Virus record (IMG/VR): IMGVR_UViG_3300037317_000025
Span: 1 to 64,000 of that record
Source: a virus
Length of the DNA stretch: 64,000 bases
Strand: one strand, 5' to 3'
The notes beneath the pieces are model-generated. The model was given only the letters and a program-made list of their open reading frames with translations. It did not search any database and was not told the origin of the DNA. Below are positions 1-64,000 of the stretch, piece after piece (the first letter of the stretch is position 1; each line of letters opens with the position of its first letter). The translations under genes were made by a program, and so were the position numbers.

Positions 1-169
1 GCATTGCAAGACTGTCGCTGTTGTTCAACCAGTCCTGGCGTCCATAGACGCTGCGCTCCCACTTCACGCAGGCTTCGTAGATGCGCTCATCGGTCAGGTC
101 AACGCCTGCCGTGCTGATGAGCGCACGAACCTGCTGAATGATGTCGAAGTAGCGAGTGTCGATACTCAT
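1..169 (-). CDS. Partial phage structural-region protein (N-terminal 56 residues)
   Basis: The gene starts at an ATG at 169 and runs off the left edge, so at least 56 residues are visible. Its start overlaps the stop of the upstream head-protein fragment by a few bases, which indicates translational coupling. The visible part is soluble and mixed in charge, with a helical YEACVKWERSVYG stretch and no recognised domain. By position after the portal and head genes it could be a scaffold, neck or head-completion protein. Function is not assigned. Confidence 0.6.
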   Translation of the reverse strand, partial: MSIDTRYFDIIQQVRALISTAGVDLTDERIYEACVKWERSVYGRQDWLNNSDSLAM

Positions 170-429
170 AGCGGGCGCAACTCGCAATCACAATTCGGGT
201 GCGTACTTTGCGGAGGGATGGGGCCGTCCGGCATGCCGTCCACCACGCGAACAGTGGTGCCGTCGAGTGGCTGGCAGATGCGTTCGCAGGCGGGCGGGAT
301 GGCGTTGAACACCAGCACCCGTTCCTGGTCTGCCTCGTCTATGCCTCGCAGCGTGTTGCGTAGGCGGGTGCCGACTTTGCCGATGGAAGATGCGAGCCTG
401 CCGAGGGCGCGCCCGATGGCTCCAAGCAT
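166..429 (-). CDS. C-terminal domain of Mu F-like minor head protein (split gene)
   Basis: 87 residues from an ATG preceded by AGGAGAACAGT. The C-terminal half has the signature of the end of Mu gpF/SPP1 gp7-type head morphogenesis proteins: CERICQPLDG, then a Pro-rich segment and HPNCDCELRPL. In that family these follow an RT(E)-type helix within one protein; here that upstream part lies in a separate gene at 906-1532. A promoter and a strong terminator separate the two. Role inferred: minor head protein used in capsid assembly. An upstream in-frame ATG at 468 is less likely because its ribosome site is weak. Confidence 0.6.
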   Translation of the reverse strand: MLGAIGRALGRLASSIGKVGTRLRNTLRGIDEADQERVLVFNAIPPACERICQPLDGTTVRVVDGMPDGPIPPQSTHPNCDCELRPL

Positions 430-463
430 ACTGTTCTCCTGTGCGTGTCTCGTGGCGACATGC

Positions 464-488
464 GCCAATATCTACAGGTATTATAGCA
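464..488 (-). promoter_or_regulatory. Class II promoter copy 3 (extended -10 with conserved downstream box)
   Basis: On the minus strand the site reads TGCTATAATACC followed by TGTAGATATTGGC. The same 25-nt block occurs at 3082-3106 and 20511-20535. The -10 hexamer is at 480-485. No TTGACA-like -35 is seen at the right distance, so it is an extended -10 promoter or one needing a phage factor. It lies just after the terminator at 510-554 and drives the head gene at 429. Confidence 0.6.
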
Positions 489-502
489 CAGGGAAAGAGG
501 AG

Positions 503-554
503 AATAAAAAGAGACATCATCCGGTAGTCGCCAAACTTAGTGGATGATGCCTCT
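503..554 (-). terminator. Rho-independent terminator, minus strand
   Basis: A 13-bp stem (510-522 with 542-554, one G-U pair) is followed on the minus strand by TTTTTATTCT. It closes the transcript that carries the portal, the head-protein N-terminal part and the 88-residue gene. Confidence 0.8.
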
Positions 555-634
555 GTCTACAACCGCATAGGGAATGTCTGGGAAAACATCTTCACTTATG
601 CAGATATGTGTCTATTATAACACACCGCAACACA

Positions 635-901
635 CTACCGCAATCGCACCTCAATGTTGCCAGTCACCTTGACTGCGTAGTGCTTGCCCGCCTCGATTGC
701 GTCAGGCGGCGGTTCATCTACGTCCCGCAGCAACAGTTCGCCGTCGTCGTGTTGCGCCAGAACCAGCGCCTCTTGTCGATACAGGTTGACCGCGTGGACA
801 TACTCGTGCCGCTCGCCGTCGATCCAGACCTCGCCAAAGACGCCATAGTCGTCCTTGCCGGTAAACCAACCGTCCTTGCTGTAGAGTTTATCGAGTGACA
901 C
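635..901 (-). CDS. Hypothetical 88-residue protein
   Basis: It starts with MSLDKLYSKDGWFTGKDDYG and lies directly after the head-protein N-terminal gene at 906-1532. It is acidic, rich in beta-forming residues and has no signal or membrane segment. It sits where a capsid-associated or small head protein would be expected. No family is recognised. It is the last gene before the terminator at 510-554. Confidence 0.65.
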   Translation of the reverse strand: MSLDKLYSKDGWFTGKDDYGVFGEVWIDGERHEYVHAVNLYRQEALVLAQHDDGELLLRDVDEPPPDAIEAGKHYAVKVTGNIEVRLR

Positions 902-905
902 CCTG

Positions 906-1532
906 TTAGCCCTGTATAACCTGGTTATACACCGCGATCAGCACCACCGGCAGCGCGTTCTTCACGGCGTTGGCCTCGGTGATGGTGATGACCTTGGTAC
1001 GGGCGGGGCCGAATGCTTTGTCGAACTGGCGCTCGCTCACCCACCTGTCGGTGCTGTCCGCCAGCAGCGCCGCCTGCTCTGGCGCGTATTCCTCGACGAC
1101 TGCCGTGACCGCTTCGTTCATCAGGTCGATCCACGGCTGCTGGTCGTCCTCGGACAGTTGGCTCAGGATGCGGTCGCCTGTCACCAGCACGGGCACCACG
1201 CCCTGGCCGATGGTGGTCAACTGCTCTGCCAGCAGGTCGCTCATCTGCTGCGCGAACCGCTCTTTATCCCAGTCCAACCCACTGACCTGGGCGTCGTCTG
1301 CCAGGTCGTTGAACCAGTCGCGCACGGCACGATACAGCGGCTTCTCATCTTCGCGCAGTGGGCGCTGCCCTTCTTGCGCCTGCGGGATGGTGGCGGCGCG
1401 TTGCCGGGAGGGTTGCATGCCAGGGAGCGAAGCCGCCGCCGGCAGCATCGGTTGTGCGCCCTGAAAGAAGGGCTTGCCGCGTGCCATGCCGATAAGCAAC
1501 TGGTAGAGCAGGAGATGCACCTTAGTAGCCAT
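906..1532 (-). CDS. Phage head morphogenesis protein, N-terminal part (Mu F-like)
   Basis: 208 residues. The start codon overlaps the last codons of the portal gene (an in-frame ATG at 1544 is the alternative). It is mostly alpha-helical. The C-terminal third, ending in RTKVITITEANAVKNALPV, resembles the region of Mu F-like minor head proteins that normally leads into the CxxC...HPNCxC domain, but a stop follows here. The missing domain is at 166-429. In portal-adjacent position this is the expected head morphogenesis gene, apparently split in two. Confidence 0.55.
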   Translation of the reverse strand: MATKVHLLLYQLLIGMARGKPFFQGAQPMLPAAASLPGMQPSRQRAATIPQAQEGQRPLREDEKPLYRAVRDWFNDLADDAQVSGLDWDKERFAQQMSDLLAEQLTTIGQGVVPVLVTGDRILSQLSEDDQQPWIDLMNEAVTAVVEEYAPEQAALLADSTDRWVSERQFDKAFGPARTKVITITEANAVKNALPVVLIAVYNQVIQG

Positions 1533-3057
1533 GGTAGACACCATTCCCATTCTGATACCCGCGTATCTCATCAAACAACGCCCGCAGCGCCCGCGTGTCG
1601 GCGCTCACCTGGTCGCCGTCGTCGTCGTCGCCCTCAGGCGGCGCAACGGGTTGTGGTTGCGCGATGTCCAGGATGTCCAGATTGCCGATGTCCATGCCTG
1701 CCAGTTCAATCGCCTGTACCAGTGAGAACCCGGCGGCGCGGGCTTCCTTTACCACCGATAGTTGCGCCAGGAGTTTGCGGCGGGCTTCAGATTCGGCATT
1801 GTCACGGGGCGGCAGGCCGATGGCTGCGCGGGCCTCGTTGTCGCCCGCCACGCCATGCTCTATATGATACCCCAGAATTTGCTGCTGGCGGTTGCCGCTT
1901 GTGAGCTCCTCGCGTTCCGCATCAGTCAGTGGCGGCATGCCGAGCCATTCAATTGCCCGATCCACCGTGAACAACTTGCCGACCAACGGCGCAATGGCCT
2001 TGCTCTGCTCTAGCTGATACGACTGATACGCCTCCAGCAGTTGCGGTTGTGGCTCCAGTGTGACCTGCCAGAAGTCGAGGAAGCGCTGAATGCCGCTCAT
2101 CAGGCTGGCGTAGCGCGGCATAATGAGCTTGTCGTAGAAGTGGAAGTCATCCACGGCAGCGCTGGCGTAGGTGCTGGCCTGGCTGTTGAGGAGCGAGACA
2201 GGAATGCCGAACGCCACAGCGATATGGCGCTCGTTGATCGCGGTGAGTTCCGGCGCGGCGATGTCCTTCGGGTCGGTGCCGAACTGGAACGGCTGAATAC
2301 CGTACCGCATCACCATTGCCCGCCAGCTTGAGGCCACGCCGCGCACCGTCCGCGCCCACCAGTGCTCAATCTTCTTCGCCTCTTCGGGCGGCACCACCTG
2401 CGGCATACCGCCCACGCCCTGCCCGCCGACAAAAAAGGCAGTTTGCTTGACCGCGCCGCGTGAGAAGTAGGTATCCGCGAACAAATCCAGATTGAACAGC
2501 ACGCCCGCGTTGCGCAGCGCCACCTGCACGGGGCCGGGGCCGGGGCCAGTCTCAGCGGTAAAGTTCGGCTCCCACCACCAGACCATCTCCTCAGCGGGGA
2601 CACTCATCTCCTTGCCATTGATGCGGCGCTTGAACGACACCACGTTGCCCATGCTGTCCCACTGAGGCGTGATGGTGCTGGGCAGGTAGCGGCGGATGGT
2701 GGCGTTGCGCCCCACACCGTTCGTCTCGATGCGCCAGTAGGCCGTGCCGAACATGCACAGGTCGGCCTCCACCAGAAACAGCGCGTCGCGCAGCACGGCC
2801 TGCACCTGCCGATAGAGCGTCGTGTCCTTCTTGACCTCGCTCGGCCCGCGCCCGCTCCGGCGCAAAGCGAACGGCACCCGCGCCACCGCGCCTGCCCGCA
2901 GGTGGATGGCGCGGTACAGGTAGGCCACGCCCGCATACGCCTCGGCGGGCTTCAGGCTGGCTTGCCGCTGCTCGTCGTGAGGCGACTCGGTGATGCCCAG
3001 GTCGGCCAGGGTGACGGCGCGCATATACTGGTTGCGGCTCAGGCGGATACGTTTCAT
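1522..3057 (-). CDS. Phage portal protein (HK97-like family)
   Basis: 511 residues, a normal length for portals that form the dodecameric ring at the DNA-entry vertex and dock terminase. Portal hallmarks are the N-terminal VAYLYRAIHLRAGAVARVPF helix, the central WWWEPNF region and the conserved NERHIAVAFGIPVSLLN segment, followed by a DDFHFYDKLIMPRYASLM helix near residue 300. The C-terminus is acidic (EGDDDDGDQ). Transcription is expected from the class II promoter at 3082-3106, just upstream. The next gene overlaps its 3' end. Confidence 0.9.
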   Translation of the reverse strand: MKRIRLSRNQYMRAVTLADLGITESPHDEQRQASLKPAEAYAGVAYLYRAIHLRAGAVARVPFALRRSGRGPSEVKKDTTLYRQVQAVLRDALFLVEADLCMFGTAYWRIETNGVGRNATIRRYLPSTITPQWDSMGNVVSFKRRINGKEMSVPAEEMVWWWEPNFTAETGPGPGPVQVALRNAGVLFNLDLFADTYFSRGAVKQTAFFVGGQGVGGMPQVVPPEEAKKIEHWWARTVRGVASSWRAMVMRYGIQPFQFGTDPKDIAAPELTAINERHIAVAFGIPVSLLNSQASTYASAAVDDFHFYDKLIMPRYASLMSGIQRFLDFWQVTLEPQPQLLEAYQSYQLEQSKAIAPLVGKLFTVDRAIEWLGMPPLTDAEREELTSGNRQQQILGYHIEHGVAGDNEARAAIGLPPRDNAESEARRKLLAQLSVVKEARAAGFSLVQAIELAGMDIGNLDILDIAQPQPVAPPEGDDDDGDQVSADTRALRALFDEIRGYQNGNGVYHGY

Positions 3058-3081
3058 CTGGCGGGTGTCTCGTTACAATAT

Positions 3082-3106
3082 GCCAATAACTACAGGTATT
3101 ATAGCA
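3082..3106 (-). promoter_or_regulatory. Class II promoter copy 2, upstream of portal
   Basis: Same 25-nt block as at 464-488 and 20511-20535 with one or two changes: TGCTATAATACC then TGTAGTTATTGGC on the minus strand. There is no -35 consensus. It begins 6 nt after the T-run of the terminator at 3112-3135 and precedes the portal gene by about 25 nt. Confidence 0.6.
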
Positions 3107-3111
3107 TACAG

Positions 3112-3135
3112 AAAAAACCACCCTGCGAAGGGTGG
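3112..3135 (-). terminator. Rho-independent terminator after the tRNA-like RNA
   Basis: Stem CCACCC / GGGTGG (3118-3123 with 3130-3135) is followed on the minus strand by six T. It ends the early unit that carries 4174-3383 and the tRNA-like RNA, and sits directly before the portal promoter. Confidence 0.75.
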
Positions 3136-3182
3136 CTTTCTGGTATAACATCCTGGTGGTATCACCAGGGGTTTGTATGGTT

Positions 3183-3342
3183 GGAAACTGGCAGGAGTCG
3201 AACCTGCACCTCCAGACATCTACACCCTCGTGATAGTCATTACCTCTGTCAAGGCTTTGAACTATCCGTAAAGTGGAACACAGACAGCCGTGACAGCGAA
3301 TACCTGTGTGCCTGGCATCCTGCCGTTAAGACGACAGTTTCC
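3183..3342 (-). ncRNA. Oversized tRNA-like RNA (about 160 nt) with an insertion in the anticodon arm
   Basis: On the minus strand the ends pair perfectly: GGAAACTG at the 5' end with CAGTTTCC at the 3' end. The T-arm is canonical (GCAGG, loop TTCGACT, CCTGC), and a D-arm-like GTC...GAT stem has loop TTAACGGCAG. CCAGG near the 5' side pairs with TCTGG before a short variable loop, but about 90 nt separate them instead of 7. The insert can form an 11-bp stem with one mismatch (CTGTCACGGCT with AGCCTTGACAG). The anticodon cannot be read. It may be an intron-bearing or interrupted tRNA, or a tRNA mimic. It is the last element of the unit before the terminator at 3112-3135. Confidence 0.5.
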
Positions 3343-3382
3343 ACGTGGTTGCCGTTACAATGCCACGGACACGGGCACAATA

Positions 3383-3898
3383 TTACTTGACCTTACCCCT
3401 GGCTTCCTCACGCATTATCTCAAGGATGCGCTCCGGGCGGCTTTCGCCCTTGAGCACCCAGGTGCGCCACATGTGGTCGTATCTTGCCCCCCGGATATAC
3501 TCATCAATGGCATCATCATTGGTTGCCATTTCGACAGCAGCCTGCACCGCCTTTTCGAGGGCTTCCTGCTCGGCCTCCCATGCCCTCTTTTTCTCCTGGG
3601 AGGCTTTCAGTGCAGCTTGCGTCTCTTCGTAGACGCGCTGCCCCAGTTCTGCCGGATCACCCGGCACGAACTCGACCACCATTGTCCGCCCACTATCGAC
3701 GATCCGCGCCAGTGTGACCTCGTTGTGGCGCGGTGCCCACCCATCGGCAGGCTTGAACCACTGCATAGCGGGTTTTCCGCTATGCTTGTTGAACGGTAGC
3801 TTGGCTCTCATACCCTCGCGGGTGCGGAACCACTTTACCGCTACGAGTTGCTCTTTGCTGTAAGGTCCCTGCTGCTGATATTGCACTGCGTTCGCCAT
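3383..3898 (-). CDS. Hypothetical 171-residue protein with coiled-coil segment
   Basis: Starts MANAVQYQQQGPYSKEQLVA. The first 80 residues are beta-rich with aromatic residues (WFKPADGWAPRHNEVTL). Residues 85-125 are a charged coiled coil (KASQEKKRAWEAEQEALEKA). No membrane segment or known catalytic motif is visible. It is the second gene of the unit driven by promoter P1 (4219-4247), behind an 81-residue gene and ahead of the tRNA-like RNA. Its ribosome site has the AGAAAGGAACGACAC leader shared by many genes in this region. Function unknown. Confidence 0.75.
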   Translation of the reverse strand: MANAVQYQQQGPYSKEQLVAVKWFRTREGMRAKLPFNKHSGKPAMQWFKPADGWAPRHNEVTLARIVDSGRTMVVEFVPGDPAELGQRVYEETQAALKASQEKKRAWEAEQEALEKAVQAAVEMATNDDAIDEYIRGARYDHMWRTWVLKGESRPERILEIMREEARGKVK

Positions 3899-3928
3899 AT
3901 CGGTGTCGTTCCTTTCTGTCGGTTAATA

Positions 3929-4174
3929 TCAGTCAAACATTCCAAGATCGTCGTAGTCGGACAACCGCTCATCACTCAGCCCGTTCACCAATTGGATAGC
4001 ACGCTCAAGGCTCAGGCCATTGTGTTCGCATTCACCAGTTTGCAGCATCTCAAGCGCACGGGCATTGTCTACACCATACACATCGGCAATATCGAGCAGT
4101 GCAAGTTCGCCGGAAAACAAGCTGGCATCCCAGAAGGCATCGCGGGCAATTTGGTCACGGTTTAGTGTAGTCAT
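3929..4174 (-). CDS. Hypothetical 81-residue acidic protein
   Basis: Starts MTTLNRDQIARDAFWDASLF and ends DERLSDYDDLGMFD, so it is strongly acidic and probably soluble. The start at 4174 is chosen because it follows AGAAAGGAACGACACGAGAG, the standard leader of this region. First gene of the P1 unit. The small size, acidity and immediate-early promoter would fit an inhibitor or mimic protein, but that is inference. Confidence 0.75.
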   Translation of the reverse strand: MTTLNRDQIARDAFWDASLFSGELALLDIADVYGVDNARALEMLQTGECEHNGLSLERAIQLVNGLSDERLSDYDDLGMFD

Positions 4175-4218
4175 CTCTCGTGTCGTTCCTTTCTGTATCA
4201 TCAATTCCTTATGTTCTT

Positions 4219-4247
4219 ATTATAGCACACTGACAACACGGTGTCAA
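4219..4247 (-). promoter_or_regulatory. Early promoter P1 with full operator dyad
   Basis: Minus strand: TTGACA (4242-4247), 17 nt, TATAAT (4219-4224). The spacer completes a dyad TGACA...TGTCA. It drives 4174-3383 and the tRNA-like RNA. It is one of eight near-identical cassettes. Confidence 0.85.
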
Positions 4248-4265
4248 TAGGTTTGTAGGGCATTT

Positions 4266-4475
4266 TTACGACGATTCTTCCCGCGCCATCGCCAGCGCCA
4301 GCCCAACCACCGCACCGACAATACCCCACAGCAGCCAGCTTCCCGCATTCGCCTTCGCCGCCTCGACCAGCCACACGAGCAGGCCGAACAGGATCGCGCC
4401 CCAGGTCGGCACCAGCAGGCCCAGGACGGCGGCGACAAAGATGGGCGCGAACAGCCAGTAGAGAATGCGCCCCAT
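4266..4475 (-). CDS. Small membrane protein, two transmembrane segments
   Basis: 69 residues. Two hydrophobic helices are clear, about residues 4-38 (LYWLFAPIFVAAVLGLLV and following) and 47-62 (LLWGIVGAVVGLALA), with a charged KAN/REESS C-terminus. It overlaps the end of the SSB-like gene by one base, so it is the last gene of the P2 unit. Size and topology would allow a holin or superinfection-exclusion protein, but the gene is far from the lysis module and no assignment is made. Confidence 0.7.
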   Translation of the reverse strand: MGRILYWLFAPIFVAAVLGLLVPTWGAILFGLLVWLVEAAKANAGSWLLWGIVGAVVGLALAMAREESS

Positions 4476-5401
4476 CAGCCTGCCCTCCGTGCTATCGCCG
4501 CCCGCGCCTTCGCCGCCTGCGCGTGGTTCTCCGGGTCGCCCAGGTCGAACGCATCCACGCGCAACCGATAGCGCATGCCGATGCCGCTGCGGTTGTCCTC
4601 TAGCGAGAGCACGCCCGACACGAACACCGGGTCGCCTGGGTGCAGGGCGCTGGCTTCGCGTGCCAGCCCGTCGTAGGTATAGACGGTGAACAGGCTGTCG
4701 CCGCTCACGATTGTCAGGATGGCAACGTCGCGCCCGTCGCTCGTCGTGTCCTGCCGGGGCGGGTGTTTCAGCGTGCCCGACAGCGACAGCACGTTCAACG
4801 TCTGCGACTGGCGGGCCTCCTGCCAGCGCCGCTCTAGCGTGAGCCAGTCGGTATCCAGGCGCACGAACGCCGTGTCGCCCCGGCGCTCGACGGACGGCTG
4901 CGGGTGGCCGGGTTCGATCACCACCTGATCGCCTGTATAGACCGTGATGAGCTTATGCACGATCTCGCCCGACAGGTGCAACCCGTAGCGCTGTCCGTCG
5001 CTCTCAATCGACAGCGTGCAGGTGTCCTGGGTGAAGTTGATATAAGCCACCGTGCCGATCAATGGGTCGTCGGTGGTATCCTGCGCCGCCTTGCGTGCCG
5101 TTGCGGGCGGTTGACTGACATAGCGAGCGTCTATGTAGAGCGTTGCCAGGTCGTCGCCTGTCTGCGGGTGCTGCCAGAGTTCCAGCCCCACGCGCCCTTC
5201 GACATAGACGACCTGCCCCTCGCGTATCCAGTCGGCCTCGTCCATCAGGTCGTCCATCAGGTCAAGCTGATAGACCTGCTCGACAGGCGAACCAGGGTCA
5301 ACGAGCTTGACCTTGACCGCCGGGGGTCGCCCACGGGCGCGGTAGGAACGCGGCTCTCTGGCAACCTGGCCGATGAACTGGAAGTGGTTTATGTCTGCCA
5401 C
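4475..5401 (-). CDS. SSB-like protein with repeated OB-fold segments
   Basis: 308 residues from a GTG start. Two segments resemble single-stranded DNA-binding OB folds: residues 5-95 (INHFQFIGQVAREPRSY...QVVYVEGRVGLELW) and about 205-290 (LNVLSLSGTLKHPPRQ...DPVFVSGVLSLED). A third beta-rich stretch (LIGTVAYINFTQDTCTLSI...VVIEPGH) lies between. Bacterial SSB has one OB fold and an acidic tip; here the tip is replaced by an AKARAAIARRAG tail. Probable role: covering single-stranded DNA during phage replication or recombination. It lies near the end of the P2 unit. Confidence 0.65.
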   Translation of the reverse strand: MADINHFQFIGQVAREPRSYRARGRPPAVKVKLVDPGSPVEQVYQLDLMDDLMDEADWIREGQVVYVEGRVGLELWQHPQTGDDLATLYIDARYVSQPPATARKAAQDTTDDPLIGTVAYINFTQDTCTLSIESDGQRYGLHLSGEIVHKLITVYTGDQVVIEPGHPQPSVERRGDTAFVRLDTDWLTLERRWQEARQSQTLNVLSLSGTLKHPPRQDTTSDGRDVAILTIVSGDSLFTVYTYDGLAREASALHPGDPVFVSGVLSLEDNRSGIGMRYRLRVDAFDLGDPENHAQAAKARAAIARRAG

Positions 5402-5709
5402 GCCGCCACCTCGCTCTCAGTCCATTCCCACTGACATCGTAACCTTTGCAATATCATAACCTTTGCAATAACCAAAACAAAACCCCTTAATGCACAAGGT
5501 CAACTCATGGATGGTGAGTGTGCCATCAAAAGTGCAATGTACCCATTCCGTCGTACCATCGGCATCAAAACGGATATTAGTGCACCCTATTGTTATCATA
5601 AAATTCTCAAGCTGTTTCTGTCCGCTACTCTGCATATATGGCAACGGAATAGCATGAGAGGTCGATTTCCACAGTCTCACGCCGCTACCTCGCTCTCTGT
5701 CCATTCCCA
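5399..5709. repeat. 32-bp direct repeat flanking an inserted gene
   Basis: 5399-5430 and 5678-5709 are identical at 30 of 32 positions. Each copy encodes the end WEWTESEVAA of the ASCH protein frame. The 247 bp between them carry the AT-rich gene 5417-5680. This suggests insertion by a duplication event between the ASCH gene and the SSB-like gene. Confidence 0.7.
5417..5680 (-). CDS. Inserted 87-residue gene of low GC (moron-like)
   Basis: GTG start overlapping the TGA of the ASCH gene (GTGA). The protein has a beta-rich core (MITIGCTNIRFDADGTTEW) and a Cys-containing C-terminal region (CIKGFCFGYCKGYD). Base composition is visibly lower in GC than in both neighbours, and the gene is bracketed by the 32-bp direct repeat. 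It ends inside the second copy of the ASCH tail sequence. No family is recognised. It looks like a recently gained cargo gene. Confidence 0.55.
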   Translation of the reverse strand: MRLWKSTSHAIPLPYMQSSGQKQLENFMITIGCTNIRFDADGTTEWVHCTFDGTLTIHELTLCIKGFCFGYCKGYDIAKVTMSVGMD

Positions 5710-6153
5710 TAGACCCTGCCTGCCCGTTGCCGGGATGGGCGGGTCAAGCGGACACACGTCGGCCAGGAGCCAGGCATAGCGGCCTGATGAGTAGTCTCCG
5801 AAGGCGCGTTCTCGATCATCCAGGCACCAAACATACCCGTTGGATACATACAGGCCATTATCAAATGGTGGCTGCGCAGATGGCTCAATATCAACCGTTT
5901 CAACCACATCCATCAGGATGCACGTTGCCACGATGACACCGCGTGGCAAGGCGTAGCCCTTGAGCGCCTGTGCGAAAACGTCGTCGTGATACAACGCCAC
6001 AAGCCCACGCTCGCCACCCACCGGCCCCAGCCCCTTGCCCGCGTGGATAGCGAGCGGGCCGCGATAGCGCGTGCTCCAGCTACGGGTTTCAATACGCTTC
6101 GCCCCTATCGCCACCAGCGTGGCGTAGGGCTGGGTGAGTGTTAATGCTTTCAT
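5677..6153 (-). CDS. ASCH/PUA-like domain protein
   Basis: 158 residues. The start at 6153 is chosen because MKALTLTQPYATLVAIGAKR is the typical opening of ASCH-domain proteins, and GAGGAAC precedes it. The fold's GxKxxExRsw pattern is present as GAKRIETRSWSTRYRGPLAI, followed by AHAGK-type residues. ASCH proteins are PUA-like and bind RNA or modified nucleosides; several act on N4-acetylcytidine or occur beside DNA/RNA modification genes. Substrate here is unknown. Encoded in the P2 unit between small unknown genes and the SSB-like gene. Confidence 0.75.
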   Translation of the reverse strand: MKALTLTQPYATLVAIGAKRIETRSWSTRYRGPLAIHAGKGLGPVGGERGLVALYHDDVFAQALKGYALPRGVIVATCILMDVVETVDIEPSAQPPFDNGLYVSNGYVWCLDDRERAFGDYSSGRYAWLLADVCPLDPPIPATGRQGLWEWTESEVAA

Positions 6154-6160
6154 GTGTTCC

Positions 6161-6349
6161 TCACATTTGTAATGGTGGCTCTTCGCCTGAGATGTCGAGT
6201 TCAATCCGACGCATTTTGATAGTAACTTCCGGGTTCTTGCGTGCGTCGCACGTATACTCAAAACCGACAAACCCTTCAACCTCTTCGCCTGTGTCTGTGT
6301 TCACCAACTTCAACCCATCCTCCGGCGTATAGACGATCTTCAGTCTCAT
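6161..6349 (-). CDS. Hypothetical 62-residue beta-rich protein
   Basis: Starts MRLKIVYTPEDGLKLVNTDT and is followed at a short distance by the ASCH gene. Pattern is beta-strand rich with conserved-looking Gly/Glu turns and one Cys, resembling small phage protein-interaction modules. The start follows AAGGAGGTTGAC. Function unknown. Confidence 0.65.
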   Translation of the reverse strand: MRLKIVYTPEDGLKLVNTDTGEEVEGFVGFEYTCDARKNPEVTIKMRRIELDISGEEPPLQM

Positions 6350-6370
6350 GTCAACCTCCTTCGCATACTT

Positions 6371-7177
6371 TTACATACTCGCTTTTTCTTCCAGATACCG
6401 ATCCACGCTCGCCGCCGCATACCAGCCACGCCGGGACGGGTGGCGCTCGATCTTACCACGCTTCGCCAGACTGCCCACGAACTGGCGGCTCACGCCCAGG
6501 CGCTCCTGTGCCTCGTCCGTGGGGATGTACCCGGCCTCGCACAGCGCTGCCTGCTCGCGCTCCTGGCTGGCCTTCCAGGCGGCATGCTGCCGGGCTGCGA
6601 TGTCCTCCCGGTTGGCCGCGTAGTACGCACGGTCGTGCTCGCGCTTACCTTCCAGGTGGCACGCCTTGCATTCGGGTACGCGCTTCGTTCCGCCTGCGTA
6701 GCGATCTGCCCTGACGGTGTAATAGTCGTGCTCTGGCTTCGCCTGTCCGCACTTCGAGCAGACATACCAGAACTCGCCGCCCTCCGGCTCCGGGCCGTCC
6801 GGGTGCTGGCGCAGGTCGTGAACGTCCACAATTTCGCTCGCATCGACGACGGTGCGCCCGTCGCTGTCCAGTCGCGCCACGCGAACCGTGTTGCGCTCCT
6901 GGCGCATCCAGCCGAGCACCTGGACAGGAACCTGCTCCGCGTCCGTTGCTACCAGTGCCCGCTTGCCCGTCAACGCATCGACATCGACAGCAGACTGGCT
7001 GGTGTACCTGTCCACCGCCGCCGCGTCCACCGCCCACCGTTCATACGGCGCGCTGTCCATCGGCACCTTGCGGGCACGCAGTTCGCCGCGCCCGCACATG
7101 TCCCGAACCCGCTGCTCACTGTGTCCCAGGCGCTCGGCGGCCTGGGTGACGGTGAGTTCCTCGCGTGTGGTGGTCAT
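6371..7177 (-). CDS. Two-winged-helix DNA-binding protein with central zinc finger
   Basis: 268 residues. Residues 8-50 form a MerR/excisionase-like helix-turn-helix (TVTQAAERLGHSEQRVRDMC). Residues about 145-200 hold a C4 zinc-binding segment (CSKCGQ and CKACHLE) followed by HDRAYYAANRE, similar to HNH-associated fingers found in phage proteins. Residues about 215-260 form a second helix-turn-helix (PTDEAQERLGVSRQFVGSLA) with a Trp wing. It may bind DNA at two sites, like an excisionase or terminase-type adaptor, or regulate transcription. The start at 7177 follows GGAGTGGAGATATACTAAG. Confidence 0.65.
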   Translation of the reverse strand: MTTTREELTVTQAAERLGHSEQRVRDMCGRGELRARKVPMDSAPYERWAVDAAAVDRYTSQSAVDVDALTGKRALVATDAEQVPVQVLGWMRQERNTVRVARLDSDGRTVVDASEIVDVHDLRQHPDGPEPEGGEFWYVCSKCGQAKPEHDYYTVRADRYAGGTKRVPECKACHLEGKREHDRAYYAANREDIAARQHAAWKASQEREQAALCEAGYIPTDEAQERLGVSRQFVGSLAKRGKIERHPSRRGWYAAASVDRYLEEKASM

Positions 7178-7178
7178 C

Positions 7179-7415
7179 TTAGTATATCTCCACTCCTGGC
7201 GGCGGTTCGTCGTGGACTTCATCAATGTCTATCAGATCGCTCACCCAGGCATTCCAGTTTGCTCGAATATCGTTTGCAGATAGTATGTGTGCACCGTTTA
7301 ACGCTCCGTCAGCCACCCTAAATCGTGGGCCGTCGTTTCTCATTTCATGCACTGACACTACTATGTACCCGACCGTCCCGTCGTCCCAATCCATTCTGAT
7401 CGCTGCGTTTGTCAT
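7179..7415 (-). CDS. Hypothetical 78-residue protein
   Basis: Starts MTNAAIRMDWDDGTVGYIVV and ends EPPPGVEIY. Acidic, soluble, with no recognised motif. Lies 1 base ahead of the two-helix-turn-helix gene and follows the hairpin at 7438-7464 and an AGAAGGGAT leader, so expression is likely coupled within the P2 unit. Confidence 0.65.
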   Translation of the reverse strand: MTNAAIRMDWDDGTVGYIVVSVHEMRNDGPRFRVADGALNGAHILSANDIRANWNAWVSDLIDIDEVHDEPPPGVEIY

Positions 7416-7476
7416 CTCATCTATCCCTTCTGTATCCGGCGGGCCGACCCATTGCCGACCCGCCTGCTGCTATCAC

Positions 7477-7749
7477 CTATGCCGCCGGGCCGTTGCGGTA
7501 GCCCATCGCCTCGACCCGGTACACCTCACCAGAGAGGTGCGTGAACGTCGGCTCCGTCGCCGTGTAGAACACGATGGCGCGGTAGACCAGTTCAACGTGC
7601 TGCCGGGTGATGGTCGCCATAATCGGCGCTTTCCAGTCGCGCCGATCCTTCACTGCGTTGAATGCCGCCTGAAGCTGCTGCTCGCTGAAGCCGTGGTAGG
7701 TGAAGCCGTCCTGATGCTGAATGCCGTTGGTGTTCGCTGTGATAGTCAT
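7477..7749 (-). CDS. Hypothetical 90-residue protein
   Basis: Starts MTITANTNGIQHQDGFTYHG; residues 20-40 contain the FSEQQLQAAFNAVKDRRDWK helix and later residues HLSGEVYRVEAMGYRNG. A compact alpha/beta protein without membrane segments. The start overlaps the end of the upstream 134-residue gene by 4 nt (ATGA-type coupling). No family recognised. Confidence 0.7.
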   Translation of the reverse strand: MTITANTNGIQHQDGFTYHGFSEQQLQAAFNAVKDRRDWKAPIMATITRQHVELVYRAIVFYTATEPTFTHLSGEVYRVEAMGYRNGPAA

Positions 7750-8150
7750 CGTGTGGTTCCTTTCTGTATCTCAATCTCGAATGTAGCTGGCTTGGCTGCT
7801 GCAATCCAGGAAGCATGCGCGGAGGCGATTGTCTCAGACCACACATCCGGCGCGAAGTCCATCAATGTGCCATCTGCGGTAAGAATGCGCGATGCCTGAC
7901 AGCTTGGGTAGTGCTCACCTGTTGACATCTGCTTGAAGGTGTAGGCCGAGAAATTCGCCACGCCTGTGAAGCTATTCATTGCCATCTGTACAACGATTGC
8001 GGTTGCGCTGTATGTCGCTGCGTCCGGCCTCGGCAGTGTGCCAGCAGGAAACCCTTTGGGGCCGTTCTTGCGGATGCGGCGATTGGCGCTCGCGGGTACG
8101 TCTTTGCGGTGCCCACCGTTCTGTCGATACTCTACCTGGCTGCGTCTCAT
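7746..8150 (-). CDS. Hypothetical 134-residue protein, basic N-terminus
   Basis: First gene of the P2 unit. The start at 8150 is chosen since ATACAGAAAGGACACACGAG precedes it. Residues 1-35 are highly basic (MRRSQVEYRQNGGHRKDVPA...RRIRKNG), followed by a segment with small hydrophobic residues and one Cys. The C-terminus (FEIEIQKGTTR) overlaps the next gene. Possibly nucleic-acid binding, by charge only. Confidence 0.65.
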   Translation of the reverse strand: MRRSQVEYRQNGGHRKDVPASANRRIRKNGPKGFPAGTLPRPDAATYSATAIVVQMAMNSFTGVANFSAYTFKQMSTGEHYPSCQASRILTADGTLMDFAPDVWSETIASAHASWIAAAKPATFEIEIQKGTTR

Positions 8151-8189
8151 CTCGTGTGTCCTTTCTGTATCCTTTATTCTTATACACTT

Positions 8190-8218
8190 ATTATAGCACA
8201 CTGGTATTGCGGTGTCAA
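8190..8218 (-). promoter_or_regulatory. Early promoter P2 (half-dyad type)
   Basis: Minus strand: TTGACA (8213-8218), 17 nt, TATAAT (8190-8195). The distal half of the dyad reads ACCAG instead of TGTCAG. It drives the nine genes from 8150 down to 4266. Confidence 0.85.
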
Positions 8219-8256
8219 TAGGTTTACCAGTGGATTTTGCAAGGAATTTGCCGCGC

Positions 8257-8589
8257 CTATCGGTTATTCTTGATCGTGGCCCTGCCGCCTGTCAGGTGAC
8301 AATCGAAGTCGCTCACCAGCCCGCCCAGCGCAGCCACCGAGCGCCGCGCCAGATCAGGTAGCCACACCTCGCGCACGCGCTGCCCCTGCCAGGTGGTGAC
8401 CGCGCCCAGGTCGCCGCCCTGCCGCCGCACCCAGGCCGCGACAATCGACATATGCTGGTCGCCTGCTGTCCACTGGCGAACCACAAACCCGTCGCGCTCA
8501 GGGTCTACGATGGTGTAGTAGCGCGGGCGCTGGCCGGTGCGTGGGCATCGGCGCGGGCCGTAGTGGTGAGTCAGGTAGTAGCACTTCAC
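8257..8589 (-). CDS. Hypothetical 110-residue protein
   Basis: GTG start (VKCYYLTHHYGPRRCPRTGQ) overlapping the stop of the upstream zinc-ribbon gene. Two Cys and several His/Tyr residues lie near the N-terminus, then an RYYTIVDPERDGFVVRQW beta hairpin and a C-terminal DFDCHLTGG. Last gene of the P3 unit. No family recognised. Confidence 0.65.
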   Translation of the reverse strand: MKCYYLTHHYGPRRCPRTGQRPRYYTIVDPERDGFVVRQWTAGDQHMSIVAAWVRRQGGDLGAVTTWQGQRVREVWLPDLARRSVAALGGLVSDFDCHLTGGRATIKNNR

Positions 8590-8807
8590 AGCGGCAACCT
8601 CAACTGCTGCGGCTGCTGTGCCTCGTCCTGCTCCCGATGGTAGCACCGCACGCAGAGCACGCGGTTGTCCTCAGTGATATGGATGTCCTGATCGCCCGTC
8701 CGCCCTGGGCCGTGTCGCCGCTCGATGCCGAGCGACTTCTGGCAGCGTGTACAGCGCCAGTGTCGATCCTGTCCAGTCGGCGCGCCGTGGCTGTGGTAGG
8801 CACTCAT
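8586..8807 (-). CDS. Small zinc-ribbon protein
   Basis: 73 residues with two CxxC knuckles (CTRCQ about residue 19 and CVRCYH about residue 52), the spacing of a zinc ribbon. The segment between is basic and Gly-rich. It overlaps both neighbours by 4 nt. Such phage proteins often bind DNA or RNA polymerase. The exact role is not evident. Confidence 0.7.
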   Translation of the reverse strand: MSAYHSHGAPTGQDRHWRCTRCQKSLGIERRHGPGRTGDQDIHITEDNRVLCVRCYHREQDEAQQPQQLRLPL

Positions 8808-9025
8808 CGGGTTGGTTCCCTGCTGCTAAAATAGCGCAGCGCCGCTTGTGTGTGGCACGACTGACACACAATGCCCACGGCCTGAGCCGCCGGGATGTCC
8901 GGCATTGAATCCCCGCATTCGATGCAATACCCTGGCTTCCATTCCGGTTGGCGCGGCGCTGGGGTGATTGTGTTGTCTCTGATGCGCTGCGCCTTTGTTC
9001 GTCGTCCGCCTGGTCTAAATGGCAC
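8804..9025 (-). CDS. DksA/TraR-type C4 zinc-finger protein
   Basis: 73 residues from a GTG start preceded by AAGGGGGAAGATT. The N-terminus is basic and Pro/Arg-rich. The C-terminal half carries CIECGDSMPDIPAAQ and CQSCHT, the C4 finger of the DksA/TraR family, whose phage members modulate RNA polymerase. It lacks the usual long coiled coil, as in short TraR forms. Encoded between two other Cys-rich small genes of the P3 unit. Confidence 0.65.
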   Translation of the reverse strand: MPFRPGGRRTKAQRIRDNTITPAPRQPEWKPGYCIECGDSMPDIPAAQAVGIVCQSCHTQAALRYFSSREPTR

Positions 9026-9338
9026 AATCTTCCCCCTTATGGTGTTTTTGCTGATGCACCAGGTCAAGCGCTTTGTTGCTGCCGATGCCCTCCGCATAGG
9101 GATGGCAGCATACCGTTTTGTTTGCATTCGTAGCAATCCAGCACTTTGGGTAGCCATAGAACATATGCTGTGGCGCGTCCCGATCTTCCAGGTAGAGCAC
9201 CAGGATCGCCGGTTGTTCGATGCGTTCGGTTACTGTCCAGCGATACGGCCCATGTATACACAAGCCAGCCGGTGTGAGATCGCCCACCTGAAGCGGCTCC
9301 AGCAGGCGATATAAGTCAACGGGTGTCATCTTCGGCAT
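9015..9338 (-). CDS. Hypothetical 107-residue protein
   Basis: Starts MPKMTPVDLYRLLEPLQVGD at 9338, behind an excellent site (AAAAGGAGGCTGTA). Beta-rich with several Cys/His (CIHGPYRW, YPKCWIATNANKTVCCHPY), which could bind a metal. The reading frame is open upstream and joins a decayed C5-methyltransferase N-terminus (9339-9467), but the strong internal ribosome site marks the true start. Function unknown. Confidence 0.65.
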   Translation of the reverse strand: MPKMTPVDLYRLLEPLQVGDLTPAGLCIHGPYRWTVTERIEQPAILVLYLEDRDAPQHMFYGYPKCWIATNANKTVCCHPYAEGIGSNKALDLVHQQKHHKGEDCAI

Positions 9339-9467
9339 TACAGCCTCCTTTTCACGAACAGTCGGGTCGTTGTCGATGCCTCCGACGGATTGATAGCCAG
9401 CAGCAGCCAGGCCGAGATCGGCAAGGCCGCCGCCAGCAAAGAGGGTAAGGCAGGTTGATTGTGCCAT
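9339..9467 (-). pseudogene. Remnant N-terminus of a C5-cytosine DNA methyltransferase
   Basis: From the ATG at 9467 the frame reads MAQSTCLTLFAGGGLADLGL and continues AAAGYQSVGGIDND. This is motif I and the start of motif II of 5-methylcytosine methyltransferases (SAM-binding FAGGGG/FSGAGG loop). The PCQ, ENV and target-recognition parts are absent, and after about 37 residues it runs into the leader of the next gene. It is therefore a truncated remnant. It lies next to a PAPS-reductase-like gene, a common neighbour of phage C5-methylases. Confidence 0.65.
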
Positions 9468-9475
9468 AGGATACC

Positions 9476-10234
9476 TCACAGAAAGCACGTCCCTAGCCCA
9501 CACTGCCGATTGACACCACGATCCTCGCGGTCAATGTCGGCTTCCGCCAATGGCACGCGGTCACGATGCAACCAGAGGCGATCATCGTCTGCGGTGTCCA
9601 GCGGGGCAGCGTGGCGCAACTCCTCGTCGAGCTCAATCGCCGCCTGCCAGTCGTCCGGGTAGTTGTCGCGCAAATAGCGCCATTGCGCGTTGCCGCGATG
9701 CGGACACATCCAGCAGCTTGACTTGGGCGGCAAGGGCAACCCGGCCTGCTGGATCACCTGTTCGCAATCCTCGCGGGTGAGCATCAACTCAAGCAGGGGA
9801 TAGCGAATAGTCACCCACTTCTCGCTATCTTTCAGCGTAGCGCGGTGTCGCTCGTCCAACGTGAAGCCGATCCATATGTCAGCCTGTTGCACCCCCTGTG
9901 CCCGCAGCCAACGATTACGAACCCGCTTTTTCCACTCCACCGAGCAGTAGGTTCGCAACTGCCCCGTGCTGGTGTGCAACGGCATAAGTACATCGCCTTT
10001 GTGCGAGTACAGGTCAACCGTGCTCAGGTCGTGCGGCGCGATGTCCACGCGCAACCCGGCGCGATCCAGAAACGGTTGCATCACTTCGTCCAGATACTCC
10101 CATGTTGACGTGGCCTCGCGTCCGGTGTCTGCGATCACGATATAATCCGGGCGCGGCAACTTGCCAAGCACCACCAGGACACACATAGCGACGGATTGCA
10201 CACCGCCGCCGTAGCTAACAACCTGTTGTGTCAT
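9476..10234 (-). CDS. PAPS reductase-like (DndC-like) PP-loop protein
   Basis: 252 residues. The N-terminal YGGGVQS (residues 8-14) is the PP-loop of the adenine-nucleotide alpha-hydrolase superfamily. It is followed by VIADTGRE and a CSVEWKKR segment, then CWMCPHR (about residue 182) and a C-terminal CGLGTC; the four or five Cys could hold an iron-sulfur cluster. Family members reduce PAPS or act in DNA phosphorothioation. Phage versions often sit beside DNA methylases and their substrate is unknown. Part of the P3 unit, adjacent to the C5-methylase remnant. Confidence 0.8.
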   Translation of the reverse strand: MTQQVVSYGGGVQSVAMCVLVVLGKLPRPDYIVIADTGREATSTWEYLDEVMQPFLDRAGLRVDIAPHDLSTVDLYSHKGDVLMPLHTSTGQLRTYCSVEWKKRVRNRWLRAQGVQQADIWIGFTLDERHRATLKDSEKWVTIRYPLLELMLTREDCEQVIQQAGLPLPPKSSCWMCPHRGNAQWRYLRDNYPDDWQAAIELDEELRHAAPLDTADDDRLWLHRDRVPLAEADIDREDRGVNRQCGLGTCFL

Positions 10235-10244
10235 ATCATCGCTC

Positions 10245-10565
10245 TCAAATCTCTTCTAGCAGCCGCCACACGCGCTGCCGGACGGTGTGCCAATCTTCGC
10301 AGGTGAGCCAGCGCGAGGCGACCACCTCGTCGCCGGTAAAGTAGCCAGGGTGCGGCTCGTTCTGCCGCACGTTCGCGTAGTACCACGCCAGCCACACGCT
10401 GCCCGCGCCCGTGTCGGGGCCGTGATACACCTCGACCCAGGCGGCACGGGTGCCCTGTTCTACCACCTCGCAGTGGTAGAGATTGCGGGCTTCCCAATCG
10501 CCGTCTTGCAGGACGGTAGCAAAGTCAATGTCCGGGTGGGTGGCGTTGCCGTCGCAGGATGTCAC
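10245..10565 (-). CDS. Hypothetical 106-residue protein
   Basis: Starts MTSCDGNATHPDIDFATVLQ. Rich in Trp and acidic residues (WEARNLYHCEVVEQGT, VYHGPDTGAGSVWLAWYY, WLTCEDWHTVRQRVW). Such beta-rich Trp-containing small proteins are common in phage early regions. No membrane segment or catalytic motif. It overlaps the upstream 135-residue gene by 4 nt. Confidence 0.65.
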   Translation of the reverse strand: MTSCDGNATHPDIDFATVLQDGDWEARNLYHCEVVEQGTRAAWVEVYHGPDTGAGSVWLAWYYANVRQNEPHPGYFTGDEVVASRWLTCEDWHTVRQRVWRLLEEI

Positions 10566-10969
10566 CGCATCACCTCCACTTTCGCCCGCTTAATCGCCTG
10601 CCCTGCCGTCTGATAGTAGCCATCCTGTATCTGATCACCTACCACCAGATAGAACAGGTTGCCGCCACCCAACGCCCTGCCGACCTTCGCCACGTTGCTG
10701 CCGAAGCGAACCTCAAACAACAGGTGTCCGCCCGGAAGCCGCTTCGAGCGGGGCGTGATGCCGTCGATCAATGGCGTAACCGTTGGTTGCGGGCCTGTCG
10801 GCTTCGACAGGCTATTGATCTTGCCGGTCAAAACGTGGATTTCCTGAGCGGCTGCGTTGATACCACCAATCATCCGCGCTGCCGGGTGCTTCTCACCACG
10901 CCTGCCGTACTGTGCCACCAGTTCGCGCTTGCGGGCGCGGTAATGCTTCAGAAGCTCTTTATCGGTCAT
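10562..10969 (-). CDS. Hypothetical 135-residue basic protein
   Basis: Starts MTDKELLKHYRARKRELVAQ. The first 45 residues are a basic helix (YGRRGEKHPAARMIGGINAA), then a Pro-rich linker and a beta-rich C-terminal domain (HLLFEVRFGSNVAKVGRALG...YQTAGQAIKRAKVEVM). Possibly DNA-binding on charge. P3 unit. Confidence 0.65.
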   Translation of the reverse strand: MTDKELLKHYRARKRELVAQYGRRGEKHPAARMIGGINAAAQEIHVLTGKINSLSKPTGPQPTVTPLIDGITPRSKRLPGGHLLFEVRFGSNVAKVGRALGGGNLFYLVVGDQIQDGYYQTAGQAIKRAKVEVMR

Positions 10970-11023
10970 CTCATCTATCCCCCAGGCAGGGCCAGCGCGG
11001 GCCGACCCTGCCGCTTATCGCTA

Positions 11024-11467
11024 TTAGGAACCATACCGAGGATGAAGCGCCCACGTACAGTCGTACCCAGCAAAGAAGCTCATCGCTTCCGCGCTGCTGG
11101 GCGCTTCGCCCTTGTACCCATTGTGATCCCACACCTGCCAGCCAACAGCCACCCCGTCCACGTCCCGGCGGCGGATAACGCCGCGCTGGAACAGACGACC
11201 AAACCAGACGTTCAGCTTGCCTTGTTCGTGCTCGTCCCATTCGGTGCGCAGGCGCGGGTGTTGTGTCTCCGGCACGCGATACTGTGGCGGGATGTCCTCG
11301 CCCTCCAGCACGCGGCACTGGTCGGGGCCGCAGATAGTGATGCGATTCGGGTGCGTCTCGCGGAACACGAACCGTCCGTCCATAAGGCGCTGCGCGTGGA
11401 AGATAGCGCCGTGAAGATCGGGGAGCCACCGGCGGTCGTCAATCTGGATTACTGCGTGTACGTGCAT
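11024..11467 (-). CDS. Hypothetical 147-residue protein
   Basis: Starts MHVHAVIQIDDRRWLPDLHG. Beta-rich with RFVFRETHPNRITICGPDQC and a C-terminal GWQVWDHNGYKGEAPSSAEA. No known family. The stop lies just before the intercistronic hairpin 10985-11012, and its own leader follows hairpin 11490-11514. Confidence 0.65.
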   Translation of the reverse strand: MHVHAVIQIDDRRWLPDLHGAIFHAQRLMDGRFVFRETHPNRITICGPDQCRVLEGEDIPPQYRVPETQHPRLRTEWDEHEQGKLNVWFGRLFQRGVIRRRDVDGVAVGWQVWDHNGYKGEAPSSAEAMSFFAGYDCTWALHPRYGS

Positions 11468-11527
11468 TGTCTCTGTCCTTTCGGTATCAGGGGCCGGGCG
11501 CGGTGCTCGGCCCCGCTTGTCGTTGTC

Positions 11528-12157
11528 TCAGTCCTCATCCTTGAACAAGTCCGGGCGTTTCCGTGTGGCAAAACCAGGGAAAGCATTCTCGCGGGTAAGC
11601 TCTTCCTGGCGCGGTGGGAACAGTTCGTCCATTTCCGTCATTACCTGCTCGCGGCTCTTGCGCGGCACTTCGACCACCCGGCCCTGCTGCTGCGCATAGG
11701 CAGCTTCCAGTTCCGCCAGTTTGCGCTGCTGATAGACAATCTTCTGTTCAATCGCCGCCTTCTGTGCCTCATAGTCGCTGGCGGTCATCTGCGGCGCTTC
11801 GGGGGCGGCACTGGCGGGCTGCTCTCGCAGGGTCACACTCTTGCAGGACAACGCCTGCTGTGCTTCGTACATCCGAACCACCAGGCGCTTCGCGGCTGCG
11901 TGGGCGCAGGGCTTGCCGTGGGCTGCCGCCTCGCACGAGCACTGGCCGTTGACGGTGTAGCTACCCTTGCCGCTCTGCGAGGGGATGGTGGCCTCGCTGA
12001 TGCTGCCGTCCGGCGCGAAGGCGACCTTCACACTGTCGATACCCTTGAGGATGCCGAAGGCGCGGTCGAGGGCGCTGCGCCAGCGTGCGGGCATCTCGTT
12101 CTGTGCGGCCTGATTGTAGACTTCCGTGAGTTGCTTGAGGCTATAGTCGAAGTACAT
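11528..12157 (-). CDS. SWIM zinc-finger protein
   Basis: 209 residues, first gene of the P3 unit, start after AGAGAAAGGAAAAACGTG. Residues about 72-90 read CSCEAAAHGKPCAHAAA, the CxC...CxH pattern of SWIM fingers, used in DNA or protein binding. A coiled coil (residues 125-155, EAQKAAIEQKIVYQQRKLAE) and an acidic C-terminus with DELFPPR follow. SWIM proteins in phage and Rad51-paralogue systems take part in recombination. That role is possible but not shown. Confidence 0.75.
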   Translation of the reverse strand: MYFDYSLKQLTEVYNQAAQNEMPARWRSALDRAFGILKGIDSVKVAFAPDGSISEATIPSQSGKGSYTVNGQCSCEAAAHGKPCAHAAAKRLVVRMYEAQQALSCKSVTLREQPASAAPEAPQMTASDYEAQKAAIEQKIVYQQRKLAELEAAYAQQQGRVVEVPRKSREQVMTEMDELFPPRQEELTRENAFPGFATRKRPDLFKDED

Positions 12158-12197
12158 CACGTTTTTCCTTTCTCTATCCGAATTCACTTATGTACTT

Positions 12198-12226
12198 ATT
12201 ATAGCACACTGACATTGCATTGTCAA
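12198..12226 (-). promoter_or_regulatory. Early promoter P3 with full operator dyad
   Basis: Minus strand: TTGACA (12221-12226), 17 nt, TATAAT (12198-12203). Spacer begins ATGCAATGTCAG, giving TGACA...TGTCA. It drives the genes from 12157 down to 8257. Confidence 0.85.
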
Positions 12227-12262
12227 TAGGTTTATAAGGGAATCCGGAGGGGATTTTTAGCC

Positions 12263-12739
12263 TTACCAGAGCGATGTTTGCACGGGCACTGTGCCGACAA
12301 GCTGACCAGCTCCGTGCTTGCTGCGAGTACACGTCGCATCCTCAAGCCAGCGCTGTGCTCGCAGGTTGCGCGCCCAGATGTTGACCAGTGTCAGGATGTC
12401 CCGCTGGGCGCGGGCGTTCCGGTGTGTGATCTCGCCGCGCTCGTTGACCTTTGCACAGACCGTGTATGCGCCGACCGGGTGCTGCGTGCATTCAACGGGC
12501 GACCAGCCCTCGACCGTGGTGGTCGAGAAGACGATCTCAGGATCGTACATCAGATCGCCATTTTGTACAAATGTGTGAGCCACCGCGACAATACCGGGTG
12601 CCAGCACTTCGATTCGGAGCCGCTGGAAGCCGTCCATATCAAACTGAAGATACGCGCCGGGGAGTGCCAGATCAACGCCTTCGCGCCGTGCCAACTGCTC
12701 AATTGCCTTCTTGAACGTCTTACTTGCTGCGATTGTCAT
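12263..12739 (-). CDS. Hypothetical 158-residue phage protein
   Basis: Starts MTIAASKTFKKAIEQLARRE, preceded by GAAAGGAAACACA. The central motif NGDLMYDPEIVF is one I associate with phage/plasmid DUF6908-type proteins, followed by TQHPVGAYTVCAKVNERGEI. Soluble, alpha/beta. Encoded directly after the tmRNA-like RNA in the P4 unit. Family assignment is tentative and function unknown. Confidence 0.65.
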   Translation of the reverse strand: MTIAASKTFKKAIEQLARREGVDLALPGAYLQFDMDGFQRLRIEVLAPGIVAVAHTFVQNGDLMYDPEIVFSTTTVEGWSPVECTQHPVGAYTVCAKVNERGEITHRNARAQRDILTLVNIWARNLRAQRWLEDATCTRSKHGAGQLVGTVPVQTSLW

Positions 12740-12786
12740 TGTGTTTCCTTTCGTTATCCGCCAATGGCTTCGTCTTATAGTATACA

Positions 12787-12918
12787 TGGTGGAGGCGGCG
12801 GGAGTCGAACCCGCGTCCCGAACGTTGGTGCCCTGGCGGGCTGGAGCGTTTCGCGGCTGGTTCTGTGCGCCTTCCCGCTACCGCGCTCCCCGTCGCCCGG
12901 TCGATACCGAGCGCCCCC
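12787..12918 (-). ncRNA. Mini tmRNA-like / tRNA-like RNA, 132 nt, encoded CCA
   Basis: Minus strand. The 5' end GGGGGCG pairs with CGCCTCC before ACCA. The T-arm is perfect (GCGGG, TTCGACT, CCCGC), and the 3' segment GGACGCGGGTTCGACTCCCG matches the known tmRNA 3' end. After the 5' acceptor strand, GGTATCGACCGGG resembles the tmRNA D-like segment (GGxTTCGACxGG). Only about 85 nt lie between instead of about 280, and no tag reading frame with a stop is seen. A hairpin GCGCTC/GAGCGC follows the 5' end. It may be a reduced tmRNA mimic, a deletion remnant, or an attachment-site copy of host ssrA. It starts 18 nt after the stop of the 70-residue gene. Confidence 0.55.
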
Positions 12919-12935
12919 TTACGGCATGCGACGCA

Positions 12936-13148
12936 TCACCGCACTTTCTCAAAGAGCGCCACACACTCCAGTGGCGTCCATTCCGGCACACCGAAGAAGT
13001 ACCAGCCGCCTCCTGCCAACGGGCGCATCTTGTCCACTTTCGCCCAGGTGCGGGTATCGCGGGGCATTGTCGTAACCTCCACAATCTTGACGTGTACCAT
13101 GTCCGTCGCCCGCTCCATCGTGCCATCCGGGGTAATCTGCTCTGCCAT
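12936..13148 (-). CDS. Hypothetical 70-residue protein
   Basis: Starts MAEQITPDGTMERATDMVHV behind CAGAAAGGACATACCGAT. It contains GGGWYFFGVPEWTPLECVAL and a short basic tail. Directly upstream of the tmRNA-like RNA and first gene of the P4 unit. No recognised family. Confidence 0.65.
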   Translation of the reverse strand: MAEQITPDGTMERATDMVHVKIVEVTTMPRDTRTWAKVDKMRPLAGGGWYFFGVPEWTPLECVALFEKVR

Positions 13149-13189
13149 ATCGGTATGTCCTTTCTGTATCATCAATTCCTTATACACTT

Positions 13190-13218
13190 ATTCTAGCACA
13201 CTGGTAACACGGTGTCAA
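13190..13218 (-). promoter_or_regulatory. Early promoter P4 (half-dyad type)
   Basis: Minus strand: TTGACA (13213-13218), 17 nt, TAGAAT (13190-13195). The second half-site reads ACCAG. It drives 13148, the tmRNA-like RNA and 12739. Confidence 0.8.
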
Positions 13219-13310
13219 TAAGTATACAAAGGAATTTTGAGGCAATTTTGTCGATACCGATGGACTATTCCGGGCGGTCGTTCGCTGCTGTGACCACCCG
13301 GAAACGCTGG

Positions 13311-13619
13311 CTACTGAGAAATAATAAACCAGTCCCGTGGGGCCACAACGCCAATATCCAGAACCTTCACCACCAGGCCGGTCGTGTCGCGTGTGTTTAC
13401 ATACCGATGATAATCACTGTTGACCGCAAGGCCGATCATCCCTGGTTGTTCCGTTCCCCAGGCCCAGAACGGACTCCGGCTCTTGTCGTGCCAGACCTGC
13501 CAGCCAGGTACGTGGTCAAAAGCGGCGGCCATAATCTCCCGGATATACACCGGTGCTTGCTCGGTCACACCAGTAACATAGCCTATCGGGGTCGTTATGC
13601 GCGGGCTTACCTGTTCCAT
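13311..13619 (-). CDS. Hypothetical 102-residue protein
   Basis: Starts MEQVSPRITTPIGYVTGVTE. Trp/Phe-rich middle (GWQVWHDKSRSPFWAWGTEQ) and a beta-strand C-terminus ending WFIISQ. Second gene of the P5 unit, behind hairpin 13644-13668 and an AGAAAGGAAC leader. No family recognised. Confidence 0.65.
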   Translation of the reverse strand: MEQVSPRITTPIGYVTGVTEQAPVYIREIMAAAFDHVPGWQVWHDKSRSPFWAWGTEQPGMIGLAVNSDYHRYVNTRDTTGLVVKVLDIGVVAPRDWFIISQ

Positions 13620-13680
13620 ATCGGTAGTTCCTTTCTGTCATCTGGGGCCGGATACCACACCCGGCCCCGCTTGCTTATCC

Positions 13681-13992
13681 CTAGCCGATCATCCCTGTTA
13701 CGTAGTCCAGTGCCGCCTGTGCTGTGTCGAAAGCACCCGCGTGTGTGTCGCGGTGTTCGGGCGGGTCGTAGTAGCTCAGGCTGCCGATGAGCTGCCAGTG
13801 GGTGACGTGCCAGTCGCCGTCCTCCACCAATTCGTAGTAGTCCCGGCCTGCACCGCGCTCATAGATGACCAGCACATCGCCGTCAACCTCGCAATCCAGA
13901 CCCATCTCACCAGCGGCAGCACGGGCGGTTTCCACCGGGTCGGTATCGCCCTCTTCGGGTGTATCCAATATAACCTGTGTGCGCGTTTCCAT
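13681..13992 (-). CDS. Hypothetical 103-residue acidic protein
   Basis: Starts METRTQVILDTPEEGDTDPV. Highly acidic first half, then YERGAGRDYYELVEDGDWHV and DPPEHRDTHAGAFDTAQAAL. First gene of the P5 unit. Acidity and early promoter suggest an interaction protein, but nothing specific can be assigned. Confidence 0.65.
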   Translation of the reverse strand: METRTQVILDTPEEGDTDPVETARAAAGEMGLDCEVDGDVLVIYERGAGRDYYELVEDGDWHVTHWQLIGSLSYYDPPEHRDTHAGAFDTAQAALDYVTGMIG

Positions 13993-14035
13993 TGCCTCGT
14001 GTTTCCTTTCGGTATCACTAATTTCTTATGTTCTT

Positions 14036-14064
14036 ATTCTAGCACACTGGTATGGTAATGTCAA
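14036..14064 (-). promoter_or_regulatory. Early promoter P5 (half-dyad type)
   Basis: Minus strand: TTGACA (14059-14064), 17 nt, TAGAAT (14036-14041). It drives 13992 and 13619. The upstream AAAATTGCCTCAAAATTCC block is shared with P4 and P6. Confidence 0.8.
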
Positions 14065-14108
14065 TAGGTTTGTGAAGGAATTTTGAGGCAATTTTGTGGC
14101 ATATCAAA

Positions 14109-14131
14109 GCCCCTGGCCGGGTACCAGGGGC
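14109..14131 (-). terminator. Terminator-like hairpin after the 250-residue gene
   Basis: Stem GCCCCTGG / CCAGGGGC (8 bp, 7-nt loop), followed on the minus strand by a short TTTGAT. It lies between the P6 unit and promoter P5. Confidence 0.55.
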
Positions 14132-14155
14132 GCGGACGGGCGGGCGGTTGCACCA

Positions 14156-14908
14156 CTATATCCATTCGTAGCGCGAGTCGAAGTAGGCGACCGTTTGCCC
14201 GGTCGTGCTCGCGTCCGCGTGAATCCAGTAGAACTTATCACCCTTAAAGCTCATCTCGGCAAGAGCGACCCATTCGTCCAGGTCGCGCCCGCTCAGGCGA
14301 TCTTGATCCAGATAGGCACGAACAAAGCTCTCCAGTGAATCGGCCTCGACCCGGCATGCCCAGAGCCACGCCCGCCCGTGTTCGTCCCGTTCCAGGCAGC
14401 GATACGGAACGGCGGGTTCCACATATACATACGCGACGACGTGCTCATCATTGTGCAGGCTGTAGCCAGCGCAGGTGTCCAACAGCACGGCGGTCGTGTC
14501 GCTGGCAAACAACCGCAGGATGCCGTTCATCTCTTGCTGGCTGGCAACGGCGAACGATGCGGGGTCGTGGTGATACGCCGCCGCACCCTTGTCGCGCAGC
14601 CAGGTAAACCGCCGATAGGTAGCGACATCTACTCGCGTGTACCCAGGGCGCGGGCCTGTTGCCAGCGCCGTGTGACCGCTCATGTAGTTTATCAGGTGCC
14701 AGGTTTTATGGTCGTACATGCTTATTGTCGGCGCATCCGGCTCCGGGTCACTAAACATATCCACCGTGGGCGCGTCCGGCTTCGGATTGACTTCGGGCAT
14801 GAACGGGCTGTCGCTGCCCGTTGCGGGCGTGCCACTGAACAGGGGCAGGTCGTCCGTGCCGAACATAGTTCCGGCTGCCAGGGCTTGCTTTTGCTTCTTG
14901 CGTGTCAT
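14156..14908 (-). CDS. Hypothetical 250-residue protein
   Basis: Starts MTRKKQKQALAAGTMFGTDD. Residues 20-70 are a low-complexity Pro/Asp linker with a repeated DAPT(V/I)(D/S)M(F/Y) motif. The remainder is an alpha/beta domain with DTCAGYSLHNDEHVVAYVYV and a C-terminal FYWIHADASTTGQTVAYFDS. No recognised family. Last gene of the P6 unit. Confidence 0.65.
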   Translation of the reverse strand: MTRKKQKQALAAGTMFGTDDLPLFSGTPATGSDSPFMPEVNPKPDAPTVDMFSDPEPDAPTISMYDHKTWHLINYMSGHTALATGPRPGYTRVDVATYRRFTWLRDKGAAAYHHDPASFAVASQQEMNGILRLFASDTTAVLLDTCAGYSLHNDEHVVAYVYVEPAVPYRCLERDEHGRAWLWACRVEADSLESFVRAYLDQDRLSGRDLDEWVALAEMSFKGDKFYWIHADASTTGQTVAYFDSRYEWI

Positions 14909-14972
14909 CTCTCGTGGTTCCTTTCTGGTATCCGAGGGCGGGCGCGGTGCCCGCCTCGCTTGTCGCTGCCGA

Positions 14973-15380
14973 TTATTCCAACCCTACCCGCTCGCCGCCG
15001 ATCTCGCTATCATAAACCTCCCAGCGACAGCCCTGGTTGAATGCCGAAACCAGTTCGTCATAGTAGGCCGGGTCTTCCTGGTAATAACTCACCTGCGGGC
15101 ACGCCACCAGCGCCGGGTTATCGCGGTCAATCCAGCCCGTGCTATCGCGCACCACGGTGATCGCTGCGCCACCGTGCCGATAGATAGCGCGATGAAAAGC
15201 AGATGGCGGTTCGACCCAGGTGAAAGGTGCCACCTGTACCTTGCGCGGCTTGCCAGCGCTGTGGCGGGTGCGCTTCGTTGACCCCTTGACCGTTCGCTCG
15301 CTGCTGGGCAGGAATTGCCCGCCGTCGTAGTGCTCTCCGTTCTTGCCTGTGGTGCCGCCCCTGGGTGCTCGTGTAGTCAT
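14973..15380 (-). CDS. Hypothetical 135-residue protein
   Basis: Starts MTTRAPRGGTTGKNGEHYDG; the N-terminal third is Gly/Lys/Arg-rich (FLPSSERTVKGSTKRTRHSA), typical of small phage proteins that contact nucleic acid. The C-terminal domain contains VVRDSTGWIDRDNPALVACP. Hairpins stand before its ribosome site (15406-15430) and after its stop (14934-14957). Confidence 0.65.
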   Translation of the reverse strand: MTTRAPRGGTTGKNGEHYDGGQFLPSSERTVKGSTKRTRHSAGKPRKVQVAPFTWVEPPSAFHRAIYRHGGAAITVVRDSTGWIDRDNPALVACPQVSYYQEDPAYYDELVSAFNQGCRWEVYDSEIGGERVGLE

Positions 15381-15447
15381 CTCTCGTGTTTCCTTTCTGG
15401 TATCCGAGGGCGGGCGCGGTGCCCGCCCTCGCTTGTCGCTACTTACA

Positions 15448-15630
15448 CTACCGACCGAGCAATCGGGCGTACTTCTCTGTGGCGGCCTGCATAATAGCAG
15501 ATATCAGAGCTTTCCTGTCCTGGTTCGTGTCGATACCATACACTGCGGCGCGCTGGCGAAGCTCCTCATCAGACAATTCCTTCAATCCGAACGTTTCCTG
15601 GTGGTGAGCAATCTGAATAGCTTCAAACAT
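15448..15630 (-). CDS. Small SAP/Rho-N-like domain protein
   Basis: 60 residues, start after CAGAAAGGACACACGACA. The segment LSDEELRQRAAVYGIDTNQD followed by RKALISAIM has the helix-extension-helix pattern of SAP/Rho-N-type nucleic-acid-binding motifs. First gene of the P6 unit. A stand-alone helix-extension-helix protein would be a small DNA- or RNA-binding accessory. Confidence 0.6.
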   Translation of the reverse strand: MFEAIQIAHHQETFGLKELSDEELRQRAAVYGIDTNQDRKALISAIMQAATEKYARLLGR

Positions 15631-15671
15631 TGTCGTGTGTCCTTTCTGTATCATCAATTCCTTATGTATCT

Positions 15672-15700
15672 ATTATAGCACACTGACATTATAATGTCAA
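15672..15700 (-). promoter_or_regulatory. Early promoter P6 with perfect operator dyad
   Basis: Minus strand: TTGACA (15695-15700), 17 nt, TATAAT (15672-15677). TTGACATTATAATGTCA is a near-perfect palindrome covering -35 and spacer, the best operator of the set. It drives 15630 to 14156. Confidence 0.85.
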
Positions 15701-15750
15701 TAGGTATACCAGGGAATTTTGAGGCAATTTTGCCGACGCAACGCGCTATT

Positions 15751-16209
15751 TTAGAACAGCGATAATTGTTCTACCACGGGCGCGGGCGCGGCGCTGGTAC
15801 CTTTCGGGGCACTGCCAGGGTACAGGTGCTCGACCGTTGCGCCCAGCGCGTCTGCCAGGTCGTGCGCGGCAGTCGTGCGGTGGCAGGTGTGGTGATCACG
15901 GCAGCCGCACAGCAGCACCACGGGGCGCTCGGCGAGGATGGGAGCCAGCGCCGCAACGCCTGCCTGGGCATTGACCAGCTTGATCGGCCCGCCGTTCTTG
16001 TAGTTCTCGTTGCCGAGCGCCTTCAGGTGCCGGTAGCTGCCAGCGCCGACCAGCTTTGCCAGGTTGCCGCCCGCCCATTGCGGCTGGCGCGAGCGGGGAC
16101 TGAAGCGCACGTCTACCAGTATTGCGCCGAGGGCGTGGATCGTGTCGCGGAGTTGCTCTGGTTTCCAACCGCTATAGCCAATGGTGTAAATCGTGTGTGT
16201 CGTGTGCAT
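15751..16209 (-). CDS. DUF488 family protein
   Basis: 152 residues. MHTTHTIYTIGYSGWKPEQL is the typical opening of DUF488 proteins (TIGxS...F), followed by VDVRFSPRSRQPQW and a Cys cluster (CGCRDHHTCHR) near residue 117. The family is widespread in phages and bacteria without a proven activity; conserved Arg and Cys/His residues suggest a nucleic-acid or redox role. Start chosen after AGGAAAGGATAGCGACA. Second gene of the P7 unit. Confidence 0.8.
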   Translation of the reverse strand: MHTTHTIYTIGYSGWKPEQLRDTIHALGAILVDVRFSPRSRQPQWAGGNLAKLVGAGSYRHLKALGNENYKNGGPIKLVNAQAGVAALAPILAERPVVLLCGCRDHHTCHRTTAAHDLADALGATVEHLYPGSAPKGTSAAPAPVVEQLSLF

Positions 16210-16265
16210 TGTCGCTATCCTTTCCTGTGGGCGACCCAGACCAGCCAGGTCGCCCGGTTCGTTGC

Positions 16266-16484
16266 TTAGTGGTAACACTTACCGTATCGTTTACTATGAC
16301 CCGCCTGCGAGGCCGTGACGTGCGCTTGCTGGCAATTCGGGCAGACAACCAGATGGGTGCGGGGCGCGGGGCGGGCGGCTTCGCGCTGGCGGTCGATCTC
16401 AATCTGTGCGAACATCGGAAGGTCAAGCAGGTTGTGCCCACCGCCGTCTACCTTCACGCCTGCCCGCTCAAACATATCATTCAT
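16266..16484 (-). CDS. Hypothetical 72-residue protein with Cys/His knuckle
   Basis: Starts MNDMFERAGVKVDGGGHNLL; the C-terminal part has CPNCQQAHV, GHSKRYGKCYH, a possible C2-H-C zinc site. First gene of the P7 unit. Function unknown. Confidence 0.65.
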   Translation of the reverse strand: MNDMFERAGVKVDGGGHNLLDLPMFAQIEIDRQREAARPAPRTHLVVCPNCQQAHVTASQAGHSKRYGKCYH

Positions 16485-16523
16485 CGTTCTGTCCCTTCCG
16501 TATCACTAATTTCTTATGTTCTT

Positions 16524-16552
16524 ATTCTAGCACACTGGTATGGTAATGTCAA
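16524..16552 (-). promoter_or_regulatory. Early promoter P7 (half-dyad type)
   Basis: Minus strand: TTGACA (16547-16552), 17 nt, TAGAAT (16524-16529). It drives 16484 and the DUF488 gene. The core is the same as P5. Confidence 0.8.
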
Positions 16553-16604
16553 TAGGTTTATAAGGGAATTTTGCAAGGAATTTGCCGCCACAAAAGGCAA
16601 TTCG

Positions 16605-16634
16605 CGCCCCTGGTGTCAGGTTGCACCAGGGGCG
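16605..16634 (-). terminator. Terminator-like hairpin after parB
   Basis: An 11-bp perfect stem, CGCCCCTGGTG / CACCAGGGGCG, with 8-nt loop directly after the ParB stop. The T-tract that follows is weak (CCTTTTG), so it may also act as a 3' stabiliser. Confidence 0.55.
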
Positions 16635-16641
16635 CGGGCGG

Positions 16642-17505
16642 CTACATCGCTGCGTAATTCGCCTTGACCAGTTCGTCTAGTAAGGTGCTGACTGCGAGTG
16701 CCTCATCGCCAAGACCAGCGTCCTCTAACTGCTGCATATAGGCCAGCAATACCTTTGCAGTGCCGCCCTGCTTCACTTCCATGCTGGGCATTTTGCCGTT
16801 GCGGCGCAACCCGGTTGCGCGCTGCGTGCGCTTGCCCTTGCTCTCCAGTTCCGCCACTTTCTCGCGGCTATAGGCTTCCAGGTCAAACATTGCGGGCTGA
16901 TCCTGGATAGCCTGCAATTCGCCGACCATCGCCCGAAACTTGCGCAGCGGCGGCATTCCGGCGGTATCGTTCAAAATCTTCACCGCCTGAGTCTGATAGT
17001 ATTCCGACAGCCCGGTCATTGCTTCCGCGTGGCCGATAGGCAGCGCGCCGCTCGTAACCATCTTGCGCACGTCGTCAACCAGCGCCAGCAGGCCGACACG
17101 CTTCTGGACATACTCTTTACTCTTGCCCGTCGCTTCTGCAATCTCTGCCGCGCTCATGCCGAAGCGCTCAATACGCTCCTGGTACGCTGCCGCCTCTGCC
17201 ATCGGGTCAAGGTCAACCCGGTTCACGTTCTCAACCAGCATAATGGTGCTGGCCGCTTTGTCGTCCAGTTCCCGCACGATGGCCGGTATCTCTGTCCATC
17301 CGAGCACGTCCCGGCAGGCGCGGGTGCGGCGTTCGCCAGCGACAATCTCCAGACGACCGTCGGGCAGCGGACGGTACGTGGGCGGCTGTGCAAGGCCGTC
17401 GCGCTGAATGCTTGCGGCTAGTTCCTCAAGTTCCTGCTGATCGAATGCCCGACGGTCGTTGTTGCCTGCGATGACCTGTGAGAGTTTGACGTTCGTGATT
17501 TCCAT
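16642..17505 (-). CDS. parB: ParB/RepB/Spo0J family protein
   Basis: 287 residues. The N-terminal ParB domain has Box I (LDGRLEIVAGERRTRACRDV region, GERR about residue 57) and ENVNRVDLDPMAEAAAY (Box II). A central helix-turn-helix (SAAEIAEATGKSKEYVQKRV) binds the centromere-like site. The C-terminus is helical for dimerisation. ParB proteins load on parS DNA as CTP-dependent clamps, normally with a ParA; none is in the window, while a ParM/ParR set is at 49.9 kb. Sole gene of the P8 unit, so its control differs from the second ParB. Confidence 0.85.
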   Translation of the reverse strand: MEITNVKLSQVIAGNNDRRAFDQQELEELAASIQRDGLAQPPTYRPLPDGRLEIVAGERRTRACRDVLGWTEIPAIVRELDDKAASTIMLVENVNRVDLDPMAEAAAYQERIERFGMSAAEIAEATGKSKEYVQKRVGLLALVDDVRKMVTSGALPIGHAEAMTGLSEYYQTQAVKILNDTAGMPPLRKFRAMVGELQAIQDQPAMFDLEAYSREKVAELESKGKRTQRATGLRRNGKMPSMEVKQGGTAKVLLAYMQQLEDAGLGDEALAVSTLLDELVKANYAAM

Positions 17506-17546
17506 ACCAGTGTTTCCTTTCTGTAATCCTTTATCCTTATGTACTT

Positions 17547-17575
17547 ATTATAGCACACTGGTATGGTGATGTCAA
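17547..17575 (-). promoter_or_regulatory. Early promoter P8 (half-dyad type)
   Basis: Minus strand: TTGACA (17570-17575), 17 nt, TATAAT (17547-17552). It drives parB at 17505 alone. Confidence 0.85.
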
Positions 17576-17625
17576 TAGGTTTTGAGGGCAATTTGAGGCG
17601 ATTTTGCCGATTGTGCCGCGCTATC

Positions 17626-18405
17626 TCAGGTGTCGCTCGTATGTTCTTTACCCGAATCGGCGCAATCGTTCAGGTACGCCAGCGCCAGCCGTGCCATCTG
17701 CGCAACAGCGGTGGCCGGGGCGACAATCTCGCAATCCTTACGCACCCGCGCCAGGGCTTCCCGGAACAGGTCAAAATCTTGCCGATGCGCGACATACACG
17801 GTGTCTGCCTCTGCGTCGGGCAATGCCGCCAGCGCGTCGTCAACGGTCTGGGCTTGTGTTTCCAGGAACACGAACAGCAGCGCCCGTGTCTGGAATTCGA
17901 CATCGGGCGGCTTCACGCTGACAGGCTTGAGCTTCTGGTCAAGTTCGCGGGGATCAATGAACGACTCGAAGCGTGCCGAGATGTCGTCAATCTCTTGCCA
18001 GATGCGCTTGACCAGTGCCGGGTCGCTCTGGCCGACAATGCTGTTATGTGCCAGTTGCTTGGACTTTACCCGCGCTCGTGGCAGGCCGTGATAACAGAGA
18101 CACAGGATCGCCTGCATACCCGCAGCGCGAGCGGCGCGGACGCGGTGGTGGCCGCTGATGATCTCGTAGCGCTCATCGTTCCCCCGCGCAACCAGTGGTA
18201 CGCTCTCTGGCGCGCCCGCCTCTTTGATGTTGTCTGCCAACTGGTCAAACATCTTTTGCGGCATGCTTTGCGCGTTCACGTCCTGCTCGCGCAGCAGGTC
18301 GAGCGACACCCAGGCCAGCGACAGGCTCTCCGGCAGGATGTCCCGACTGATCGCCGCCAGTCGCTCGTTTATGCCCTGGTCTGCGGTGCCCATTTCTTGA
18401 GCCAT
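17626..18405 (-). CDS. ParB-like nuclease-domain protein, second copy
   Basis: 259 residues. ParB Box I is visible as YEIISGHHRVRAARAAGMQA (about residues 78-97), with SGHHR in place of GERR. A following helical region contains RVKSKQLAHNSIVGQSDP. The C-terminal half is not ParB-like. Phage proteins of this type pair with the antirestriction methylase upstream, and their role is thought to be DNA binding or regulation rather than segregation. Its start lies inside the end of the methylase gene (37-nt overlap), so the two are coupled. Confidence 0.75.
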   Translation of the reverse strand: MAQEMGTADQGINERLAAISRDILPESLSLAWVSLDLLREQDVNAQSMPQKMFDQLADNIKEAGAPESVPLVARGNDERYEIISGHHRVRAARAAGMQAILCLCYHGLPRARVKSKQLAHNSIVGQSDPALVKRIWQEIDDISARFESFIDPRELDQKLKPVSVKPPDVEFQTRALLFVFLETQAQTVDDALAALPDAEADTVYVAHRQDFDLFREALARVRKDCEIVAPATAVAQMARLALAYLNDCADSGKEHTSDT

Positions 18406-19796
18406 ATGCCGATTGTCTCCTCTCGTGTACGGGCGACAATTGCCGCGCTATACGATAACTTGTAGCCACCTGTCTTCTGCGGTTCACGTCGGTCTAGCTT
18501 CAGAATGCCGCGTGCGGTCTTGTTCTCCGGGTGCTCAGTGAGCATCGTGGTTTGCACGTTTTCGGGCGCACCGCAGGCGACATACCACTGCTCATGGCCG
18601 AATGCATCCTGCCAGAACCAGGCCGATACCACCGATAGCAGGGTCAACTTGTGCAGGCGGGCATAGGCTGGGTGCGGCACGCTGAAGGCAAAGGTCATAT
18701 TCGCAGCATCCTTGTTGGCATGCTGGTGTGTTCCGCCGCCAGTTATCAAAGTTTTCAGATGGGTGCCGACAATCGCCAGCAGCGCGCCGTCCAGGAACAG
18801 CCCGACATAGCGCTCGGTGCCGCTACTGTCGATTTTGTGAATGAACAGATCGCGGTAATAGTCGCCGGTTTCCTTCTTGATCTGCTGCGCAACCAGCAGG
18901 CTGTCCGGCTGCACGGTGCCGTCAAACAGCGGGTACACGCCTTTCCCGGACACCATCCGGGCGCGGTTAATCGTGGCGGGCAACGGGGCGCGATTGGCGA
19001 TAATCCAGTTGACCGCAGCCCGACGCAGGCTGCCGGGGCGATCTGCGAACACAGCCCGCCACGGGTCGCCCCAGAGCGGCGTGGGGTCTTCGCCGGGGGT
19101 GGCATAGTACATCAGCGTGTGCGCGGGGCTCCTGCCGAGCAGTTCCATCAGGCGTTCGTAGTCCGACTCGTCAAACTGCGCCGCGTCCGGTTCGTCCCAG
19201 GTGAATATCTGGTCAATGCCTTTGAACATGCGCTGATAACCCTTGCTGTAGCGCGGCGGGTTTGCCAGGATCAGCGTGTCCGGATCGTGGCGGTGGGTTT
19301 CGAGGGTGTCCCACATATCGCGGGGGTGGTAGGTAAGACCGCCGAGGGTCTGGGCAACCGCCTGCACGCGCTCGTGCAGTTGGTTCAGATAGCGATCGGC
19401 GTTGCAGAGCAGTTCGGTGCGATGATCGGCTTTGTGCTGCTTGTCGCCGTCGTACTGACACACGCGGATCGCATACAACACGGCAACCGCTTTGCGCATG
19501 GGGGTGTCAAGCCAGGCCGCGACCGCGTGGCCGATGTCGCCCGCGTGCTCGGTCAGGGCAAGCCGCCAGTCGGTGCCCTGGATCGCGTTGCCGAGGGCAG
19601 TGCTGTAGATTGAGATGTCGCCGCAGACAATGGCCGAGGGCGGGATGCCCGCCTGCACGGCAACGTGTGCCAGGGAAAAGCTGCCCGTGCAAGGGATGAC
19701 CACCAGGCGCGGCGCGGTGGCCTGGATAACGTCTGCGGTGTAGGCGCGAGTCGGGCCGCGTGGGATGCCTTTGAATAAAATATCGGGTGCCGCCAT
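18369..19796 (-). CDS. Putative antirestriction adenine methyltransferase-like protein
   Basis: 475 residues from the ATG at 19796 (MAAPDILFKGIPRGPTRAYT). Residues 25-75 look like a SAM-binding Rossmann start (RLVVIPCTGSFSLAHVAVQA then VCGDISIYSTALG). ILANPPRY about residue 190 matches an amino-methyltransferase motif IV (NPPY) with Arg before Tyr. The family is annotated in phages as antirestriction adenine methyltransferase, expected to modify phage DNA. It overlaps the second ParB gene. The tRNA-like sequence 19806-19876 lies just upstream of its start. Confidence 0.7.
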   Translation of the reverse strand: MAAPDILFKGIPRGPTRAYTADVIQATAPRLVVIPCTGSFSLAHVAVQAGIPPSAIVCGDISIYSTALGNAIQGTDWRLALTEHAGDIGHAVAAWLDTPMRKAVAVLYAIRVCQYDGDKQHKADHRTELLCNADRYLNQLHERVQAVAQTLGGLTYHPRDMWDTLETHRHDPDTLILANPPRYSKGYQRMFKGIDQIFTWDEPDAAQFDESDYERLMELLGRSPAHTLMYYATPGEDPTPLWGDPWRAVFADRPGSLRRAAVNWIIANRAPLPATINRARMVSGKGVYPLFDGTVQPDSLLVAQQIKKETGDYYRDLFIHKIDSSGTERYVGLFLDGALLAIVGTHLKTLITGGGTHQHANKDAANMTFAFSVPHPAYARLHKLTLLSVVSAWFWQDAFGHEQWYVACGAPENVQTTMLTEHPENKTARGILKLDRREPQKTGGYKLSYSAAIVARTREETIGIWLKKWAPQTRA

Positions 19797-19805
19797 AAGG
19801 TTGTG

Positions 19806-19876
19806 TGGACCAGCCCGCCGGAGTTGCACCGGCTCTCTCAACTAGCGTTGAGCGTCCTCCTCTAGACCAGGGCTGG
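19806..19876 (-). tRNA. tRNA-like sequence with CUA-type anticodon loop (amber), 71 nt
   Basis: Minus strand. Acceptor CCAGCCC / GGGCTGG is perfect with an encoded CCA after discriminator T. D-stem GTC/GAC has loop TAGAGGAG. The anticodon stem CTCAA/TTGAG is perfect with a 6-nt loop CGCTAG. The variable loop is 3 nt, and the T-stem GCCGG/CCGGC is perfect with loop TGCAACT. The short loop, missing U33 and G55 are non-canonical, so function is uncertain. If real, it could read UAG. Its 5' half lies in the 3' end of the small terminase gene, whose own stop TAG is the CTA-loop region. Confidence 0.35.
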
Positions 19877-20498
19877 ATAGTGTGTCCTCGTCCTCGCTCA
19901 AGATTGGCGCAATCGCTTGCGCGTAGTCGAACGGCCTGATTTCTAGCGGTTGCCCGCCGGGGCCGCTGATCTCGTTTCGACTCGGCGCGTCCAGACCCAG
20001 CAACCGGGCGCGGCGCTCCATTGCCTTGATTGCCAGTTCCAGGTAGCGCACGTCGCCGTGCCCCCCGTGGGCAGTCTGCCGCATACGCTGCACGGCCATC
20101 TCGCCCGTGTCGCCGTCGCCTGTCAGGATGCGCTCGTAGTCGGTGCGCCCGTCCTTGCTCGCCTCCCATGCTCGCCACGCTTCGCCCGCCATCTGTTCAA
20201 GCTCCAGTAGTGTTGCGTCGTGCAGTTCGCCAATCGCCTCCTCGCGCTGCTTGCGCCACTCTTTCTTGAGTTCTGTCCAGTAATAATGGACAAGGTTGCG
20301 ATTGATCGGCTCATCGTCGGGGGTGAGGATGTTGTCCCTGAGGAATGCGTCCGTGAGCTGCGAGGCGATCTCTTCCTCGGTGTAGCGTTGCGCTTTGTAG
20401 CGCGCAACATCGCGGCGCAAACGTTCGCGCAGCGCTTTTGGAAATCGGGCTGCGAATTTTGGCACTCTGCCGGACATGTGAGCTTTCTTGCGTTCCAT
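19842..20498 (-). CDS. terS: Terminase small subunit (probable)
   Basis: 218 residues. A basic N-terminus (VPKFAARFPKALRERLRRDV) and an early helix-turn-helix-like region (QRYTEEEIASQLTDAFL) suit DNA recognition. Residues 75-150 are a coiled-coil oligomerisation region (KKEWRKQREEAIGELHDATL). The acidic C-terminus (SEDEDTLSSPGLEEDAQR) could dock the large subunit. It is transcribed away from the large terminase, with the CRISPR/nuclease locus between. MSGRVPKF at 20477 is an alternative start. The class II promoter 20511-20535 lies just upstream. Confidence 0.6.
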   Translation of the reverse strand: MERKKAHMSGRVPKFAARFPKALRERLRRDVARYKAQRYTEEEIASQLTDAFLRDNILTPDDEPINRNLVHYYWTELKKEWRKQREEAIGELHDATLLELEQMAGEAWRAWEASKDGRTDYERILTGDGDTGEMAVQRMRQTAHGGHGDVRYLELAIKAMERRARLLGLDAPSRNEISGPGGQPLEIRPFDYAQAIAPILSEDEDTLSSPGLEEDAQR

Positions 20499-20510
20499 CG
20501 CTGCGATTAC

Positions 20511-20535
20511 GCCAATATCTACGGGTATTATAGCA
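20511..20535 (-). promoter_or_regulatory. Class II promoter copy 1, upstream of small terminase
   Basis: TGCTATAATACC then CGTAGATATTGGC on the minus strand, the same block as at 464-488 and 3082-3106, again directly after a terminator. It should drive small terminase, the methylase and the second ParB. Confidence 0.6.
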
Positions 20536-20540
20536 TAATG

Positions 20541-20566
20541 AAAAAAAAGACTGCCCGAAAGCAGCC
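20541..20566 (-). terminator. Terminator of the CRISPR-nuclease unit
   Basis: Minus strand: GGCTGC stem pairing with GCAGTC, followed by eight T. It lies 10 nt past the terminal degenerate repeat, so array transcripts end here. Confidence 0.7.
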
Positions 20567-20576
20567 ATTTGTCCTC

Positions 20577-21125
20577 AACTCAACTCACCTTACCGCGCAT
20601 TGACCATTGCAACGCCAGTGCAGCCCAGGACATCGGCGCTCATCATCCTCTTGCACCCTGCTCAACCGCGCGTTGACCATTGCAACTTAGTCCTGGCGGC
20701 GGGTGGTACAGTTGTACCATTGCCCTTGCACCCTGCTCAACCGCGCATTGACCATTGCAACGTCGGGCTGTGACCTCATAGCGTTGCGTGTACTTGTTCT
20801 TGCACCCTGCTCAACCGCGCATTGACCATTGCAACAACAATGAAGGCGCTGCTGCAGGAGCACGACGAGCTTGCACCCTGCTCAACCGCGCATTGACCGT
20901 TGCAACGTGATGAGTTCCAGTCCTGGCTGATCCTCATTATACTTGCACCCTGCTCAACCGCGCATTGACCATTGCAACTGCTGCTGCTGATATACACAGG
21001 CTTGCCCAGGAAGCTCTTGCACCCTACTCAACCGCGTGTTGACCATTGCAACATATGTTTGACGATTGCAACGATGCTCACAACTCTCCTTGCACCCTGC
21101 TCAACCGCGCATTGACCATTGCAAC
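20577..21125 (-). CRISPR. CRISPR array: eight 37-nt repeats, seven 34-38 nt spacers
   Basis: On the minus strand the repeat begins GTTGCAATGGTCAATGCGCG and ends GTTGAGCAGGGTGCAAG. Repeats: R1 21089-21125, R2 21016-21052 (three changes), R3 20942-20978, R4 20870-20906 (one change), R5 20799-20835, R6 20725-20761, R7 20650-20686 (one change), R8 20577-20613 with only its first 22 nt conserved. Spacers are 36, 37, 35, 34, 37, 38 and 36 nt and unrelated to each other. The decayed R8 gives minus-strand direction, the same as the nuclease gene upstream. The ends GTTGCA...TGCAAG form a short dyad like those I recall for Cas12f repeats. No separate leader exists: R1 carries the nuclease stop codon. 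Confidence 0.95.
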
Positions 21126-22591
21126 TCGTCAAACATATGTAGTTGATACAGAGTCGAGTGTTCAGATGTGTTCTGCACATCAGTCGGGGATGGCACCCCG
21201 CGCTCACTCGTTGAGGCGTGCGCCTCTTCGCAGTTCACAGGCGTACTAGCAGACCGTTCCGCCTCCCTGCGCACGTCACTTGGGGCATTGCCCCGCGCAA
21301 CCTGCCCGTTGCACACGGGTGTCTCTGGATAGTGTTTCGCGTTCGCTCGGTTGCCAATATTCCGAGCGGCGTTGATGTCTCTATCGTGTTCAGTTCCGCA
21401 CTCACCGCACTTCCAGGCGCGGGTGCGAAGCTCAATCTTGCGCGGCGATTTCACCCCGCAGGCGCTACAGGCTTGCGTGGTGTTGGCTGCGTCCACTTCG
21501 TAGTATGCGCGACCTGCCGCTTCGGCCTTCTCTTTGATCTTCTGGCGCAACTTGCCAGGGGCGGCGCTTTGCATCGACTTGTTGAGCGAGCGCTTCAGCT
21601 TGCGCCCCCGGTGCTTGTAGCGCTTGCCATTCTTGCGCTTGGCTTTGGTCATGTGCGCAAAGTTGATGTCCTCGACGCCAATGGTGTCAGCCGTGTCCAC
21701 AATGCGCTTTGCAATGTAGTGCTGCTGGTGATCGCGCTTGCGCGTGGTCTTCTGATGGAGCTTTGCAATACGCGCCCGCCGCCGCTTCGTGCGGTTGCTG
21801 TTCGGATCGGCCTTCTTGCCCGCGCCCCTGGTTTTGCGCTTCGGTGCGACCAGGCGCTCCAGGACACGCTTGCGTTTCTCTAGCTTACGGATGCTATCAT
21901 CCTGGCTATAGGTGCGCCCATCCGACAGCGCGGCGACATCCTGCGTGTCGCCACGGTGCTTGCAGTTCAGGTCAACGCCTACCGTCTTGCCTGTCTCTGG
22001 CAACGGTTCCGGCTCTGGCACCTCGCAGCTAAACGAGATATACCAGTCGTTTTTCACGCGAGTGATATGCACCTGCTTGATAACCGCGTCGTCTGGTATG
22101 GCACGGTGCATGCGCACGCGCAAGTGTCCAAGTTTGCCCGCGCCCGCCAGTTGCCAGTAGGCATAGCGGCGGCTCTCTCCGACAATTCGCGTCCCTCGCT
22201 CGGAGCCGCGAAACGCCAGACCCAAATCAGCAGGCCGCTCCGCCCAGCGCGGATTGCCTGCCGGAAACCGCTTCGCCTTGATGTTGCGAAACATATTTTT
22301 ATAGGCAGTATCAACGCGCCCACTGATGCCAAAGTTGCCGCCCATCGTGTCAGCAGGCACATCGCGCCAGTGGACTATGGTTGCCCGCATGCGCGTGATG
22401 AACTTCCCCTGCGTGCCAGATGTGACCGTCGGCACATACCGCGCCTGCTGTTGCTTCAGCCGGTACGCATCGCGACGCTGCTGGATAAGCACGCGCTGCA
22501 CTTCCCAACACGCCTGCTGCCACGCCTCAAGCGTGCGCTGCTGGTCTGCGTTCGGATAGAGCCGGTATTTGTATGAGCGTGCTATAGTCAT
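21101..22591 (-). CDS. TnpB/Cas12-like RuvC nuclease joined to the CRISPR array
   Basis: 496 residues from the ATG at 22591 (MTIARSYKYRLYPNADQQRT, the usual TnpB opening). RuvC residues are all present: D207 in VGVDLNCK, E307 in IGVEDINF, D405 in HDRDINAARNI. A zinc ribbon lies between (C375, C378, C395, C398), and residues 235-340 are a basic bridge region. TnpB is about 400 residues; here an 85-residue tail follows RuvC-III and its last codons and stop lie inside CRISPR repeat 1. No TnpA or transposon ends are seen. The product probably uses array RNAs to bind and cut DNA, as in type V-U effectors. An open frame extends upstream, but the promoter at 22598-22626 places the start at 22591, giving an almost leaderless mRNA. 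Confidence 0.9.
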   Translation of the reverse strand: MTIARSYKYRLYPNADQQRTLEAWQQACWEVQRVLIQQRRDAYRLKQQQARYVPTVTSGTQGKFITRMRATIVHWRDVPADTMGGNFGISGRVDTAYKNMFRNIKAKRFPAGNPRWAERPADLGLAFRGSERGTRIVGESRRYAYWQLAGAGKLGHLRVRMHRAIPDDAVIKQVHITRVKNDWYISFSCEVPEPEPLPETGKTVGVDLNCKHRGDTQDVAALSDGRTYSQDDSIRKLEKRKRVLERLVAPKRKTRGAGKKADPNSNRTKRRRARIAKLHQKTTRKRDHQQHYIAKRIVDTADTIGVEDINFAHMTKAKRKNGKRYKHRGRKLKRSLNKSMQSAAPGKLRQKIKEKAEAAGRAYYEVDAANTTQACSACGVKSPRKIELRTRAWKCGECGTEHDRDINAARNIGNRANAKHYPETPVCNGQVARGNAPSDVRREAERSASTPVNCEEAHASTSERGVPSPTDVQNTSEHSTLYQLHMFDELQWSMRG

Positions 22592-22672
22592 ATAATGATT
22601 ATAGCACATTGCACACATAGTTGCAAGTGCTATAATAGGGATAGCACAAACAAGATACAAGGTGAGGTTGAC
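22592..22672. promoter_or_regulatory. Divergent promoters and dyad between nuclease and XRE gene
   Basis: Minus: TTGCAA, 17 nt, TATAAT (22598-22603), with the nuclease ATG about 7 nt downstream of the -10. Plus: TTGCAC, 16 nt, TATAAT (about 22629-22634), with AAGGTGAGG before the XRE start. An imperfect dyad, AGCACATTGCA facing TTGCAAGTGCT (22603-22632), overlaps both and is a likely operator for the XRE protein. Confidence 0.65.
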
Positions 22673-22900
22673 ATGGTAAGATGGGCACTCAAGGAGATCG
22701 CAGAGCCGGAGCGCTGGTCGGCGCGGCGGTTGGCAAAAGAGTCGGGGTTGTCGTATAGTGCAGTGTATTACATCTGGGCGAATAAAACGCGCCGGGTGGA
22801 TTTCGATACGCTTGAGAAGCTCTGCCGAATACTCAAGGTCGGGCCGGGTGATTTGATTGTCTGCGACGAACCACAAAACACCACAACTCCGCATCCCTAG
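22673..22900 (+). CDS. XRE-family helix-turn-helix regulator of the CRISPR locus
   Basis: 75 residues. MVRWALKEIAEPERWSARRL leads into a Cro/C1-type helix-turn-helix (ARRLAKESGLSYSAVYYIWA, about residues 17-37) and KTRRVDFDTLEKLCRILKVG. It lacks a large second domain, like YozG-type small repressors. It is divergent from the nuclease, and its 3' end overlaps the large terminase start by 44 nt, so it may link control of the nuclease with packaging genes. Autoregulation through the shared dyad is inference. Confidence 0.85.
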   Translation: MVRWALKEIAEPERWSARRLAKESGLSYSAVYYIWANKTRRVDFDTLEKLCRILKVGPGDLIVCDEPQNTTTPHP

Positions 22901-24113
22901 ACTGCGCCCGGATCAATCGGCCATCGCCCGCCACCCGGCGAAGCGACAAATCGTGGCGATGGGGCGGCGCTGGGGCAAGACCGTGCTGGGCGGGGCGCTG
23001 GCGCTGGCGTGCGCGGCGAACGGCGCAAAGGTTGCATGGGTTGCGCCGACCTACAAGAACAGCAGGCCGTTGTGGCGATATTGCGAACAATCAGTCGCCC
23101 ACCTGAAACGCACACCCTATGTCGAGGTCAACAAGTCCGAGCGAACCGTCACCTTCCCGCAGACCAATGGCAGCATCGCTATCTACAGTGCAGACAATGC
23201 CGATTCGGCTCGCGGCGAGTCGTTCGATCTGGTCGTCATCGACGAAGCCAGCAGGATTAGCGAGGATGCCTACCAGGCCGTCTTTGAGCCAACCGTGGCC
23301 GACCGCGACGGGATAATCCTGCTCATCAGCACACCGCTTGGCCGCAATTATTTTTGGAAACTCTGGCAACAAGGCCAACTCGCGGAGAACCACCACCGTA
23401 TCAAATCCTGGCAGGCTCCGAGCAACGCTAACCCGATGCCAGGTATTCAGCGGGCATTCCATCTGGCGAAGGAACACACGCCGGAACGCACGTTCTTGCA
23501 GGAATGGATGGCGCAATTTCTGGACGAGGCCGGGGTGTTTCGCTTTGTCTACGACCGCGCCATCGCCGCGCCGCTTGCCCAGGGCGAGGAGGGGCGCACG
23601 TATGTCTACGGCTGCGACTGGGCGGGCAACAGCGGACAGGGCGACTTCACCGCCTTTGCCGTGATGGACGCGGAACGCAAGACACTGGTGCATCTCGACA
23701 GGTTCCACGGCACGAGCTACGAACAGCAGATGAACCGCCTGCTGGGGCTGGCGCAGCGCTTCCCGCCGACGGCGATTGTGGCCGAGGTGAACTCGATGGG
23801 CGGGCCGGTGTTCGAGCAACTGGTCAACGCAGAACTGCCGATGGTGCCGTGGGTCGCCAGCAACGCCACCAAGAAGGTCGGTGTTGAGGCGCTGCAACTG
23901 GCACTGGAGCAGGGCACGATCACGCTGCTGAATGAGCCGACGCTTGTCCACGAGATGACCGCGTATGAAGCCAGCAGCACGGCGAGCGGACTGGTGCGCT
24001 ATTCTGCGCCGGAGGGCGATCACGATGACTGCGTGATGGCGGTGATGATGGCGTGGCTGGGCTGCCTGAACAGTGGGCCGATGCTGCTGAGTGAGGGCGC
24101 GGGGCGGTATTAG
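22857..24113 (+). CDS. terL: Terminase large subunit
   Basis: 418 residues from a TTG start (the first possible start after an in-frame stop). ATPase: Walker A GRRWGKT (36-42), WVAPTYKNSR, Walker B DLVVIDEAS (124-132) and ISTPLGRNYFWKLW. Nuclease domain: YVYGCDWAGNSGQGDFTAFA with its acidic residue, a later VAEVNSMGGPVFEQL, and C-terminal EGDHDDCVMAVMMAW. This is the packaging motor that cuts the concatemer and pumps DNA into the capsid. On + while portal and small terminase are on -. Followed by a hairpin terminator at 24161-24181. Confidence 0.92.
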   Translation: MSATNHKTPQLRIPRLRPDQSAIARHPAKRQIVAMGRRWGKTVLGGALALACAANGAKVAWVAPTYKNSRPLWRYCEQSVAHLKRTPYVEVNKSERTVTFPQTNGSIAIYSADNADSARGESFDLVVIDEASRISEDAYQAVFEPTVADRDGIILLISTPLGRNYFWKLWQQGQLAENHHRIKSWQAPSNANPMPGIQRAFHLAKEHTPERTFLQEWMAQFLDEAGVFRFVYDRAIAAPLAQGEEGRTYVYGCDWAGNSGQGDFTAFAVMDAERKTLVHLDRFHGTSYEQQMNRLLGLAQRFPPTAIVAEVNSMGGPVFEQLVNAELPMVPWVASNATKKVGVEALQLALEQGTITLLNEPTLVHEMTAYEASSTASGLVRYSAPEGDHDDCVMAVMMAWLGCLNSGPMLLSEGAGRY

Positions 24114-24160
24114 ATAGCTATAATTCGGAGTTATGGCTACCTATCCGTGGGCAGCATAAA

Positions 24161-24181
24161 GCCCCGGCACGAAGCCGGGGC
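24161..24181. terminator. Bidirectional hairpin between converging genes
   Basis: GCCCCGGC / GCCGGGGC, 8 bp with a 5-nt loop, between terL (+) and the 104-residue gene (-). T-runs are lacking on both sides, so strength is uncertain. Confidence 0.5.
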
Positions 24182-24206
24182 CGTCCAGCCAGCGAGAGGC
24201 GCAGCG

Positions 24207-24521
24207 CTACAACACCTCCACCGCCTGCATCAACTCGCTGCGTATGCGCTCCTTCTGGAGCACCAGCGCGGCGACGATCAGCACGCAATCTGGAATTGGC
24301 TCGCCGTCGCTTTCCAGCAAGATCGGCTCATCACTGCCAGCCAGAAACGGCATGCCATCCGAGTGAGACAGCAGCAGCGCGGAGGCGGGCACGCGGGCCG
24401 TCCACGGATTGTGCGGAATGCTATGGGCAACGCGCCATGTCAGGTGGATGGTGCCGCAATAGTCGCCGTCGCAGTGGATGTCTACGTTGTACAGCCCGGC
24501 GCGGGCGTGGTAGCTGTGCAT
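24207..24521 (-). CDS. Hypothetical 104-residue protein
   Basis: Starts MHSYHARAGLYNVDIHCDGD; the start codon abuts the stop of the amidase gene. The beta-rich N-terminal half (CGTIHLTWRVAHSIPHNPW) is followed by an amphipathic C-terminal helix. It lies at the end of the lysis unit. No family recognised. Confidence 0.65.
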   Translation of the reverse strand: MHSYHARAGLYNVDIHCDGDYCGTIHLTWRVAHSIPHNPWTARVPASALLLSHSDGMPFLAGSDEPILLESDGEPIPDCVLIVAALVLQKERIRSELMQAVEVL

Positions 24522-24522
24522 A

Positions 24523-25428
24523 TCAGTCCCTCCCCGCCAAACTCTCATGGACAAACCCCCACTGGTCGCGCTCGCCGCCAAGCCAGAGCCAGCGCCCCCT
24601 GCCGCCGGTGGCATCGGCAACCACGCCGCGCACCTGGAATGCCTCTCCCGGCTCCAGCCACCAGCGATGGATGCTATTCGGGTCGTCGCCCAGGTGGGCA
24701 GCAAAGGCCGACTGCGTGGTCGGCCCCGTGCGGATGACCGCCTTGTCCCACGGGAACGGCCCATTGCCGATATGGTCGATCACGCGGTAGGACTTCGTGC
24801 AATCCGGCTCCGGCGTGGTGCCTGCGAAGTGCCGCTGCCAATAGTCGCGGAAGATCGGCACGAAATACTCCGGCGTAATTTGTCGCCCTGGACACGTCTT
24901 TTCGTTCGTGTAGTCCCGGTGCATCGAGATACCACCACCCCACTTCGTGTACTCAAGCTCAAACGTGCCGAGGCGCTGCTTCAGCACACACACGGCGTGC
25001 GCCACGTTGCGGGCCACCGCGTCCGGCCAGGGCACCTTGTCGTAATAGCCGATGACCTCAATGCCGATGGAATAACCCCACTTGCCACCCTGCTGATAAC
25101 TGTTGCCGTGCCCTGCGTGGATGCCCTCGTAATACATCGGGGTCATCACCCAGATGTAGGTTTCGTCGATGAACAGGTGCGGGCCGCGATCCCAATGGAG
25201 ATGGTCGCGGTAGTAGCACATAATCCCATCGAGTCGGTCTTTGCGCTGCTCATAGGTGCCCTGCCAGTCGTTCAACGGGTTGCGGTCGATGGGCGCGTCG
25301 GCGGTGTCGGGCACCGCCGTGTGGTGCAAGACAACGAAATCAGGCGGCACCGGGCCGAAGTCGTAGTCGGTCACGTAATCGGCAAAGGCGCTGGACAGAA
25401 AGCCAGTGCCTTCGTACAAGAAAGGCAT
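24523..25428 (-). CDS. N-acetylmuramoyl-L-alanine amidase endolysin
   Basis: 301 residues. The PGRP/amidase-2 fold is shown by FVVLHHTAV (zinc ligand H35 or H36), a central SIGIEVIGYYD, and ISMHRDYTNEKTCPG (ligands H170 and C179). Residues about 215-301 form an SH3-like wall-binding region (YRVIDHIGNGPFPWDKAVIR...QWGFVHESL). It cleaves the bond between MurNAc and L-Ala at lysis. No signal peptide, so release needs a holin; candidates lie upstream at 25428-26202, in the same unit. Confidence 0.88.
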   Translation of the reverse strand: MPFLYEGTGFLSSAFADYVTDYDFGPVPPDFVVLHHTAVPDTADAPIDRNPLNDWQGTYEQRKDRLDGIMCYYRDHLHWDRGPHLFIDETYIWVMTPMYYEGIHAGHGNSYQQGGKWGYSIGIEVIGYYDKVPWPDAVARNVAHAVCVLKQRLGTFELEYTKWGGGISMHRDYTNEKTCPGRQITPEYFVPIFRDYWQRHFAGTTPEPDCTKSYRVIDHIGNGPFPWDKAVIRTGPTTQSAFAAHLGDDPNSIHRWWLEPGEAFQVRGVVADATGGRGRWLWLGGERDQWGFVHESLAGRD

Positions 25429-25625
25429 TAGCGCACTCCATTTCTCGGATCAACAAAGGCTGTCGTGTGGTCTTGCTCTTCAGTACGCTCCACTTGCTCG
25501 TCGGTGAGCTTGCGCAACATAACCGTCAACGTCTCACGCACAGCAGACACATTGCCTGCATCAAGCTCGCGGATACTACTGAGGACCAGACCGCGAAACT
25601 CCTGAATATCATTCGTTGTCAACAT
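25428..25625 (-). CDS. Hypothetical 65-residue protein of the lysis unit
   Basis: Starts MLTTNDIQEFRGLVLSSIRE. Entirely helical and charged (VSAVRETLTVMLRKLTDEQV), without a membrane segment. It overlaps the upstream membrane protein by 17 nt and touches the amidase start. Possibly an antiholin or chaperone by position only. Confidence 0.6.
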   Translation of the reverse strand: MLTTNDIQEFRGLVLSSIRELDAGNVSAVRETLTVMLRKLTDEQVERTEEQDHTTAFVDPRNGVR

Positions 25626-26202
25626 TAGCACCCCCATCTCCAGGCATACCGCCCGTATCCCACCAGTGGTCAACGTCACGTGCTGAAATACCACGATAGC
25701 GCGCCAGTTGTTCTTGCGCTTCGGCAAGGTCGCGCTCCAGCGTGGCACGGTCGGTTGTGCGCTTCGGATCACGGCCCATCGCGTAGGCCAGCAACTCCGA
25801 GCCGATCTGCTCCTGCCGTTCGCGGATGCGAGCAAGCTCTTGCTCGATGCGCTGGATGCCGCCATGCATCTCGGCGCGTAATGTCATATGGAAACCTTGC
25901 AATGTCGCGTCCCGGTGCGACATTTCTTCCAGATATTCCATCACTTTGCTCACGGTAGCCGATACCGACTGCACCGCGCCGCTCACCTGCTGCATCGCCA
26001 GCGAACTCTCGTGCAACGCGGCGACGACCTGATCGTCGTGCTGGCGCTCGTATTCTGCCTTTTTGCTGCGTTGCTCTTGTCGATACTCTCTAGTATCCTC
26101 CTGTTGCTTTCGCCACCAATCCCAGAACTTTGTCGCCAGGAAGGTGCCGAGCGCCAACAGGATATACCAGACGGCATCAGGCAAACTTGCCGGTGTGTCC
26201 AC
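25609..26202 (-). CDS. Holin-like or envelope protein: one membrane helix plus long coiled coil
   Basis: 197 residues from the GTG at 26202. Residues 8-26 form a membrane helix (DAVWYILLALGTFLATKFWD). Residues 30-165 are a continuous coiled coil (QQEDTREYRQEQRSKKAEYE and IQRIEQELARIRERQEQIGS), and the tail is acidic. Located directly before the amidase, so a holin or spanin-like role is likely, but the long coiled coil is unusual for a holin. A longer frame from 26322 exists but crosses the extended -10 promoter (TGCTATACT, about 26255). Confidence 0.6.
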   Translation of the reverse strand: MDTPASLPDAVWYILLALGTFLATKFWDWWRKQQEDTREYRQEQRSKKAEYERQHDDQVVAALHESSLAMQQVSGAVQSVSATVSKVMEYLEEMSHRDATLQGFHMTLRAEMHGGIQRIEQELARIRERQEQIGSELLAYAMGRDPKRTTDRATLERDLAEAQEQLARYRGISARDVDHWWDTGGMPGDGGANVDNE

Positions 26203-26393
26203 TTCGTATCCGTTCTCAACATGCGCAAACCGCTTCGGGTTGCGCCTGCTAAAAGTATAGCACGAACCACCAACGATTACCTGACGCCGTGTGCGCCATT
26301 TTAAGCCGCCTGTTTCTACCAACCCGATACATACCGCTACTCACACCCCTATCGCCGCGCATTTGCCCGCACACGTGTCTTTTCGCGGATGAT

Positions 26394-27002
26394 CTACTCA
26401 TCTGCGAACACCGCTTCGGGCGCAGGCGGGCGTGCCGAGCGAGCATTTTCCATCGGCAGCGGCGGTGTCTTGCGGTCGATCTCGCGCAGCAGGTCGCGCC
26501 AATCAACGTAGATGCTGGTCGCGCCGTGCTCCGGGTGCGTGGCCTGCCAGGTCATCCCCTGGGCTGTAAGTGTCCACTGGAGGTCGGCAAGCGCACGGGC
26601 GAGCTTGTCGCGCTTTCGTTCTCGGCGGAGATGCGCGGCCAGCACCGCACTCACCTCACGATTCTCGCGGGCCTCGTCGCTATCGGGGTGAAAGAACTCC
26701 GTCAGCCAGACATGCACGCGGTCCGGGGCGGTGTGTTTTGCGGCCAGCCGTCGTGCCGCGCGCTCGACCTCGGCGCGGCGCTCGCCGGTCAGGATACGTG
26801 CCTTGTCGAGCAACTTGTCAATCTGCTGCTTCAGTGCATCGTCGCGGCGGTCTTTACTGCGCTGAGCCAGGGCGATAAAGTCCTGCTGGCTGGCGGCCTC
26901 CAGGTCGGCGGCTTCCGGTCGGCTGCCTACTTCGCGCTCCTGCCGCCACAGTTCGTGCAGGCGGGCGGTGTATCTTGGTCGCCAGTCGTTATGGGTGGTC
27001 AT
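26394..27002 (-). CDS. Hypothetical 202-residue helical protein
   Basis: Starts MTTHNDWRPRYTARLHELWR. Residues 30-95 are charged helices (DRRDDALKQQIDKLLDKARI, ERRAEVERAARRLAAKH), followed by WLTEFFHPDSDEARENREVS and a Trp-rich TAQGMTWQATHPEHGATSIY domain. It overlaps the start of the methylase gene. No recognised family. Confidence 0.65.
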   Translation of the reverse strand: MTTHNDWRPRYTARLHELWRQEREVGSRPEAADLEAASQQDFIALAQRSKDRRDDALKQQIDKLLDKARILTGERRAEVERAARRLAAKHTAPDRVHVWLTEFFHPDSDEARENREVSAVLAAHLRRERKRDKLARALADLQWTLTAQGMTWQATHPEHGATSIYVDWRDLLREIDRKTPPLPMENARSARPPAPEAVFADE

Positions 27003-28312
27003 GCGATCTCCATTTCTCGCTGTATCACTGCGGTTCGCTCCTGCTGCAAGTGTTCGTAATCGCCCAACTCGATGCCGATGCTATCACGGCCCAGGCGCTC
27101 GGCCACGCGCAAGGTTGTGCCACTTCCGGCGAATGGGTCGAGCACCACACTGCGACCCGCGCCCTCGTTCTCGCAGCGGCAGGTGGGCTGCCAGCCGGTT
27201 GTCTGCTTGCCGCCGAACAGGAACTCGCGGTAGTAGCCACCGAGCACCTGCTTCGCCTCGACAGCAAGGGCGATCATCTCCTCCGCGTTCGCCCCACTGC
27301 CGGTCATCGTCTCGATAGCTTTCCCTGCGTCTGCCAGCCCGACCGCCCGAATAGCCTGCAAGTGGGCATCGGTCAACCCCCGCTCCTGCCAAAGCGCCTG
27401 CGCTCGTCGAGCCTGCGGGCGTTCCAGGTTCAGTGTCGCATCTCCCATCACCCGCTTCCACGGTGCGCCGCAGTGCTCGCACGCCTGCGGGCTGCTCCCA
27501 GCCAGGATGCACCGGCGCGGCAGTTCCTCCGGGAACACGGCGAAGTGAGCGCCGGAGTAGGGCCGGGTCGGAATACGCCACACATCGCGGGCGTTGCGGG
27601 TGGGCTGTGGCTCCCACGGCTCATCGTTGCCTCGCCCGCCAGCGACCAGGCGTGCAGGACGCTTGAACCCGTTGCCGCTGCCGTGGTCGCTCACCGATGG
27701 CTCTGCAATCGCCTGCTGGTCGTAGTAATAGCGCTGCTGCTTCGCCAGTAAGAAGATGTGCTCGTGCGATACCGTCAGCCGATCCTGCACACTGGCGGGC
27801 ATCGGGTTGGGCTTGTGCCAGATGACATCGTTGCGCAAATACCAGCCATCCGCTTGCAGGGCCAGGGCCACGCGGGAGGGAATGAGCAGCAGTTGTTTGC
27901 GTTCGGACCCTGATTTGCCCTTGCCTGGTGTGTCAGCACTGATATGTTGCCATTTCGTCTGTGGTGCTGGCGTTATGTTTCCTCGTGCCCCGCCATAGCT
28001 ATCCCCCAGGTTCAACCACACCGTCCCGTCGTCGCGCAACAGGACGCGCACCAGGCGGAACACATGCACCAGATGGGCAACGTAGGCGAGCGGGTCGCTT
28101 TCGTCGCCCAGGCAGCACACCATCGCCGGGATAACCACCGGCGGCAGCCCTGGCATCGGTGTGTATTCAATCTCCGGCCACGCGGTTGCGGTTACGCCCT
28201 GGTATGCACGAAGGCCGAAGTAGGGCGGCGAGGTGACGCAGCACTGCACGCTGCGCGGTGGCAGGGTTGGCAACAGGGCGGTGCAATCGCCGTGATGGGT
28301 CGTGATGGTCAT
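26999..28312 (-). CDS. DNA methyltransferase, beta class (N4-cytosine or N6-adenine)
   Basis: 437 residues. Motif IV VTSPPYFG (residues 26-33) comes before motif I DPFAGSGT near residue 400, the beta-class order; TSPPY is most common in N4-cytosine enzymes. A CEHCGAPWKRV zinc knuckle about residue 285 and the IGIELGDYEHL motif II are present. It should protect phage DNA against host restriction. One-base overlap with dnaB, so it is expressed with the replication genes. Confidence 0.85.
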   Translation of the reverse strand: MTITTHHGDCTALLPTLPPRSVQCCVTSPPYFGLRAYQGVTATAWPEIEYTPMPGLPPVVIPAMVCCLGDESDPLAYVAHLVHVFRLVRVLLRDDGTVWLNLGDSYGGARGNITPAPQTKWQHISADTPGKGKSGSERKQLLLIPSRVALALQADGWYLRNDVIWHKPNPMPASVQDRLTVSHEHIFLLAKQQRYYYDQQAIAEPSVSDHGSGNGFKRPARLVAGGRGNDEPWEPQPTRNARDVWRIPTRPYSGAHFAVFPEELPRRCILAGSSPQACEHCGAPWKRVMGDATLNLERPQARRAQALWQERGLTDAHLQAIRAVGLADAGKAIETMTGSGANAEEMIALAVEAKQVLGGYYREFLFGGKQTTGWQPTCRCENEGAGRSVVLDPFAGSGTTLRVAERLGRDSIGIELGDYEHLQQERTAVIQREMEIA

Positions 28313-29670
28313 CAGTATCCCTCCGCAGCACTATACTTTGCCAGGTTCTCGAACCGGGTGCTCTCCTTGCGGAACCGCAGCAAACACTGCCCGGTTGGGC
28401 CGTTGCGGTTCTTGGCGACGATCACGCGGGCAATGCCTTGCTCTTCGGTCTGCGGGTCGTAGAGTTCGTCGCGGTAGACGAACAGCACAATGTTGGCATC
28501 CTGCTCAAGACTTCCCGAATCTCGAAGATCGGCAAGCTGCGGCACCTTGCTCACGCGCTTCTCGACTTCGCGGTTCAACTGGCTCAGGCACAACACCGGG
28601 ACGCCCAACGCACCCGCCAGGATTTTCAAATTGCGGCTGATCTTGCCGATCTCTGCCGCAAGCGTGCCCGTCATCGCATCCTGCACCATCAGGCCGATGT
28701 AGTCCACGACAATCAGGTCAAGCGGGCGCTGCGCGTACAGGCGCTTGCACTTCGTTCGCAGTTCGCTGATGCTGATTGCGCCGGTGTCCTCAATCGCTAT
28801 TGGCATATCTCGCAGGCGGGCCAGCGTCTCAATCGCCGTGCCGTCATGCGCCTTGACCAGATTGCCGACGGCGCTGGTATCAACCTGCAATTCCATCGCC
28901 ATGAGCCTGACCAGTACCTCGTCGCGGGTCATTTCCAGGGTGACCATGCCGACGGTTTGTCCTGCTTTTGCCGCGTTCAAGGCGATGCCCTGGGCCAGTG
29001 CCGACTTACCGTGCCCTGGCCTGCCTGCCAGCAGCACCAGGTTACCAGGACGCATGCCACCGTCCAGAAGTTTGTCCAGGTCGTAGAACCCGGTCGGCAC
29101 GAAGCGGTCTGGTTCGTCGCTGGTGAGCTGGTCGTAGTAGTCCTCGACGACTTTCGGCATCAGCACAAAGTCCTGACCCACCTGCCGCTGCGTGACCTCG
29201 AACAGCAGGTGCTCGGCTTTCTCGCTGATGTCCTCGAACGCCTCCCGCTCGTTGTAGCCCAGCGCCGAGATGCGCCCACCGACCTCGACCATTCGGCGCA
29301 ACAGGTGCGCCTTCTCGACCGTGCGGGCGTAGTATTCGACATGCACCGCAGCTGGTACGTCGGCGATCAGTTCAGAGAGAAACAGGATGCCCCCGACCAG
29401 CTCCAGCCGTTCGCGTTCGCGCAACTTGCTGGCGACGGTGCTCAAGTCGGGCGGCGTGTTGTTCTCATAGCAGGCGAACACGGCTTCGTAGACCCAGGCG
29501 TGCTTCTCCAGGTAGAACATGTCTGCGGTGAGCCAGGGCGCAATCACGATAATAGCATCACGCTCCAACAGCAGCGAGCCAAGCACGGCGCGCTCGGCGG
29601 GAATGTCGGCGGGCAACTGGCGCTCGGTAGGGTCATGCCGGTAGCCGTTGGTGTAGTCGGTGGTGGTCAT
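28312..29670 (-). CDS. dnaB: Replicative DNA helicase, DnaB family
   Basis: 452 residues, full length. The N-terminal domain (PADIPAERAVLGSLLLERDA) is followed by the RecA-like ATPase with Walker A GRPGHGKS (216-223), MVTLEMTRDEVLVRLMAMEL, Walker B LDLIVVDYIGLM and the SQLNREVEKR motif. The hexamer unwinds the phage fork. It follows the loader gene with a 4-nt overlap and lies downstream of the initiator, giving the order initiator, loader, helicase. Confidence 0.95.
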   Translation of the reverse strand: MTTTDYTNGYRHDPTERQLPADIPAERAVLGSLLLERDAIIVIAPWLTADMFYLEKHAWVYEAVFACYENNTPPDLSTVASKLRERERLELVGGILFLSELIADVPAAVHVEYYARTVEKAHLLRRMVEVGGRISALGYNEREAFEDISEKAEHLLFEVTQRQVGQDFVLMPKVVEDYYDQLTSDEPDRFVPTGFYDLDKLLDGGMRPGNLVLLAGRPGHGKSALAQGIALNAAKAGQTVGMVTLEMTRDEVLVRLMAMELQVDTSAVGNLVKAHDGTAIETLARLRDMPIAIEDTGAISISELRTKCKRLYAQRPLDLIVVDYIGLMVQDAMTGTLAAEIGKISRNLKILAGALGVPVLCLSQLNREVEKRVSKVPQLADLRDSGSLEQDANIVLFVYRDELYDPQTEEQGIARVIVAKNRNGPTGQCLLRFRKESTRFENLAKYSAAEGY

Positions 29671-30476
29671 CGCTTACCTCGCTTTCGGCGGCAGTCACCT
29701 GCCACCAGCAGCACCTCGCCGTCGTCACCGATGGCCTTGCCGCGAATACGGCTGGCAAGTCGTGGCTGATCCAGGTCGTCAAGCCGCATGTTGCTGGTGA
29801 AGAACGTCGCCCGGTTGTGCAGGTAGCGCTGGTTCACGATGCGGAACAGCGTTTCCTCTGACCAGTCGGTCAGCATCTCTGTGCCGACATCATCCAACAC
29901 CAGGAAGTCAGCGCCCTTGAGCGCGTTCAGGCGTTGCTCGGATGAGCCATCCTTGAAGCCGGTGCGAATAAACGCCAGCAGTTCCGGCAGCGAGGCGTAG
30001 CTAACCGTCCACTCCTGGTACGCAAGGGCGTTCGCTACGGCTGCGGCCAGGTGAGATTTACCCGACCCATACGGGCCTGCCAGATAACACCAATCGCCGG
30101 GTTGCTGCACATACTCACTCAGCAGGTGGTGAACATGTCGCAGAGCGGCGCGTTGCTGTTCCGGTGTGAACTGGCCGTCGTCCCATTCCACATTGCCCGA
30201 CAACGAGCGCTCCGTGTCGAAGTTCTCCAGGGTGCAACTTGCGAGCGCCCCGGCTTCCTCGCGGAAGTGGTCGAGCAACTGCGCTGTACGCTTGCGGCGT
30301 TGTTCATTGCGCCTGCACTCGCATGGCATGCTGACATCGTTGCGCACAAGCCAGCCAGCACCACCACACACATCGCAGGCAGGCTGCTCAGACCTGAAGG
30401 TAGGATGGATAACTCTTGGACTCGTCGCCTTCTTCGACGGCTGCGTCCGGGTGTCGTGATCGGTTTCTGCGGCCAT
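29667..30476 (-). CDS. DnaC-like helicase loader ATPase
   Basis: 269 residues. N-terminal Cys cluster (CDVCGGAGWL, C34/C37, and CECRR about residue 52) typical of DnaC/DnaI-type loaders. AAA+ core with Walker A GPYGSGKS (134-141), DFLVLDDVGTEML (Walker B) and sensor FTSNMRLDDL. It should load DnaB at the iteron origin. Its start lies 89 nt inside the initiator gene, an unusually long overlap. Confidence 0.9.
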   Translation of the reverse strand: MAAETDHDTRTQPSKKATSPRVIHPTFRSEQPACDVCGGAGWLVRNDVSMPCECRRNEQRRKRTAQLLDHFREEAGALASCTLENFDTERSLSGNVEWDDGQFTPEQQRAALRHVHHLLSEYVQQPGDWCYLAGPYGSGKSHLAAAVANALAYQEWTVSYASLPELLAFIRTGFKDGSSEQRLNALKGADFLVLDDVGTEMLTDWSEETLFRIVNQRYLHNRATFFTSNMRLDDLDQPRLASRIRGKAIGDDGEVLLVAGDCRRKRGKR

Positions 30477-31425
30477 TGCGTGGCTCCTTTCGTGATGACT
30501 TCGTGTTGCTCTTCGGCTTCGGCGGTTCCAACTTCTCTGGCTGACGGTAACAATCCAGCATCCATTCCACGTTCGTCGGGTTCCTGCCCTGGGTCATGTA
30601 GCGCTGAAGCGTTGACCGCCAACGGTGCAGGTTCTCTTCGGTATCACCGATGGCAACGACAATCGCCTGCCGTTGCACCTGGTTCGGTGAGCGTCCAGTT
30701 ATCTCCCTGCACGCCCGCACCGCCGGGTGCGCGGACGAGCGCGGGTGCCCTGGCTGTGCATTGTGATTTTTGTCACGAGCGGCGGCGGGCATAGATTCTT
30801 TTTCGTCCGCCTCGCCTGATAGGGTTGGTGTGAGCGGTTCGGTCTGCGGTTGTGATTCCGGGGCAGGCAGTGTGTCGGGTTGTGGGTCGTCAGCAACAAA
30901 CGTCGGTGGTGTGTCCGGCGCGGCGGGCGCGCAAGCGTCCCTCTCCGTAGGAGAGTCATGGTAGTCTCTGTGTAATCTCTGTTCTTCTATGATCTGCTCA
31001 TTTTGCCCAGATCGTGATCTGCTCATTTTGCCCAGATCGATCTGCTCATTTTGCCCAGATCGTGATCTGCTCATTTTGCCCAGATCGGCTATGATGCGGT
31101 TTAATGCCTCATAATCAATGCTGTACCACTTGGTATGTTTCCAGTTCGATGCCTCTGGCTTGCAGGTTCGGACAACGCCAGATACCTCCAGTGACTTGAT
31201 GATTCGTCGCAGGGTGCTTTCATCCCAAAAGTCGAATTGCTTGTGCCATTCGGCATACGTGTTGTACACCCAGGCATTACCCTGGTCGTCAATGTGTTTG
31301 CTGGTCTTCAGCCAGTAATGCAATTGTTGCAAGAACATTGCTGGCCTATCACCAATAGCCCTGGCAAGGGTTGGTAAAACCAGCAATGGTGACTCATCAA
31401 TAAGCCCAGTAGATAAGCGGGTCAC
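30388..31425 (-). CDS. Replication initiator with origin iterons inside the gene (lambda O-like logic)
   Basis: 345 residues. Residues 1-110 form a phage-replication winged helix (ALPTLARAI region; WHKQFDFWDESTLRRIIKSL). Residues about 112-147 are a tandem repeat of DLGKMSRSRSGQNEQI, encoded by the four iterons at 30991-31086. A Pro/Thr-rich linker follows, then a C-terminal helical region (ITGRSPNQVQRQAIVVAIGD) resembling loader/DnaB-interacting domains. By gene order and iterons it acts like lambda O: it binds the origin in its own gene and recruits loader and helicase. Confidence 0.8.
   Translation of the reverse strand: MTRLSTGLIDESPLLVLPTLARAIGDRPAMFLQQLHYWLKTSKHIDDQGNAWVYNTYAEWHKQFDFWDESTLRRIIKSLEVSGVVRTCKPEASNWKHTKWYSIDYEALNRIIADLGKMSRSRSGQNEQIDLGKMSRSRSGQNEQIIEEQRLHRDYHDSPTERDACAPAAPDTPPTFVADDPQPDTLPAPESQPQTEPLTPTLSGEADEKESMPAAARDKNHNAQPGHPRSSAHPAVRACREITGRSPNQVQRQAIVVAIGDTEENLHRWRSTLQRYMTQGRNPTNVEWMLDCYRQPEKLEPPKPKSNTKSSRKEPRNGRRNRSRHPDAAVEEGDESKSYPSYLQV
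30991..31086. other. Replication origin iterons (4 x 23 bp)
   Basis: Four identical 23-bp units at 30991-31013, 31016-31038, 31039-31061 and 31064-31086. Each starts GATCTGCTCATTTTG and ends CCCAGATC, so each has a GATCTG/CAGATC dyad and two GATC sites. Spacing is 25, 23 and 25 bp. They lie in frame within the initiator gene, as in lambda ori. The adjoining 30960-30990 segment is relatively AT-rich. Confidence 0.8.
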
Positions 31426-31437
31426 GGCTGCACCTCC

Positions 31438-31818
31438 TCACTCAACATCTCGATACTCCTCTAATTCTTGCCGGAGATCATCCGGCAACTGATACATATC
31501 ACTCAACCACACCTCATTGGCAACGCGATACACCAGCGACCGCAGGCGTGCGTTCTCCTGCCACACGTCCGGGCCGTCGTCCGTCGTGCGCGGGCCAGTG
31601 CCGATGTGGTCATCCAACGCCTGCCGCAGCGCGCCCATCGCGTGCGGTACGTCGCCCTGAATATCGACAGCGCAGCGATAGCGATCCGCCGCGTGTACCA
31701 CCGCCTGCATTGCCCGCACCTCGTAGATGAGTGTTAGCAGCATCGCCGCCGTCTCGCGGTTGAGCAGGGCGTTCGCTCGCCGCTCGTAGCCGTTGAGTTG
31801 TGTGTTGGGGATTGGCAT
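31438..31818 (-). CDS. Hypothetical 126-residue protein
   Basis: Starts MPIPNTQLNGYERRANALLN behind TGGAGGGTGCATA. Helical throughout (RETAAMLLTLIYEVRAMQAV; DDLRQELEEYRDVE). It follows the terminator at 31832-31872 and precedes the initiator. No family recognised. Confidence 0.65.
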   Translation of the reverse strand: MPIPNTQLNGYERRANALLNRETAAMLLTLIYEVRAMQAVVHAADRYRCAVDIQGDVPHAMGALRQALDDHIGTGPRTTDDGPDVWQENARLRSLVYRVANEVWLSDMYQLPDDLRQELEEYRDVE

Positions 31819-31831
31819 TATGCACCCTCCA

Positions 31832-31872
31832 AAAATACCCAGGTACGTGTAACTCCCAATTACACGTACCTG
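31832..31872 (-). terminator. Rho-independent terminator
   Basis: A perfect 13-bp stem (31840-31852 with 31860-31872, 7-nt loop), followed on the minus strand by GGGTATTTTTGG. It separates the RDF-like gene from the replication unit. Confidence 0.75.
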
Positions 31873-31881
31873 TCTTTATGA

Positions 31882-32889
31882 CTAAAACGGCGGGTTCAGG
31901 TCGTCGCCGTCCGCGCCCACCGCCACCGGCTCGTTCCTGGCCTGCTTGCGCTCGCGGATTTTCTGGAAGTCCACGCCCTGCCCGCCAACCATCTCGCGCA
32001 GCTTCTCGGTGGGCACGTTGTCGAATGCATCGCGCTTCACCCGCTTGCGCTCGCAGAGCACGGTGATCAAGTCCTCGCGCTCATGATCCATCTCTGGCGG
32101 TTCCATCGGCGCGTCATCATCCTCTTCCGGCCCGTCGTAGCTGGCCCCGTCCAGTATCTCGCCTGTGTCCTCGTCCACCACGGGCTGCGCGGCGTGGGCG
32201 GCATTGCTGCGCTGGCGCTCGGTGAATACCCACCGCGTTGCCTGGCCGGGTTGCAGGCGGACGTTGAGGATGCCCTTCTCTGCCTTGCGCTTCTTGCCCT
32301 GGTTGTCGGTGGTTGTCACTTCTTCCAGGGTGCGATACAACTCAAGCGGCATATAGCTCAGGTCGCTGCGCACCAGATACAGGGCGTTCAACTGCTCGTC
32401 GAGCCGCAGCGCGTCGTACAGGCTGGTGCTATGCACGACCACCAGTCCGAACACTTCCAGGTCGGTCACGAACACGCCCAGGCGAGTGGTGTTCTTACAC
32501 TGGCACCCACCGTTACCGCCCCTGTCACACGGTTTCGGTTCATAGCTGTAGGCGGGTGGGGCGCTCTTCTCGATCAGGTGCTTGACTTGCTGCTCGCCGT
32601 CGCACCGGCGCAACAGTAACCCGCCCTGTGCAGTCGAGCGCCATTCCTCCAGATAGGGGTCGAAGTTCTGCCGCACCTCCGGGTAGGGCAGCGACACGCG
32701 AATGTAGTTTGGCTTGTCGCCGTAGAGTTCGTAGAACCGCTCAACCAGCGCGGGATCGTCGCTGTCGAAGCGGAAGTGGTCATCCAGGTCTTTGCCGAAC
32801 TTGCCGTTCAGTTTCTCGCTGCCCTTGCGCAGATGCCCGATAGTCGGGATGCGCACGCGGTTGCGGTCGGTAATTCCTTTAATCGGCAT
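31882..32889 (-). CDS. Recombination directionality factor-like / metal-binding phage protein
   Basis: 335 residues. The opening MPIKGITDRNRVRIPTIGHL, then LRKGSEKLNGKFGKDLDDHF, matches the start of the Gp3-like (phiC31 RDF-like) family found in many phages. A Cys cluster (CDRGGNGGCQCKN) about residue 100 suggests a metal site; the C-terminus is acidic with a helical tail. True RDFs control serine-integrase excision, but no integrase is visible here, and many members of this family have no shown RDF activity. Confidence 0.6.
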   Translation of the reverse strand: MPIKGITDRNRVRIPTIGHLRKGSEKLNGKFGKDLDDHFRFDSDDPALVERFYELYGDKPNYIRVSLPYPEVRQNFDPYLEEWRSTAQGGLLLRRCDGEQQVKHLIEKSAPPAYSYEPKPCDRGGNGGCQCKNTTRLGVFVTDLEVFGLVVVHSTSLYDALRLDEQLNALYLVRSDLSYMPLELYRTLEEVTTTDNQGKKRKAEKGILNVRLQPGQATRWVFTERQRSNAAHAAQPVVDEDTGEILDGASYDGPEEDDDAPMEPPEMDHEREDLITVLCERKRVKRDAFDNVPTEKLREMVGGQGVDFQKIRERKQARNEPVAVGADGDDLNPPF

Positions 32890-32890
32890 A

Positions 32891-32944
32891 TCATTCCTCT
32901 TTCGTGGTATACTGGCTGTAGTCGTCAGCCAGCCAGATAGTCAT
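32891..32944 (-). CDS. Upstream 17-codon mini-gene
   Basis: MTIWLADDYSQYTTKEE, its stop two bases ahead of the start of the RDF-like gene, and overlapping that gene's ribosome site (AAAGAGGAATGAT). A translated leader that couples initiation is likely. Upstream, a hairpin GCCCTGC/GCAGGGC with a T-run faces the + strand. Confidence 0.35.
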   Translation of the reverse strand: MTIWLADDYSQYTTKEE

Positions 32945-32985
32945 CGGTCGCCCTGCCTCGCCTCGCGCAGCAGGGCGCTTTTTCT

Positions 32986-33372
32986 TTAGTCCTGCTTCAT
33001 TAGCCGAATACTCACGCTCGGCTCGCCTTCGCTCCTGAACTCTTTCAGCGCGTCCAGGTCGTGCGCCTTGAACCACCGTTCCAATCCGTTCGTGTCCCAG
33101 GATGTGCGCGGCTTGCTCCAGACCGCGTGCCAGCGCTCGCCCTTCACGCTCTCGCCCAGCGCCGCCACCGCCTGCTTCACGCGGGCCTCGGCGGTCTTGA
33201 GCGTCTCCTGGATTTCTTCCATATCTTCCAGGTGTTGCGCTTCTAATACTGCCAGTCGCGTGCGCTGCTCTGGCGTGAGGATCGCATCGCGGGCCGTCTG
33301 GTAATCCGCCTCCGCCAGTTCAGCGCGGAAGCGGATGTCCTCGTAGTGCCGCATCAGTTCTTGGATGTTCAC
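32986..33372 (-). CDS. Hypothetical 128-residue coiled-coil protein (Gam/Siphovirus Gp157-like shape)
   Basis: GTG start (VNIQELMRHYEDIRFRAELA) overlapping the previous stop as GTGA. Residues 5-80 form a long helix pair (LAVLEAQHLEDMEEIQETLK, TAEARVKQAVAALGESVKG), then a compact WSKPRTSWDTNGLERWF domain with SVSIRLMKQD. The shape (antiparallel coiled coil, then a small Trp-containing domain) resembles host-nuclease inhibitor or Gp157-type phage proteins. Not enough for a firm family call. Confidence 0.65.
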   Translation of the reverse strand: MNIQELMRHYEDIRFRAELAEADYQTARDAILTPEQRTRLAVLEAQHLEDMEEIQETLKTAEARVKQAVAALGESVKGERWHAVWSKPRTSWDTNGLERWFKAHDLDALKEFRSEGEPSVSIRLMKQD

Positions 33373-33566
33373 GCCGTCACCACCCCTCTCTGCGCGTCCC
33401 ACTGAGCCGCGAACGCTTGCAGGTTCTCATACTCGTTGATCGCCCGCTGTATCGCCTGACTCGCGGGTACACCGTTGTTGTGCATCTCGGCAGCCAGGGC
33501 CAGCACTTCCTTCTCGCGCTCGGACAGCCCGGCGTAACCGAGCGATTGGTCGTTGTAGTATCCCAT
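33369..33566 (-). CDS. Hypothetical 65-residue protein
   Basis: Starts MGYYNDQSLGYAGLSEREKE; helical with LALAAEMHNNGVPASQAIQR. Coupled by overlaps to both neighbours. Function unknown. Confidence 0.65.
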   Translation of the reverse strand: MGYYNDQSLGYAGLSEREKEVLALAAEMHNNGVPASQAIQRAINEYENLQAFAAQWDAQRGVVTA

Positions 33567-33985
33567 TACGCCAGTACCTCCATAGCCTCAATCGGCTCAT
33601 ACAGTCGCGCCTGCTCCAGCGCAATCTCGTCAACAACCGTCCGCAGCGTCGCCGCGCCGTCCCACCACGAGCGGGCCACGCCGACCGGCATACCGTCGTG
33701 CCACATCAGCCATTCCTGGCCGTCGCGGGTGATCGCTGTGCCTTCCGGCAGCGTGGCGCTCATCAACTGGCCGTAGACCTGGCCGATGTGGGTAAGGGTG
33801 GTGTAGATATGGCGTTCGCGCAACGCCCACAGGTGGTTGTGGGCGGTCTGGATCAGCGCGTCGTCATCCAGCGCGGCGAGCAACTGGCCGAGGGTGCCGT
33901 TGCGGTATGCGGTCTTGATCTCGGTGTACGCCAGGGGCTTCGTGCTGCCCTCGGTGTACAAATGCGGTAAAATAGTAGTGGTCAT
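33566..33985 (-). CDS. Hypothetical 139-residue protein, first gene of the minus operon
   Basis: Starts MTTTILPHLYTEGSTKPLAY behind CGGAGGTAACTG. Mixed alpha/beta with YGQLMSATLPEGTAITRDGQ. Transcribed from the promoter at 34065-34093. No family recognised. Confidence 0.7.
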   Translation of the reverse strand: MTTTILPHLYTEGSTKPLAYTEIKTAYRNGTLGQLLAALDDDALIQTAHNHLWALRERHIYTTLTHIGQVYGQLMSATLPEGTAITRDGQEWLMWHDGMPVGVARSWWDGAATLRTVVDEIALEQARLYEPIEAMEVLA

Positions 33986-34064
33986 CAGTTACCTCCGATA
34001 ACTGTTGGCTAATGCCCGTGGGTGCTGATGACACCTGCGGGCTTTGGTTTGTTCAGATAGATGC

Positions 34065-34093
34065 ATTATAGCATGGCGGTTGCTTGTTGTCAA
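34065..34093 (-). promoter_or_regulatory. Consensus promoter for the minus replication operon
   Basis: Minus strand: TTGACA (34088-34093), 17 nt, TATAAT (34065-34070). The -35 lies in the palindrome CTTGTTGTCAAG. Divergent to the XRE promoter 20 bp away. Confidence 0.85.
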
Positions 34094-34112
34094 GTATAGG
34101 TTTACAGAGGTA

Positions 34113-34141
34113 TTGACACGCTGTCGAATTGAATGTATACT
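34113..34141 (+). promoter_or_regulatory. Promoter of the XRE regulator with operator-like dyad
   Basis: TTGACA (34113-34118), 17 nt, TATACT (34136-34141). TTGACACGCTGTCGAA is an imperfect dyad similar to the TGACA...TGTCA of the early promoters. Confidence 0.8.
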
Positions 34142-34180
34142 AGGATAAAGGGCAGGGTAATATCTGGAAGGAATAAACAA

Positions 34181-34417
34181 ATGAAACCATTTGTCAATAA
34201 GATACGACAGGCGCGATTGAATCATCAGGCTCGCCTGGGACGCATAGTCACCATTACAGAAGTTGCTCAGGATATTGGTGTCAGTCGGCAGGCGTTGGCT
34301 CAATTCGAGAATGGTCGCACGACTCCATCGCTGGACACAGCGTTCAAGTTGTGCGACTACTATGGTATCCCATTGAGCGAACTGATTGAATACGAACCCG
34401 AACCCGTAGCCGCCTAG
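34181..34417 (+). CDS. XRE-family transcription regulator
   Basis: 78 residues, start after GGAAGGAATAAACAA. Helix-turn-helix at residues about 26-55 (TITEVAQDIGVSRQALAQFE, NGRTTPSLDTAFKLCDYYGI), ending in an acidic tail. Close to YgzD/YozG-type single-domain regulators. It sits between two divergent promoters with TTGACA dyads like those of P1-P8, so it is the best candidate for the repressor of the early regulon. That link is inference. Confidence 0.85.
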   Translation: MKPFVNKIRQARLNHQARLGRIVTITEVAQDIGVSRQALAQFENGRTTPSLDTAFKLCDYYGIPLSELIEYEPEPVAA

Positions 34418-34496
34418 CTTTTTTCGATCCATACTCTTGCCCTGTCTCACTGCGCCCGGATAGACACGAATATCTTGGCATTATACCACCTGAAAC

Positions 34497-34568
34497 CCGC
34501 CAGGTTCTACGCGCCAGATAGCAGGCCATGGGCGTTGTATGCCTTCTGCAAGGCGTAGAACCTGGCGG
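34497..34568. repeat. 16-bp perfect inverted repeat with 40-bp loop
   Basis: 34497-34512 (CCGCCAGGTTCTACGC) and 34553-34568 are exact reverse complements. It lies in the 5' leader of the DUF551 gene at 34594, just before its ribosome site, so it may fold in the mRNA. 34418-34496 holds nothing else recognisable apart from an extended T-run after the XRE stop. Confidence 0.7.
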
Positions 34569-34593
34569 AAAATTGATAGAAAGGCGAATATAC

Positions 34594-35007
34594 ATGCAGA
34601 CAACCGATGAACTGATGGCCGACGCGCTGGCTCAGTTGCAAGAGCACACCGGCACGCTCACGCAGGCCCAGGCAGCGCTTGAGCGGCGGGTGGCTGGACA
34701 CGAGCGGCGGCTGGCGGCGCTGGAGCAGGTGCTCGCCTCGCTGCGGGCGCGGGTGGCCGAACTGGAATCGCGGACGGGCTGGATCGCCTGCACTGAACGG
34801 ATGCCGCCTGCGGGCGAGCGGGTGCTGGTGTGGGACTGGGTGGCGCGGGATGCGTGGCTGGGTTGGGTCGCTGATGGTGGCTGGTTGGTGATAGGGGATA
34901 GCGACGACGGACGGCCTATGGACGGCGATTCGTTTGTGTCGCACTGGATGCCGCTGCCGGGGGAGCCGCAAGCAGGAGTCGAGGATGCAGCGAACACTGC
35001 GCAGTAA
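34594..35007 (+). CDS. Coiled-coil protein with DUF551 domain
   Basis: 137 residues, start after AAAGGCGAATATAC. Residues 3-60 are a coiled coil (ALERRVAGHERRLAALEQVL). Residues 66-125 match DUF551: WIACTERMPPAGERVLVWDW ... VSHWMPLP. DUF551 is common in phage genomes with no known activity. The 3' end overlaps the HNH-helicase start by 23 nt. Confidence 0.8.
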   Translation: MQTTDELMADALAQLQEHTGTLTQAQAALERRVAGHERRLAALEQVLASLRARVAELESRTGWIACTERMPPAGERVLVWDWVARDAWLGWVADGGWLVIGDSDDGRPMDGDSFVSHWMPLPGEPQAGVEDAANTAQ

Positions 35008-37132
35008 GCGATTGCGGGCGGTGCTCTGGTATGCCGCCGATGGGAAATGCCAGGTATGCGGGTGTGACCTGGGTGATGATTGGCACGCGGATCATATCGT
35101 GCCGTGGTCGGTATCAAAACGAACGAATGTCCACGAGATGCAGGCGCTCTGCCGCTCGTGCAATTTGAAGAAGGGAAAAAACATGCAATGTTCAATGGTT
35201 GACGTGATTGACTTGTCGGAGGCAAGGCCGGGGCAGCGAGAGGCGTTTAGCGTGTTGTGCGAGCGTGTGCGGCAGGGCGAAGCAACTACTGCTATTGTGT
35301 TGCCCACTCGATATGGTAAAAGTGATGTGATGCGCCTCGCGTCAATCCAGTTGCTATCAGAGGGAATCATCAGTAAGGCATTCATCCTCTCGCCACAAGA
35401 GACATTGCGCAAACAGGTAGTGACCAGGAGAAAGATCGATGAAATGAATCGCCGCTATAAAGTGATGTTCAAGCCGGGAATGCGAACACTCGCAACCTGG
35501 CCTGGCGACAAAAGCCTCCACAGGAAAATAACCCCCAATGATGAATCTATTGTCTCGACCACTATTCAACTTATGAATTCCTGGAGAGATGCGCAGCAGG
35601 GTATTGTTGACTACTTTGAGAGCCTGAAGAATAGAACGGGCAAGAATGCACTGGTGTGCATTGATGAGGCACACACCGTATCGTCTGGCAATGAATGGGG
35701 CAAGACAATCGCAGTCATCAAGGATTATGTGCATGTCGCCCTCTTTACGGCCACCCCTGTGCGTGAAACGGGTACACTCTATGGGTTTCGCTACGAGACC
35801 GCCAAAGAAGAGGAGATTACTCAGTGTGTAACCCGCCCCGGAAAAACAGAAGACACTGTTATCGTTGACCTGTATTCTGGCACCCGATCAGAAATACGCC
35901 TCATTCCAGACCACGAAACCACGTTCGCTGATGCATGGGCGGAAACCCCTTCCCCGCTTTGCGAGGTGTCGAGATTGCCAGTAGATGTAGACATGGAAAA
36001 GATAGAGGCTGCTAATGTGGAATCTGGAGTTAAGTTGTCTGAGCTTTCAGAGACAGAAGCACGCCGAGTCTTGCGAGTGACTAGCCGTGACACGATGGTT
36101 ATTCACGAGGTGTGCCGCCAGATGATCGCCGCATTGCAATTGTTCCGTCAGCGTGATGAGCGGTGTGCGGCCATGGTCTTTTGTGGGAACGACACAGGGG
36201 ACGACGATAGCCAGACAAATGAGCACGCAAAGCGTATCCAGAAGGTTATCGCTGCAATGGATTCGTCATTGAACGTCTTGATTGCAACCTCGAAATCCGG
36301 CAGCGATAACCTGGATGATTTTGCGAACGAAGAAAAGAATAAGGGCGATGTGATTATCGTCAAGCAGATGGGTGGTGCTGGCCTTGATGTGGGTCGCGTG
36401 AAGGTTGTTGCCGACCTGTCTTCTGTTCGTACCTATGGCGCATGTATCCAGCGATGGCTACGGGGAGCAACTATCTTTTCTCCTATCCGGCATATGGTAC
36501 TGGTCACACTTGATGACATCCTCTCTCGCGCCAATTTTGAAAAGGTCGTTGGTGATGTAGGAGGGCAAACGGTTACGAGTTTGCAGGAGCTTTTGAGCAG
36601 CTATGAGAAGGAGCGGGTAGGGAGCGAGAAACCCACCTATGTGCCGATAAGTGCCAGGCATAGCGACTTTGAGGACAATGCACGAAATCAGACCGAAGCA
36701 AGCCGGCTGGATTCTGTGCAAGCGTTGTGTAAGGTGTTCGCTCCGCACGAGACGCGCTCTTATAGTCAGATTTCAAACCTGATGGATAGTCTTGGCATGC
36801 AGATCGTGGTCAAGGAGCCGCTCGCCGGTGCTCATCAGAATACCGATGAGACGGTGCGGCAATACCAGGAGAGTATCATCAATATTCTCGATGGGATTAA
36901 ACCGAGCTTGCAACGCGAGGTCATCACGAATCCCCACAAGTTCCCAGATGTTGATGCTGGTACAGTGACTAGCCGCCTCTATGTTTATGTGTTCAGGATG
37001 GCAGGCATTACCGGCAAGGCATCGGTGCGCAAGGTTGAGAATATTGAAGACTTGCGCCGCCTGAAGCGGGCCGCGTTGATGGTGGAGCAAGATCATCGCA
37101 AGGGAGAGGTGACAGCATGCACGGTTTTGTAG
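34985..37132 (+). CDS. HNH endonuclease fused to DEAH superfamily 2 helicase
   Basis: 715 residues from the ATG at 34985. HNH domain, residues 18-66: CQVCGCDL, WHADHIVPWS (His-Asn/His catalytic segment), ALCRSCNLKKG. Helicase: motif I LPTRYGKS (106-113), DEAH box CIDEAHTV (225-232), motif III-like LFTATPVRET, motif VI-like region TYGACIQRWLRG. The closest shape is restriction-type or anti-plasmid helicase-nucleases. Base composition is lower in GC than the phage core, which suggests acquisition as cargo. The next gene overlaps by 16 nt, so the two may form a small system, for example superinfection defence. Confidence 0.85.
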   Translation: MQRTLRSKRLRAVLWYAADGKCQVCGCDLGDDWHADHIVPWSVSKRTNVHEMQALCRSCNLKKGKNMQCSMVDVIDLSEARPGQREAFSVLCERVRQGEATTAIVLPTRYGKSDVMRLASIQLLSEGIISKAFILSPQETLRKQVVTRRKIDEMNRRYKVMFKPGMRTLATWPGDKSLHRKITPNDESIVSTTIQLMNSWRDAQQGIVDYFESLKNRTGKNALVCIDEAHTVSSGNEWGKTIAVIKDYVHVALFTATPVRETGTLYGFRYETAKEEEITQCVTRPGKTEDTVIVDLYSGTRSEIRLIPDHETTFADAWAETPSPLCEVSRLPVDVDMEKIEAANVESGVKLSELSETEARRVLRVTSRDTMVIHEVCRQMIAALQLFRQRDERCAAMVFCGNDTGDDDSQTNEHAKRIQKVIAAMDSSLNVLIATSKSGSDNLDDFANEEKNKGDVIIVKQMGGAGLDVGRVKVVADLSSVRTYGACIQRWLRGATIFSPIRHMVLVTLDDILSRANFEKVVGDVGGQTVTSLQELLSSYEKERVGSEKPTYVPISARHSDFEDNARNQTEASRLDSVQALCKVFAPHETRSYSQISNLMDSLGMQIVVKEPLAGAHQNTDETVRQYQESIINILDGIKPSLQREVITNPHKFPDVDAGTVTSRLYVYVFRMAGITGKASVRKVENIEDLRRLKRAALMVEQDHRKGEVTACTVL

Positions 37133-37788
37133 CAACACCTGATGCCGCTGAGCAGGAGCGTCGCCAGTCGCTTTATGGGCACCTGGAGCACAAAGAGGTT
37201 GGTAGTCCTGAGTGGTGCTGGCAGATGCTTGAAAAACTCAAGAACCTGTGGAACCGAAAATCACGCTCTGCCGAAGAGCTTCAGCGCACGATGGATGAAT
37301 TGTTTCCTAGCAAGCCCTGGTTGGTTATCCCGAGTCAGGAACCGTATGGCACATCAGAGGCGATGCTAAAGGCGAATGGGATCGACCCGGATGAGTTTAT
37401 CGAGCGGGTGCAGACCATCAGGGAGCGAGTGCAGCAAGCGGAGACGGGCGACAGCTTGCCTAGTGGCGGTGACTATACGAGCGAGGAGGGAAAGCAGAGA
37501 GCATTGGGTAATTTACCCAATGCTCAAACAACAAGAGCAGAACGCAATGGTATAAGCCGTAAAACCCAACAGAAACTCGACCGCCTCGCCCGTGATCACC
37601 CCGACCTGCACGAGCAAGTGCAAGAGGGCGAATTGTCGGTCAACCGCGCCGCTATTTTGGCAGGGTTTACACAACCCACCATGACCGTCCCGAAAGAGGA
37701 CATCCCCGCCCTGGCGCGGGCGCTGCGCAACCGGCTCACTGATGACCAGATAGTTGAACTGATTGACCATCTCAAAGGTGCCGCATGA
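37117..37788 (+). CDS. Hypothetical 223-residue protein coupled to the HNH-helicase
   Basis: Starts MHGFVATPDAAEQERRQSLY. Residues 1-120 are unassigned (KLKNLWNRKSRSAEELQRTM, then SKPWLVIPSQEPYGTSEAML). Residues about 140-190 (GISRKTQQKLDRLARDHPDL, EQVQEGELSVNRAAILAGF) match the helix-turn-helix-plus-hairpin seen in phage ParB-like and KorB-like DNA-binding proteins. Could be the DNA-binding partner of the helicase. Confidence 0.65.
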   Translation: MHGFVATPDAAEQERRQSLYGHLEHKEVGSPEWCWQMLEKLKNLWNRKSRSAEELQRTMDELFPSKPWLVIPSQEPYGTSEAMLKANGIDPDEFIERVQTIRERVQQAETGDSLPSGGDYTSEEGKQRALGNLPNAQTTRAERNGISRKTQQKLDRLARDHPDLHEQVQEGELSVNRAAILAGFTQPTMTVPKEDIPALARALRNRLTDDQIVELIDHLKGAA

Positions 37789-38087
37789 CCCACCCTATCA
37801 CCTACACAAAGCCCGCCACCTACGCGGGCATCATATGGCGCGAGGCGATCATGCTGCTGCCGAATACTGATGGCTACCTGTGCCCACGGCTGCACCTGCG
37901 CCAATCGCGCAAAGGCAGCGCAACCTGGGATATTGTCGAGTATTGGATTGATAGCAAGGGACGCAGCCATTACGACACGCTGGCGAGCAACCTGCCGCTG
38001 CGTGAGGCAAAGAGCGAAGCCGCCCGCCTGTTGCGCAGCGCTGAACTGGACAACGACGGTCGTGTTGTGGAATGGAGAGAGGTATGA
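37785..38087 (+). CDS. Hypothetical 100-residue protein
   Basis: Starts MTHPITYTKPATYAGIIWRE; beta-rich (PRLHLRQSRKGSATWDIVEY) and then a charged helix. 4-nt overlaps with both neighbours place it in the methylase operon. No family recognised. Confidence 0.65.
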   Translation: MTHPITYTKPATYAGIIWREAIMLLPNTDGYLCPRLHLRQSRKGSATWDIVEYWIDSKGRSHYDTLASNLPLREAKSEAARLLRSAELDNDGRVVEWREV

Positions 38088-38353
38088 CCATTGCAGACCT
38101 CGCCGCCCATGCTCGCCACAAGGCGGCAACCGTGGGTTTTACACACCTGGATCGTGCCGATGCCGACCACTCGTTGGACTATGCCTGGGAGGTGTTGCGC
38201 GAAGAAGGGTATCGCGTGCGTCCCGTCTGGTACGGTGTACCAGACACCGAGCAAGACTGGTTCGTTGCCGCGCCCGATGGCACGGTTGTCACCCTGAGCG
38301 GCGAAGAACTGATTCACTTTGCCGATGCTATACCAGAGAAGGATATACCATGA
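38084..38353 (+). CDS. Hypothetical 89-residue protein
   Basis: Starts MTIADLAAHARHKAATVGFT. Acidic, with DHSLDYAWEVLREEGYRVRP and FVAAPDGTVVTLSGEELIHF. 4-nt overlaps with both neighbours. Function unknown. Confidence 0.65.
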   Translation: MTIADLAAHARHKAATVGFTHLDRADADHSLDYAWEVLREEGYRVRPVWYGVPDTEQDWFVAAPDGTVVTLSGEELIHFADAIPEKDIP

Positions 38354-38895
38354 CCCACCAGCTCACCTACCTACCCAGCGCCCAGCAGCGCCAGGTACTC
38401 ACCAGCCAGGGCAGCGCCGAATGGTACACGCCCGCGTGGTGCATTGCCCTGGTGCGGCAGGTGCTTGGCGAGATCGACCTTGACCCCGCCAGCAGCGAGC
38501 AGGCCAACGCCACCGTGCAGGCGCAGCGCTACTACACCGCAGCCGACAACGGCTTGCTCAAGCCCTGGCACGGGCGCGTGTTCCTGAACCCGCCCTACAA
38601 CGGCAGCGCCGCGCAGTGGTCGCGGCGGTTGGCAGCCGAATACGAACGCGGCACGGTGCAGGCAGCGATCCTGCTCGTGTTCGCCAAGCTGGGCTACCAG
38701 TGGTTCACCGACCTGTTTGATCGCTACCCGACCTGCCTGGTGCGCGAGCGCATCTCGTTCGTGAGCGCCGACCGAACTGACACCAGTCAGGCGAAGCACG
38801 CATCCGCCTTTGTGTATTTCGGCCCGGACAGCGAACGGTTCCGCGCCGTGTTCGCAGGCGTTGGCAGAGTTATAGAGCCGGAGGATACACCGTGA
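38350..38895 (+). CDS. Phage-type DNA N6-adenine methyltransferase (Dam-like)
   Basis: 181 residues. EWYTPAWCIALVRQVLGEID then LDPAS (45-48) and NPPYN (80-84) are the hallmarks of the phage DNA_N-6-adenine-MTase family, whose known members methylate GATC. The C-terminal tail GPDSERFRAVFAGVGRVIEP is duplicated in the remnant gene at 39944-40090. Probable role: protecting phage DNA, and possibly marking GATC sites in the origin iterons. Confidence 0.88.
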   Translation: MTHQLTYLPSAQQRQVLTSQGSAEWYTPAWCIALVRQVLGEIDLDPASSEQANATVQAQRYYTAADNGLLKPWHGRVFLNPPYNGSAAQWSRRLAAEYERGTVQAAILLVFAKLGYQWFTDLFDRYPTCLVRERISFVSADRTDTSQAKHASAFVYFGPDSERFRAVFAGVGRVIEPEDTP

Positions 38896-39944
38896 AACCA
38901 TACCACACTGATAATCACGTCACGCTCTACCACGGCGACGCGCTTGACGTGTTGCGCACGTTGCCCGATGAGAGTGTGCATGCGGTGGTGACCGACCCGC
39001 CGTACTACAAAGTCAAAGAAGATGACTGGGATAGGCAGTGGACAAAGCGTGCGCATTATCTGGACTGGTTGCGCACAATTGTTGCAGAGTGGCAGCGGGT
39101 GTTGGTGCCAAATGGTTGCGTGTACTGTTTTGCGTCGCCGGATATGTCCACACACGTTGAGTTGCTAATTGCTGAGTATTTTGCCGTACTAAACAACATC
39201 AGATGGTACAAGCGCGATGGGTGGCACCAGAAAGCGCAAACCGATGCACTGCGGTCGTACCTGTCGCCCTGGGAGGCGTGCATTTTTGCTGAGCAGTACG
39301 GGAGTGATGGTATAGCACTCGGAGAAAGTCAGTATGCAAGCAAGTGCGATGCGTTGCGCGGGTTTGTGTTTGAGCCGTTGCGCGAATACCTGTCTGGTGA
39401 ATTCAAGAAAATGGGGTGGCGCGGCGACGATTTGAATCGTATATGTGGTACTGCTTCGATGGCAGCACGCCACTATATAGCGCGTTCACAATGGTGTCTA
39501 CCAACAAAAGAGCATTACAACTCGTTACAACGGGCAGCAAACGGGCAAGCACTCCGCTGCGAGTATGAAGCACTCCGCTGCGAGTATGAAGACCTCCGCT
39601 GCGAGTATGAAGACCTCCGCCGCGAGTATGAAGACCTCCGCCGCCCGTTTCAAGCGATGGCTCGCCACCGTGAGGACATGTGGCATTATCGCACAGTTGT
39701 ACCGTATCCAGGCAAGCACCCGGCACAAAAACCGCTTGCAATGATGATGGATATTATCGAGACAAGCACGCGAGTCGATGCGGTTATCCTGGATTGTTTT
39801 GCAGGCTCCGGCACAACCCTGGTTGCCGCTCGTGACCTGGGGCGGCGGGCTATCGGCATTGAGATGGACGCGGGGTACTGCGAGACGATTGTGGGCAGGC
39901 TCGCACAACAAGCACTGCCGCTGTTCGGAGAGGAGGAGGCGTGA
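38892..39944 (+). CDS. DNA methyltransferase, beta class, with internal heptad repeats
   Basis: 350 residues. Motif IV VVTDPPYYKV (DPPY 35-38) precedes motif I DCFAGSGTTLVAARDLGRRA near residue 305, and IGIEMDAGYC follows. Residues 218-250 hold four or five copies of a 7-residue unit (A/D)LR(C/R)EYE encoded by 21-bp direct repeats at about 39541-39640, which would form a coiled-coil stalk between catalytic parts. Such in-frame repeats can vary in number and may alter target recognition. Confidence 0.85.
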   Translation: MKPYHTDNHVTLYHGDALDVLRTLPDESVHAVVTDPPYYKVKEDDWDRQWTKRAHYLDWLRTIVAEWQRVLVPNGCVYCFASPDMSTHVELLIAEYFAVLNNIRWYKRDGWHQKAQTDALRSYLSPWEACIFAEQYGSDGIALGESQYASKCDALRGFVFEPLREYLSGEFKKMGWRGDDLNRICGTASMAARHYIARSQWCLPTKEHYNSLQRAANGQALRCEYEALRCEYEDLRCEYEDLRREYEDLRRPFQAMARHREDMWHYRTVVPYPGKHPAQKPLAMMMDIIETSTRVDAVILDCFAGSGTTLVAARDLGRRAIGIEMDAGYCETIVGRLAQQALPLFGEEEA

Positions 39945-40090
39945 TGCTGGTATTGTCGCTCTTTCCTGGCATCGGTTTGCTGGACATGGCCTTTGAAGCG
40001 CACGGCTTTTGTGTCGTGCGCGGCCCGGACAGCGAACGATTCCGCACCGTGTTCGCAAGTGTTGGCAGAGTTATAGAGCCGGAGGATTGA
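39944..40090 (+). pseudogene. Chimeric remnant: C5-cytosine methylase N-terminus joined to Dam-like tail
   Basis: A 48-codon frame with a strong site (GGAGAGGAGGAGG). Codons 1-27, MLVLSLFPGIGLLDMAFEAH plus GFCVVRG, are motif I of 5-methylcytosine methyltransferases. Codons 28-48 (PDSERFRTVFASVGRVIEPE) copy the tail of the Dam-like gene at 38820-38890, with a few base changes. A deletion or recombination therefore joined two genes and removed the rest of the C5 enzyme. Confidence 0.75.
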
Positions 40091-40093
40091 ACG

Positions 40094-40882
40094 ATGCCAA
40101 CGCCATTCACGCCGGAAGAGGATGCCCACCTGATTGCTACCTACAGCACACACACGGCCAGGGAGCAGGCCGCCCACCTGGAACGCAACTACGAGAGCGT
40201 TGTGCAGCGCCGCGCTCGCCTGGTGGCAGCAGGCAGGATCGACCCGCGCACCCGTGCGTATATGCCGCGATGGACAGCGCAGGACGACCAGGAGGTAATC
40301 GACATGGTTGAAACGGGCAAGCACCCGCGTGAGGTTGCCCGCAAACTTGGACGCACGGAGACAGCCGTCAAAATCCGCGCCAAGCGGCACCTTGGTGGGA
40401 TGACCTGGCTCAAAAACGCCTGGTATGCACCGATGTCGGCGCGGGACGTGGCGCGGGTGTTCGGGTTGTCATGCAGCAAGCGTGTTGTCATCTGGGTTGA
40501 GCGCGACTGGCTCAAGGCGCGAAAACAGGGACGCAAACAGGCGGGCACCTGGCGCGTCTCGCAGGATGCTATTCTGGACTTCCTGGCGTGTCGGGAGGGC
40601 TGGATGTCCTGGGAGCCAGAGCACATCACCGACCCCGACATCCGGGCCGAGGCGCTGCGCCTGCGTGCCGAAGCGGACGGCCACTGGGTGCGACTGACAC
40701 AATGGGCATGCCGGCGCGGGTATGCCAAAAGCACACCAGATAACTGGATAGAGAAGGGCTTGCTATCGGGTATCAAGTGGGGCGTCTGGTATGTCTGGAG
40801 CGCCGACCTGGAAGCGTTCGTGCCGCCGGGTGAATTGCCGTATCAGCACCGCAACGCGCAACGACAAAAGGAGGCCGCGTGA
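40094..40882 (+). CDS. Multi-helix-turn-helix DNA-binding protein (SANT/Myb-like)
   Basis: 262 residues. Residues 5-45 (FTPEEDAHLIATYSTHTARE) and 55-95 (RWTAQDDQEVIDMVETGKHP, VARKLGRTETAVKIRAKR) are two SANT/Myb or GcrA-like three-helix units. Residues 110-150 (MSARDVARVFGLSCSKRVVI) add a MerR/excisionase-like winged helix and residues about 200-235 another. Could specify DNA sites for the neighbouring methylases or regulate the block. Confidence 0.7.
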   Translation: MPTPFTPEEDAHLIATYSTHTAREQAAHLERNYESVVQRRARLVAAGRIDPRTRAYMPRWTAQDDQEVIDMVETGKHPREVARKLGRTETAVKIRAKRHLGGMTWLKNAWYAPMSARDVARVFGLSCSKRVVIWVERDWLKARKQGRKQAGTWRVSQDAILDFLACREGWMSWEPEHITDPDIRAEALRLRAEADGHWVRLTQWACRRGYAKSTPDNWIEKGLLSGIKWGVWYVWSADLEAFVPPGELPYQHRNAQRQKEAA

Positions 40883-41458
40883 AACCCAAACGCAACCACA
40901 CGGGCACGCCACACAAGAGCAGCCTGATTGACCGCTGTCAGACCCCGGCGTATGCGCTCGACCCCCCTGCTGCCCTATCTGCCACCGCCAGACGAGCAGA
41001 CGGTCATCTGGGAGCCAGCCGCAGGCGAGGCGTACCTGGCCGGGGCGCTCTATGACCACGGTTACGCGGTGGCACAGTCGGATGTGTTGACCGGGCAGAA
41101 CTTCTTCCGCTACGAACCGTCGGTAGACTGGACGGTGCTCGTCACCAATCCGCCCTATAGTATCAAATATGACTGGCTAGCACGCTGCTACGCGCTCGGC
41201 AAGCCCTTCGCTCTGCTGATGCCCGTCGAGATGATCGCCGCCAGCACCGCGCAACGCCTGTTCAAACAGCACGGCATTGAGATACTGATGCCCGACAAGC
41301 GCATCAACTTCAAAATGCCGAACGCGGGCTGGAGCGGCAAGGGTGCGCAGTTCCCGACCTGTTGGTACACGTTCGGTCTGGGCATCGGCGCACCGCTCGC
41401 GTTTGTGACCCTGCATCGCCGCGCCGAGGGACAAACCACCATGTTCGACGCGGCCTGA
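40879..41458 (+). pseudogene. Adenine methyltransferase-like gene with a frameshift
   Basis: A GTG start overlapping the previous stop gives VKPKRNHTGTPHKSSLIDRC then QTPAYALDP, and the downstream frame continues LLPYLPPPDEQTVIWEPAAG, EAYLAGALYDHGYAVAQSDV and VTNPPYSIKYDW (motif IV) to MFDAA. The two frames meet at a run of six C (40962-40967); with five C the protein is continuous, about 192 residues. This is a natural inactivation, a sequencing or assembly error, or phase variation at the C-run. The family is the phage SAM-dependent methylases that open with CQTPxYALDPLLPYL. Confidence 0.7.
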
Positions 41459-41656
41459 TTGAAACTTTCGCGCCCCAAAGTTACATTTGCCCACCAGGAT
41501 TGAAAGGAGCGTTACATTCCACCCTGTTCGACGCGGCGTAACTTTTACGCAATCTTTACCAACGACACACGCACGTATATTCGTGCATCCATACACCTCC
41601 ATGCTATAATAACCGAATACCTGAAACCCTTATCAACAATCGAAGGAGCCTCGACT
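41459..41656 (+). other. Intergenic scar with duplicated methylase tail
   Basis: 41522-41541 repeats the end of the preceding gene (CTGTTCGACGCGGCGTAA, compare ATGTTCGACGCGGCCTGA at 41441-41458) behind a GAAAGGAGCG site, probably a deletion remnant of a paralogue. An extended -10 (TGCTATAAT, about 41601-41609) follows, and GAAGGAG precedes the ATG at 41657. Confidence 0.5.
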
Positions 41657-41687
41657 ATGCCCGATGTTTACGATCCAACGAACGATC

Positions 41688-42410
41688 CTATTCTTCAGGA
41701 TATTCGTCGTCTGGAAGTTGCTTTTCATACTGCCGCGCAATCGTTAATAGCACGCCGCGTATTGCAGGCAGCGCATCGTCAGGAACTTGCAGCAGCGATT
41801 GCAGCACCGGACGGAACTCCTCATGCTGGAGCATCCACGCCGCGTGCTCACTCGTCCTTTCTGTATCCACTGGCGCGCCCGCCAGAGCGAGCAATCCGGG
41901 AAAATCCGTCTTCATGCCACGACTGAGCTTCCAGAGCTGACTGGCAGACGGTATCTTGCCCGCCAGGATACCGTGTATATCATACACGTCCAACCCGGAT
42001 GCAGCGGCGACCTGCTCCGCTGTCCACGATGCCTGCTGCATCCGTTTCTGGAGCCAGGTTGTCAGCGTATCGCTGTCCGTCGGCAGCGTCGGATTCTCGT
42101 CCTCTAAAATATCCCGCTCTTCGTCCAGGTATAACCGGGCAAAGTGCTCCAGGTCGCCGCCCAGCACCCGCATGAGCTTGTAGGCGTGGCTCAGGTAAAT
42201 CTCACTGAACTGCCTGCCCTCGCCCGCAGGCACGCCCTCCCAGGTTTGCAGCGTGCGCTCAGACACGCCGCACGCCTTCGCCACCTGCTTCTGTGTCATC
42301 CCGGTTCGCCCGCGCAAACTCTTGAGATACGCCGCAATGCGCGGGTTGTAGTCGAGCGGTTGTCGCCCGCCGGTATGCGGTTTCTTGCTTTCTCCATTAC
42401 CATCTGTCAT
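41688..42410 (-). CDS. CI-type repressor candidate with two helix-turn-helix domains
   Basis: 240 residues. XRE helix-turn-helix at residues 38-60 (MTQKQVAKACGVSERTLQTW), then SEIYLSHAYKLMRVLGGDLE, and a second, weaker one at about 135-160 (WTAEQVAAASGLDVYDIHGI). The C-terminal region is helical, not a LexA/CI S24 peptidase, so induction would not use RecA-driven autocleavage. It is divergent from a Cro-like gene with a consensus promoter and palindromic operators between them. Start codon follows AAGGAGAGCAAAACCAG. Confidence 0.85.
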   Translation of the reverse strand: MTDGNGESKKPHTGGRQPLDYNPRIAAYLKSLRGRTGMTQKQVAKACGVSERTLQTWEGVPAGEGRQFSEIYLSHAYKLMRVLGGDLEHFARLYLDEERDILEDENPTLPTDSDTLTTWLQKRMQQASWTAEQVAAASGLDVYDIHGILAGKIPSASQLWKLSRGMKTDFPGLLALAGAPVDTERTSEHAAWMLQHEEFRPVLQSLLQVPDDALPAIRGVLLTIARQYEKQLPDDEYPEE

Positions 42411-42440
42411 CTGGTTTTGCTCTCCTTAACTCTTTCCCTC

Positions 42441-42497
42441 TTGACACAATCTATATGGCGGGTATAATAACCATATGCGCACAATCCTGCGCATATG
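42441..42497 (+). promoter_or_regulatory. Switch promoter and operator OR-like site
   Basis: TTGACA (42441-42446), 16 nt, TATAAT (42463-42468), then a perfect 10-bp inverted repeat CATATGCGCA / TGCGCATATG (42472-42497, centre CAATCC) over the start region. The first gene begins at 42506 after GGAGGTTTT. Confidence 0.85.
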
Positions 42498-42505
42498 GAG
42501 GTTTT

Positions 42506-42739
42506 ATGGAATGGACACATCTTCGCCAGACTTTGACACATCTGGCACCGAATGACCGCCAGCGTGCCGCGTTCCTCGGTGGCGTTGGCTTCCGCACAGT
42601 GCAACACTGGCGGCGTGGGCAGCGCATTCCAAAGCTGCTACAGCTTGCGTCCCGTCACCCCGCGCTGGCCCGTGCCATCTGCGCTGATCTTTTGTATGCG
42701 CACGATCCTGCGCATAGTATACCACCATCCGAGGAGTGA
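42506..42739 (+). CDS. Cro-like small DNA-binding protein
   Basis: 77 residues: MEWTHLRQTLTHLAPNDRQR then AAFLGGVGFRTVQHWRRGQR, a helix-turn-helix with RTVQHWRRG as recognition helix, as in Cro/CII-type regulators. It is divergent from the CI-type gene, with the operator between. First gene of the long + operon to 49752. A second operator copy overlaps its 3' end (42695-42716). Confidence 0.75.
   Translation: MEWTHLRQTLTHLAPNDRQRAAFLGGVGFRTVQHWRRGQRIPKLLQLASRHPALARAICADLLYAHDPAHSIPPSEE
42695..42716. promoter_or_regulatory. Second operator copy inside the Cro-like gene
   Basis: TATGCGCA / TGCGCATA with centre CGATCC, the same arms and spacing as 42472-42497 but two bases shorter per arm. Confidence 0.65.
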
Positions 42740-42742
42740 ACG

Positions 42743-42952
42743 ATGCACTATAGCACAAAAAATACCTGGGAGCGCCATGGGCAATTCGCCTATTGCGCAA
42801 CCTTCCACCGTGGCACCACGCTGGTGTTGAATCTGAATACCGGACGGGCGGGCATCTGGTATGAAGATCGGTTGATCGGGGAAGCACGAACACTGCACGA
42901 AGCCCGCGTGATTGTTGATCGCTACCTTGCGTTCATCCCCTGCGAGACGTAA
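42743..42952 (+). CDS. Hypothetical 69-residue protein
   Basis: Starts MHYSTKNTWERHGQFAYCAT after GAGGAGTGAACG. Beta-rich N-terminus (TTLVLNLNTGRAGIWYEDRL) and an amphipathic C-terminal helix. Function unknown. Confidence 0.65.
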   Translation: MHYSTKNTWERHGQFAYCATFHRGTTLVLNLNTGRAGIWYEDRLIGEARTLHEARVIVDRYLAFIPCET

Positions 42953-43009
42953 TGGTTTGCGTATCACCTGTATACTACCGCAAGTCGGAAAGGATACCAA
43001 CGAATACCA

Positions 43010-43324
43010 ATGGATACCATTTTGCCGTACCTATCGACCGTGCTCACCTGCACGTTGTATAGCCTGTTCCTGGCCGGGATCAAGCGGACACGATGGAACT
43101 ACGAACCGGACTTCACCTGGCTCACCGTGGTGGGTGGAAACGCCATCCTGGGCTTCCATCTCTGGTGGTTACTCGGATGGGACGTGTTTGTGGTGGTGCT
43201 CCTGGTGAACATTGCAGGCGGGTTGCCAGTCATTAGCTGGCAATTGGTAGAGTTGATCCAGCGTTTGCACCAGCTACGACAACACAAGGAGGGGATCAAT
43301 GCCAAGGTTGAGGCGCGGCGGTAG
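43010..43324 (+). CDS. Membrane protein, two to three helices
   Basis: 104 residues. Hydrophobic segments at about 3-24 (ILPYLSTVLTCTLYSLFLAG), 38-52 (WLTVVGGNAILGFHLWWLL) and 56-80 (VFVVVLLVNIAGGLPVISWQ), then a basic helix. Early position after the switch suggests superinfection exclusion or membrane anchoring, which is inference. The 3' end overlaps the next gene by 26 nt. Confidence 0.7.
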   Translation: MDTILPYLSTVLTCTLYSLFLAGIKRTRWNYEPDFTWLTVVGGNAILGFHLWWLLGWDVFVVVLLVNIAGGLPVISWQLVELIQRLHQLRQHKEGINAKVEARR

Positions 43325-43652
43325 AGACTACATTACCCAGACCCAGGACGATCTACGACTGCTCTCGGCGTTCGTCTCGGCACTCAAGTCGTACTTGCCG
43401 CAAGCGCGTAGCGCCATCGCGCTGAACCCGAAGCTGGCCGCGCAGATACTTGAACAAATCCAGCAGCAGACGGACGAAGAAGAGGCGACGGTTGAGCGCC
43501 TGATCGGACGCCTGGGTGATCTGGAAACGATGCTGCAACGGGCTGACGCGGCAAACGAGACAGAGCAACGCCTGGAGCGATTGGAGCAACGAGTAGACGC
43601 ACTGGAGCAGCCTGCTGTAGTGCCGATAAGGGGGAAGGTAGATAATGGATGA
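43299..43652 (+). CDS. Hypothetical coiled-coil protein
   Basis: 117 residues. Basic N-terminus (MPRLRRGGRDY), then helices with QTDEEEATVERLIGRLGDLE and TEQRLERLEQRVDALEQ, a clear coiled coil. Coupled to the upstream membrane protein, so it may form its cytoplasmic partner. Confidence 0.65.
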   Translation: MPRLRRGGRDYITQTQDDLRLLSAFVSALKSYLPQARSAIALNPKLAAQILEQIQQQTDEEEATVERLIGRLGDLETMLQRADAANETEQRLERLEQRVDALEQPAVVPIRGKVDNG

Positions 43653-43851
43653 CGAACGTATGACCATGAAATATGTCAACGCCATTGGCGTCATCGGACA
43701 GGTTTTTAGTTTGCACGAGGCGCGGCAAATCCAGAACTTGCCCTCAGATGACCTGTACGCGCAACTGGAGCAACGCGGTTGGTACTGGAACGGACAGACC
43801 TGGGCGCTGGTGACACAGGCGCGGGTTGTTGGCGAGGAGGTAGAGGCGTGA
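43645..43851 (+). CDS. Hypothetical 68-residue protein
   Basis: Starts MDDERMTMKYVNAIGVIGQV. LHEARQIQNLPSDDLYAQLE then QRGWYWNGQTWALVTQARV gives a short WxWNGxxW motif. Overlaps the exonuclease start (GTGA). Confidence 0.65.
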   Translation: MDDERMTMKYVNAIGVIGQVFSLHEARQIQNLPSDDLYAQLEQRGWYWNGQTWALVTQARVVGEEVEA

Positions 43852-44609
43852 CCACCATCACTTTCGACATTGAAACGCTGAAGTTTTTCAACGACACCGC
43901 CATCAAACGGATGCCGCGTGAAGCGCAGTTCATGGCACTGGAGTTCGGTTGCGCCGTCGCCTTCATCGACGACGAGCGCCGAGACTACGAAGGGCAGATG
44001 GGCGCGATTGATCTGTGGAACGATCTCATGCAGGCCGATACCATTGTCACCTTCAACGGCCTGTCGTTCGACCTGCCACTCGTGGCCTTCGAGTATGCCC
44101 GCGCCACGGGCGGCTACCCTGGCTGGCCGCCCGCTACGCAGATCGACCTGCTGGACATTCCGAAGCAGGCCACCGGGCGCTGGTACAAGCTCGAAGAACT
44201 GGCCCAGGCGAACCTGGGTCGCGGCAAGACGGCGGACGGGTTCAAAGCCGCTGAATGGCTGCGCTCTGGCGATCCAGTGCAGATGCGCCAGGCGCTCGAC
44301 TACTGCGCCGAGGACGTGCGGTTGACCGCCGCCCTGTGGAGGCTCTGCCTGGACGAACTGCTGATACTGCCACCGCAGCCTGCGAAAAAGAAGTACGACG
44401 GCTACTTGCTCGCCATCGACCCGCACGACGGCCAATGGACACAACTGCACCCGCAGTGGACACGAGCAGGCGCGCAGTGGGTGTTGATACACTCGGATCG
44501 GCGGACAATGAGCGGTGTGGGTGAACCACCGAAGGCGGCGTATGATGATTGGATTGTGTGTCGCATTGCCGATAATGGCACCTGGACACGCGACTACGGA
44601 GAGGACTAA
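43848..44609 (+). CDS. DEDD-family 3'-5' exonuclease
   Basis: 253 residues from a GTG start. ExoI motif FDIET (D7, E9), ExoII TFNGLSFDLPLV (N70, D75) and ExoIII DYCAEDVRLT (Y152, D156) are all present, so it is a DEDDy enzyme like the proofreading domain of family-B polymerases or RNase H-like predicted exonucleases. No polymerase domain is attached. Likely in replication, repair or DNA degradation. Confidence 0.88.
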   Translation: MTTITFDIETLKFFNDTAIKRMPREAQFMALEFGCAVAFIDDERRDYEGQMGAIDLWNDLMQADTIVTFNGLSFDLPLVAFEYARATGGYPGWPPATQIDLLDIPKQATGRWYKLEELAQANLGRGKTADGFKAAEWLRSGDPVQMRQALDYCAEDVRLTAALWRLCLDELLILPPQPAKKKYDGYLLAIDPHDGQWTQLHPQWTRAGAQWVLIHSDRRTMSGVGEPPKAAYDDWIVCRIADNGTWTRDYGED

Positions 44610-44822
44610 ATGACACACTCGTTCACCCACGGCGACCGCGTGCGGCTCATCGCAGACACACCCTACAGTGGGCACTGGGCAACCGTTGAGGATATAGCGG
44701 TCGCAAACGGCACCCGTCGCTACTATGTGCGGTTTGATGCGCCGCACCTGAACGGCGATCCCGTGGAGGGCGTATGGGCGGACGAGTACCAACTGGAAAG
44801 GCTGACGGATGGAGCACGTTAA
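44610..44822 (+). CDS. Small SH3/KOW-like protein
   Basis: 70 residues: HGDRVRLIADTPYSGHWATV then YYVRFDAPHLNGDPVEGVWA has the SH3-like barrel pattern of KOW/mind-bomb type motifs. Stop overlaps the next start. Function unknown. Confidence 0.65.
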   Translation: MTHSFTHGDRVRLIADTPYSGHWATVEDIAVANGTRRYYVRFDAPHLNGDPVEGVWADEYQLERLTDGAR

Positions 44823-45171
44823 AACATCAATCACCCTCACCCTGAGCGGTGAGGAAACGGACGCATTGGCTCGCGCCATGCAGTTATTTGGCAGCGAACT
44901 GCCGATCAAGCAGGCGCAGATACGTATTGACGCCGAAACCGAAGAAGAAGCCGACTGGCTACACGAGCGCCTGGACACCATCATCGGCACCTGCGACGAC
45001 TCCATTGATGTGACGGCGACGGTTAAGCAAACACTGAAGCGGGACCGCATGACCGAAGTCGAATCGAAGCCCACGCCGATGGACACGCTCTGGCGCGACG
45101 ACGACAGTGAGCACGCCGAACCGCGCATTACGCGGATGGTACCGAACGAACGCGCACAGGAGGCGGGTTGA
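44809..45171 (+). CDS. Hypothetical 120-residue acidic protein
   Basis: Starts [20 protein letters not shown]; alpha/beta fold ([20 protein letters not shown]), acidic tail. Its stop overlaps the sigma factor start, so its translation probably sets sigma factor level. Anti-sigma function is possible by position only. Confidence 0.65.
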
Positions 45172-46025
45172 TGTCGGACTATGCAGGACAGGTGCTCGTG
45201 GACGCCGACGGGCTTGACGACTACCTGTGCGCTATCGGTCAGGTGTCGCTGCTCACTGCCGATCAGGAGATCGCCCTGGCGCAATGCATCGAGCAGGGCG
45301 ACCAGGACGCCCGTGATCATCTGGCAAACGCGAACCTGCGCCTGGTCGTGAGTGTTGCCAAACGGTACATCAGAACCGCCAACAAGTTGACCCTGGGCGA
45401 TCTGATCCAGGAAGGAAACATCGGTCTGTTGCGGGCCGTGGACAAGTTCGACTGGCGCAAGGGAAACCGCTTCTCAACCTACGCAACCTGGTGGATCAGG
45501 CAGGCGATCACCCGCGCCATAGCAGACCACAACACAACGATCCGTATACCTGTTCATATGCGCGAGCAAATCATAAAAATAAAAAAGGACTACTCGAATG
45601 AACTTGACTCGCCGGAGAAGATCGCCGCTGTCGCGGGTTGTGATTTGCCACGGGCACAGCGTATATCTGATGCGCTGCACATTCAACCGTATTCGCTGGA
45701 TATGGCGGCATACGATGACAGCAAGAAAAGTCCTTCCATTGGCGACCTGATTGCAGACACGTCTAACATCGAAGAGCACGTTGAACGCAACCTGGTATGC
45801 GAGCGAATACAACATGCCCTGGATGCCCTGCGCCGATACACACATGATGGCAAACGCAAGGCGCGCATTCTGGAGTTGCGCTTCGGATTGGATACCGGGC
45901 AGCAACAGACACTCGAACAGGTCGGGCGCGTGTTCGGTATTACCCGCGAACGCGCCCGCCAATTGGAAAGGGCGGCGCTGTCTGAAGTGAAGGAACTTTT
46001 GCCTGATTTAGAAGGAGTGTTTTGA
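45171..46025 (+). CDS. Phage-encoded sigma-70 family factor
   Basis: 284 residues. Region 1.2 ([20 protein letters not shown]), region 2 with the core-binding and -10 recognition segment ([40 protein letters not shown]), region 3 ([20 protein letters not shown]) and region 4 helix-turn-helix ([20 protein letters not shown]). All domains are present, as in group 2/3 factors. It should redirect host RNA polymerase to phage promoters. The -35-less class II promoters upstream of structural genes are candidate targets. Confidence 0.92.
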
Positions 46026-46219
46026 TGGTTTCTATAGGGCACATGTCTATCGTCCCCAACCCTGGCACCGAAGCCGATCTGTTGCCAGAAACACAACTGG
46101 TGTTCCTCCTGGCGTTGGGCAAATACTTATTCGGGCCGTTTGAACCAACCGACAATCGAGAGGACACGGAACCATGCGAATCCTTGGCATTGACCCAGGC
46201 AACCCGACAGGCGTCGTAA
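46025..46219 (+). CDS. Hypothetical 64-residue protein
   Basis: ATG overlaps the sigma factor stop, behind GAAGGAGTGTTTTG. Hydrophobic stretch TQLVFLLALGKYLFGPFEP in the middle. The last 46 nt overlap the RuvC-like gene in another frame. Moderate confidence only. Confidence 0.45.
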   Translation: MVSIGHMSIVPNPGTEADLLPETQLVFLLALGKYLFGPFEPTDNREDTEPCESLALTQATRQAS

Positions 46220-46671
46220 TCCTGGATACGGAGCAGCAGAAGGTGGTGTATCACGAGACGTTTAGCGGGCGCACCACCACAGCGTTGCTTACGATTGCCC
46301 AACAACTCGAAACGGTATTCCGTAACCTGACCTATGATGTAGTGGCCGTCGAGAAGCCGCACGGCACCTACCACAACGCCTTGCGCTCGCTCAGTGAATA
46401 TGTCGGCGTGTGCCGCTATCTGGCGCACACCTACGGCAACAAGCCGCTTTATAAGGTGTCGCCCGCCGAGGGTAGGCAAACACTCACGGGTAAAGGTAAT
46501 GCCACAGCAGATGAGATGATCGACCATGCTCACTGGCGCTATGGGGCGGTTGTCGATGAACACGTCGCCCACGCGATTGGCTATGCCTTATGCGCCGAGT
46601 CGATGCTGTTGGAAGATATTCGCAAACAGCAGGCAAAGGCGAACAAGCGCAGAAAGAAGGTGTCCGCGTGA
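46174..46671 (+). CDS. RuvC-like Holliday junction resolvase
   Basis: 165 residues. MRILGIDPGNPTGVVILDTE carries the first catalytic Asp (D7), VVAVEKPHGTYHNALRSLSE the Glu, and VVDEHVAHAIGYALCAESML the C-terminal acidic cluster. RuvC fold and length are standard. It should resolve junctions before packaging. Confidence 0.85.
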   Translation: MRILGIDPGNPTGVVILDTEQQKVVYHETFSGRTTTALLTIAQQLETVFRNLTYDVVAVEKPHGTYHNALRSLSEYVGVCRYLAHTYGNKPLYKVSPAEGRQTLTGKGNATADEMIDHAHWRYGAVVDEHVAHAIGYALCAESMLLEDIRKQQAKANKRRKKVSA

Positions 46672-47402
46672 CCTGCCCTGATTGTTACTGGTCTGCCTAT
46701 TGTCGCCAGTTCGACCGATGTCATACTACAGGAGAACCGATACCCATGACCATAGACGACCTGCTCACCCGTGTGCGCACGGGAACCAGCACGGAGAACG
46801 ATGCCCTGATGCTGCAATCGCTGCTGGCGCGTCCTGGATGCATCCTGTCCGCCGGGGAGATCGCCGACCTCTGCATGAGTGGCACGCCGATGATCGACCC
46901 CTACGTGTCCACGAAGGAGAGCCGCCTGAACGGTCGGCGGGTGCCCTCGTTCGGGCAGGACGAAGTGGGTTGCTCGATCCGTCCTGCCGACGAATGGCAG
47001 GTGTGTCAGCCGAACCTGGGACAGTTCACCATCGACGTATGCGAGGATGGAGCCAGCAAGGTACTGGTGCCGCACACCGGCCCATACGTTGACATTCCAC
47101 CCAACTCGTTCGTGCTGGCGCGCAGCATCGAACGCTTCATCATGCCGCCGGATGTGATTGCGCTGTCCGTTGGCAAGTCCACCTATCTGCGCGTCGGCAT
47201 CGATGCCCGCATATCGCCACTGGAGCCGGGTTGGGAAGGGCATCTTACGTTCGAGATCGCCAACCTAACCCCGTACCCCAGTAGGGTGTATGCAGGCGCG
47301 GGTATCACCCAACTTCTTTTCTTGCGCCTGGCGCGGGACGCCCGTCCGTATGTCGGACGCTACCAGGTTCAGCCCGCCGAGATTATACAGGCGAAGGTAT
47401 AA
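46668..47402 (+). CDS. dcd: dCTP deaminase family protein with Cys-rich N-terminal extension
   Basis: 244 residues from a GTG overlapping the previous stop. The C-terminal core matches dCTP deaminase/dUTPase: KSTYLRVGIDARISPLEPGW then EGHLTFEIANLTPYPSRVYA (catalytic Glu in the TFEI motif) and GITQLLFLRL. Residues 1-30 add CPDCYWSAYCRQFDRC, possibly a zinc site absent from standard Dcd; an ATG at 46746 would omit it. It would raise dUMP/dTTP supply and limit dUTP. Confidence 0.85.
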   Translation: MTCPDCYWSAYCRQFDRCHTTGEPIPMTIDDLLTRVRTGTSTENDALMLQSLLARPGCILSAGEIADLCMSGTPMIDPYVSTKESRLNGRRVPSFGQDEVGCSIRPADEWQVCQPNLGQFTIDVCEDGASKVLVPHTGPYVDIPPNSFVLARSIERFIMPPDVIALSVGKSTYLRVGIDARISPLEPGWEGHLTFEIANLTPYPSRVYAGAGITQLLFLRLARDARPYVGRYQVQPAEIIQAKV

Positions 47403-47411
47403 GGAGCCGCC

Positions 47412-47624
47412 GTGTCTCACCTTGTTACCAGCAACGAATCACAGGCGATCAACGAAATCATCACCGTGTTAGCCGAAGCGCTCATTGCGCGCCGTGAACA
47501 GCGCAACCGCACGGCGACCTTGCTGGCCGAACTCGCCAGTCAACAGGACGCGACGGGGTGGCACGCCTGCCGTTCTGGATTGCGCGACGAGATCAGAGAA
47601 TTACTAGAGGAGGTTATATCATGA
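47412..47624 (+). CDS. Hypothetical 70-residue protein
   Basis: GTG start (VSHLVTSNESQAINEIITVL) after AAGGAGCCGCC. Helical (EALIARREQRNRTATLLAEL). Stop overlaps the RNA ligase start. Function unknown. Confidence 0.6.
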   Translation: MSHLVTSNESQAINEIITVLAEALIARREQRNRTATLLAELASQQDATGWHACRSGLRDEIRELLEEVIS

Positions 47625-48634
47625 GTAGTTTGCAGGTTTCTGTTGCCCTGATAGACCAGGTATTACCACACCCGAACGCGGACAGGCTGGAGATTGCCCA
47701 TGTCCTGGGCTGGCAGTGTGTGGTGCCAAAGGGCAAACACAAGGAAGGCGAGAAAGTCGTCTACTTCCCGCCTGACACCGTGCTACCGGAAGACGTATCG
47801 GACAGGTTCGGTGTGACGAAGTATCTGAGCAAGGGGCGCATCCGCTGCGCGAAACTCCGGGGCGAACCATCCTTCGGCCTGGTCGTTGAGCCTGATGCTG
47901 ATTGGCAGGTGGGCGCGAACGTAGCAGACGCCTATGGTGCTACGAAGTACGAGCCGCCCGTCCAGGTCACTGCCGGGGATGCGGCTCCCGATCACCCTCT
48001 CTTTGTGAGGTACACCGACATTGAGAACATGCGCAACTTTCCCGACATACTCGTTCCTGGTGAGCCCGTGGTCGTAACCGAGAAGATTCACGGCACGCAA
48101 TGCCGGGTCGGGATGATCGAGGGTGTAAAAATGGCAGGCAGCAAGGGACTGCGCCGGAAAGAGCCAGAGAGTTACGTCAGCAGCACCTACTGGTATCCCT
48201 GGACGCTGTCAGGGGTGCAAGGGATGTTGGCATGGTTGAACAGCCAGCATCGGCAGGTCATCCTGTTTGGGGAGGTGTTTGGCAAGAAGATGCAGAGCCT
48301 CGCCTACGGGCAGCAGGGGCTTGCGTTCCGTGCCTTCGATCTGCTGGCCAATGGGCAGTACATGGACTATCTGGACTTTCGCACGCTCTGCGAGGAGTAT
48401 GGGGTGCCAATGGTGCCGGTGTTACACGAAGGCAGTTTCTCGCTCCAGTCTGTTCGCCACGCCAGTGGCGGCAAGACGACGCTGATGGACGATAACGCAC
48501 ATATCCGTGAGGGCGTGGTGGTGAAGCCATTCAAAGAGCGCACCCACCCCGCTATCGGGCGCGTTATTTTGAAATATGTGAGCGACGAGTACCTGTTTGG
48601 TGCTGTTGCCGATGATGAGGTAAATGAACTATGA
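47621..48634 (+). CDS. RNA ligase, Rnl5 (DraRnl)-like
   Basis: 337 residues after AGAGGAGGTTATATC. N-terminal OB-type domain (residues 5-110: VALIDQVLPHPNADRLEIAH) precedes the nucleotidyltransferase domain with the adenylation motif EKIHGTQCRVGM (Lys155 at KxxG), FGEVFGKKMQSL, FRAFDLLANGQY and EGVVVKPFKER (motif IV) with VILKYVSDEYL (motif V). An OB domain placed before the ligase core and the length near 340 match DraRnl, a nick-sealing RNA ligase. It may repair cleaved phage or host RNAs. Confidence 0.85.
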   Translation: MSSLQVSVALIDQVLPHPNADRLEIAHVLGWQCVVPKGKHKEGEKVVYFPPDTVLPEDVSDRFGVTKYLSKGRIRCAKLRGEPSFGLVVEPDADWQVGANVADAYGATKYEPPVQVTAGDAAPDHPLFVRYTDIENMRNFPDILVPGEPVVVTEKIHGTQCRVGMIEGVKMAGSKGLRRKEPESYVSSTYWYPWTLSGVQGMLAWLNSQHRQVILFGEVFGKKMQSLAYGQQGLAFRAFDLLANGQYMDYLDFRTLCEEYGVPMVPVLHEGSFSLQSVRHASGGKTTLMDDNAHIREGVVVKPFKERTHPAIGRVILKYVSDEYLFGAVADDEVNEL

Positions 48635-49752
48635 AACTCTCAGCCCTACAAGAAAACCTGAAGCACGCCCTGGCTACGGTGTCGCACGCCGTTGCCAGTA
48701 AAAGCCCGCTACCCGTCCTGTCAAACGTGCTGCTCCAGGCAGACGAGCACGGCCTGCACGTCGCTGCTACCGACCTGGAAATCGGCATGCGCCGCACCGT
48801 CCCGGCACAGGTTGAAGTCCACGGTAGCACCACCCTGCCCGCAAAACTATCCTCCGACGTGATCAATGGCCTGCCCAACGACAAGGTAACGCTCACCCTG
48901 GACACGGATACACAGACAGTCAAAGTGGAATGCGCCCGCTCAACCAGCAATATTCACGGGATTGCCGCTGAGGACTACCCGAAGCTGCCAGAAATGGCAA
49001 ACCAGCAGGGCAGCGTCACCTTGCCCGCGCCAACCCTGAAGCGAGCGATTGAGCAGGTGGCGTTTGCCGCAGCGAAGGACGAATCGCGCCCGGTGCTGGC
49101 TGGTGTGCTGGTGCGACTGAATGGCGACTGCATGACCCTGGCTGCCGCTGACGGGTTCCGGTTGGCGGTTAAGAAGATTGTCCTGCCCGAAGTGGTTACG
49201 GATGATCAGGTTGAGGTCATCATTCCCGCTCGCGCCCTGGACAACCTGGCACGGGTGCTGGGTGACGGCGACGTGACGCTCACCTGGAACGCCTTCACCC
49301 TACAGGCCACAACCGACGCAGCCGTGCTCTACAGCCGCCTGATCGACGGCAAATTCCCCGACTTCGAGCGTATCATCCCGCAGCAGCACACGACCCGCAG
49401 CGTGCTCGACGTGAAGGCGTTCCAACGAGCGCTGAAGCTGGCAACCCTGTTCGCCAGCGCCAGCCAGAATATTGTCAAGATCACGGTTGAACCCGGCAGT
49501 GACGAACCGGGTAAGCTGGTGCTTTCAGCGAACGCCGCCGAGGTGGGCGACAACGCCGGTGAAGTTGAGGCGATGGTCGAAGGCGACGGCGGGCAGATCG
49601 CGGTCAACTGCAAGTTCCTGGCCGACGCGCTGGCGGCGATGGGCACCGCGCAGGTGACGTTTGAACAACAGACCGCGCAGAACCCCGGCGTGCTTAAGCC
49701 GGTGGGCGAGGATGATTATGTGCATGTCGTTATGCCGATGACGATTCGGTAG
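48631..49752 (+). CDS. dnaN: DNA polymerase III beta subunit (sliding clamp)
   Basis: 373 residues, full length with three clamp domains: MKLSALQENLKHALATVSHA, KSPLPVLSNVLLQADEHGLH; LAAADGFRLAVKK; GKFPDFERIIPQ; and the C-terminal YVHVVMPM. A phage-borne clamp is unusual. It tethers polymerase at the fork. The ATG overlaps the ligase stop, and the gene ends the long + operon before a terminator. Confidence 0.95.
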   Translation: MKLSALQENLKHALATVSHAVASKSPLPVLSNVLLQADEHGLHVAATDLEIGMRRTVPAQVEVHGSTTLPAKLSSDVINGLPNDKVTLTLDTDTQTVKVECARSTSNIHGIAAEDYPKLPEMANQQGSVTLPAPTLKRAIEQVAFAAAKDESRPVLAGVLVRLNGDCMTLAAADGFRLAVKKIVLPEVVTDDQVEVIIPARALDNLARVLGDGDVTLTWNAFTLQATTDAAVLYSRLIDGKFPDFERIIPQQHTTRSVLDVKAFQRALKLATLFASASQNIVKITVEPGSDEPGKLVLSANAAEVGDNAGEVEAMVEGDGGQIAVNCKFLADALAAMGTAQVTFEQQTAQNPGVLKPVGEDDYVHVVMPMTIR

Positions 49753-49775
49753 CGACGGCACGTAAGGTAACACAA

Positions 49776-49813
49776 AGCCCCTGGTGCGATGCCCGGGGTT
49801 TTACTTTTTTTGC
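49776..49813 (+). terminator. Terminator of the early + operon
   Basis: GCCCCTGG...CCCGGGG hairpin with one mismatch, followed by TTTTACTTTTTTTG on the + strand. Confidence 0.65.
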
Positions 49814-49866
49814 CCTACTAAACTGCCGCTCCTGCGCCGCTTTAAAGAAATTGTCCTGCGTTCACT

Positions 49867-49895
49867 TGACAACCTCTTGACAAAACCGTATGATA
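49867..49895 (+). promoter_or_regulatory. parMR promoter
   Basis: TTGACA, 17 nt (containing a second TTGACA), TATGAT, ending near 49895, upstream of parM with GGGGAGGGTTT before the start. The duplicated TTGACA may allow two registers or an operator. Confidence 0.7.
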
Positions 49896-49928
49896 CGAAC
49901 AGCGTTCTATCAATAAAGGGGAGGGTTT

Positions 49929-50903
49929 ATGTTGGTACACGGCTTGAATGTCGGCCACGGATTTACCAAGTACGTGATATTGAACAAAGACGGGAGCGAG
50001 CACTGTTCGCTGGTGTTCCCATCGGCAATTGCCCACGCTGCGCCAGAACTGGCGGGCGCGATTGACAACGCGACGGTTACGGAACACGACGGGCAACAGT
50101 TCTGGACAGGTGAAGATGTGGAGATCGGATCGCCATTGACCGACCTGTCTGTCGGGCGACTCGAAGATGGCCGCTTTATCCCCGTGCTGGTACGCAGTGC
50201 ATTGCAACGTGCCAGCCTGAACGGTGCTGGTCCAGGCGTGTGCGTGACCGGGTTACCTGCGAACCAGGCCGAGGATATGGGCAAAGCCCAGGCGCTCGGT
50301 GCCCGCTTGCGCGAAGGCTCGGACAAGTTCACAGAGATTCGGGTGATCGCAGAGCCGCTCGGCTTGCTCTATTCCGCCCTACTCAACAGCACGGGGGCGG
50401 TCGTTGGCGATGAGGCGCTGGCGTCCGGGCGCGTGGGCGTCGTGGATATGGGGCATCTCACAATAGACGTGAGTGAGGTGCTGTGCAGGCGTCCGGTGAG
50501 TGGGTCACTGGACACCTGGGACATCGGCACAAGCAATCCACTAAGCGCATTGCGAAGCCTCCTCAGCAACTTCTCGCAGCGCAACCTGACGCTGCACGAA
50601 GCCGATCAAGCCATCCGCGAGAAAGCACTGAGGATACGTGGGCAACGGGTGACGTTGCCGGACGGATGGGACACGCCCCTATTGCGGCACGGCGAAACGG
50701 TGGCCGCCCGCCTGACCGAACGTTGGAGAAATGGCGCTCACCTGGACATTATTTTGATCGGCGGTGGCGGGGCGGAATTACCGCAACTAACCGACGCAAT
50801 CCAGCGCAAGTTTCCGCACGCTACCGTGGTCGCAGAGCCGCAAATGGCCGTTGCACGTGGCTATGCGTATCTGGCGCAGCGCATAGCAAAGGCGGGCAAA
50901 TGA
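49929..50903 (+). CDS. parM: ParM-like plasmid segregation actin
   Basis: 324 residues. The actin-like ATPase core is visible in GLNVGHGFTKYVILNK (phosphate 1), GVVDMGHLTIDVS (phosphate 2), and IILIGGGGAELPQLTDAIQR with VVAEPQMAVARGYAYL (adenosine motif and C-terminal helix). ParM filaments push apart replicated plasmids through ParR bound to parC. Its presence with a ParR-like partner indicates extrachromosomal maintenance of the prophage. Confidence 0.85.
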   Translation: MLVHGLNVGHGFTKYVILNKDGSEHCSLVFPSAIAHAAPELAGAIDNATVTEHDGQQFWTGEDVEIGSPLTDLSVGRLEDGRFIPVLVRSALQRASLNGAGPGVCVTGLPANQAEDMGKAQALGARLREGSDKFTEIRVIAEPLGLLYSALLNSTGAVVGDEALASGRVGVVDMGHLTIDVSEVLCRRPVSGSLDTWDIGTSNPLSALRSLLSNFSQRNLTLHEADQAIREKALRIRGQRVTLPDGWDTPLLRHGETVAARLTERWRNGAHLDIILIGGGGAELPQLTDAIQRKFPHATVVAEPQMAVARGYAYLAQRIAKAGK

Positions 50904-51205
50904 CAAAGGGGACGGTCTATGTGCGCATGACCGAGGCAATGCGTGCTGACCTGGAAAAGCACGGGCAATTGTCGGACGTGGTGCGCGGGGTGTTGCTGCT
51001 GGGCCTGCGCCAGATAGGTGAGGACATCTCGCCGCATCAGGGCGATCTGTACAACTCGCTCGCAGACTCCACGCTTTCCGACGCATTGCGCCGGGAACTG
51101 ACAACCCTGGCACAAACACCGCAACCGCAACCGCAGCAGGCACCGCCGCCCGCGCCCGCGAGCGACGACGGTGACGATTTTTGGGACGTAGGAATTAGCG
51201 TATAA
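50900..51205 (+). CDS. ParR-like partner of ParM
   Basis: 101 residues, start overlapping the parM stop. The N-terminus is ribbon-helix-helix-like (KGTVYVRMTEAMRADLEKHG, LSDVVRGVLLLGLRQIGED), then a Gln/Pro-rich linker and an acidic tip (DDGDDFWDVGISV), the layout of ParR or StbB adaptors that bind centromere DNA and the ParM filament end. The centromere was not located. Confidence 0.65.
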   Translation: MTKGTVYVRMTEAMRADLEKHGQLSDVVRGVLLLGLRQIGEDISPHQGDLYNSLADSTLSDALRRELTTLAQTPQPQPQQAPPPAPASDDGDDFWDVGISV

Positions 51206-51317
51206 TGGGCAGCGAATAATCAGGGCAACCCCTGGTGTGGTCGGACACACCAGGCGCGAGGAACACCACAGGACTGTTCCCGGTTGCCCAGCACACAGCA
51301 TACCACAGGAGGCAATC
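51206..51317 (+). other. Intergenic region with hairpin before the envelope cassette
   Basis: Contains a perfect 9-bp stem CCTGGTGTG / CACACCAGG (51229-51252) and GGAGGCAATC before the next start. TATAAT at 51202-51207 overlaps the end of the ParR-like gene. No T-run follows, so attenuation is possible but not shown. Confidence 0.45.
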
Positions 51318-51932
51318 ATGAAGCATACACAGGCGCAGGAACGCGCCATCTACTTCTTTCGCGCTCTGGCCGAGCGCACGGGCGCGAACTGGACGGACGC
51401 AAACAGCCAGGACGTAGCCGACTGGATCACGATTATGGAACGCGAGATCGCCAGCAAGGTGGCACGTTCCATCGCACATAGTTTAACGCAGTCGCTCACC
51501 AATTTGTCACACGGCGGCGGCGATCTCCCTACGTTTAGCGACGCCGCACGACAGCAACCGGCGCAGAGTGACACACTTGACGAACTGCGTTCGATGCTGT
51601 TAGAACGCGACGGAACGCCTGCTGAGCCGGAACCTGAACCGCCTGCACAGCCTGCTGCTGTCACACAGCCGTTGCCCGTCCAACAGCAGACGCAGCGCTG
51701 GGACGTGCGCAGCACGAACGACATGCATCGCCTGGTGCAAGAAGTAACAGAAGCCCGTCGCGCCCTGCGCGAATATCGGGAAGGTGAACAACCGAACCCG
51801 AATGTCGAGCGCGGCCTGACTCGACTGGTAGAAGTTGCCGAGCGGGAACTGCACGACTACCAGCAGGCACGCGAAGCCCTGCTCGGTAGCACCTACGCCA
51901 CGAACTATGCACAGGAGGCGCAACGTGGATGA
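51318..51932 (+). CDS. Hypothetical 204-residue protein
   Basis: Starts MKHTQAQERAIYFFRALAER after CAGGAGGCAATC. Helical N-terminal domain (SKVARSIAHSLTQSLTNLSH), a Pro/Glu/Gln-rich linker (GTPAEPEPEPPAQPAAVTQP) and a C-terminal coiled coil (RLVEVAERELHDYQQAREAL). Overlaps the next gene by 8 nt; probably part of the envelope/translocase cassette. Confidence 0.65.
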   Translation: MKHTQAQERAIYFFRALAERTGANWTDANSQDVADWITIMEREIASKVARSIAHSLTQSLTNLSHGGGDLPTFSDAARQQPAQSDTLDELRSMLLERDGTPAEPEPEPPAQPAAVTQPLPVQQQTQRWDVRSTNDMHRLVQEVTEARRALREYREGEQPNPNVERGLTRLVEVAERELHDYQQAREALLGSTYATNYAQEAQRG

Positions 51933-53103
51933 TTACCGCTACTATGAGCTTGCAGAGCGCTATCGGCTCTATGTGGCCTCGCGTCGCATGCTGACGGTAC
52001 GCGACCTGCTGATCTTGTTTGTGTTGCTGTTCCTATTGTTGCAACACGGGAACAGTTTCCTGGCAAGTGTTCGCCCTGTGTTCGTTGGCATCCCCGCGCT
52101 GAATACGGCAAATCTGGCCGGGTTGTTCGCTGTTCCTGGGGGCGGTGTTCAGCGCGATATAACAGTCAAAGTAGACGGCGAGCCAGTCGGAACAGGAACA
52201 CCGCCAACCGCAGGCGACTACACCCTCAAGGCTGCGCCCAGCCTCACGCCGGAGCAGATCGACACCATCCTGGCCGACGCAGGCTCGCCTGCCGAGGGCA
52301 CCGGGCGCATCTGGCACGAGGAAGGAGTGAAGCGCGGCATTGACCCGGCGTTCGCCATCGCGTTCTTTATCCACGAGAGCAGCGCCGCCACGAACCCCGC
52401 TTGGGCCGGATGGAAGCCCGACGGCACCCACACGCATAATGTGGGCAATATCATCTGCGCGGGCTATCCAACCTGTTACGGACGTTTCCGTGATTATCCC
52501 TCGTGGCAGGCAGGTATTGCCGACTGGTATCGCCTGATTGATGACGAATATATTCAGGAGCGCGGCACCACCACCGTGGCGGAGATTATCCCGGTCTATG
52601 CACCTGCCTTCGAGAACGACGTTGATCTGTATGTCAAAACGGTTGAACGACTGGTCGATGGGTGGCGCGGTGGTGGTGAGCGACCTACTGGTTCGCCGCT
52701 CGGCGTTGCGCCTGTCGTGCTCACACAGGGCTACGCCGTGGGCACCCACGCGCCCGCTGCGACGTGGGGCGCAATTGACCTGGCCGTCGCGGGCGGGCCG
52801 GGTGCCACGCACGGGCAACCGATCTATGCGACCCACGCCGGAACCGTCACTATCACGCCCGATTCCTGGCCGGGTGGCAATCATGTCTGGGTGATGGGTG
52901 AAACCTACAGGACAGGCTACGCACACCTGGCGAGCTTTGTGGTGCAGGATGGGCAGGCGGTGCAGGCAGGCGCACAGATCGGCACCGTCGGCAGCACCGG
53001 CAAATCAAGCGGCCCGCACCTGGATTATCAAGTCTGGCAACGGCAGGGCGGGCAGTGGGTGAATGTCAACCCGTTGGATTATGGCGCACTGGAGGTAAGA
53101 TGA
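51925..53103 (+). CDS. Membrane-anchored cell-wall hydrolase: glucosaminidase-like and M23 domains
   Basis: 392 residues from a GTG. One membrane helix at 27-40 (DLLILFVLLFLLLQ). Residues about 135-250 resemble a lysozyme/glucosaminidase fold (DPAFAIAFFIHESSAATNPA, GYPTCYGRFRDYPSWQAGIA, WYRLIDD). Residues 270-390 form an M23-type endopeptidase domain (ATWGAIDLAVAG, YAHLASFVVQDGQAV, SGPHLDYQVWQR), with H and D ligands partly altered. Tethered on the cytoplasmic membrane, it would open the wall locally, as VirB1 or VirB1-like enzymes do in DNA transfer, or aid phage infection. Confidence 0.7.
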   Translation: MDDYRYYELAERYRLYVASRRMLTVRDLLILFVLLFLLLQHGNSFLASVRPVFVGIPALNTANLAGLFAVPGGGVQRDITVKVDGEPVGTGTPPTAGDYTLKAAPSLTPEQIDTILADAGSPAEGTGRIWHEEGVKRGIDPAFAIAFFIHESSAATNPAWAGWKPDGTHTHNVGNIICAGYPTCYGRFRDYPSWQAGIADWYRLIDDEYIQERGTTTVAEIIPVYAPAFENDVDLYVKTVERLVDGWRGGGERPTGSPLGVAPVVLTQGYAVGTHAPAATWGAIDLAVAGGPGATHGQPIYATHAGTVTITPDSWPGGNHVWVMGETYRTGYAHLASFVVQDGQAVQAGAQIGTVGSTGKSSGPHLDYQVWQRQGGQWVNVNPLDYGALEVR

Positions 53104-53900
53104 TGCAGGATTTTGAACTGGCCCGTGCCGAACAGCAGCAGTCGCGACACTACGCCCTGTTCGCGGGTACATTGGCACTGTCACTGGTGGGCTTGATCGC
53201 AATGGCGATGTCGGCCCTGCACTGGTGGCGGGTGCAATCGCACCTGACCAGCGACCCCATGATGGCAGCAACCTTCACAGCGATTATGGTGATTGCGCCG
53301 CCAGTGCTCACCGCGTTTGTCATCCCCTGGTCACCCGGCGGGATGCTACTCCAGAAGATCAACGCGCAGACCTGGGGCTTCTGGGTCATTGTGGCCTGCG
53401 CCGTGTTCCTGGTGCTCTATTCGTATGATACCCAGGTGCGCTGGTGGTCGGCACAACCCACTGTAGCCGAGGCAGGGGTCGCATGGCAGCAGGCACTTGT
53501 GGGGGTGGTTGGCTATATTATTATCCCCGCGCTGCTCTGGACACCCGTCACCTCTGGAGAACTGGTAGAACGCATTCAGCAAGATCGCCTGGTGCGCAAC
53601 CTCAAGCTGCAACTGAACGGCGAGGAAGCCATCCTGCGGGCGCGGCTCTTGCAAATCCAGCAGTACACACTTCACCAGGGAGCGCAGATGTTGGCCGAAC
53701 AGCAGCCTGACGTGCGGGTGGTGCTCAACGAACTGGTGTCGGGAATTGACGCGAATATGGCGGAGCTTGGCGGGAGTGTGCATCGCATGAGCGGCGTGAT
53801 GCTGCCGTACAAGAATATTGGCGACAATGACAGCACCCGCGCTTATCTGGACTATGTGGCCGAGGCGCTGGCGGGTCGGCGGAATCTTCTTGACCAATAG
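53100..53900 (+). CDS. Polytopic membrane protein with cytoplasmic coiled-coil tail
   Basis: 266 residues. Four helices: about 20-43 (LFAGTLALSLVGLIAMAMSA), 55-75 (AATFTAIMVIAPPVLTAFVI), 90-107 (WGFWVIVACAVFLVLYSY) and 128-148 (ALVGVVGYIIIPALLWTPV). Residues 155-255 are soluble and helical (RLLQIQQYTLHQGAQMLAEQ). In line with the ATPase two genes later it could form a membrane pore or docking platform. Confidence 0.7.
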   Translation: MMQDFELARAEQQQSRHYALFAGTLALSLVGLIAMAMSALHWWRVQSHLTSDPMMAATFTAIMVIAPPVLTAFVIPWSPGGMLLQKINAQTWGFWVIVACAVFLVLYSYDTQVRWWSAQPTVAEAGVAWQQALVGVVGYIIIPALLWTPVTSGELVERIQQDRLVRNLKLQLNGEEAILRARLLQIQQYTLHQGAQMLAEQQPDVRVVLNELVSGIDANMAELGGSVHRMSGVMLPYKNIGDNDSTRAYLDYVAEALAGRRNLLDQ

Positions 53901-53930
53901 TGGTATAATCACGAGAAACGAGGTGAATAG

Positions 53931-54401
53931 ATGACGGTTCGTTTTGCAAGCAGTGTACCAATTGATCGGCGGCGACTGGACACATTTCGGAAGCCGTTCC
54001 GTATCCTGTTCGGGGCCGTATTCCTGGGCTATACTGGCTATGCAGTGGCTTTATGGGTCCACGAGTTCACCGCGCCTGTGGTTGGTCCCGCAGTCGTGTT
54101 CTCGATACCGATAACCTACATGCTCGGTTTTTTGGCGGCACTGTTGATTATGGTGGCGGAATGGTATCTTGCCGAGTCGCGCTGGTACTGGTACGCCATC
54201 CCGTTTATCCCCGATGTCTGGTTCACCTACGATCTCACCGAGTCGTGGGTACGACTGTTTGTCGATGTTCACATGGCGGGGGAACCAGTGGGGATAATAC
54301 AGGGCGTGACAGTCGGGGTTTCGCTGCTCATTGCTGTTGTGTCGGCACGATTTGGAGAGATTTTATTATTCGGAAAACGCAGGAAGGATGGGCATCCATG
54401 A
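53931..54401 (+). CDS. Polytopic membrane protein
   Basis: 156 residues after GAGGTGAATAG. Helices at about 20-40 (ILFGAVFLGYTGYAVALWVH), 45-75 (VVFSIPITYMLGFLAALLIM), 80-95 and 125-145 (GVTVGVSLLIAVVSARFGEI), ending in a basic GKRRKDGHP. ATGA overlap with the ATPase gene. Second membrane subunit of the cassette. Confidence 0.7.
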   Translation: MTVRFASSVPIDRRRLDTFRKPFRILFGAVFLGYTGYAVALWVHEFTAPVVGPAVVFSIPITYMLGFLAALLIMVAEWYLAESRWYWYAIPFIPDVWFTYDLTESWVRLFVDVHMAGEPVGIIQGVTVGVSLLIAVVSARFGEILLFGKRRKDGHP

Positions 54402-55534
54402 CAGACCTTGAGGCATTCATCGGGGTAACGCTTTCGATCCTGGGGTTCCTGGCCCTGATCGTGGGGTATGGTCGCTTGCTTGACTGGTGGAATATCCGAC
54501 GCGGCATCGATCCCATAACCGGCGAACCCTTGCACGTACAAACACCGCCGAAGGATGTCTCGCCATCTGCTCCTGCCTCCACTCCTGTTCGTGTAACTTC
54601 GCCCACACCCACCGCGCCACCCATTGAACACATCACACCACTTGCCATTGCCCGCAGTGACAACATCCTGATTGTCGGCGGCAAGGGCAGTGGTAAGACC
54701 ACGCTCCTGCACGCGCTGTTGGCGTTGCGCGCAGGCGATCATCTGGTATTCGACCCGCACAACTACCCCGGCAAATGGCAGCATCAGGTGGTCGGTGGTG
54801 GCGGTGAGTATGAGGAGATACGCCAGTATCTTGATGAAGCGTCCCGCGAACTCAAACGCCGCCAGCAGCAACTTAACGAGGGGATAGTGACCGAAGGGCA
54901 ATTCCCGCACCTGACGCTGGTGGCCGACGAATGGCGGGCGATTGTCCAGGAGCTTGACGGAGCCGGGAAAGAGATCGCCCGGTTGCTGACGCAGGGGCGC
55001 AAATTCGGTATCGCGTTCCTCGCGGTGTCACACAACGACACCGTGGCCTCGCTGGGGGTGGCGGGCGATAAAGAAGCGACGATGGCCTCGTTCGACTGGA
55101 TCATCTACACGGGGGCGTTCGCGGCAAAACGGTGGCAACAGCGCGGGATTGACACGCCGAGCTTTACCACACCAACGGGCACCACCTCGCCGCTCTGGGT
55201 CGTGGCCCACAACACCGGCTCTGCGACTGACCACCTGCTCGATATGCGCAACCTGGACAAGTCACAACACAACGCACAGCCTCAGCAACAGGCCATTCTC
55301 CTGCCGTCGGTTGCCCTGGAATATACCGCACCTCCGCAGCCTGGCGCGCCAATCTGGACAGAGCACCACATCAAAGTAGCGCAATGGCTCGCGCAGGAGC
55401 CAGAGATCAGCAACCGTGAGATCGCCCGCCGCCTCTGGAATAGCAAAAGCGGTGGTGGTAACCTGGCAATGCAGGCGGGCGAGATTCGCCGCCAGGTCGA
55501 GGCGGCGATAACCGAACCGATCAGCCAGCCCTGA
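54398..55534 (+). CDS. FtsK/HerA/TraG-like DNA-translocase ATPase
   Basis: 378 residues. An N-terminal membrane helix (FIGVTLSILGFLALIVGYG), a Pro/Thr-rich linker, then a P-loop ATPase: Walker A GGKGSGKT (94-101), VFDPHNYPGKW, Walker B LTLVADEWR and the sensor motif FLAVSHNDT. The C-terminus has a winged-helix-like segment (EPEISNREIARRLWNSKSGG). Arrangement resembles membrane DNA pumps of conjugation and of FtsK. It may move phage-plasmid DNA to another cell or during segregation, with the wall hydrolase and membrane proteins upstream. Confidence 0.75.
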   Translation: MTDLEAFIGVTLSILGFLALIVGYGRLLDWWNIRRGIDPITGEPLHVQTPPKDVSPSAPASTPVRVTSPTPTAPPIEHITPLAIARSDNILIVGGKGSGKTTLLHALLALRAGDHLVFDPHNYPGKWQHQVVGGGGEYEEIRQYLDEASRELKRRQQQLNEGIVTEGQFPHLTLVADEWRAIVQELDGAGKEIARLLTQGRKFGIAFLAVSHNDTVASLGVAGDKEATMASFDWIIYTGAFAAKRWQQRGIDTPSFTTPTGTTSPLWVVAHNTGSATDHLLDMRNLDKSQHNAQPQQQAILLPSVALEYTAPPQPGAPIWTEHHIKVAQWLAQEPEISNREIARRLWNSKSGGGNLAMQAGEIRRQVEAAITEPISQP

Positions 55535-55538
55535 CCGC

Positions 55539-58500
55539 CTATGCCTCCGTAATCCAGGCCGTGTTTAGCTCGCCATTGGTCCCGGTGGACACATTCAGGC
55601 TCTTCTCCCAGGTCACACCATTGTCGCGTGAGTAATAGACGAAGCCAATACGTTGACCAAAATCACTGCCATCGGCTTCGCAAAGCACGGCCAGAAGGTC
55701 GTATGACCATTGCCGATCATGAGTGACAGTGAATGAGGTGATAGCGAAGTCAGTAATAGGTTTGCCCTCTGGTAGTGGCTCAGTAGGCGATTGTGCATGC
55801 AGGTTAAAGATCAACTCCGGCGTGCCCGCGCCATACTGATTGCACTGATAAACTTTGTTATCACGGCAGAGGTAGACTCGGTTGCTCTCGGCGCAGCCTG
55901 GTTGCGCCCAGACGACATCACTATAACTCGTGAACGATAAAGTATTCACGCTACCATCACTGTCAATGCGCACCCATTCGCCGTTCGGTCTTTCGTAGCT
56001 CGTACCATCACCCCTCTGCGCCAGCCAGCGCCAATCTGATGTATGAAACATCGACATAGGAACCACCGCGCTAGACGGACTCAGTGCGCCCTCGTTTATA
56101 ACCCCGTTCTCAACCGTGGAATAACTGGGGGCACCGTCTGAACCCGCATCTCGGACAATAAAACGCCCGATATTGTTTACCGTCGTGCTGTGATGCTCCT
56201 GATGTTCGATAAAACCGTGCCGCAATCGTTGGATTGTGCCTAACGCCAGATTTGTACCGTGCTCGATACCTATCTGGTTATCAGGGTTGTCGTTATATGA
56301 ACTGATGACATACTGACGTGTAGTGCCATGTTTTGTACTATGACCCAACCCTGGGTTGATCCCATTTAACGGCTGCAAGGTCGCGCCGGTCTGCGTCGTT
56401 AAAACTGGTTCAGACATGTCGATAGCATACAGCACACGATTGACGACCCATGTGCCCCATTCGCTCGTCACATAGAAACTGTCTTCGCCGCCGTCGCTAT
56501 GAGTGATGTATTGCCATGCATTGTTTTCGCTCACAAAAAGCCCGGTCTGTAGCGCTACATTCGTTGCAGTCATGAATACTCTGACAGGAGGCGCAGGCGG
56601 CATGGCAACCCATAATGCGCCGTAGCCAATTTGATAACTTTTTATTGTATCAATCTGATACATGTCACTGAGTGTCAGGAGCTTTGAGGTTAGTTCGCCA
56701 GCGATATAGATAACATCCGGCAAAAGCCCATCGCGCACCAGTCCGAACAAGCTGTTAAGTAGAGGCACGTTCAATTCGGATGCGGTAAAGATGTTGGACG
56801 CGTCGCCTGTCAGTACAAACAAGCGTTCTGGGGCACGCCTCTCCGCAACGACAAAACCAGGCGTGGTCAGCAGGGGGGTGATCTCCCCCAGTCCCGTAGG
56901 CGGCGATGCGACACCTGACCAGTCGGTTGACGCTGCTTCACTGTCATCGAAACGCGCAATATCGGCAGGAGGCAATTCGCTCGTGCCCAAAAACGTCGTC
57001 AGGTGCAGACCAAAGCCGCTGGCTAATACCCGTGCACGTACGTCAGGAGGGGCGGCAACGGTGCACGCTTGTTCCCAGGTTTGTCCTCTCGAATAGCTGT
57101 GCAGCACCCCGCCAGACGTGGCAACGCGCACATACGACGGGTTGTTGTAGCCTGTTTCAACACCCATTCCATAATTGCCGCTGCCAAGATCAATCGTCTT
57201 CCAGGTTACGCCACCATCGGTGCTATGGTAAGCCCAGATACTCCCATCGGTTACCCATATATCCTCTGGCACCCCTTCAGTCACCCAGATGACTGACCTG
57301 TCGGGAGGCACGGCGGGCAGCGTTCCAACGTATACCGGGTCGGCGTCGTAGTCCTCCCAACGAAAGACCTTGCCATCACTCCAGAATGAAAGCAATGGCC
57401 CCGTATTGTTGTAGGCTGGAACTGCAATACACCTCTCCCCGGCTCGTGTGAAGCTCTTCCATCCACTCTGATCGACCAGAATGCGCCAGCCGTTTGACCA
57501 ACACGCCGTAGACAGCACCCGCGTCCACACCTGCACGTCCGGCGCGTCGGTGGCCCTGGTGAGTGTGTCGGTGTGGGGCGGTGCGGTGTCGTCTGTCACG
57601 GTCAGGGTGATCTCTACGCCTTCCAGGGTATCCAGGACAATGGTCGTCTGGGCTGCCTGTACCACCGTGTTCAACGGCGTCGCTCCGCTCACTGACCACG
57701 CATAGCTCACAAGTTCCCCATCCGGGTCGTAACTGCTGCTGGCATCGACATATACATCGTAGATGGTCTGCGGTTGGCCGGAGATAAGCACTCGCTCTGC
57801 GACAATCAGCATAGCAAAATCGCAGATGGGTGCAAGAGTATCGAGGTAGCCGGTGATCTTGCTATCACCTATCGCGCATGTCAGGGTGCTGCGCACGCCG
57901 TCGGTGCGCACGGCGGTAATCATCGCAGGCTCGGACGCCAGCCCCAACTTGCCGACCGTCAATGCCGCCGCCAGACCGGGCAACCAGCCCATATCGGCGG
58001 GCACCTCTACCTCAACGGTGACTTCCTCGCGGCACGCTTGCTCACCGTACCACTGCGCCATCGCGTCCACCTGGGCCTGTGTCTGCCAGTATTCGCACGA
58101 CTCGGAGTCATTGATACCGACCTCGATATCCGGCGCAACCCAGGTGCTCTCCACCGCCACGCCATTCTCAACCTCGCCGCCGGTGCAGGTGAAGCGCTTG
58201 ACAATGCGCTCGCGTCCCGTTGCGACATAATCGGCCTTGTTCCAGCGATAGGCGTTGCTCGCCGTGTTGCTGATCGCAATACTCGGACTGGCGGGAGGGA
58301 TGGTACTGAAGCGCTCAATCTTGACCTGTCCACTGGCGGGCAGGCACCAGCCGACCGCGCCTACCATCGTAAGCAATGCCCGGTAGATGCTCGTCAGGCT
58401 CTCGTCTGCGGTATGGCAAATCGGCTCGATGGTGCCCACGTTGAACACCGTGCCAGGGTCGTAGATGCTGGCGATCTCAGTATCGGCAATGCCTGCCCGG

Positions 58501-58892
58501 TTAAGCACCTGTCGGATCGCCGTCGGCCAGGGCGTGTTGTCAAACAGTAACCCTTCAGCGCTGCCGCACTCCTCGCCCTCTGCCTGGTCGATGCGTGAGA
58601 GAATATCATACGCCTGCACCGTGCGATCAACGGGCGGCACGCCATAGTTGCGCTGCCCGACAATGCCCTGGTAGAACACGCCGCGCTTGCCGTTGACTTT
58701 ATACTCAACGGTGATCGGCATGCCCGCCACGTCCTGCGGCAACAGGTCACGGATGGGCGCGTCGCAGGTGCTCCGGGTGCCGTCAATTGCCACACTGCGG
58801 GCGGGTAATTCGGACAACGGGTAGCGTTGTCCGTTGACCATAGCAAACAGTTCTTTGTAGTGCCGATAGCGAACCGTCGGATCAATCTGCAT
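55539..58892 (-). CDS. Large tail-associated protein with PKD domain and BNR-like repeats
   Basis: 1117 residues. Residues 1-110 look like a tail-hub type start (MQIDPTVRYRHYKELFAMVN). About 365-445 is a PKD/Ig fold (YVDASSSYDPDGELVSYAWS, ITLTVTDDTAPPHTDTLTRA). The rest carries sialidase-type Asp-box hairpins (HSTDGGVTWKTID, RGQTWEQAC, DNGVTWEKSL), forming a beta-propeller that probably binds cell-surface glycans. Position after the tape measure and small tail genes fits the tail tip or fibre adhesin. It converges with the ATPase gene with a 4-nt gap. Confidence 0.75.
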   Translation of the reverse strand: MQIDPTVRYRHYKELFAMVNGQRYPLSELPARSVAIDGTRSTCDAPIRDLLPQDVAGMPITVEYKVNGKRGVFYQGIVGQRNYGVPPVDRTVQAYDILSRIDQAEGEECGSAEGLLFDNTPWPTAIRQVLNRAGIADTEIASIYDPGTVFNVGTIEPICHTADESLTSIYRALLTMVGAVGWCLPASGQVKIERFSTIPPASPSIAISNTASNAYRWNKADYVATGRERIVKRFTCTGGEVENGVAVESTWVAPDIEVGINDSESCEYWQTQAQVDAMAQWYGEQACREEVTVEVEVPADMGWLPGLAAALTVGKLGLASEPAMITAVRTDGVRSTLTCAIGDSKITGYLDTLAPICDFAMLIVAERVLISGQPQTIYDVYVDASSSYDPDGELVSYAWSVSGATPLNTVVQAAQTTIVLDTLEGVEITLTVTDDTAPPHTDTLTRATDAPDVQVWTRVLSTACWSNGWRILVDQSGWKSFTRAGERCIAVPAYNNTGPLLSFWSDGKVFRWEDYDADPVYVGTLPAVPPDRSVIWVTEGVPEDIWVTDGSIWAYHSTDGGVTWKTIDLGSGNYGMGVETGYNNPSYVRVATSGGVLHSYSRGQTWEQACTVAAPPDVRARVLASGFGLHLTTFLGTSELPPADIARFDDSEAASTDWSGVASPPTGLGEITPLLTTPGFVVAERRAPERLFVLTGDASNIFTASELNVPLLNSLFGLVRDGLLPDVIYIAGELTSKLLTLSDMYQIDTIKSYQIGYGALWVAMPPAPPVRVFMTATNVALQTGLFVSENNAWQYITHSDGGEDSFYVTSEWGTWVVNRVLYAIDMSEPVLTTQTGATLQPLNGINPGLGHSTKHGTTRQYVISSYNDNPDNQIGIEHGTNLALGTIQRLRHGFIEHQEHHSTTVNNIGRFIVRDAGSDGAPSYSTVENGVINEGALSPSSAVVPMSMFHTSDWRWLAQRGDGTSYERPNGEWVRIDSDGSVNTLSFTSYSDVVWAQPGCAESNRVYLCRDNKVYQCNQYGAGTPELIFNLHAQSPTEPLPEGKPITDFAITSFTVTHDRQWSYDLLAVLCEADGSDFGQRIGFVYYSRDNGVTWEKSLNVSTGTNGELNTAWITEA

Positions 58893-58894
58893 GG

Positions 58895-59251
58895 TTACAC
58901 CTTCAGAAATTCAGCCTGCACGGTATGCGTGCCGTCCATATACGCCCCGGCCTTACCCTTGAATACCATCGACCACGACCCAGAGAGGTAGTTGTCTGTG
59001 GTATTGCCAAACGTCTGCGGCGTGCCGCGCTTGCTCACCAGTGCGCCGAAGTCGGAAGCGTTCTGCGTGATGACCTCGCAGGCGAACGAGACGGGCGTGG
59101 TGCCGTGATAATGGCGTGTGACCTCGTTGCTCTCCGGGTGGTACTGATCGTCGAACTGATCCTCGCCCACTGGCACGAAGTCCAATCCATTGTCCTCGCG
59201 GCGCAACAGGCATTCCACGCCGCCGAATGTCAGAAAGCCTGGTGCGGGCAT
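58895..59251 (-). CDS. Tail protein, 118 residues
   Basis: Starts MPAPGFLTFGGVECLLRRED; beta-rich (VTRHYHGTTPVSFACEVITQ, TDNYLSGSWSMVFKGKAGAY). Located between the tail-tip gene and a 252-residue tail gene with small gaps. Probably a baseplate or tail-tube adaptor. No exact family. Confidence 0.65.
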   Translation of the reverse strand: MPAPGFLTFGGVECLLRREDNGLDFVPVGEDQFDDQYHPESNEVTRHYHGTTPVSFACEVITQNASDFGALVSKRGTPQTFGNTTDNYLSGSWSMVFKGKAGAYMDGTHTVQAEFLKV

Positions 59252-59262
59252 GATGGTTCCTC

Positions 59263-60021
59263 CTACCAGTTCGTTTCAACGAAGTCTACAGCGCCAATGC
59301 GCAACACGGCGCTACTGTCAACACTTGCGCGATGCATCGCCATTCGTAACGTTGGAGTCGTGATAGTATGGATGGCTTCAGCCATGAAAATCTCGGAACC
59401 GCTATAGTGGCTTTTGTCGTAACTTGCCATAACATGGGCGTGAGACATGGCACTCCCTGTCTTGCGCGCTGCCACGCGCAACCAGAGCGGCATCTGTAGC
59501 GGCACTGACAGATAGAACGGTTCGCCGTACACGAGTGAGCCGCCAATGGTTGCCCCGCCCAACAGATACCACTGATCCAAACGGCTATCGAACTGCAACC
59601 GCGCCTGAATTTCATTCGCGCCCGACGCCATAGCGAACGTGTAGGCCACATCAACCGTATGCCGATCTCGCCACCAGAGCGGCCCGAACTGCCAGGTGAG
59701 ACGGTAGCCGTCGGTAATGTCCGAGAAGTCAACATCAGTTGTGCGGGTGTATTCCCAGGACAGATCGGCATTCGAGCCGATATTCCAGGCTCCTGCCGAC
59801 ACATTCACATCATCACTGGCACTTGCGTCAGACCAATCGGACGGGTGTCCTGCTTCTATGCCCTCGCTGTCATAAGCACTGCCGTGATCGCTCACCTGAT
59901 AGCGCGTGCGGTCATAGAGCCGCTGGTTCGTGCGGCGCTGCGTGGCCCCGCGCCGTTTGATGCGCCATTCCATCGACTCGTTCAATTCGTCTATGAGCGG
60001 AAAAAACGGGTTGCGTGTCAC
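59263..60021 (-). CDS. Tail protein, 252 residues, probable distal tail or baseplate component
   Basis: Starts MTRNPFFPLIDELNESMEWR; after a basic segment (RRGATQRRTNQRLYDRTRYQ) the protein is a beta-sandwich with SDWSDASASDDVNVSAGAW and QARLQFDSRLDQWYLLGGAT. The carbohydrate-binding-like beta pattern and place directly after the tape measure suggest Dit or an associated adhesin. 4-nt overlap with the tape measure gene. Confidence 0.65.
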   Translation of the reverse strand: MTRNPFFPLIDELNESMEWRIKRRGATQRRTNQRLYDRTRYQVSDHGSAYDSEGIEAGHPSDWSDASASDDVNVSAGAWNIGSNADLSWEYTRTTDVDFSDITDGYRLTWQFGPLWWRDRHTVDVAYTFAMASGANEIQARLQFDSRLDQWYLLGGATIGGSLVYGEPFYLSVPLQMPLWLRVAARKTGSAMSHAHVMASYDKSHYSGSEIFMAEAIHTITTPTLRMAMHRASVDSSAVLRIGAVDFVETNW

Positions 60022-63000
60022 AACTGCGTCCTCCTTGTGGCTCGAACTTCATCAATCCAACTGCCGACCTGCTCCTGCACCACACGCGGGATGGTTGCCA
60101 GCAGGCGTTGTTCGCGCTCTGGTGTGTCCACCACCGGGTTGTGAATGTTGACCTGGATGGTCACGCCTTCGCCACGCACGGGCGCGGCCTGCTGCGGGAT
60201 CGGGGCGCGTTCCTGAGCGGGCGCGTAGACCTGCACCGGCGGCGCGCTCACGCCCACATGTACCTCTGGCACCAGCACGCCGGGGGCGCTGCGCTGGGCT
60301 TCCAGACTGCGTAGCATATTGTTCGGTATCACCACACCGGGGCGGGTGAACATCACCAGTTCTTGCCCGTATTCGCCCACGCGCAACAGGTCGTAAGCCC
60401 CGAACGACCCACCTTGCGCGTAGGGGATCGGGTCTTGCCCCGGCCCGGTTGGTCGCGGGGTACGCTCGCCCCATTGGTCTGGCGTCGCTTCAGTCAGCCA
60501 CTTCAACGCCTGTTGTGCGCGCATCGAGATTTCCGCCAGTCGTGCGACATACTGCTCATAACTCAACAGCCCTGCATCGAAATCGGCACGCACCTGGTCG
60601 ATCTGGCGTTGTGCGTCCGCATCCAGGCTTGCAGCCTGTCGCGCATCGTTCGCCAGTTCCGTGGCGATATACGCCTTTTGCGCCTCATCCATATCGGCAT
60701 AGTGGTCATTCAATGCGCCCATCTGATCGGCGTAGCGTTGGCTGGCGGCTGTCATCGCCTCTTCGTGCCGAGTCTGCGCCGCCTCAAGGTCGGCCTGGTG
60801 TTGCTCGTCGGCTGCCGTCACTTGCTGGGTGTACCACTCGTTCTGGAGCGCGGTGATGGTCTCGTAATAGGTGCGATAGCTCGCCGTGCGCTTCTGGTTG
60901 GCATCCTGGTCAATTGCCACCAGTTTGTCGGTGTGCTGTTGTTCTTCTTCCTGGATACTGGCGTTGCGCTCATCGACAATTGCCAGCACCTTGTCGCTCT
61001 CGACCGGCCCCGACACGCTCAGGCCAAGCTCTGCCGTAACCTCACCGGGCACCGCCTGCAACGCGGCGATGTACTGCTCTTCGGTCAGGCGACCCTGCAC
61101 ACGAGCTTCCGCCAGGTCGCGGGTGCGGGCTTCGGTCATCTCCTGTTGTGCCAGGGTGAGCCGCACGGCCTCCTGTCGCGCCTGACTGAACCCGGCAATC
61201 ACGGCGCTGGTGTTTTGTCCGCCGGACGCGGCCCACTGGTCAAGCCCCTGAATCGCGTCGGCAAACATCAGGTCGGAGATACTGGCTTGCACACCGAACG
61301 CCTGCCGAATACCGGCGGTCATCTGATTCAGTGCCTCGCCGGAAATGCCGTTCATCAGCGCCAGAGCTGTTGCGCGGTCTACCAGCATGCGCCCCAGGTG
61401 CGCCGACTGTTCGCGCTCCTGTTCGACATACGCCTGTGCCTGCTGCGCTTCCTGCTCAACCAGCGCCTTCTGTTCTTCATCGACATAGCACGCCCACGCG
61501 CCCTGCGCCTGAATGGTGCGGCGTTTCTCGTTGAACTCTTCCAGGCGATCCCGACTGCCGCCCAGGAAGTCCACGTCGGCTGATACACTCTCTGCAAACG
61601 CGCTACGACTCGCGTCGGCGGCTTCATCGGCGGCGCTGCGCAGCGAGGACAAATACTTCTCATCTATCGCAATCAGCGCATCGGTGTGCCGCTCGCGTTC
61701 GTCTGCGATGGCCGACAGGCGATCCTGCTCAATCTTCAGCAGGTCGTCGTCAAGCGTCTGCCGCTCATCCCGCAGCTTCTCAGAGAGTTGTTCGTCAATC
61801 TCCGCCAGCTTGTCCGCGTGGGCCTGGTTCGCCTCGGTGATCGCCACCTGGTATTCCGCGTCGGCTTCCTGGCGGGCGCGTCCGAAGTCAATCGCATTGG
61901 ACAGCGCGTCCTCGCGGAAGGCTTGCTCCTGCTCGGCTCGGCGCTCGGCTTCAAGTGCGGCCTGACGGTCGGCCTCGGCTTTGGCGAGCGCGGCGGCTTC
62001 GGACGCCTGTGATGCTGTTGCTTCGTTCAGGATGCCCTGTGCTAGATTCTCTACCTCGCCGAGACGAATGCGGGCGTTTTCGGTGGCAATACGTTGCGCT
62101 TCTGCCTGACTCTGGTGGATACCGTGGGCACGAGAAGCCTGGTCAAGATCGGCGCGGGTTGCTGATTCGGTGCTGGCTTGCAGCTGCTCCAGTTGTTCGA
62201 TCTCGCCGCGCATTCGCTCCTGGACTTCTGGCGAGGCGTTTGCGTAGGCTTGTTGTGCCCGTGCCGCCACATCCCAGGCATCAGAATTGCTCACCAGCCT
62301 ACCCGCGAAATCGTCCAGGGTTCGTTGATGTTCCTGGTATTTGTAGATCGTTGCCCCGACCGCAGCCGCAGAAACCGCTAATGCGCCATAGGTTGCAAGT
62401 AGTGCCTGATTTGCAGCTACCCAGGCATAGGTTGCGGCTACCCCGCCGCGAATGGCGTGTGTTGTCGCAATAACTCCTTCAGCAACCGCAAGGCCGATAG
62501 TACCATAACTGGCTGCGCGATAGGCAGTCCAGGCAACAGCAGCGCCGCCGAGTGCAGGCACCAACCCCTCACTGATAATAGTGGCTGTTGTCTCGGCTGT
62601 ACTACCAACCGTTACCAGGACACTCGCTGTGGTTTCGCCCCATTCCTGAATACCTGCTTTCACCTCGGCAGTTTGCAGGGCGTCTACCATCTCTTGCAGT
62701 TTGACCTGTCCTGCCTCGATTGTTGGGCCGAAGAAATCCGCCAGGGAGTAGCTTGATAGCTCGCTCATACTGGAGAGCAGGCCACTAATCGTGCCACCCA
62801 TCGACGCAGCAGCGCCGCCGAAGTCGCGCTCAAATCCCTCGACGATTGCCGGGATAACATCCTCGGCCAGCAAGCGCCCCTCGTTCTGCATCTGCACAAT
62901 TTCAGACGTGGAGACGTTCAGGGCTTCCGCCAGGTAGCGACGCACCGGCACGCCCCACTCGGACAACTGGCGCATCTCCTCGCCCGTGGCGCGTCCGACT

Positions 63001-63479
63001 GCCTTGATTTGACCGAGCGGCGTGATAATATTCTCCAACACATGACTGGGCCTGCCTGCGGCTGCCAGGTAGTCCAGCGTGGCTGCGGTGAGGCGTTGTG
63101 TACTGATAACGCCTGCCTGCTGTGCGACGGCCACGCTCGTGGTCTGGGTGGACAAAAAGCCGTATGCCTGAGCGAGCGATACGGCGTTCGTGATGTCCTG
63201 TGATTCATAGGGGGACTGGATGGCAAGGCGCTTTGTCCAGTCGTAGAGGTGTTGGGCGTAAACCGTGGCCTCGTCGGTGGCGGCAGCAAGGTCACGGTAT
63301 TGCCCCGTCGCCACCATCTCAGAGCCAACCAGTGACCGCAGGCTCAACTGCGAGAGTTCCGCCTGCGCCGCCGTGTCTACGGCAGTCTGGAAGGCATTGG
63401 TTACTGATTCAAGTCCAGTGGTGACGACCTCGACACCACTAATACCAAGAGCGACATCTAATGCTGCTGCGTTTATCAT
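60018..63479 (-). CDS. Tail tape measure protein
   Basis: 1153 residues. N-terminal tape-measure domain with repeated Ala/Gln helices (AVDTAAQAELSQLSLRSLVG; LSEWGVPVRRYLAEALNVST, a conserved tape-measure patch), hydrophobic segments about 320-385, then about 600 residues of coiled coil rich in EAxRRAEQEQAF, QVAITEANQAHADKLAEIDE and EAAQTRHEEAMTAASQRYAD. The C-terminus is Pro-rich. Length sets the tail at about 170 nm by the usual rule of 0.15 nm per residue. It defines the phage as having a long tail. Confidence 0.92.
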   Translation of the reverse strand: MINAAALDVALGISGVEVVTTGLESVTNAFQTAVDTAAQAELSQLSLRSLVGSEMVATGQYRDLAAATDEATVYAQHLYDWTKRLAIQSPYESQDITNAVSLAQAYGFLSTQTTSVAVAQQAGVISTQRLTAATLDYLAAAGRPSHVLENIITPLGQIKAVGRATGEEMRQLSEWGVPVRRYLAEALNVSTSEIVQMQNEGRLLAEDVIPAIVEGFERDFGGAAASMGGTISGLLSSMSELSSYSLADFFGPTIEAGQVKLQEMVDALQTAEVKAGIQEWGETTASVLVTVGSTAETTATIISEGLVPALGGAAVAWTAYRAASYGTIGLAVAEGVIATTHAIRGGVAATYAWVAANQALLATYGALAVSAAAVGATIYKYQEHQRTLDDFAGRLVSNSDAWDVAARAQQAYANASPEVQERMRGEIEQLEQLQASTESATRADLDQASRAHGIHQSQAEAQRIATENARIRLGEVENLAQGILNEATASQASEAAALAKAEADRQAALEAERRAEQEQAFREDALSNAIDFGRARQEADAEYQVAITEANQAHADKLAEIDEQLSEKLRDERQTLDDDLLKIEQDRLSAIADERERHTDALIAIDEKYLSSLRSAADEAADASRSAFAESVSADVDFLGGSRDRLEEFNEKRRTIQAQGAWACYVDEEQKALVEQEAQQAQAYVEQEREQSAHLGRMLVDRATALALMNGISGEALNQMTAGIRQAFGVQASISDLMFADAIQGLDQWAASGGQNTSAVIAGFSQARQEAVRLTLAQQEMTEARTRDLAEARVQGRLTEEQYIAALQAVPGEVTAELGLSVSGPVESDKVLAIVDERNASIQEEEQQHTDKLVAIDQDANQKRTASYRTYYETITALQNEWYTQQVTAADEQHQADLEAAQTRHEEAMTAASQRYADQMGALNDHYADMDEAQKAYIATELANDARQAASLDADAQRQIDQVRADFDAGLLSYEQYVARLAEISMRAQQALKWLTEATPDQWGERTPRPTGPGQDPIPYAQGGSFGAYDLLRVGEYGQELVMFTRPGVVIPNNMLRSLEAQRSAPGVLVPEVHVGVSAPPVQVYAPAQERAPIPQQAAPVRGEGVTIQVNIHNPVVDTPEREQRLLATIPRVVQEQVGSWIDEVRATRRTQL

Positions 63480-63524
63480 CCGTGCCCCACTATGCTACAA
63501 TACACCGCAGAAGGAGGTGTTACT

Positions 63525-63878
63525 GTGAATCCACTGCTTATTACTGTCATCTTGCTCACTGGTGTCATCATCGTGCTTGCCGTGCGTGCCACAATGCGCT
63601 CGCAGACCCCGGCGGCAAAAGAGTCAACTGTCTGGCATCAACGCCTGGTGCATCGCTTCGCCATTTTCGGACTTCTGATTATTGGCACCGGGTTTGCTAT
63701 CCCGATTCTGTCAATGCCCTGGACAACCATAGCGGCCCTGGGGACGTGGCTCGGTTTCAGTGTGGCTACCGTACCAGGAGAAGTAACCTGGCCTCGTACC
63801 ATCAGCTATACCCTGCAACTGATTGTCACTGCTGCACTGATGTTTGCTGCAATTATCTGGCTTAACGCCTCAGTGTGA
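63525..63878 (+). CDS. Small membrane protein on the opposite strand
   Basis: 117 residues, GTG start after AAGGAGGTGTTACT. Three helices: about 2-20 (LLITVILLTGVIIVLAVRA), 43-62 (FAIFGLLIIGTGFAIPILS) and 92-112 (LQLIVTAALMFAAIIWLNA). It sits alone on + within the minus-strand tail block and overlaps the end of the next tail gene by 9 nt, as morons do. Immunity or exclusion roles are guesses. Confidence 0.7.
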   Translation: MNPLLITVILLTGVIIVLAVRATMRSQTPAAKESTVWHQRLVHRFAIFGLLIIGTGFAIPILSMPWTTIAALGTWLGFSVATVPGEVTWPRTISYTLQLIVTAALMFAAIIWLNASV

Positions 63879-64000
63879 CCTGACCTCCGGCTTATTCGCC
63901 AGCGCCCAGAGCTTCGCTCGTCCGCGCTGTATCCAGATCGGCCCGTCCTTGCGCGTCATATCCAGCAACCCGGCGATGTCGGTTTGATAGACGTGGCGCG
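63870..64000 (-). CDS. Partial tail gene (C-terminus) upstream of tape measure
   Basis: Only the last 42 codons are in the window, ending in TGA at 63870: VYQTDIAGLLDMTRKDGPIW then IQRGRAKLWALANKPEVRS. Position directly before the tape measure is that of a tail assembly chaperone; no family motif is visible in the fragment. Confidence 0.55.
   Translation of the reverse strand, partial: RHVYQTDIAGLLDMTRKDGPIWIQRGRAKLWALANKPEVRSH

Follow-up and report, generated by a model that had tools for sequence, protein, structure and literature searches.

What do eight near-identical sequences, all on one strand of a phage genome and each lying directly upstream of a start codon, do for the phage, and what reads them? 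In the window, the whole stretch of 64,000 nucleotides analysed here from a viral record of 75,346 bp, an earlier note had described eight promoter cassettes, P1 to P8, as a phage regulon. All eight are present where that note had placed them, on the minus strand within 4219-17575 (the positions cited for P1-P8 are the ends of the -10 elements), and are listed with the genes that they are predicted to drive:

4187-4280, minus strand: P1 cassette (-35 at 4247-4242, -10 at 4224-4219, ribosome site at 4194-4187), ORF 3929-4174
8159-8251, minus strand: P2 cassette, ORF 7746-8150 with the genes behind it, as far as an HTH_17 gene and an SSB-like gene
12166-12259, minus strand: P3 cassette, ORF 11528-12157
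13158-13251, minus strand: P4 cassette with -10 TAGAAT, ORF 12936-13148, then a tmRNA-like RNA and a DUF6908 gene
14004-14097, minus strand: P5 cassette with -10 TAGAAT, ORF 13681-13992
15640-15733, minus strand: P6 cassette with the perfect palindrome TGACATTATAATGTCA in the spacer, ORF 15448-15630 (weak SAP match)
16492-16585, minus strand: P7 cassette with -10 TAGAAT, ORF 16266-16484
17515-17608, minus strand: P8 cassette, a ParB-like gene

As the note had stated, each site has TTGACA, a spacer of exactly 17 nt and CAGTGTGC just before the -10, which is TATAAT in five cassettes and TAGAAT in three (P4, P5 and P7). The common pattern is ACCTA-TTGACA-N9-CAGTGTGC-TA(T/G)AAT, followed by an ATAAG...GATACAGAAAGGA leader and preceded by AAAATT tracts. 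Such sites are far above chance, with six occurrences of TTGACA-N17-TATAAT against 0.00 expected in 100 shuffles; the one at 34093(-) does not belong to a cassette. A motif search over the complete genome had been called for, and it returns exactly eight sites: these score at least 60 with the core profile while the next best reaches 11.9, and no ninth copy was found in the 75,346-bp record at up to two mismatches. The cassettes are all intergenic and in the same orientation, and their spacing of 0.85-4.0 kb agrees with the proposed repeat of about 1-4 kb.

The spacer ends in TGTGC, which corresponds to a TRTGN extended -10, and the region downstream of the -10 is AT-rich. Upstream of the -35, phased AAAATT tracts lie at about -67 and -56, followed by an AT-rich stretch from about -47 to -41, which together resemble an UP element. 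An AAAATTG...AAAATTCC block had been reported for all cassettes; it is exact in P4, P5 and P6, and degenerate AT tracts occupy the same place in the other five. Similarly, the shared ribosome site AGAAAGGA is exact in six of the eight, but P5 has CGAAAGGA and P7 has GGAAGGGA. The leader of 33-38 nt leads to an ATG at a constant 40-45 nt from the -10, and is essentially unstructured in all cassettes (0.0 to -0.4 kcal/mol) except P5 (-3.7).

Pairwise identity is 1.00 for the -35 and CAGTGTGC, 0.95 for ACCTA, 0.91 for the -10 and 0.86 for ATAAG, against 0.49 for the N9 part of the spacer and 0.27-0.30 more than about 40 bp upstream of the -35. As the flanks cannot be aligned past about 70 bp while the blocks stay alike, the shared blocks appear to be held by selection for function and not by recent copying. 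The conservation of ACCTA before the -35 and of CAG before TGTGC exceeds the needs of a plain sigma-A promoter; an additional DNA-binding protein or shared ancestry could account for it. The TAAACCTA sequence occurs again at 34097(-). One might also speculate that the cassettes serve mainly as recombination boundaries for the swapping of small gene modules, with a secondary role as promoters: the conserved block stops at gene boundaries, P5 and P7 share one sequence that runs from TTGACA into the leader, and the leader GGAATTGATGATACAG is combined with three different spacers in P1, P4 and P6, as if segments had been shuffled. However, the conservation tracks promoter anatomy, and a variable N9 between invariant hexamers is not expected from selection for homology only; we regard this explanation as extremely improbable.

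Each cassette heads a row of one to several genes, most of them small and unassigned. The first genes have no Pfam match in five of the eight cases, whereas P3 and P6 are followed by weak SWIM and SAP matches, respectively, and P8 by a ParB match. Three cassettes (P4, P5 and P7) are preceded by a strong hairpin:

16642-17505, minus strand: ParB_N + HTH_ParB protein, first gene of the P8 unit
13268-13303, minus strand: strong hairpin just upstream of P4 (the intergenic region folds at -30.8 kcal/mol)
14109-14131, minus strand: terminator-like hairpin upstream of P5
16603-16636, minus strand: terminator-like hairpin upstream of P7, with a 13-bp stem

Because the sites are far above chance, their blocks are conserved, the distance from -10 to ATG is constant, the leaders are unstructured and hairpins lie upstream of P4, P5 and P7, we propose that the cassettes probably form an array of strong early promoters belonging to the host housekeeping (sigma-A) type. 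The elements shared with the SPO1 host-takeover region and the dense arrays in other viral records with a SigA-like sigma, both described below, point the same way. The consensus applied is the universal sigma-A one, assumed to hold for the host. Host RNA polymerase would read all eight cassettes upon entry of the DNA, and one optimal promoter and ribosome-site module every 1-4 kb would capture polymerase and ribosomes and keep distal genes expressed as strongly as proximal ones. The copies may have spread by duplication or by recombination between cassettes, with selection holding them alike.

Could a phage regulator bind all eight sites as well? A repressor or activator might recognise the -35/spacer region (ACCTATTGACA-N6-TRYCAGTG), in the manner of the extended start-associated sequences (SAS) or of a lysogeny repressor. 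The constancy of ACCTA and CAG, which vary little or not at all, exceeds what a promoter demands, the dyad TGACA-N6-TGTCA is found in P1, P3 and P6 and nowhere else in the record, TAAACCTA recurs, and several DNA-binding proteins are among the phage's gene products (HTH_17, ParB/HTH, XRE and a small Cro-like protein). One of these lies far from the array:

41688-42410, minus strand: XRE/CI-like regulator

The adjoining intergenic region, 42411-42742, contains a TTGACA-N16-TATAAT promoter and two TATGCGCA...TGCGCATA inverted repeats, so the CI-like repressor appears, from these repeats, to have its own operators, different from the cassettes. Moreover, TACCA replaces TGTCA in five of the eight cassettes, which leaves no dyad common to all, and the N9 identity of only 49% is unlike that of an operator. 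We therefore consider binding by one common regulator quite unlikely. A stoperator or immunity-operator function was likewise rejected for lack of a common dyad and in view of the other repeats beside the CI-like gene, as was a ParB/parS system, suggested by the ParB-like protein behind P8, for a conserved palindrome of about 16 bp is not present at each site and is perfect in P6 only. Thus, what stands of the proposed regulon is its promoter part, carried by the hexamers, TRTGN, UP-like tracts, distance to ATG, ribosome site and block conservation, but not the idea of one shared regulator.

The phage encodes a sigma factor of its own, and it has a second promoter family, with the sequence TRTGCTATAATACCYGTAGWTATTGGC and an extended -10 but without a -35, located before the portal gene and other leftward genes:

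45171-46025, plus strand: primary-type (SigA-like) sigma factor, 284 aa, with regions 1.2, 2 and 4
463-490, minus strand: second family site 1, extended -10, no -35
3081-3108, minus strand: second family site 2, upstream of the portal gene
20510-20537, minus strand: second family site 3, upstream of ORF 19842-20498, which matches PHROG 645 'Rnase E'

The sigma factor is about 40-49% identical to its best full-length relatives and, in the alignment, keeps the contact residues for the -10, the -35 and the TG motif. We take W107/W108/Q111/T114 to be the equivalents of sigma70 W433/W434/Q437/T440 (-10), H129/E132 those of H455/E458 (TG), and R259/E260/R263/Q264 those of R584/E585/R588/Q589 (-35). 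This protein might direct polymerase to the cassettes, which would then form a middle class that becomes active once the sigma operon has been made; its gene sits in a rightward block, downstream of a promoter of a different type at 42441(+), and some cassette-driven genes (SSB-like, ParB, HTH) would fit middle expression as well as the earliest. SigA-like phage sigma factors turn up often in viral contigs (one scan gave 499 matches), and seven of 29 other viral records with such a sigma hold at least 22 TTGACA-N14-TGNTATAAT sites each (at most one mismatch; 0-1 with the reversed pattern as control), which in the records inspected crowd into 10-15 kb, for the most part on a single strand. On the other hand, an array of this kind is absent from the remaining 22 records, many of which are fragments, and the cassette hexamers, spacer and extended -10 match the general sigma-A consensus and not a distinct one. 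With the same contact residues, the phage sigma should read the host sigma-A consensus, and the cassettes would then not depend on it. In SPO1, such arrays are used with host sigma-A before the phage's own sigma is made. Dependence of the array on the phage sigma is thus unlikely, but this factor could, judging from its residues, read the cassettes too.

Taken together, the two families suggest a switch from early (-35/-10) to late (extended -10) promoters. Under the strong early promoter explanation, the -35-independent family would come into use later, after -35 recognition has been blocked or replaced. In a bolder, very unlikely version, the phage would swap the housekeeping sigma for a look-alike: an early product would disable region 4 of host sigma-A and silence host -35/-10 promoters, a resistant phage sigma would run the eight cassettes as a private regulon, and the disabled host enzyme would serve late genes from the three -35-less sites. 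If true, a mimic of the primary sigma would underlie the promoter-class switch.

No close relative of the phage was found in the collections searched. The cassette is absent from GTDB genomes, and no other viral contig has a full copy; the bare core matches in 31 viral contigs, all without the cassette flanks, and a relaxed cassette pattern hits three stray contigs only. No relative emerged from blastn of window positions 12001-20000 against a phage collection or from scans that used ParB and a recombination-directionality-factor-like protein as queries; the only terminase relative found (47%, 28 kb) lacks the array. As a host marker, TnpB gave no genome match, and its best plasmid matches are below 30% identity. 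We thus describe an unusually uniform promoter array in a phage without a close relative in these collections. New here are the phage-encoded primary-type sigma with its contact residues kept and the second promoter family. As they coexist with the repeated promoter in one genome, the order of gene expression becomes predictable from sequence, and a direct test becomes possible of whether SigA-like phage sigmas serve such arrays.

Among known systems, the earlier note had compared the sites to mycobacteriophage stoperators and SAS. Stoperators of cluster A are asymmetric repressor-binding sites that stop elongation (PMC9283540, PMC4351075); they too are repeated, oriented sites across a phage genome, but promoterless and partly intragenic, whereas the cassettes are complete promoters at gene starts only, and that likeness fails. 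The likeness to SAS is closer than the note knew. In the cluster K phage Adephagia, the extended SAS (ESAS) are described as a SigA-like promoter present seven times, with an inverted repeat adjoining the start-associated sequence (PMC11373665), so that being a full promoter is not, as had been claimed, a difference. Like the cassettes, cluster K ESAS are intergenic (about seven copies), with a SigA-like -35/-10 at 17-18 nt, an attached start/ribosome-site block and small genes behind (PMC3203893, PMC11373665); the -35 TTGACA is visible in the Adephagia copies. Unlike them, ESAS contain an inverted repeat that is long and imperfect (TGTTGACATGCATACAG...) as well as the start-associated GGGATAGGAGCCCAC. 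No 15-17-bp imperfect inverted repeat is found in each cassette, the 5-bp arms of the dyad occurring in three of eight only, nor is the 13-bp SAS found 3-9 bp from the start codon, where the cassettes have a leader and ribosome site of unrelated sequence. The cassettes further differ in their perfect -35, TRTGN and -10 and their UP-like tracts, and there is no sequence relationship.

Corndog (cluster O) has predicted SigA promoters PL1-PL6 and PR1-PR3 (PMC4351075). These eight or nine promoters, several of which split a leftward block into operons, resemble the array, but they are not described as copies of one cassette, some messages are predicted to be leaderless, and the repeated 17-bp palindrome of these phages has no link to promoters. 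Thermus phage P23-45 gp39 and T4 AsiA block -35/-10 promoters and spare those with an extended -10 (PMC7403470), the same two promoter classes as here, and the terminase of the present phage is a distant relative of the P23-45 enzyme (26%). However, no homologue of the gp39/gp76-type switch proteins was found in the phage, and in P23-45 transcription of the early genes falls to a virion RNA polymerase and not to the host enzyme (PMC10770324).

The host-takeover promoters of SPO1 are many strong sigma-A promoters with A-tracts upstream, TRTGN-type extended -10 elements, one or a few small genes each and good ribosome sites (PMC6873191). Analysed in the same way as the cassettes, their region yields elements of the same types (upstream A-tract, TTGAC(A/T), GTGTGN-type extended -10, ATAAT, AT-rich start), and the cassettes show each of these features: near-consensus sigma-A elements, upstream A/T tracts, extended -10, small genes and strong ribosome sites. 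The SPO1 copies are much less alike (0.45 versus 1.00 here before the -10, and 0.39 versus 0.67 in the first 20 nt after it) and lie on both strands of the terminal redundancy, whereas the cassettes are all on one strand; no relatedness between SPO1 and this phage was seen. We read the array as a clear further instance of a strategy already known from phages, the seizing of host RNA polymerase, and not as a new kind of control system.

In line with an earlier note that had described eight near-identical promoter cassettes, all eight sites (P1 to P8, with -10 elements ending at 4219, 8190, 12198, 13190, 14036, 15672, 16524 and 17547) were found by a search of the window, each on the minus strand. 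TTGACA is invariant, the spacer is always 17 nt long and CAGTGTGC directly precedes the -10 in every copy; the -10 is TATAAT in P1, P2, P3, P6 and P8 and TAGAAT in P4, P5 and P7. Besides the window (1-64000), the rest of the 75,346-bp record, from an uncultured virus, was also read (63001-75346). A profile of the core gave scores of 60-70 for the eight sites and 11.9 for the next-best site, and separate profiles of the upstream part and of the leader part ranked the same eight highest. Exact TTGACA-N17-TATAAT was absent from 100 of 100 shuffles. A search of GTDB genomes, viral contigs and a phage collection found no close relative with the cassette.

The pattern of conservation, as judged from pairwise identities among P1-P8, matches the anatomy of a promoter. 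More than about 40 bp 5' of the -35, identity is 0.27-0.30; the AT-tract region reaches 0.54, ACCTA 0.95 and TTGACA 1.00. The nine bases that follow drop to 0.49; CAGTGTGC is at 1.00, the -10 at 0.91, the seven bases 3' of it at 0.73 and ATAAG, at the predicted transcription start, at 0.86. By these values the copies are old enough for free positions to have been randomised, and selection keeps the invariant blocks. AAAATT tracts lie near -67 and -56, separated by 11 bp, and TTATAAA spans roughly -47 to -41, the position expected of an UP element; TGTGC 5' of the -10 matches the extended -10 motif TRTGN. The ATG follows the -10 by 40-45 nt in all eight cassettes, and the leaders have essentially no structure, except that of P5 (-3.7 kcal/mol). 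Strong hairpins lie upstream of P4, P5 and P7.

All cassettes point leftward. The first genes behind them, called with a simple in-house model, lack a Pfam match in five of eight cases:

First genes of the cassette units
P1: 81 aa, no Pfam match
P2: 134 aa, no Pfam match
P3: 209 aa, weak SWIM match (Pfam)
P4: 70 aa, no Pfam match
P5: 103 aa, no Pfam match
P6: 60 aa, weak SAP match (Pfam)
P7: 72 aa, no Pfam match
P8: 287 aa, 16642-17505, ParB_N/HTH_ParB protein

Later genes of the units include SSB-like, ASCH, HTH_17/excisionase-like, DUF488, DUF6908 and PAPS-reductase-like proteins. The phage encodes two ParB-domain proteins (16642-17505 and 17626-18405) and an actin-like (ALP_N/MreB-like) protein (49929-50903, plus strand). 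The P4 unit also contains a 132-nt tmRNA-like RNA (12787-12918, minus strand), which scores 56.9 bits against the Rfam tmRNA model (gathering threshold 47). It has an acceptor stem, a T arm and an encoded CCA, but its messenger part is reduced to some 50 nt, a tag frame is not evident and ARAGORN made no call. A second, tRNA-like RNA of 165 nt (3178-3342, minus strand) has a 7-bp acceptor stem and a perfect T arm, ends in an encoded CCA and carries a long, structured insertion; it has no match in Rfam or ARAGORN.

The proposal that the cassettes form a regulon under one regulator is not supported: no palindrome is common to all eight, and the inverted repeats beside the XRE gene (TATGCGCA...TGCGCATA) are missing from them. 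Two such repeats and a TTGACA-N16-TATAAT promoter are found beside the XRE repressor in the intergenic region 42411-42742; this region is likely a lysogeny switch. Elsewhere, overlapping divergent extended -10 promoters (ATTATAGCAC...GTGCTATAAT) at 22592-22900 lie between the genes for a TnpB and for a Cro-like protein of 75 aa. At 34065-34145, two strong promoters, 34093(-) and 34113(+), stand back-to-back, their -35 boxes separated by about 20 bp; the one on the minus strand has TAAACCTA in common with the cassettes.

Past P1, the portal gene is under a separate promoter of a different class. This second family, TRTGCTATAATACC(C/T)GTAG(A/T)TATTGGC(A/G), occurs three times (at 490, 3108 and 20537), always leftward and with 28 nt conserved:

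463-490, minus strand, upstream of ORF 166-429
3081-3108, minus strand, upstream of the portal gene (1522-3057)
20510-20537, minus strand, upstream of ORF 19842-20498

Its 16-mer is exact at two sites and has one mismatch at the third, with 0.29 chance matches expected in the window at up to three mismatches. A hairpin and T-run precede two of the three sites. For the -35, the best match at any spacing of 15-19 is 3/6, and the phage thus has two promoter classes, -35/-10 and extended -10.

The ORF at 45171-46025 (plus strand) encodes a primary-type sigma factor with regions 1.2, 2 and 4 (Pfam; PHROG E = 9e-70, SigA structures at 1e-62). Alignment to SigA structures shows that the equivalents of the sigma70 residues reading the -10 (Q111, T114), the TG (H129, E132) and the -35 (R259, E260, R263, Q264) are retained. 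With these contacts retained, the phage factor should read the promoters of host sigma-A, and it is a possible reader of the cassettes, with no sole claim on them. The comparison covered 29 further viral records that encode a SigA-like factor, and also G001, a terminase relative. Near-exact TTGACA-N14-TGNTATAAT sites number 22-46 per record in seven of the 29 (G002, G006, G008, G012, G013, G014 and G017), and most of the remainder have none; since all 29 bear a sigma factor, no association between array and sigma factor is claimed. Four stretches that were read (L130-L133, from G014, G006, G013 and G008) hold 19-35 such promoters per 14-16 kb. These are AT-rich viral contigs with a SigA-like factor and dense near-consensus sigma-A promoters.

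In the simplest account, the cassettes are an array of early promoters, of the host type and of maximal strength, each joined to a strong ribosome site. Repeating the promoter every 1-4 kb would give each short operon separately a high initiation rate. Run through the same script, the SPO1 host-takeover module (PMC6873191) has the same classes of elements. We infer that the cassettes are read by host sigma-A, act early and serve takeover. One idea, by analogy with P23-45 gp39 and T4 AsiA (PMC7403470), is that expression might switch from an early class with a -35 to a late class of extended -10 promoters; a homologue of gp39 or gp76 was looked for and not found. Among elements already described, the closest are the ESAS of cluster K mycobacteriophages, whose function was left open by Pope et al. 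(PMC3203893). Seven copies of 46-47 bp, in which SigA-like hexamers are combined with an inverted repeat, are reported for Adephagia (PMC11373665); in the copies, which we read directly, TTGACA lies within a long inverted repeat, whereas the cassettes lack that repeat. Eight or nine SigA promoters have been predicted in Corndog-type phages (PMC4351075). Repeated strong promoters are therefore a known kind, of which the cassette array is a particularly uniform new instance with no sequence kinship.
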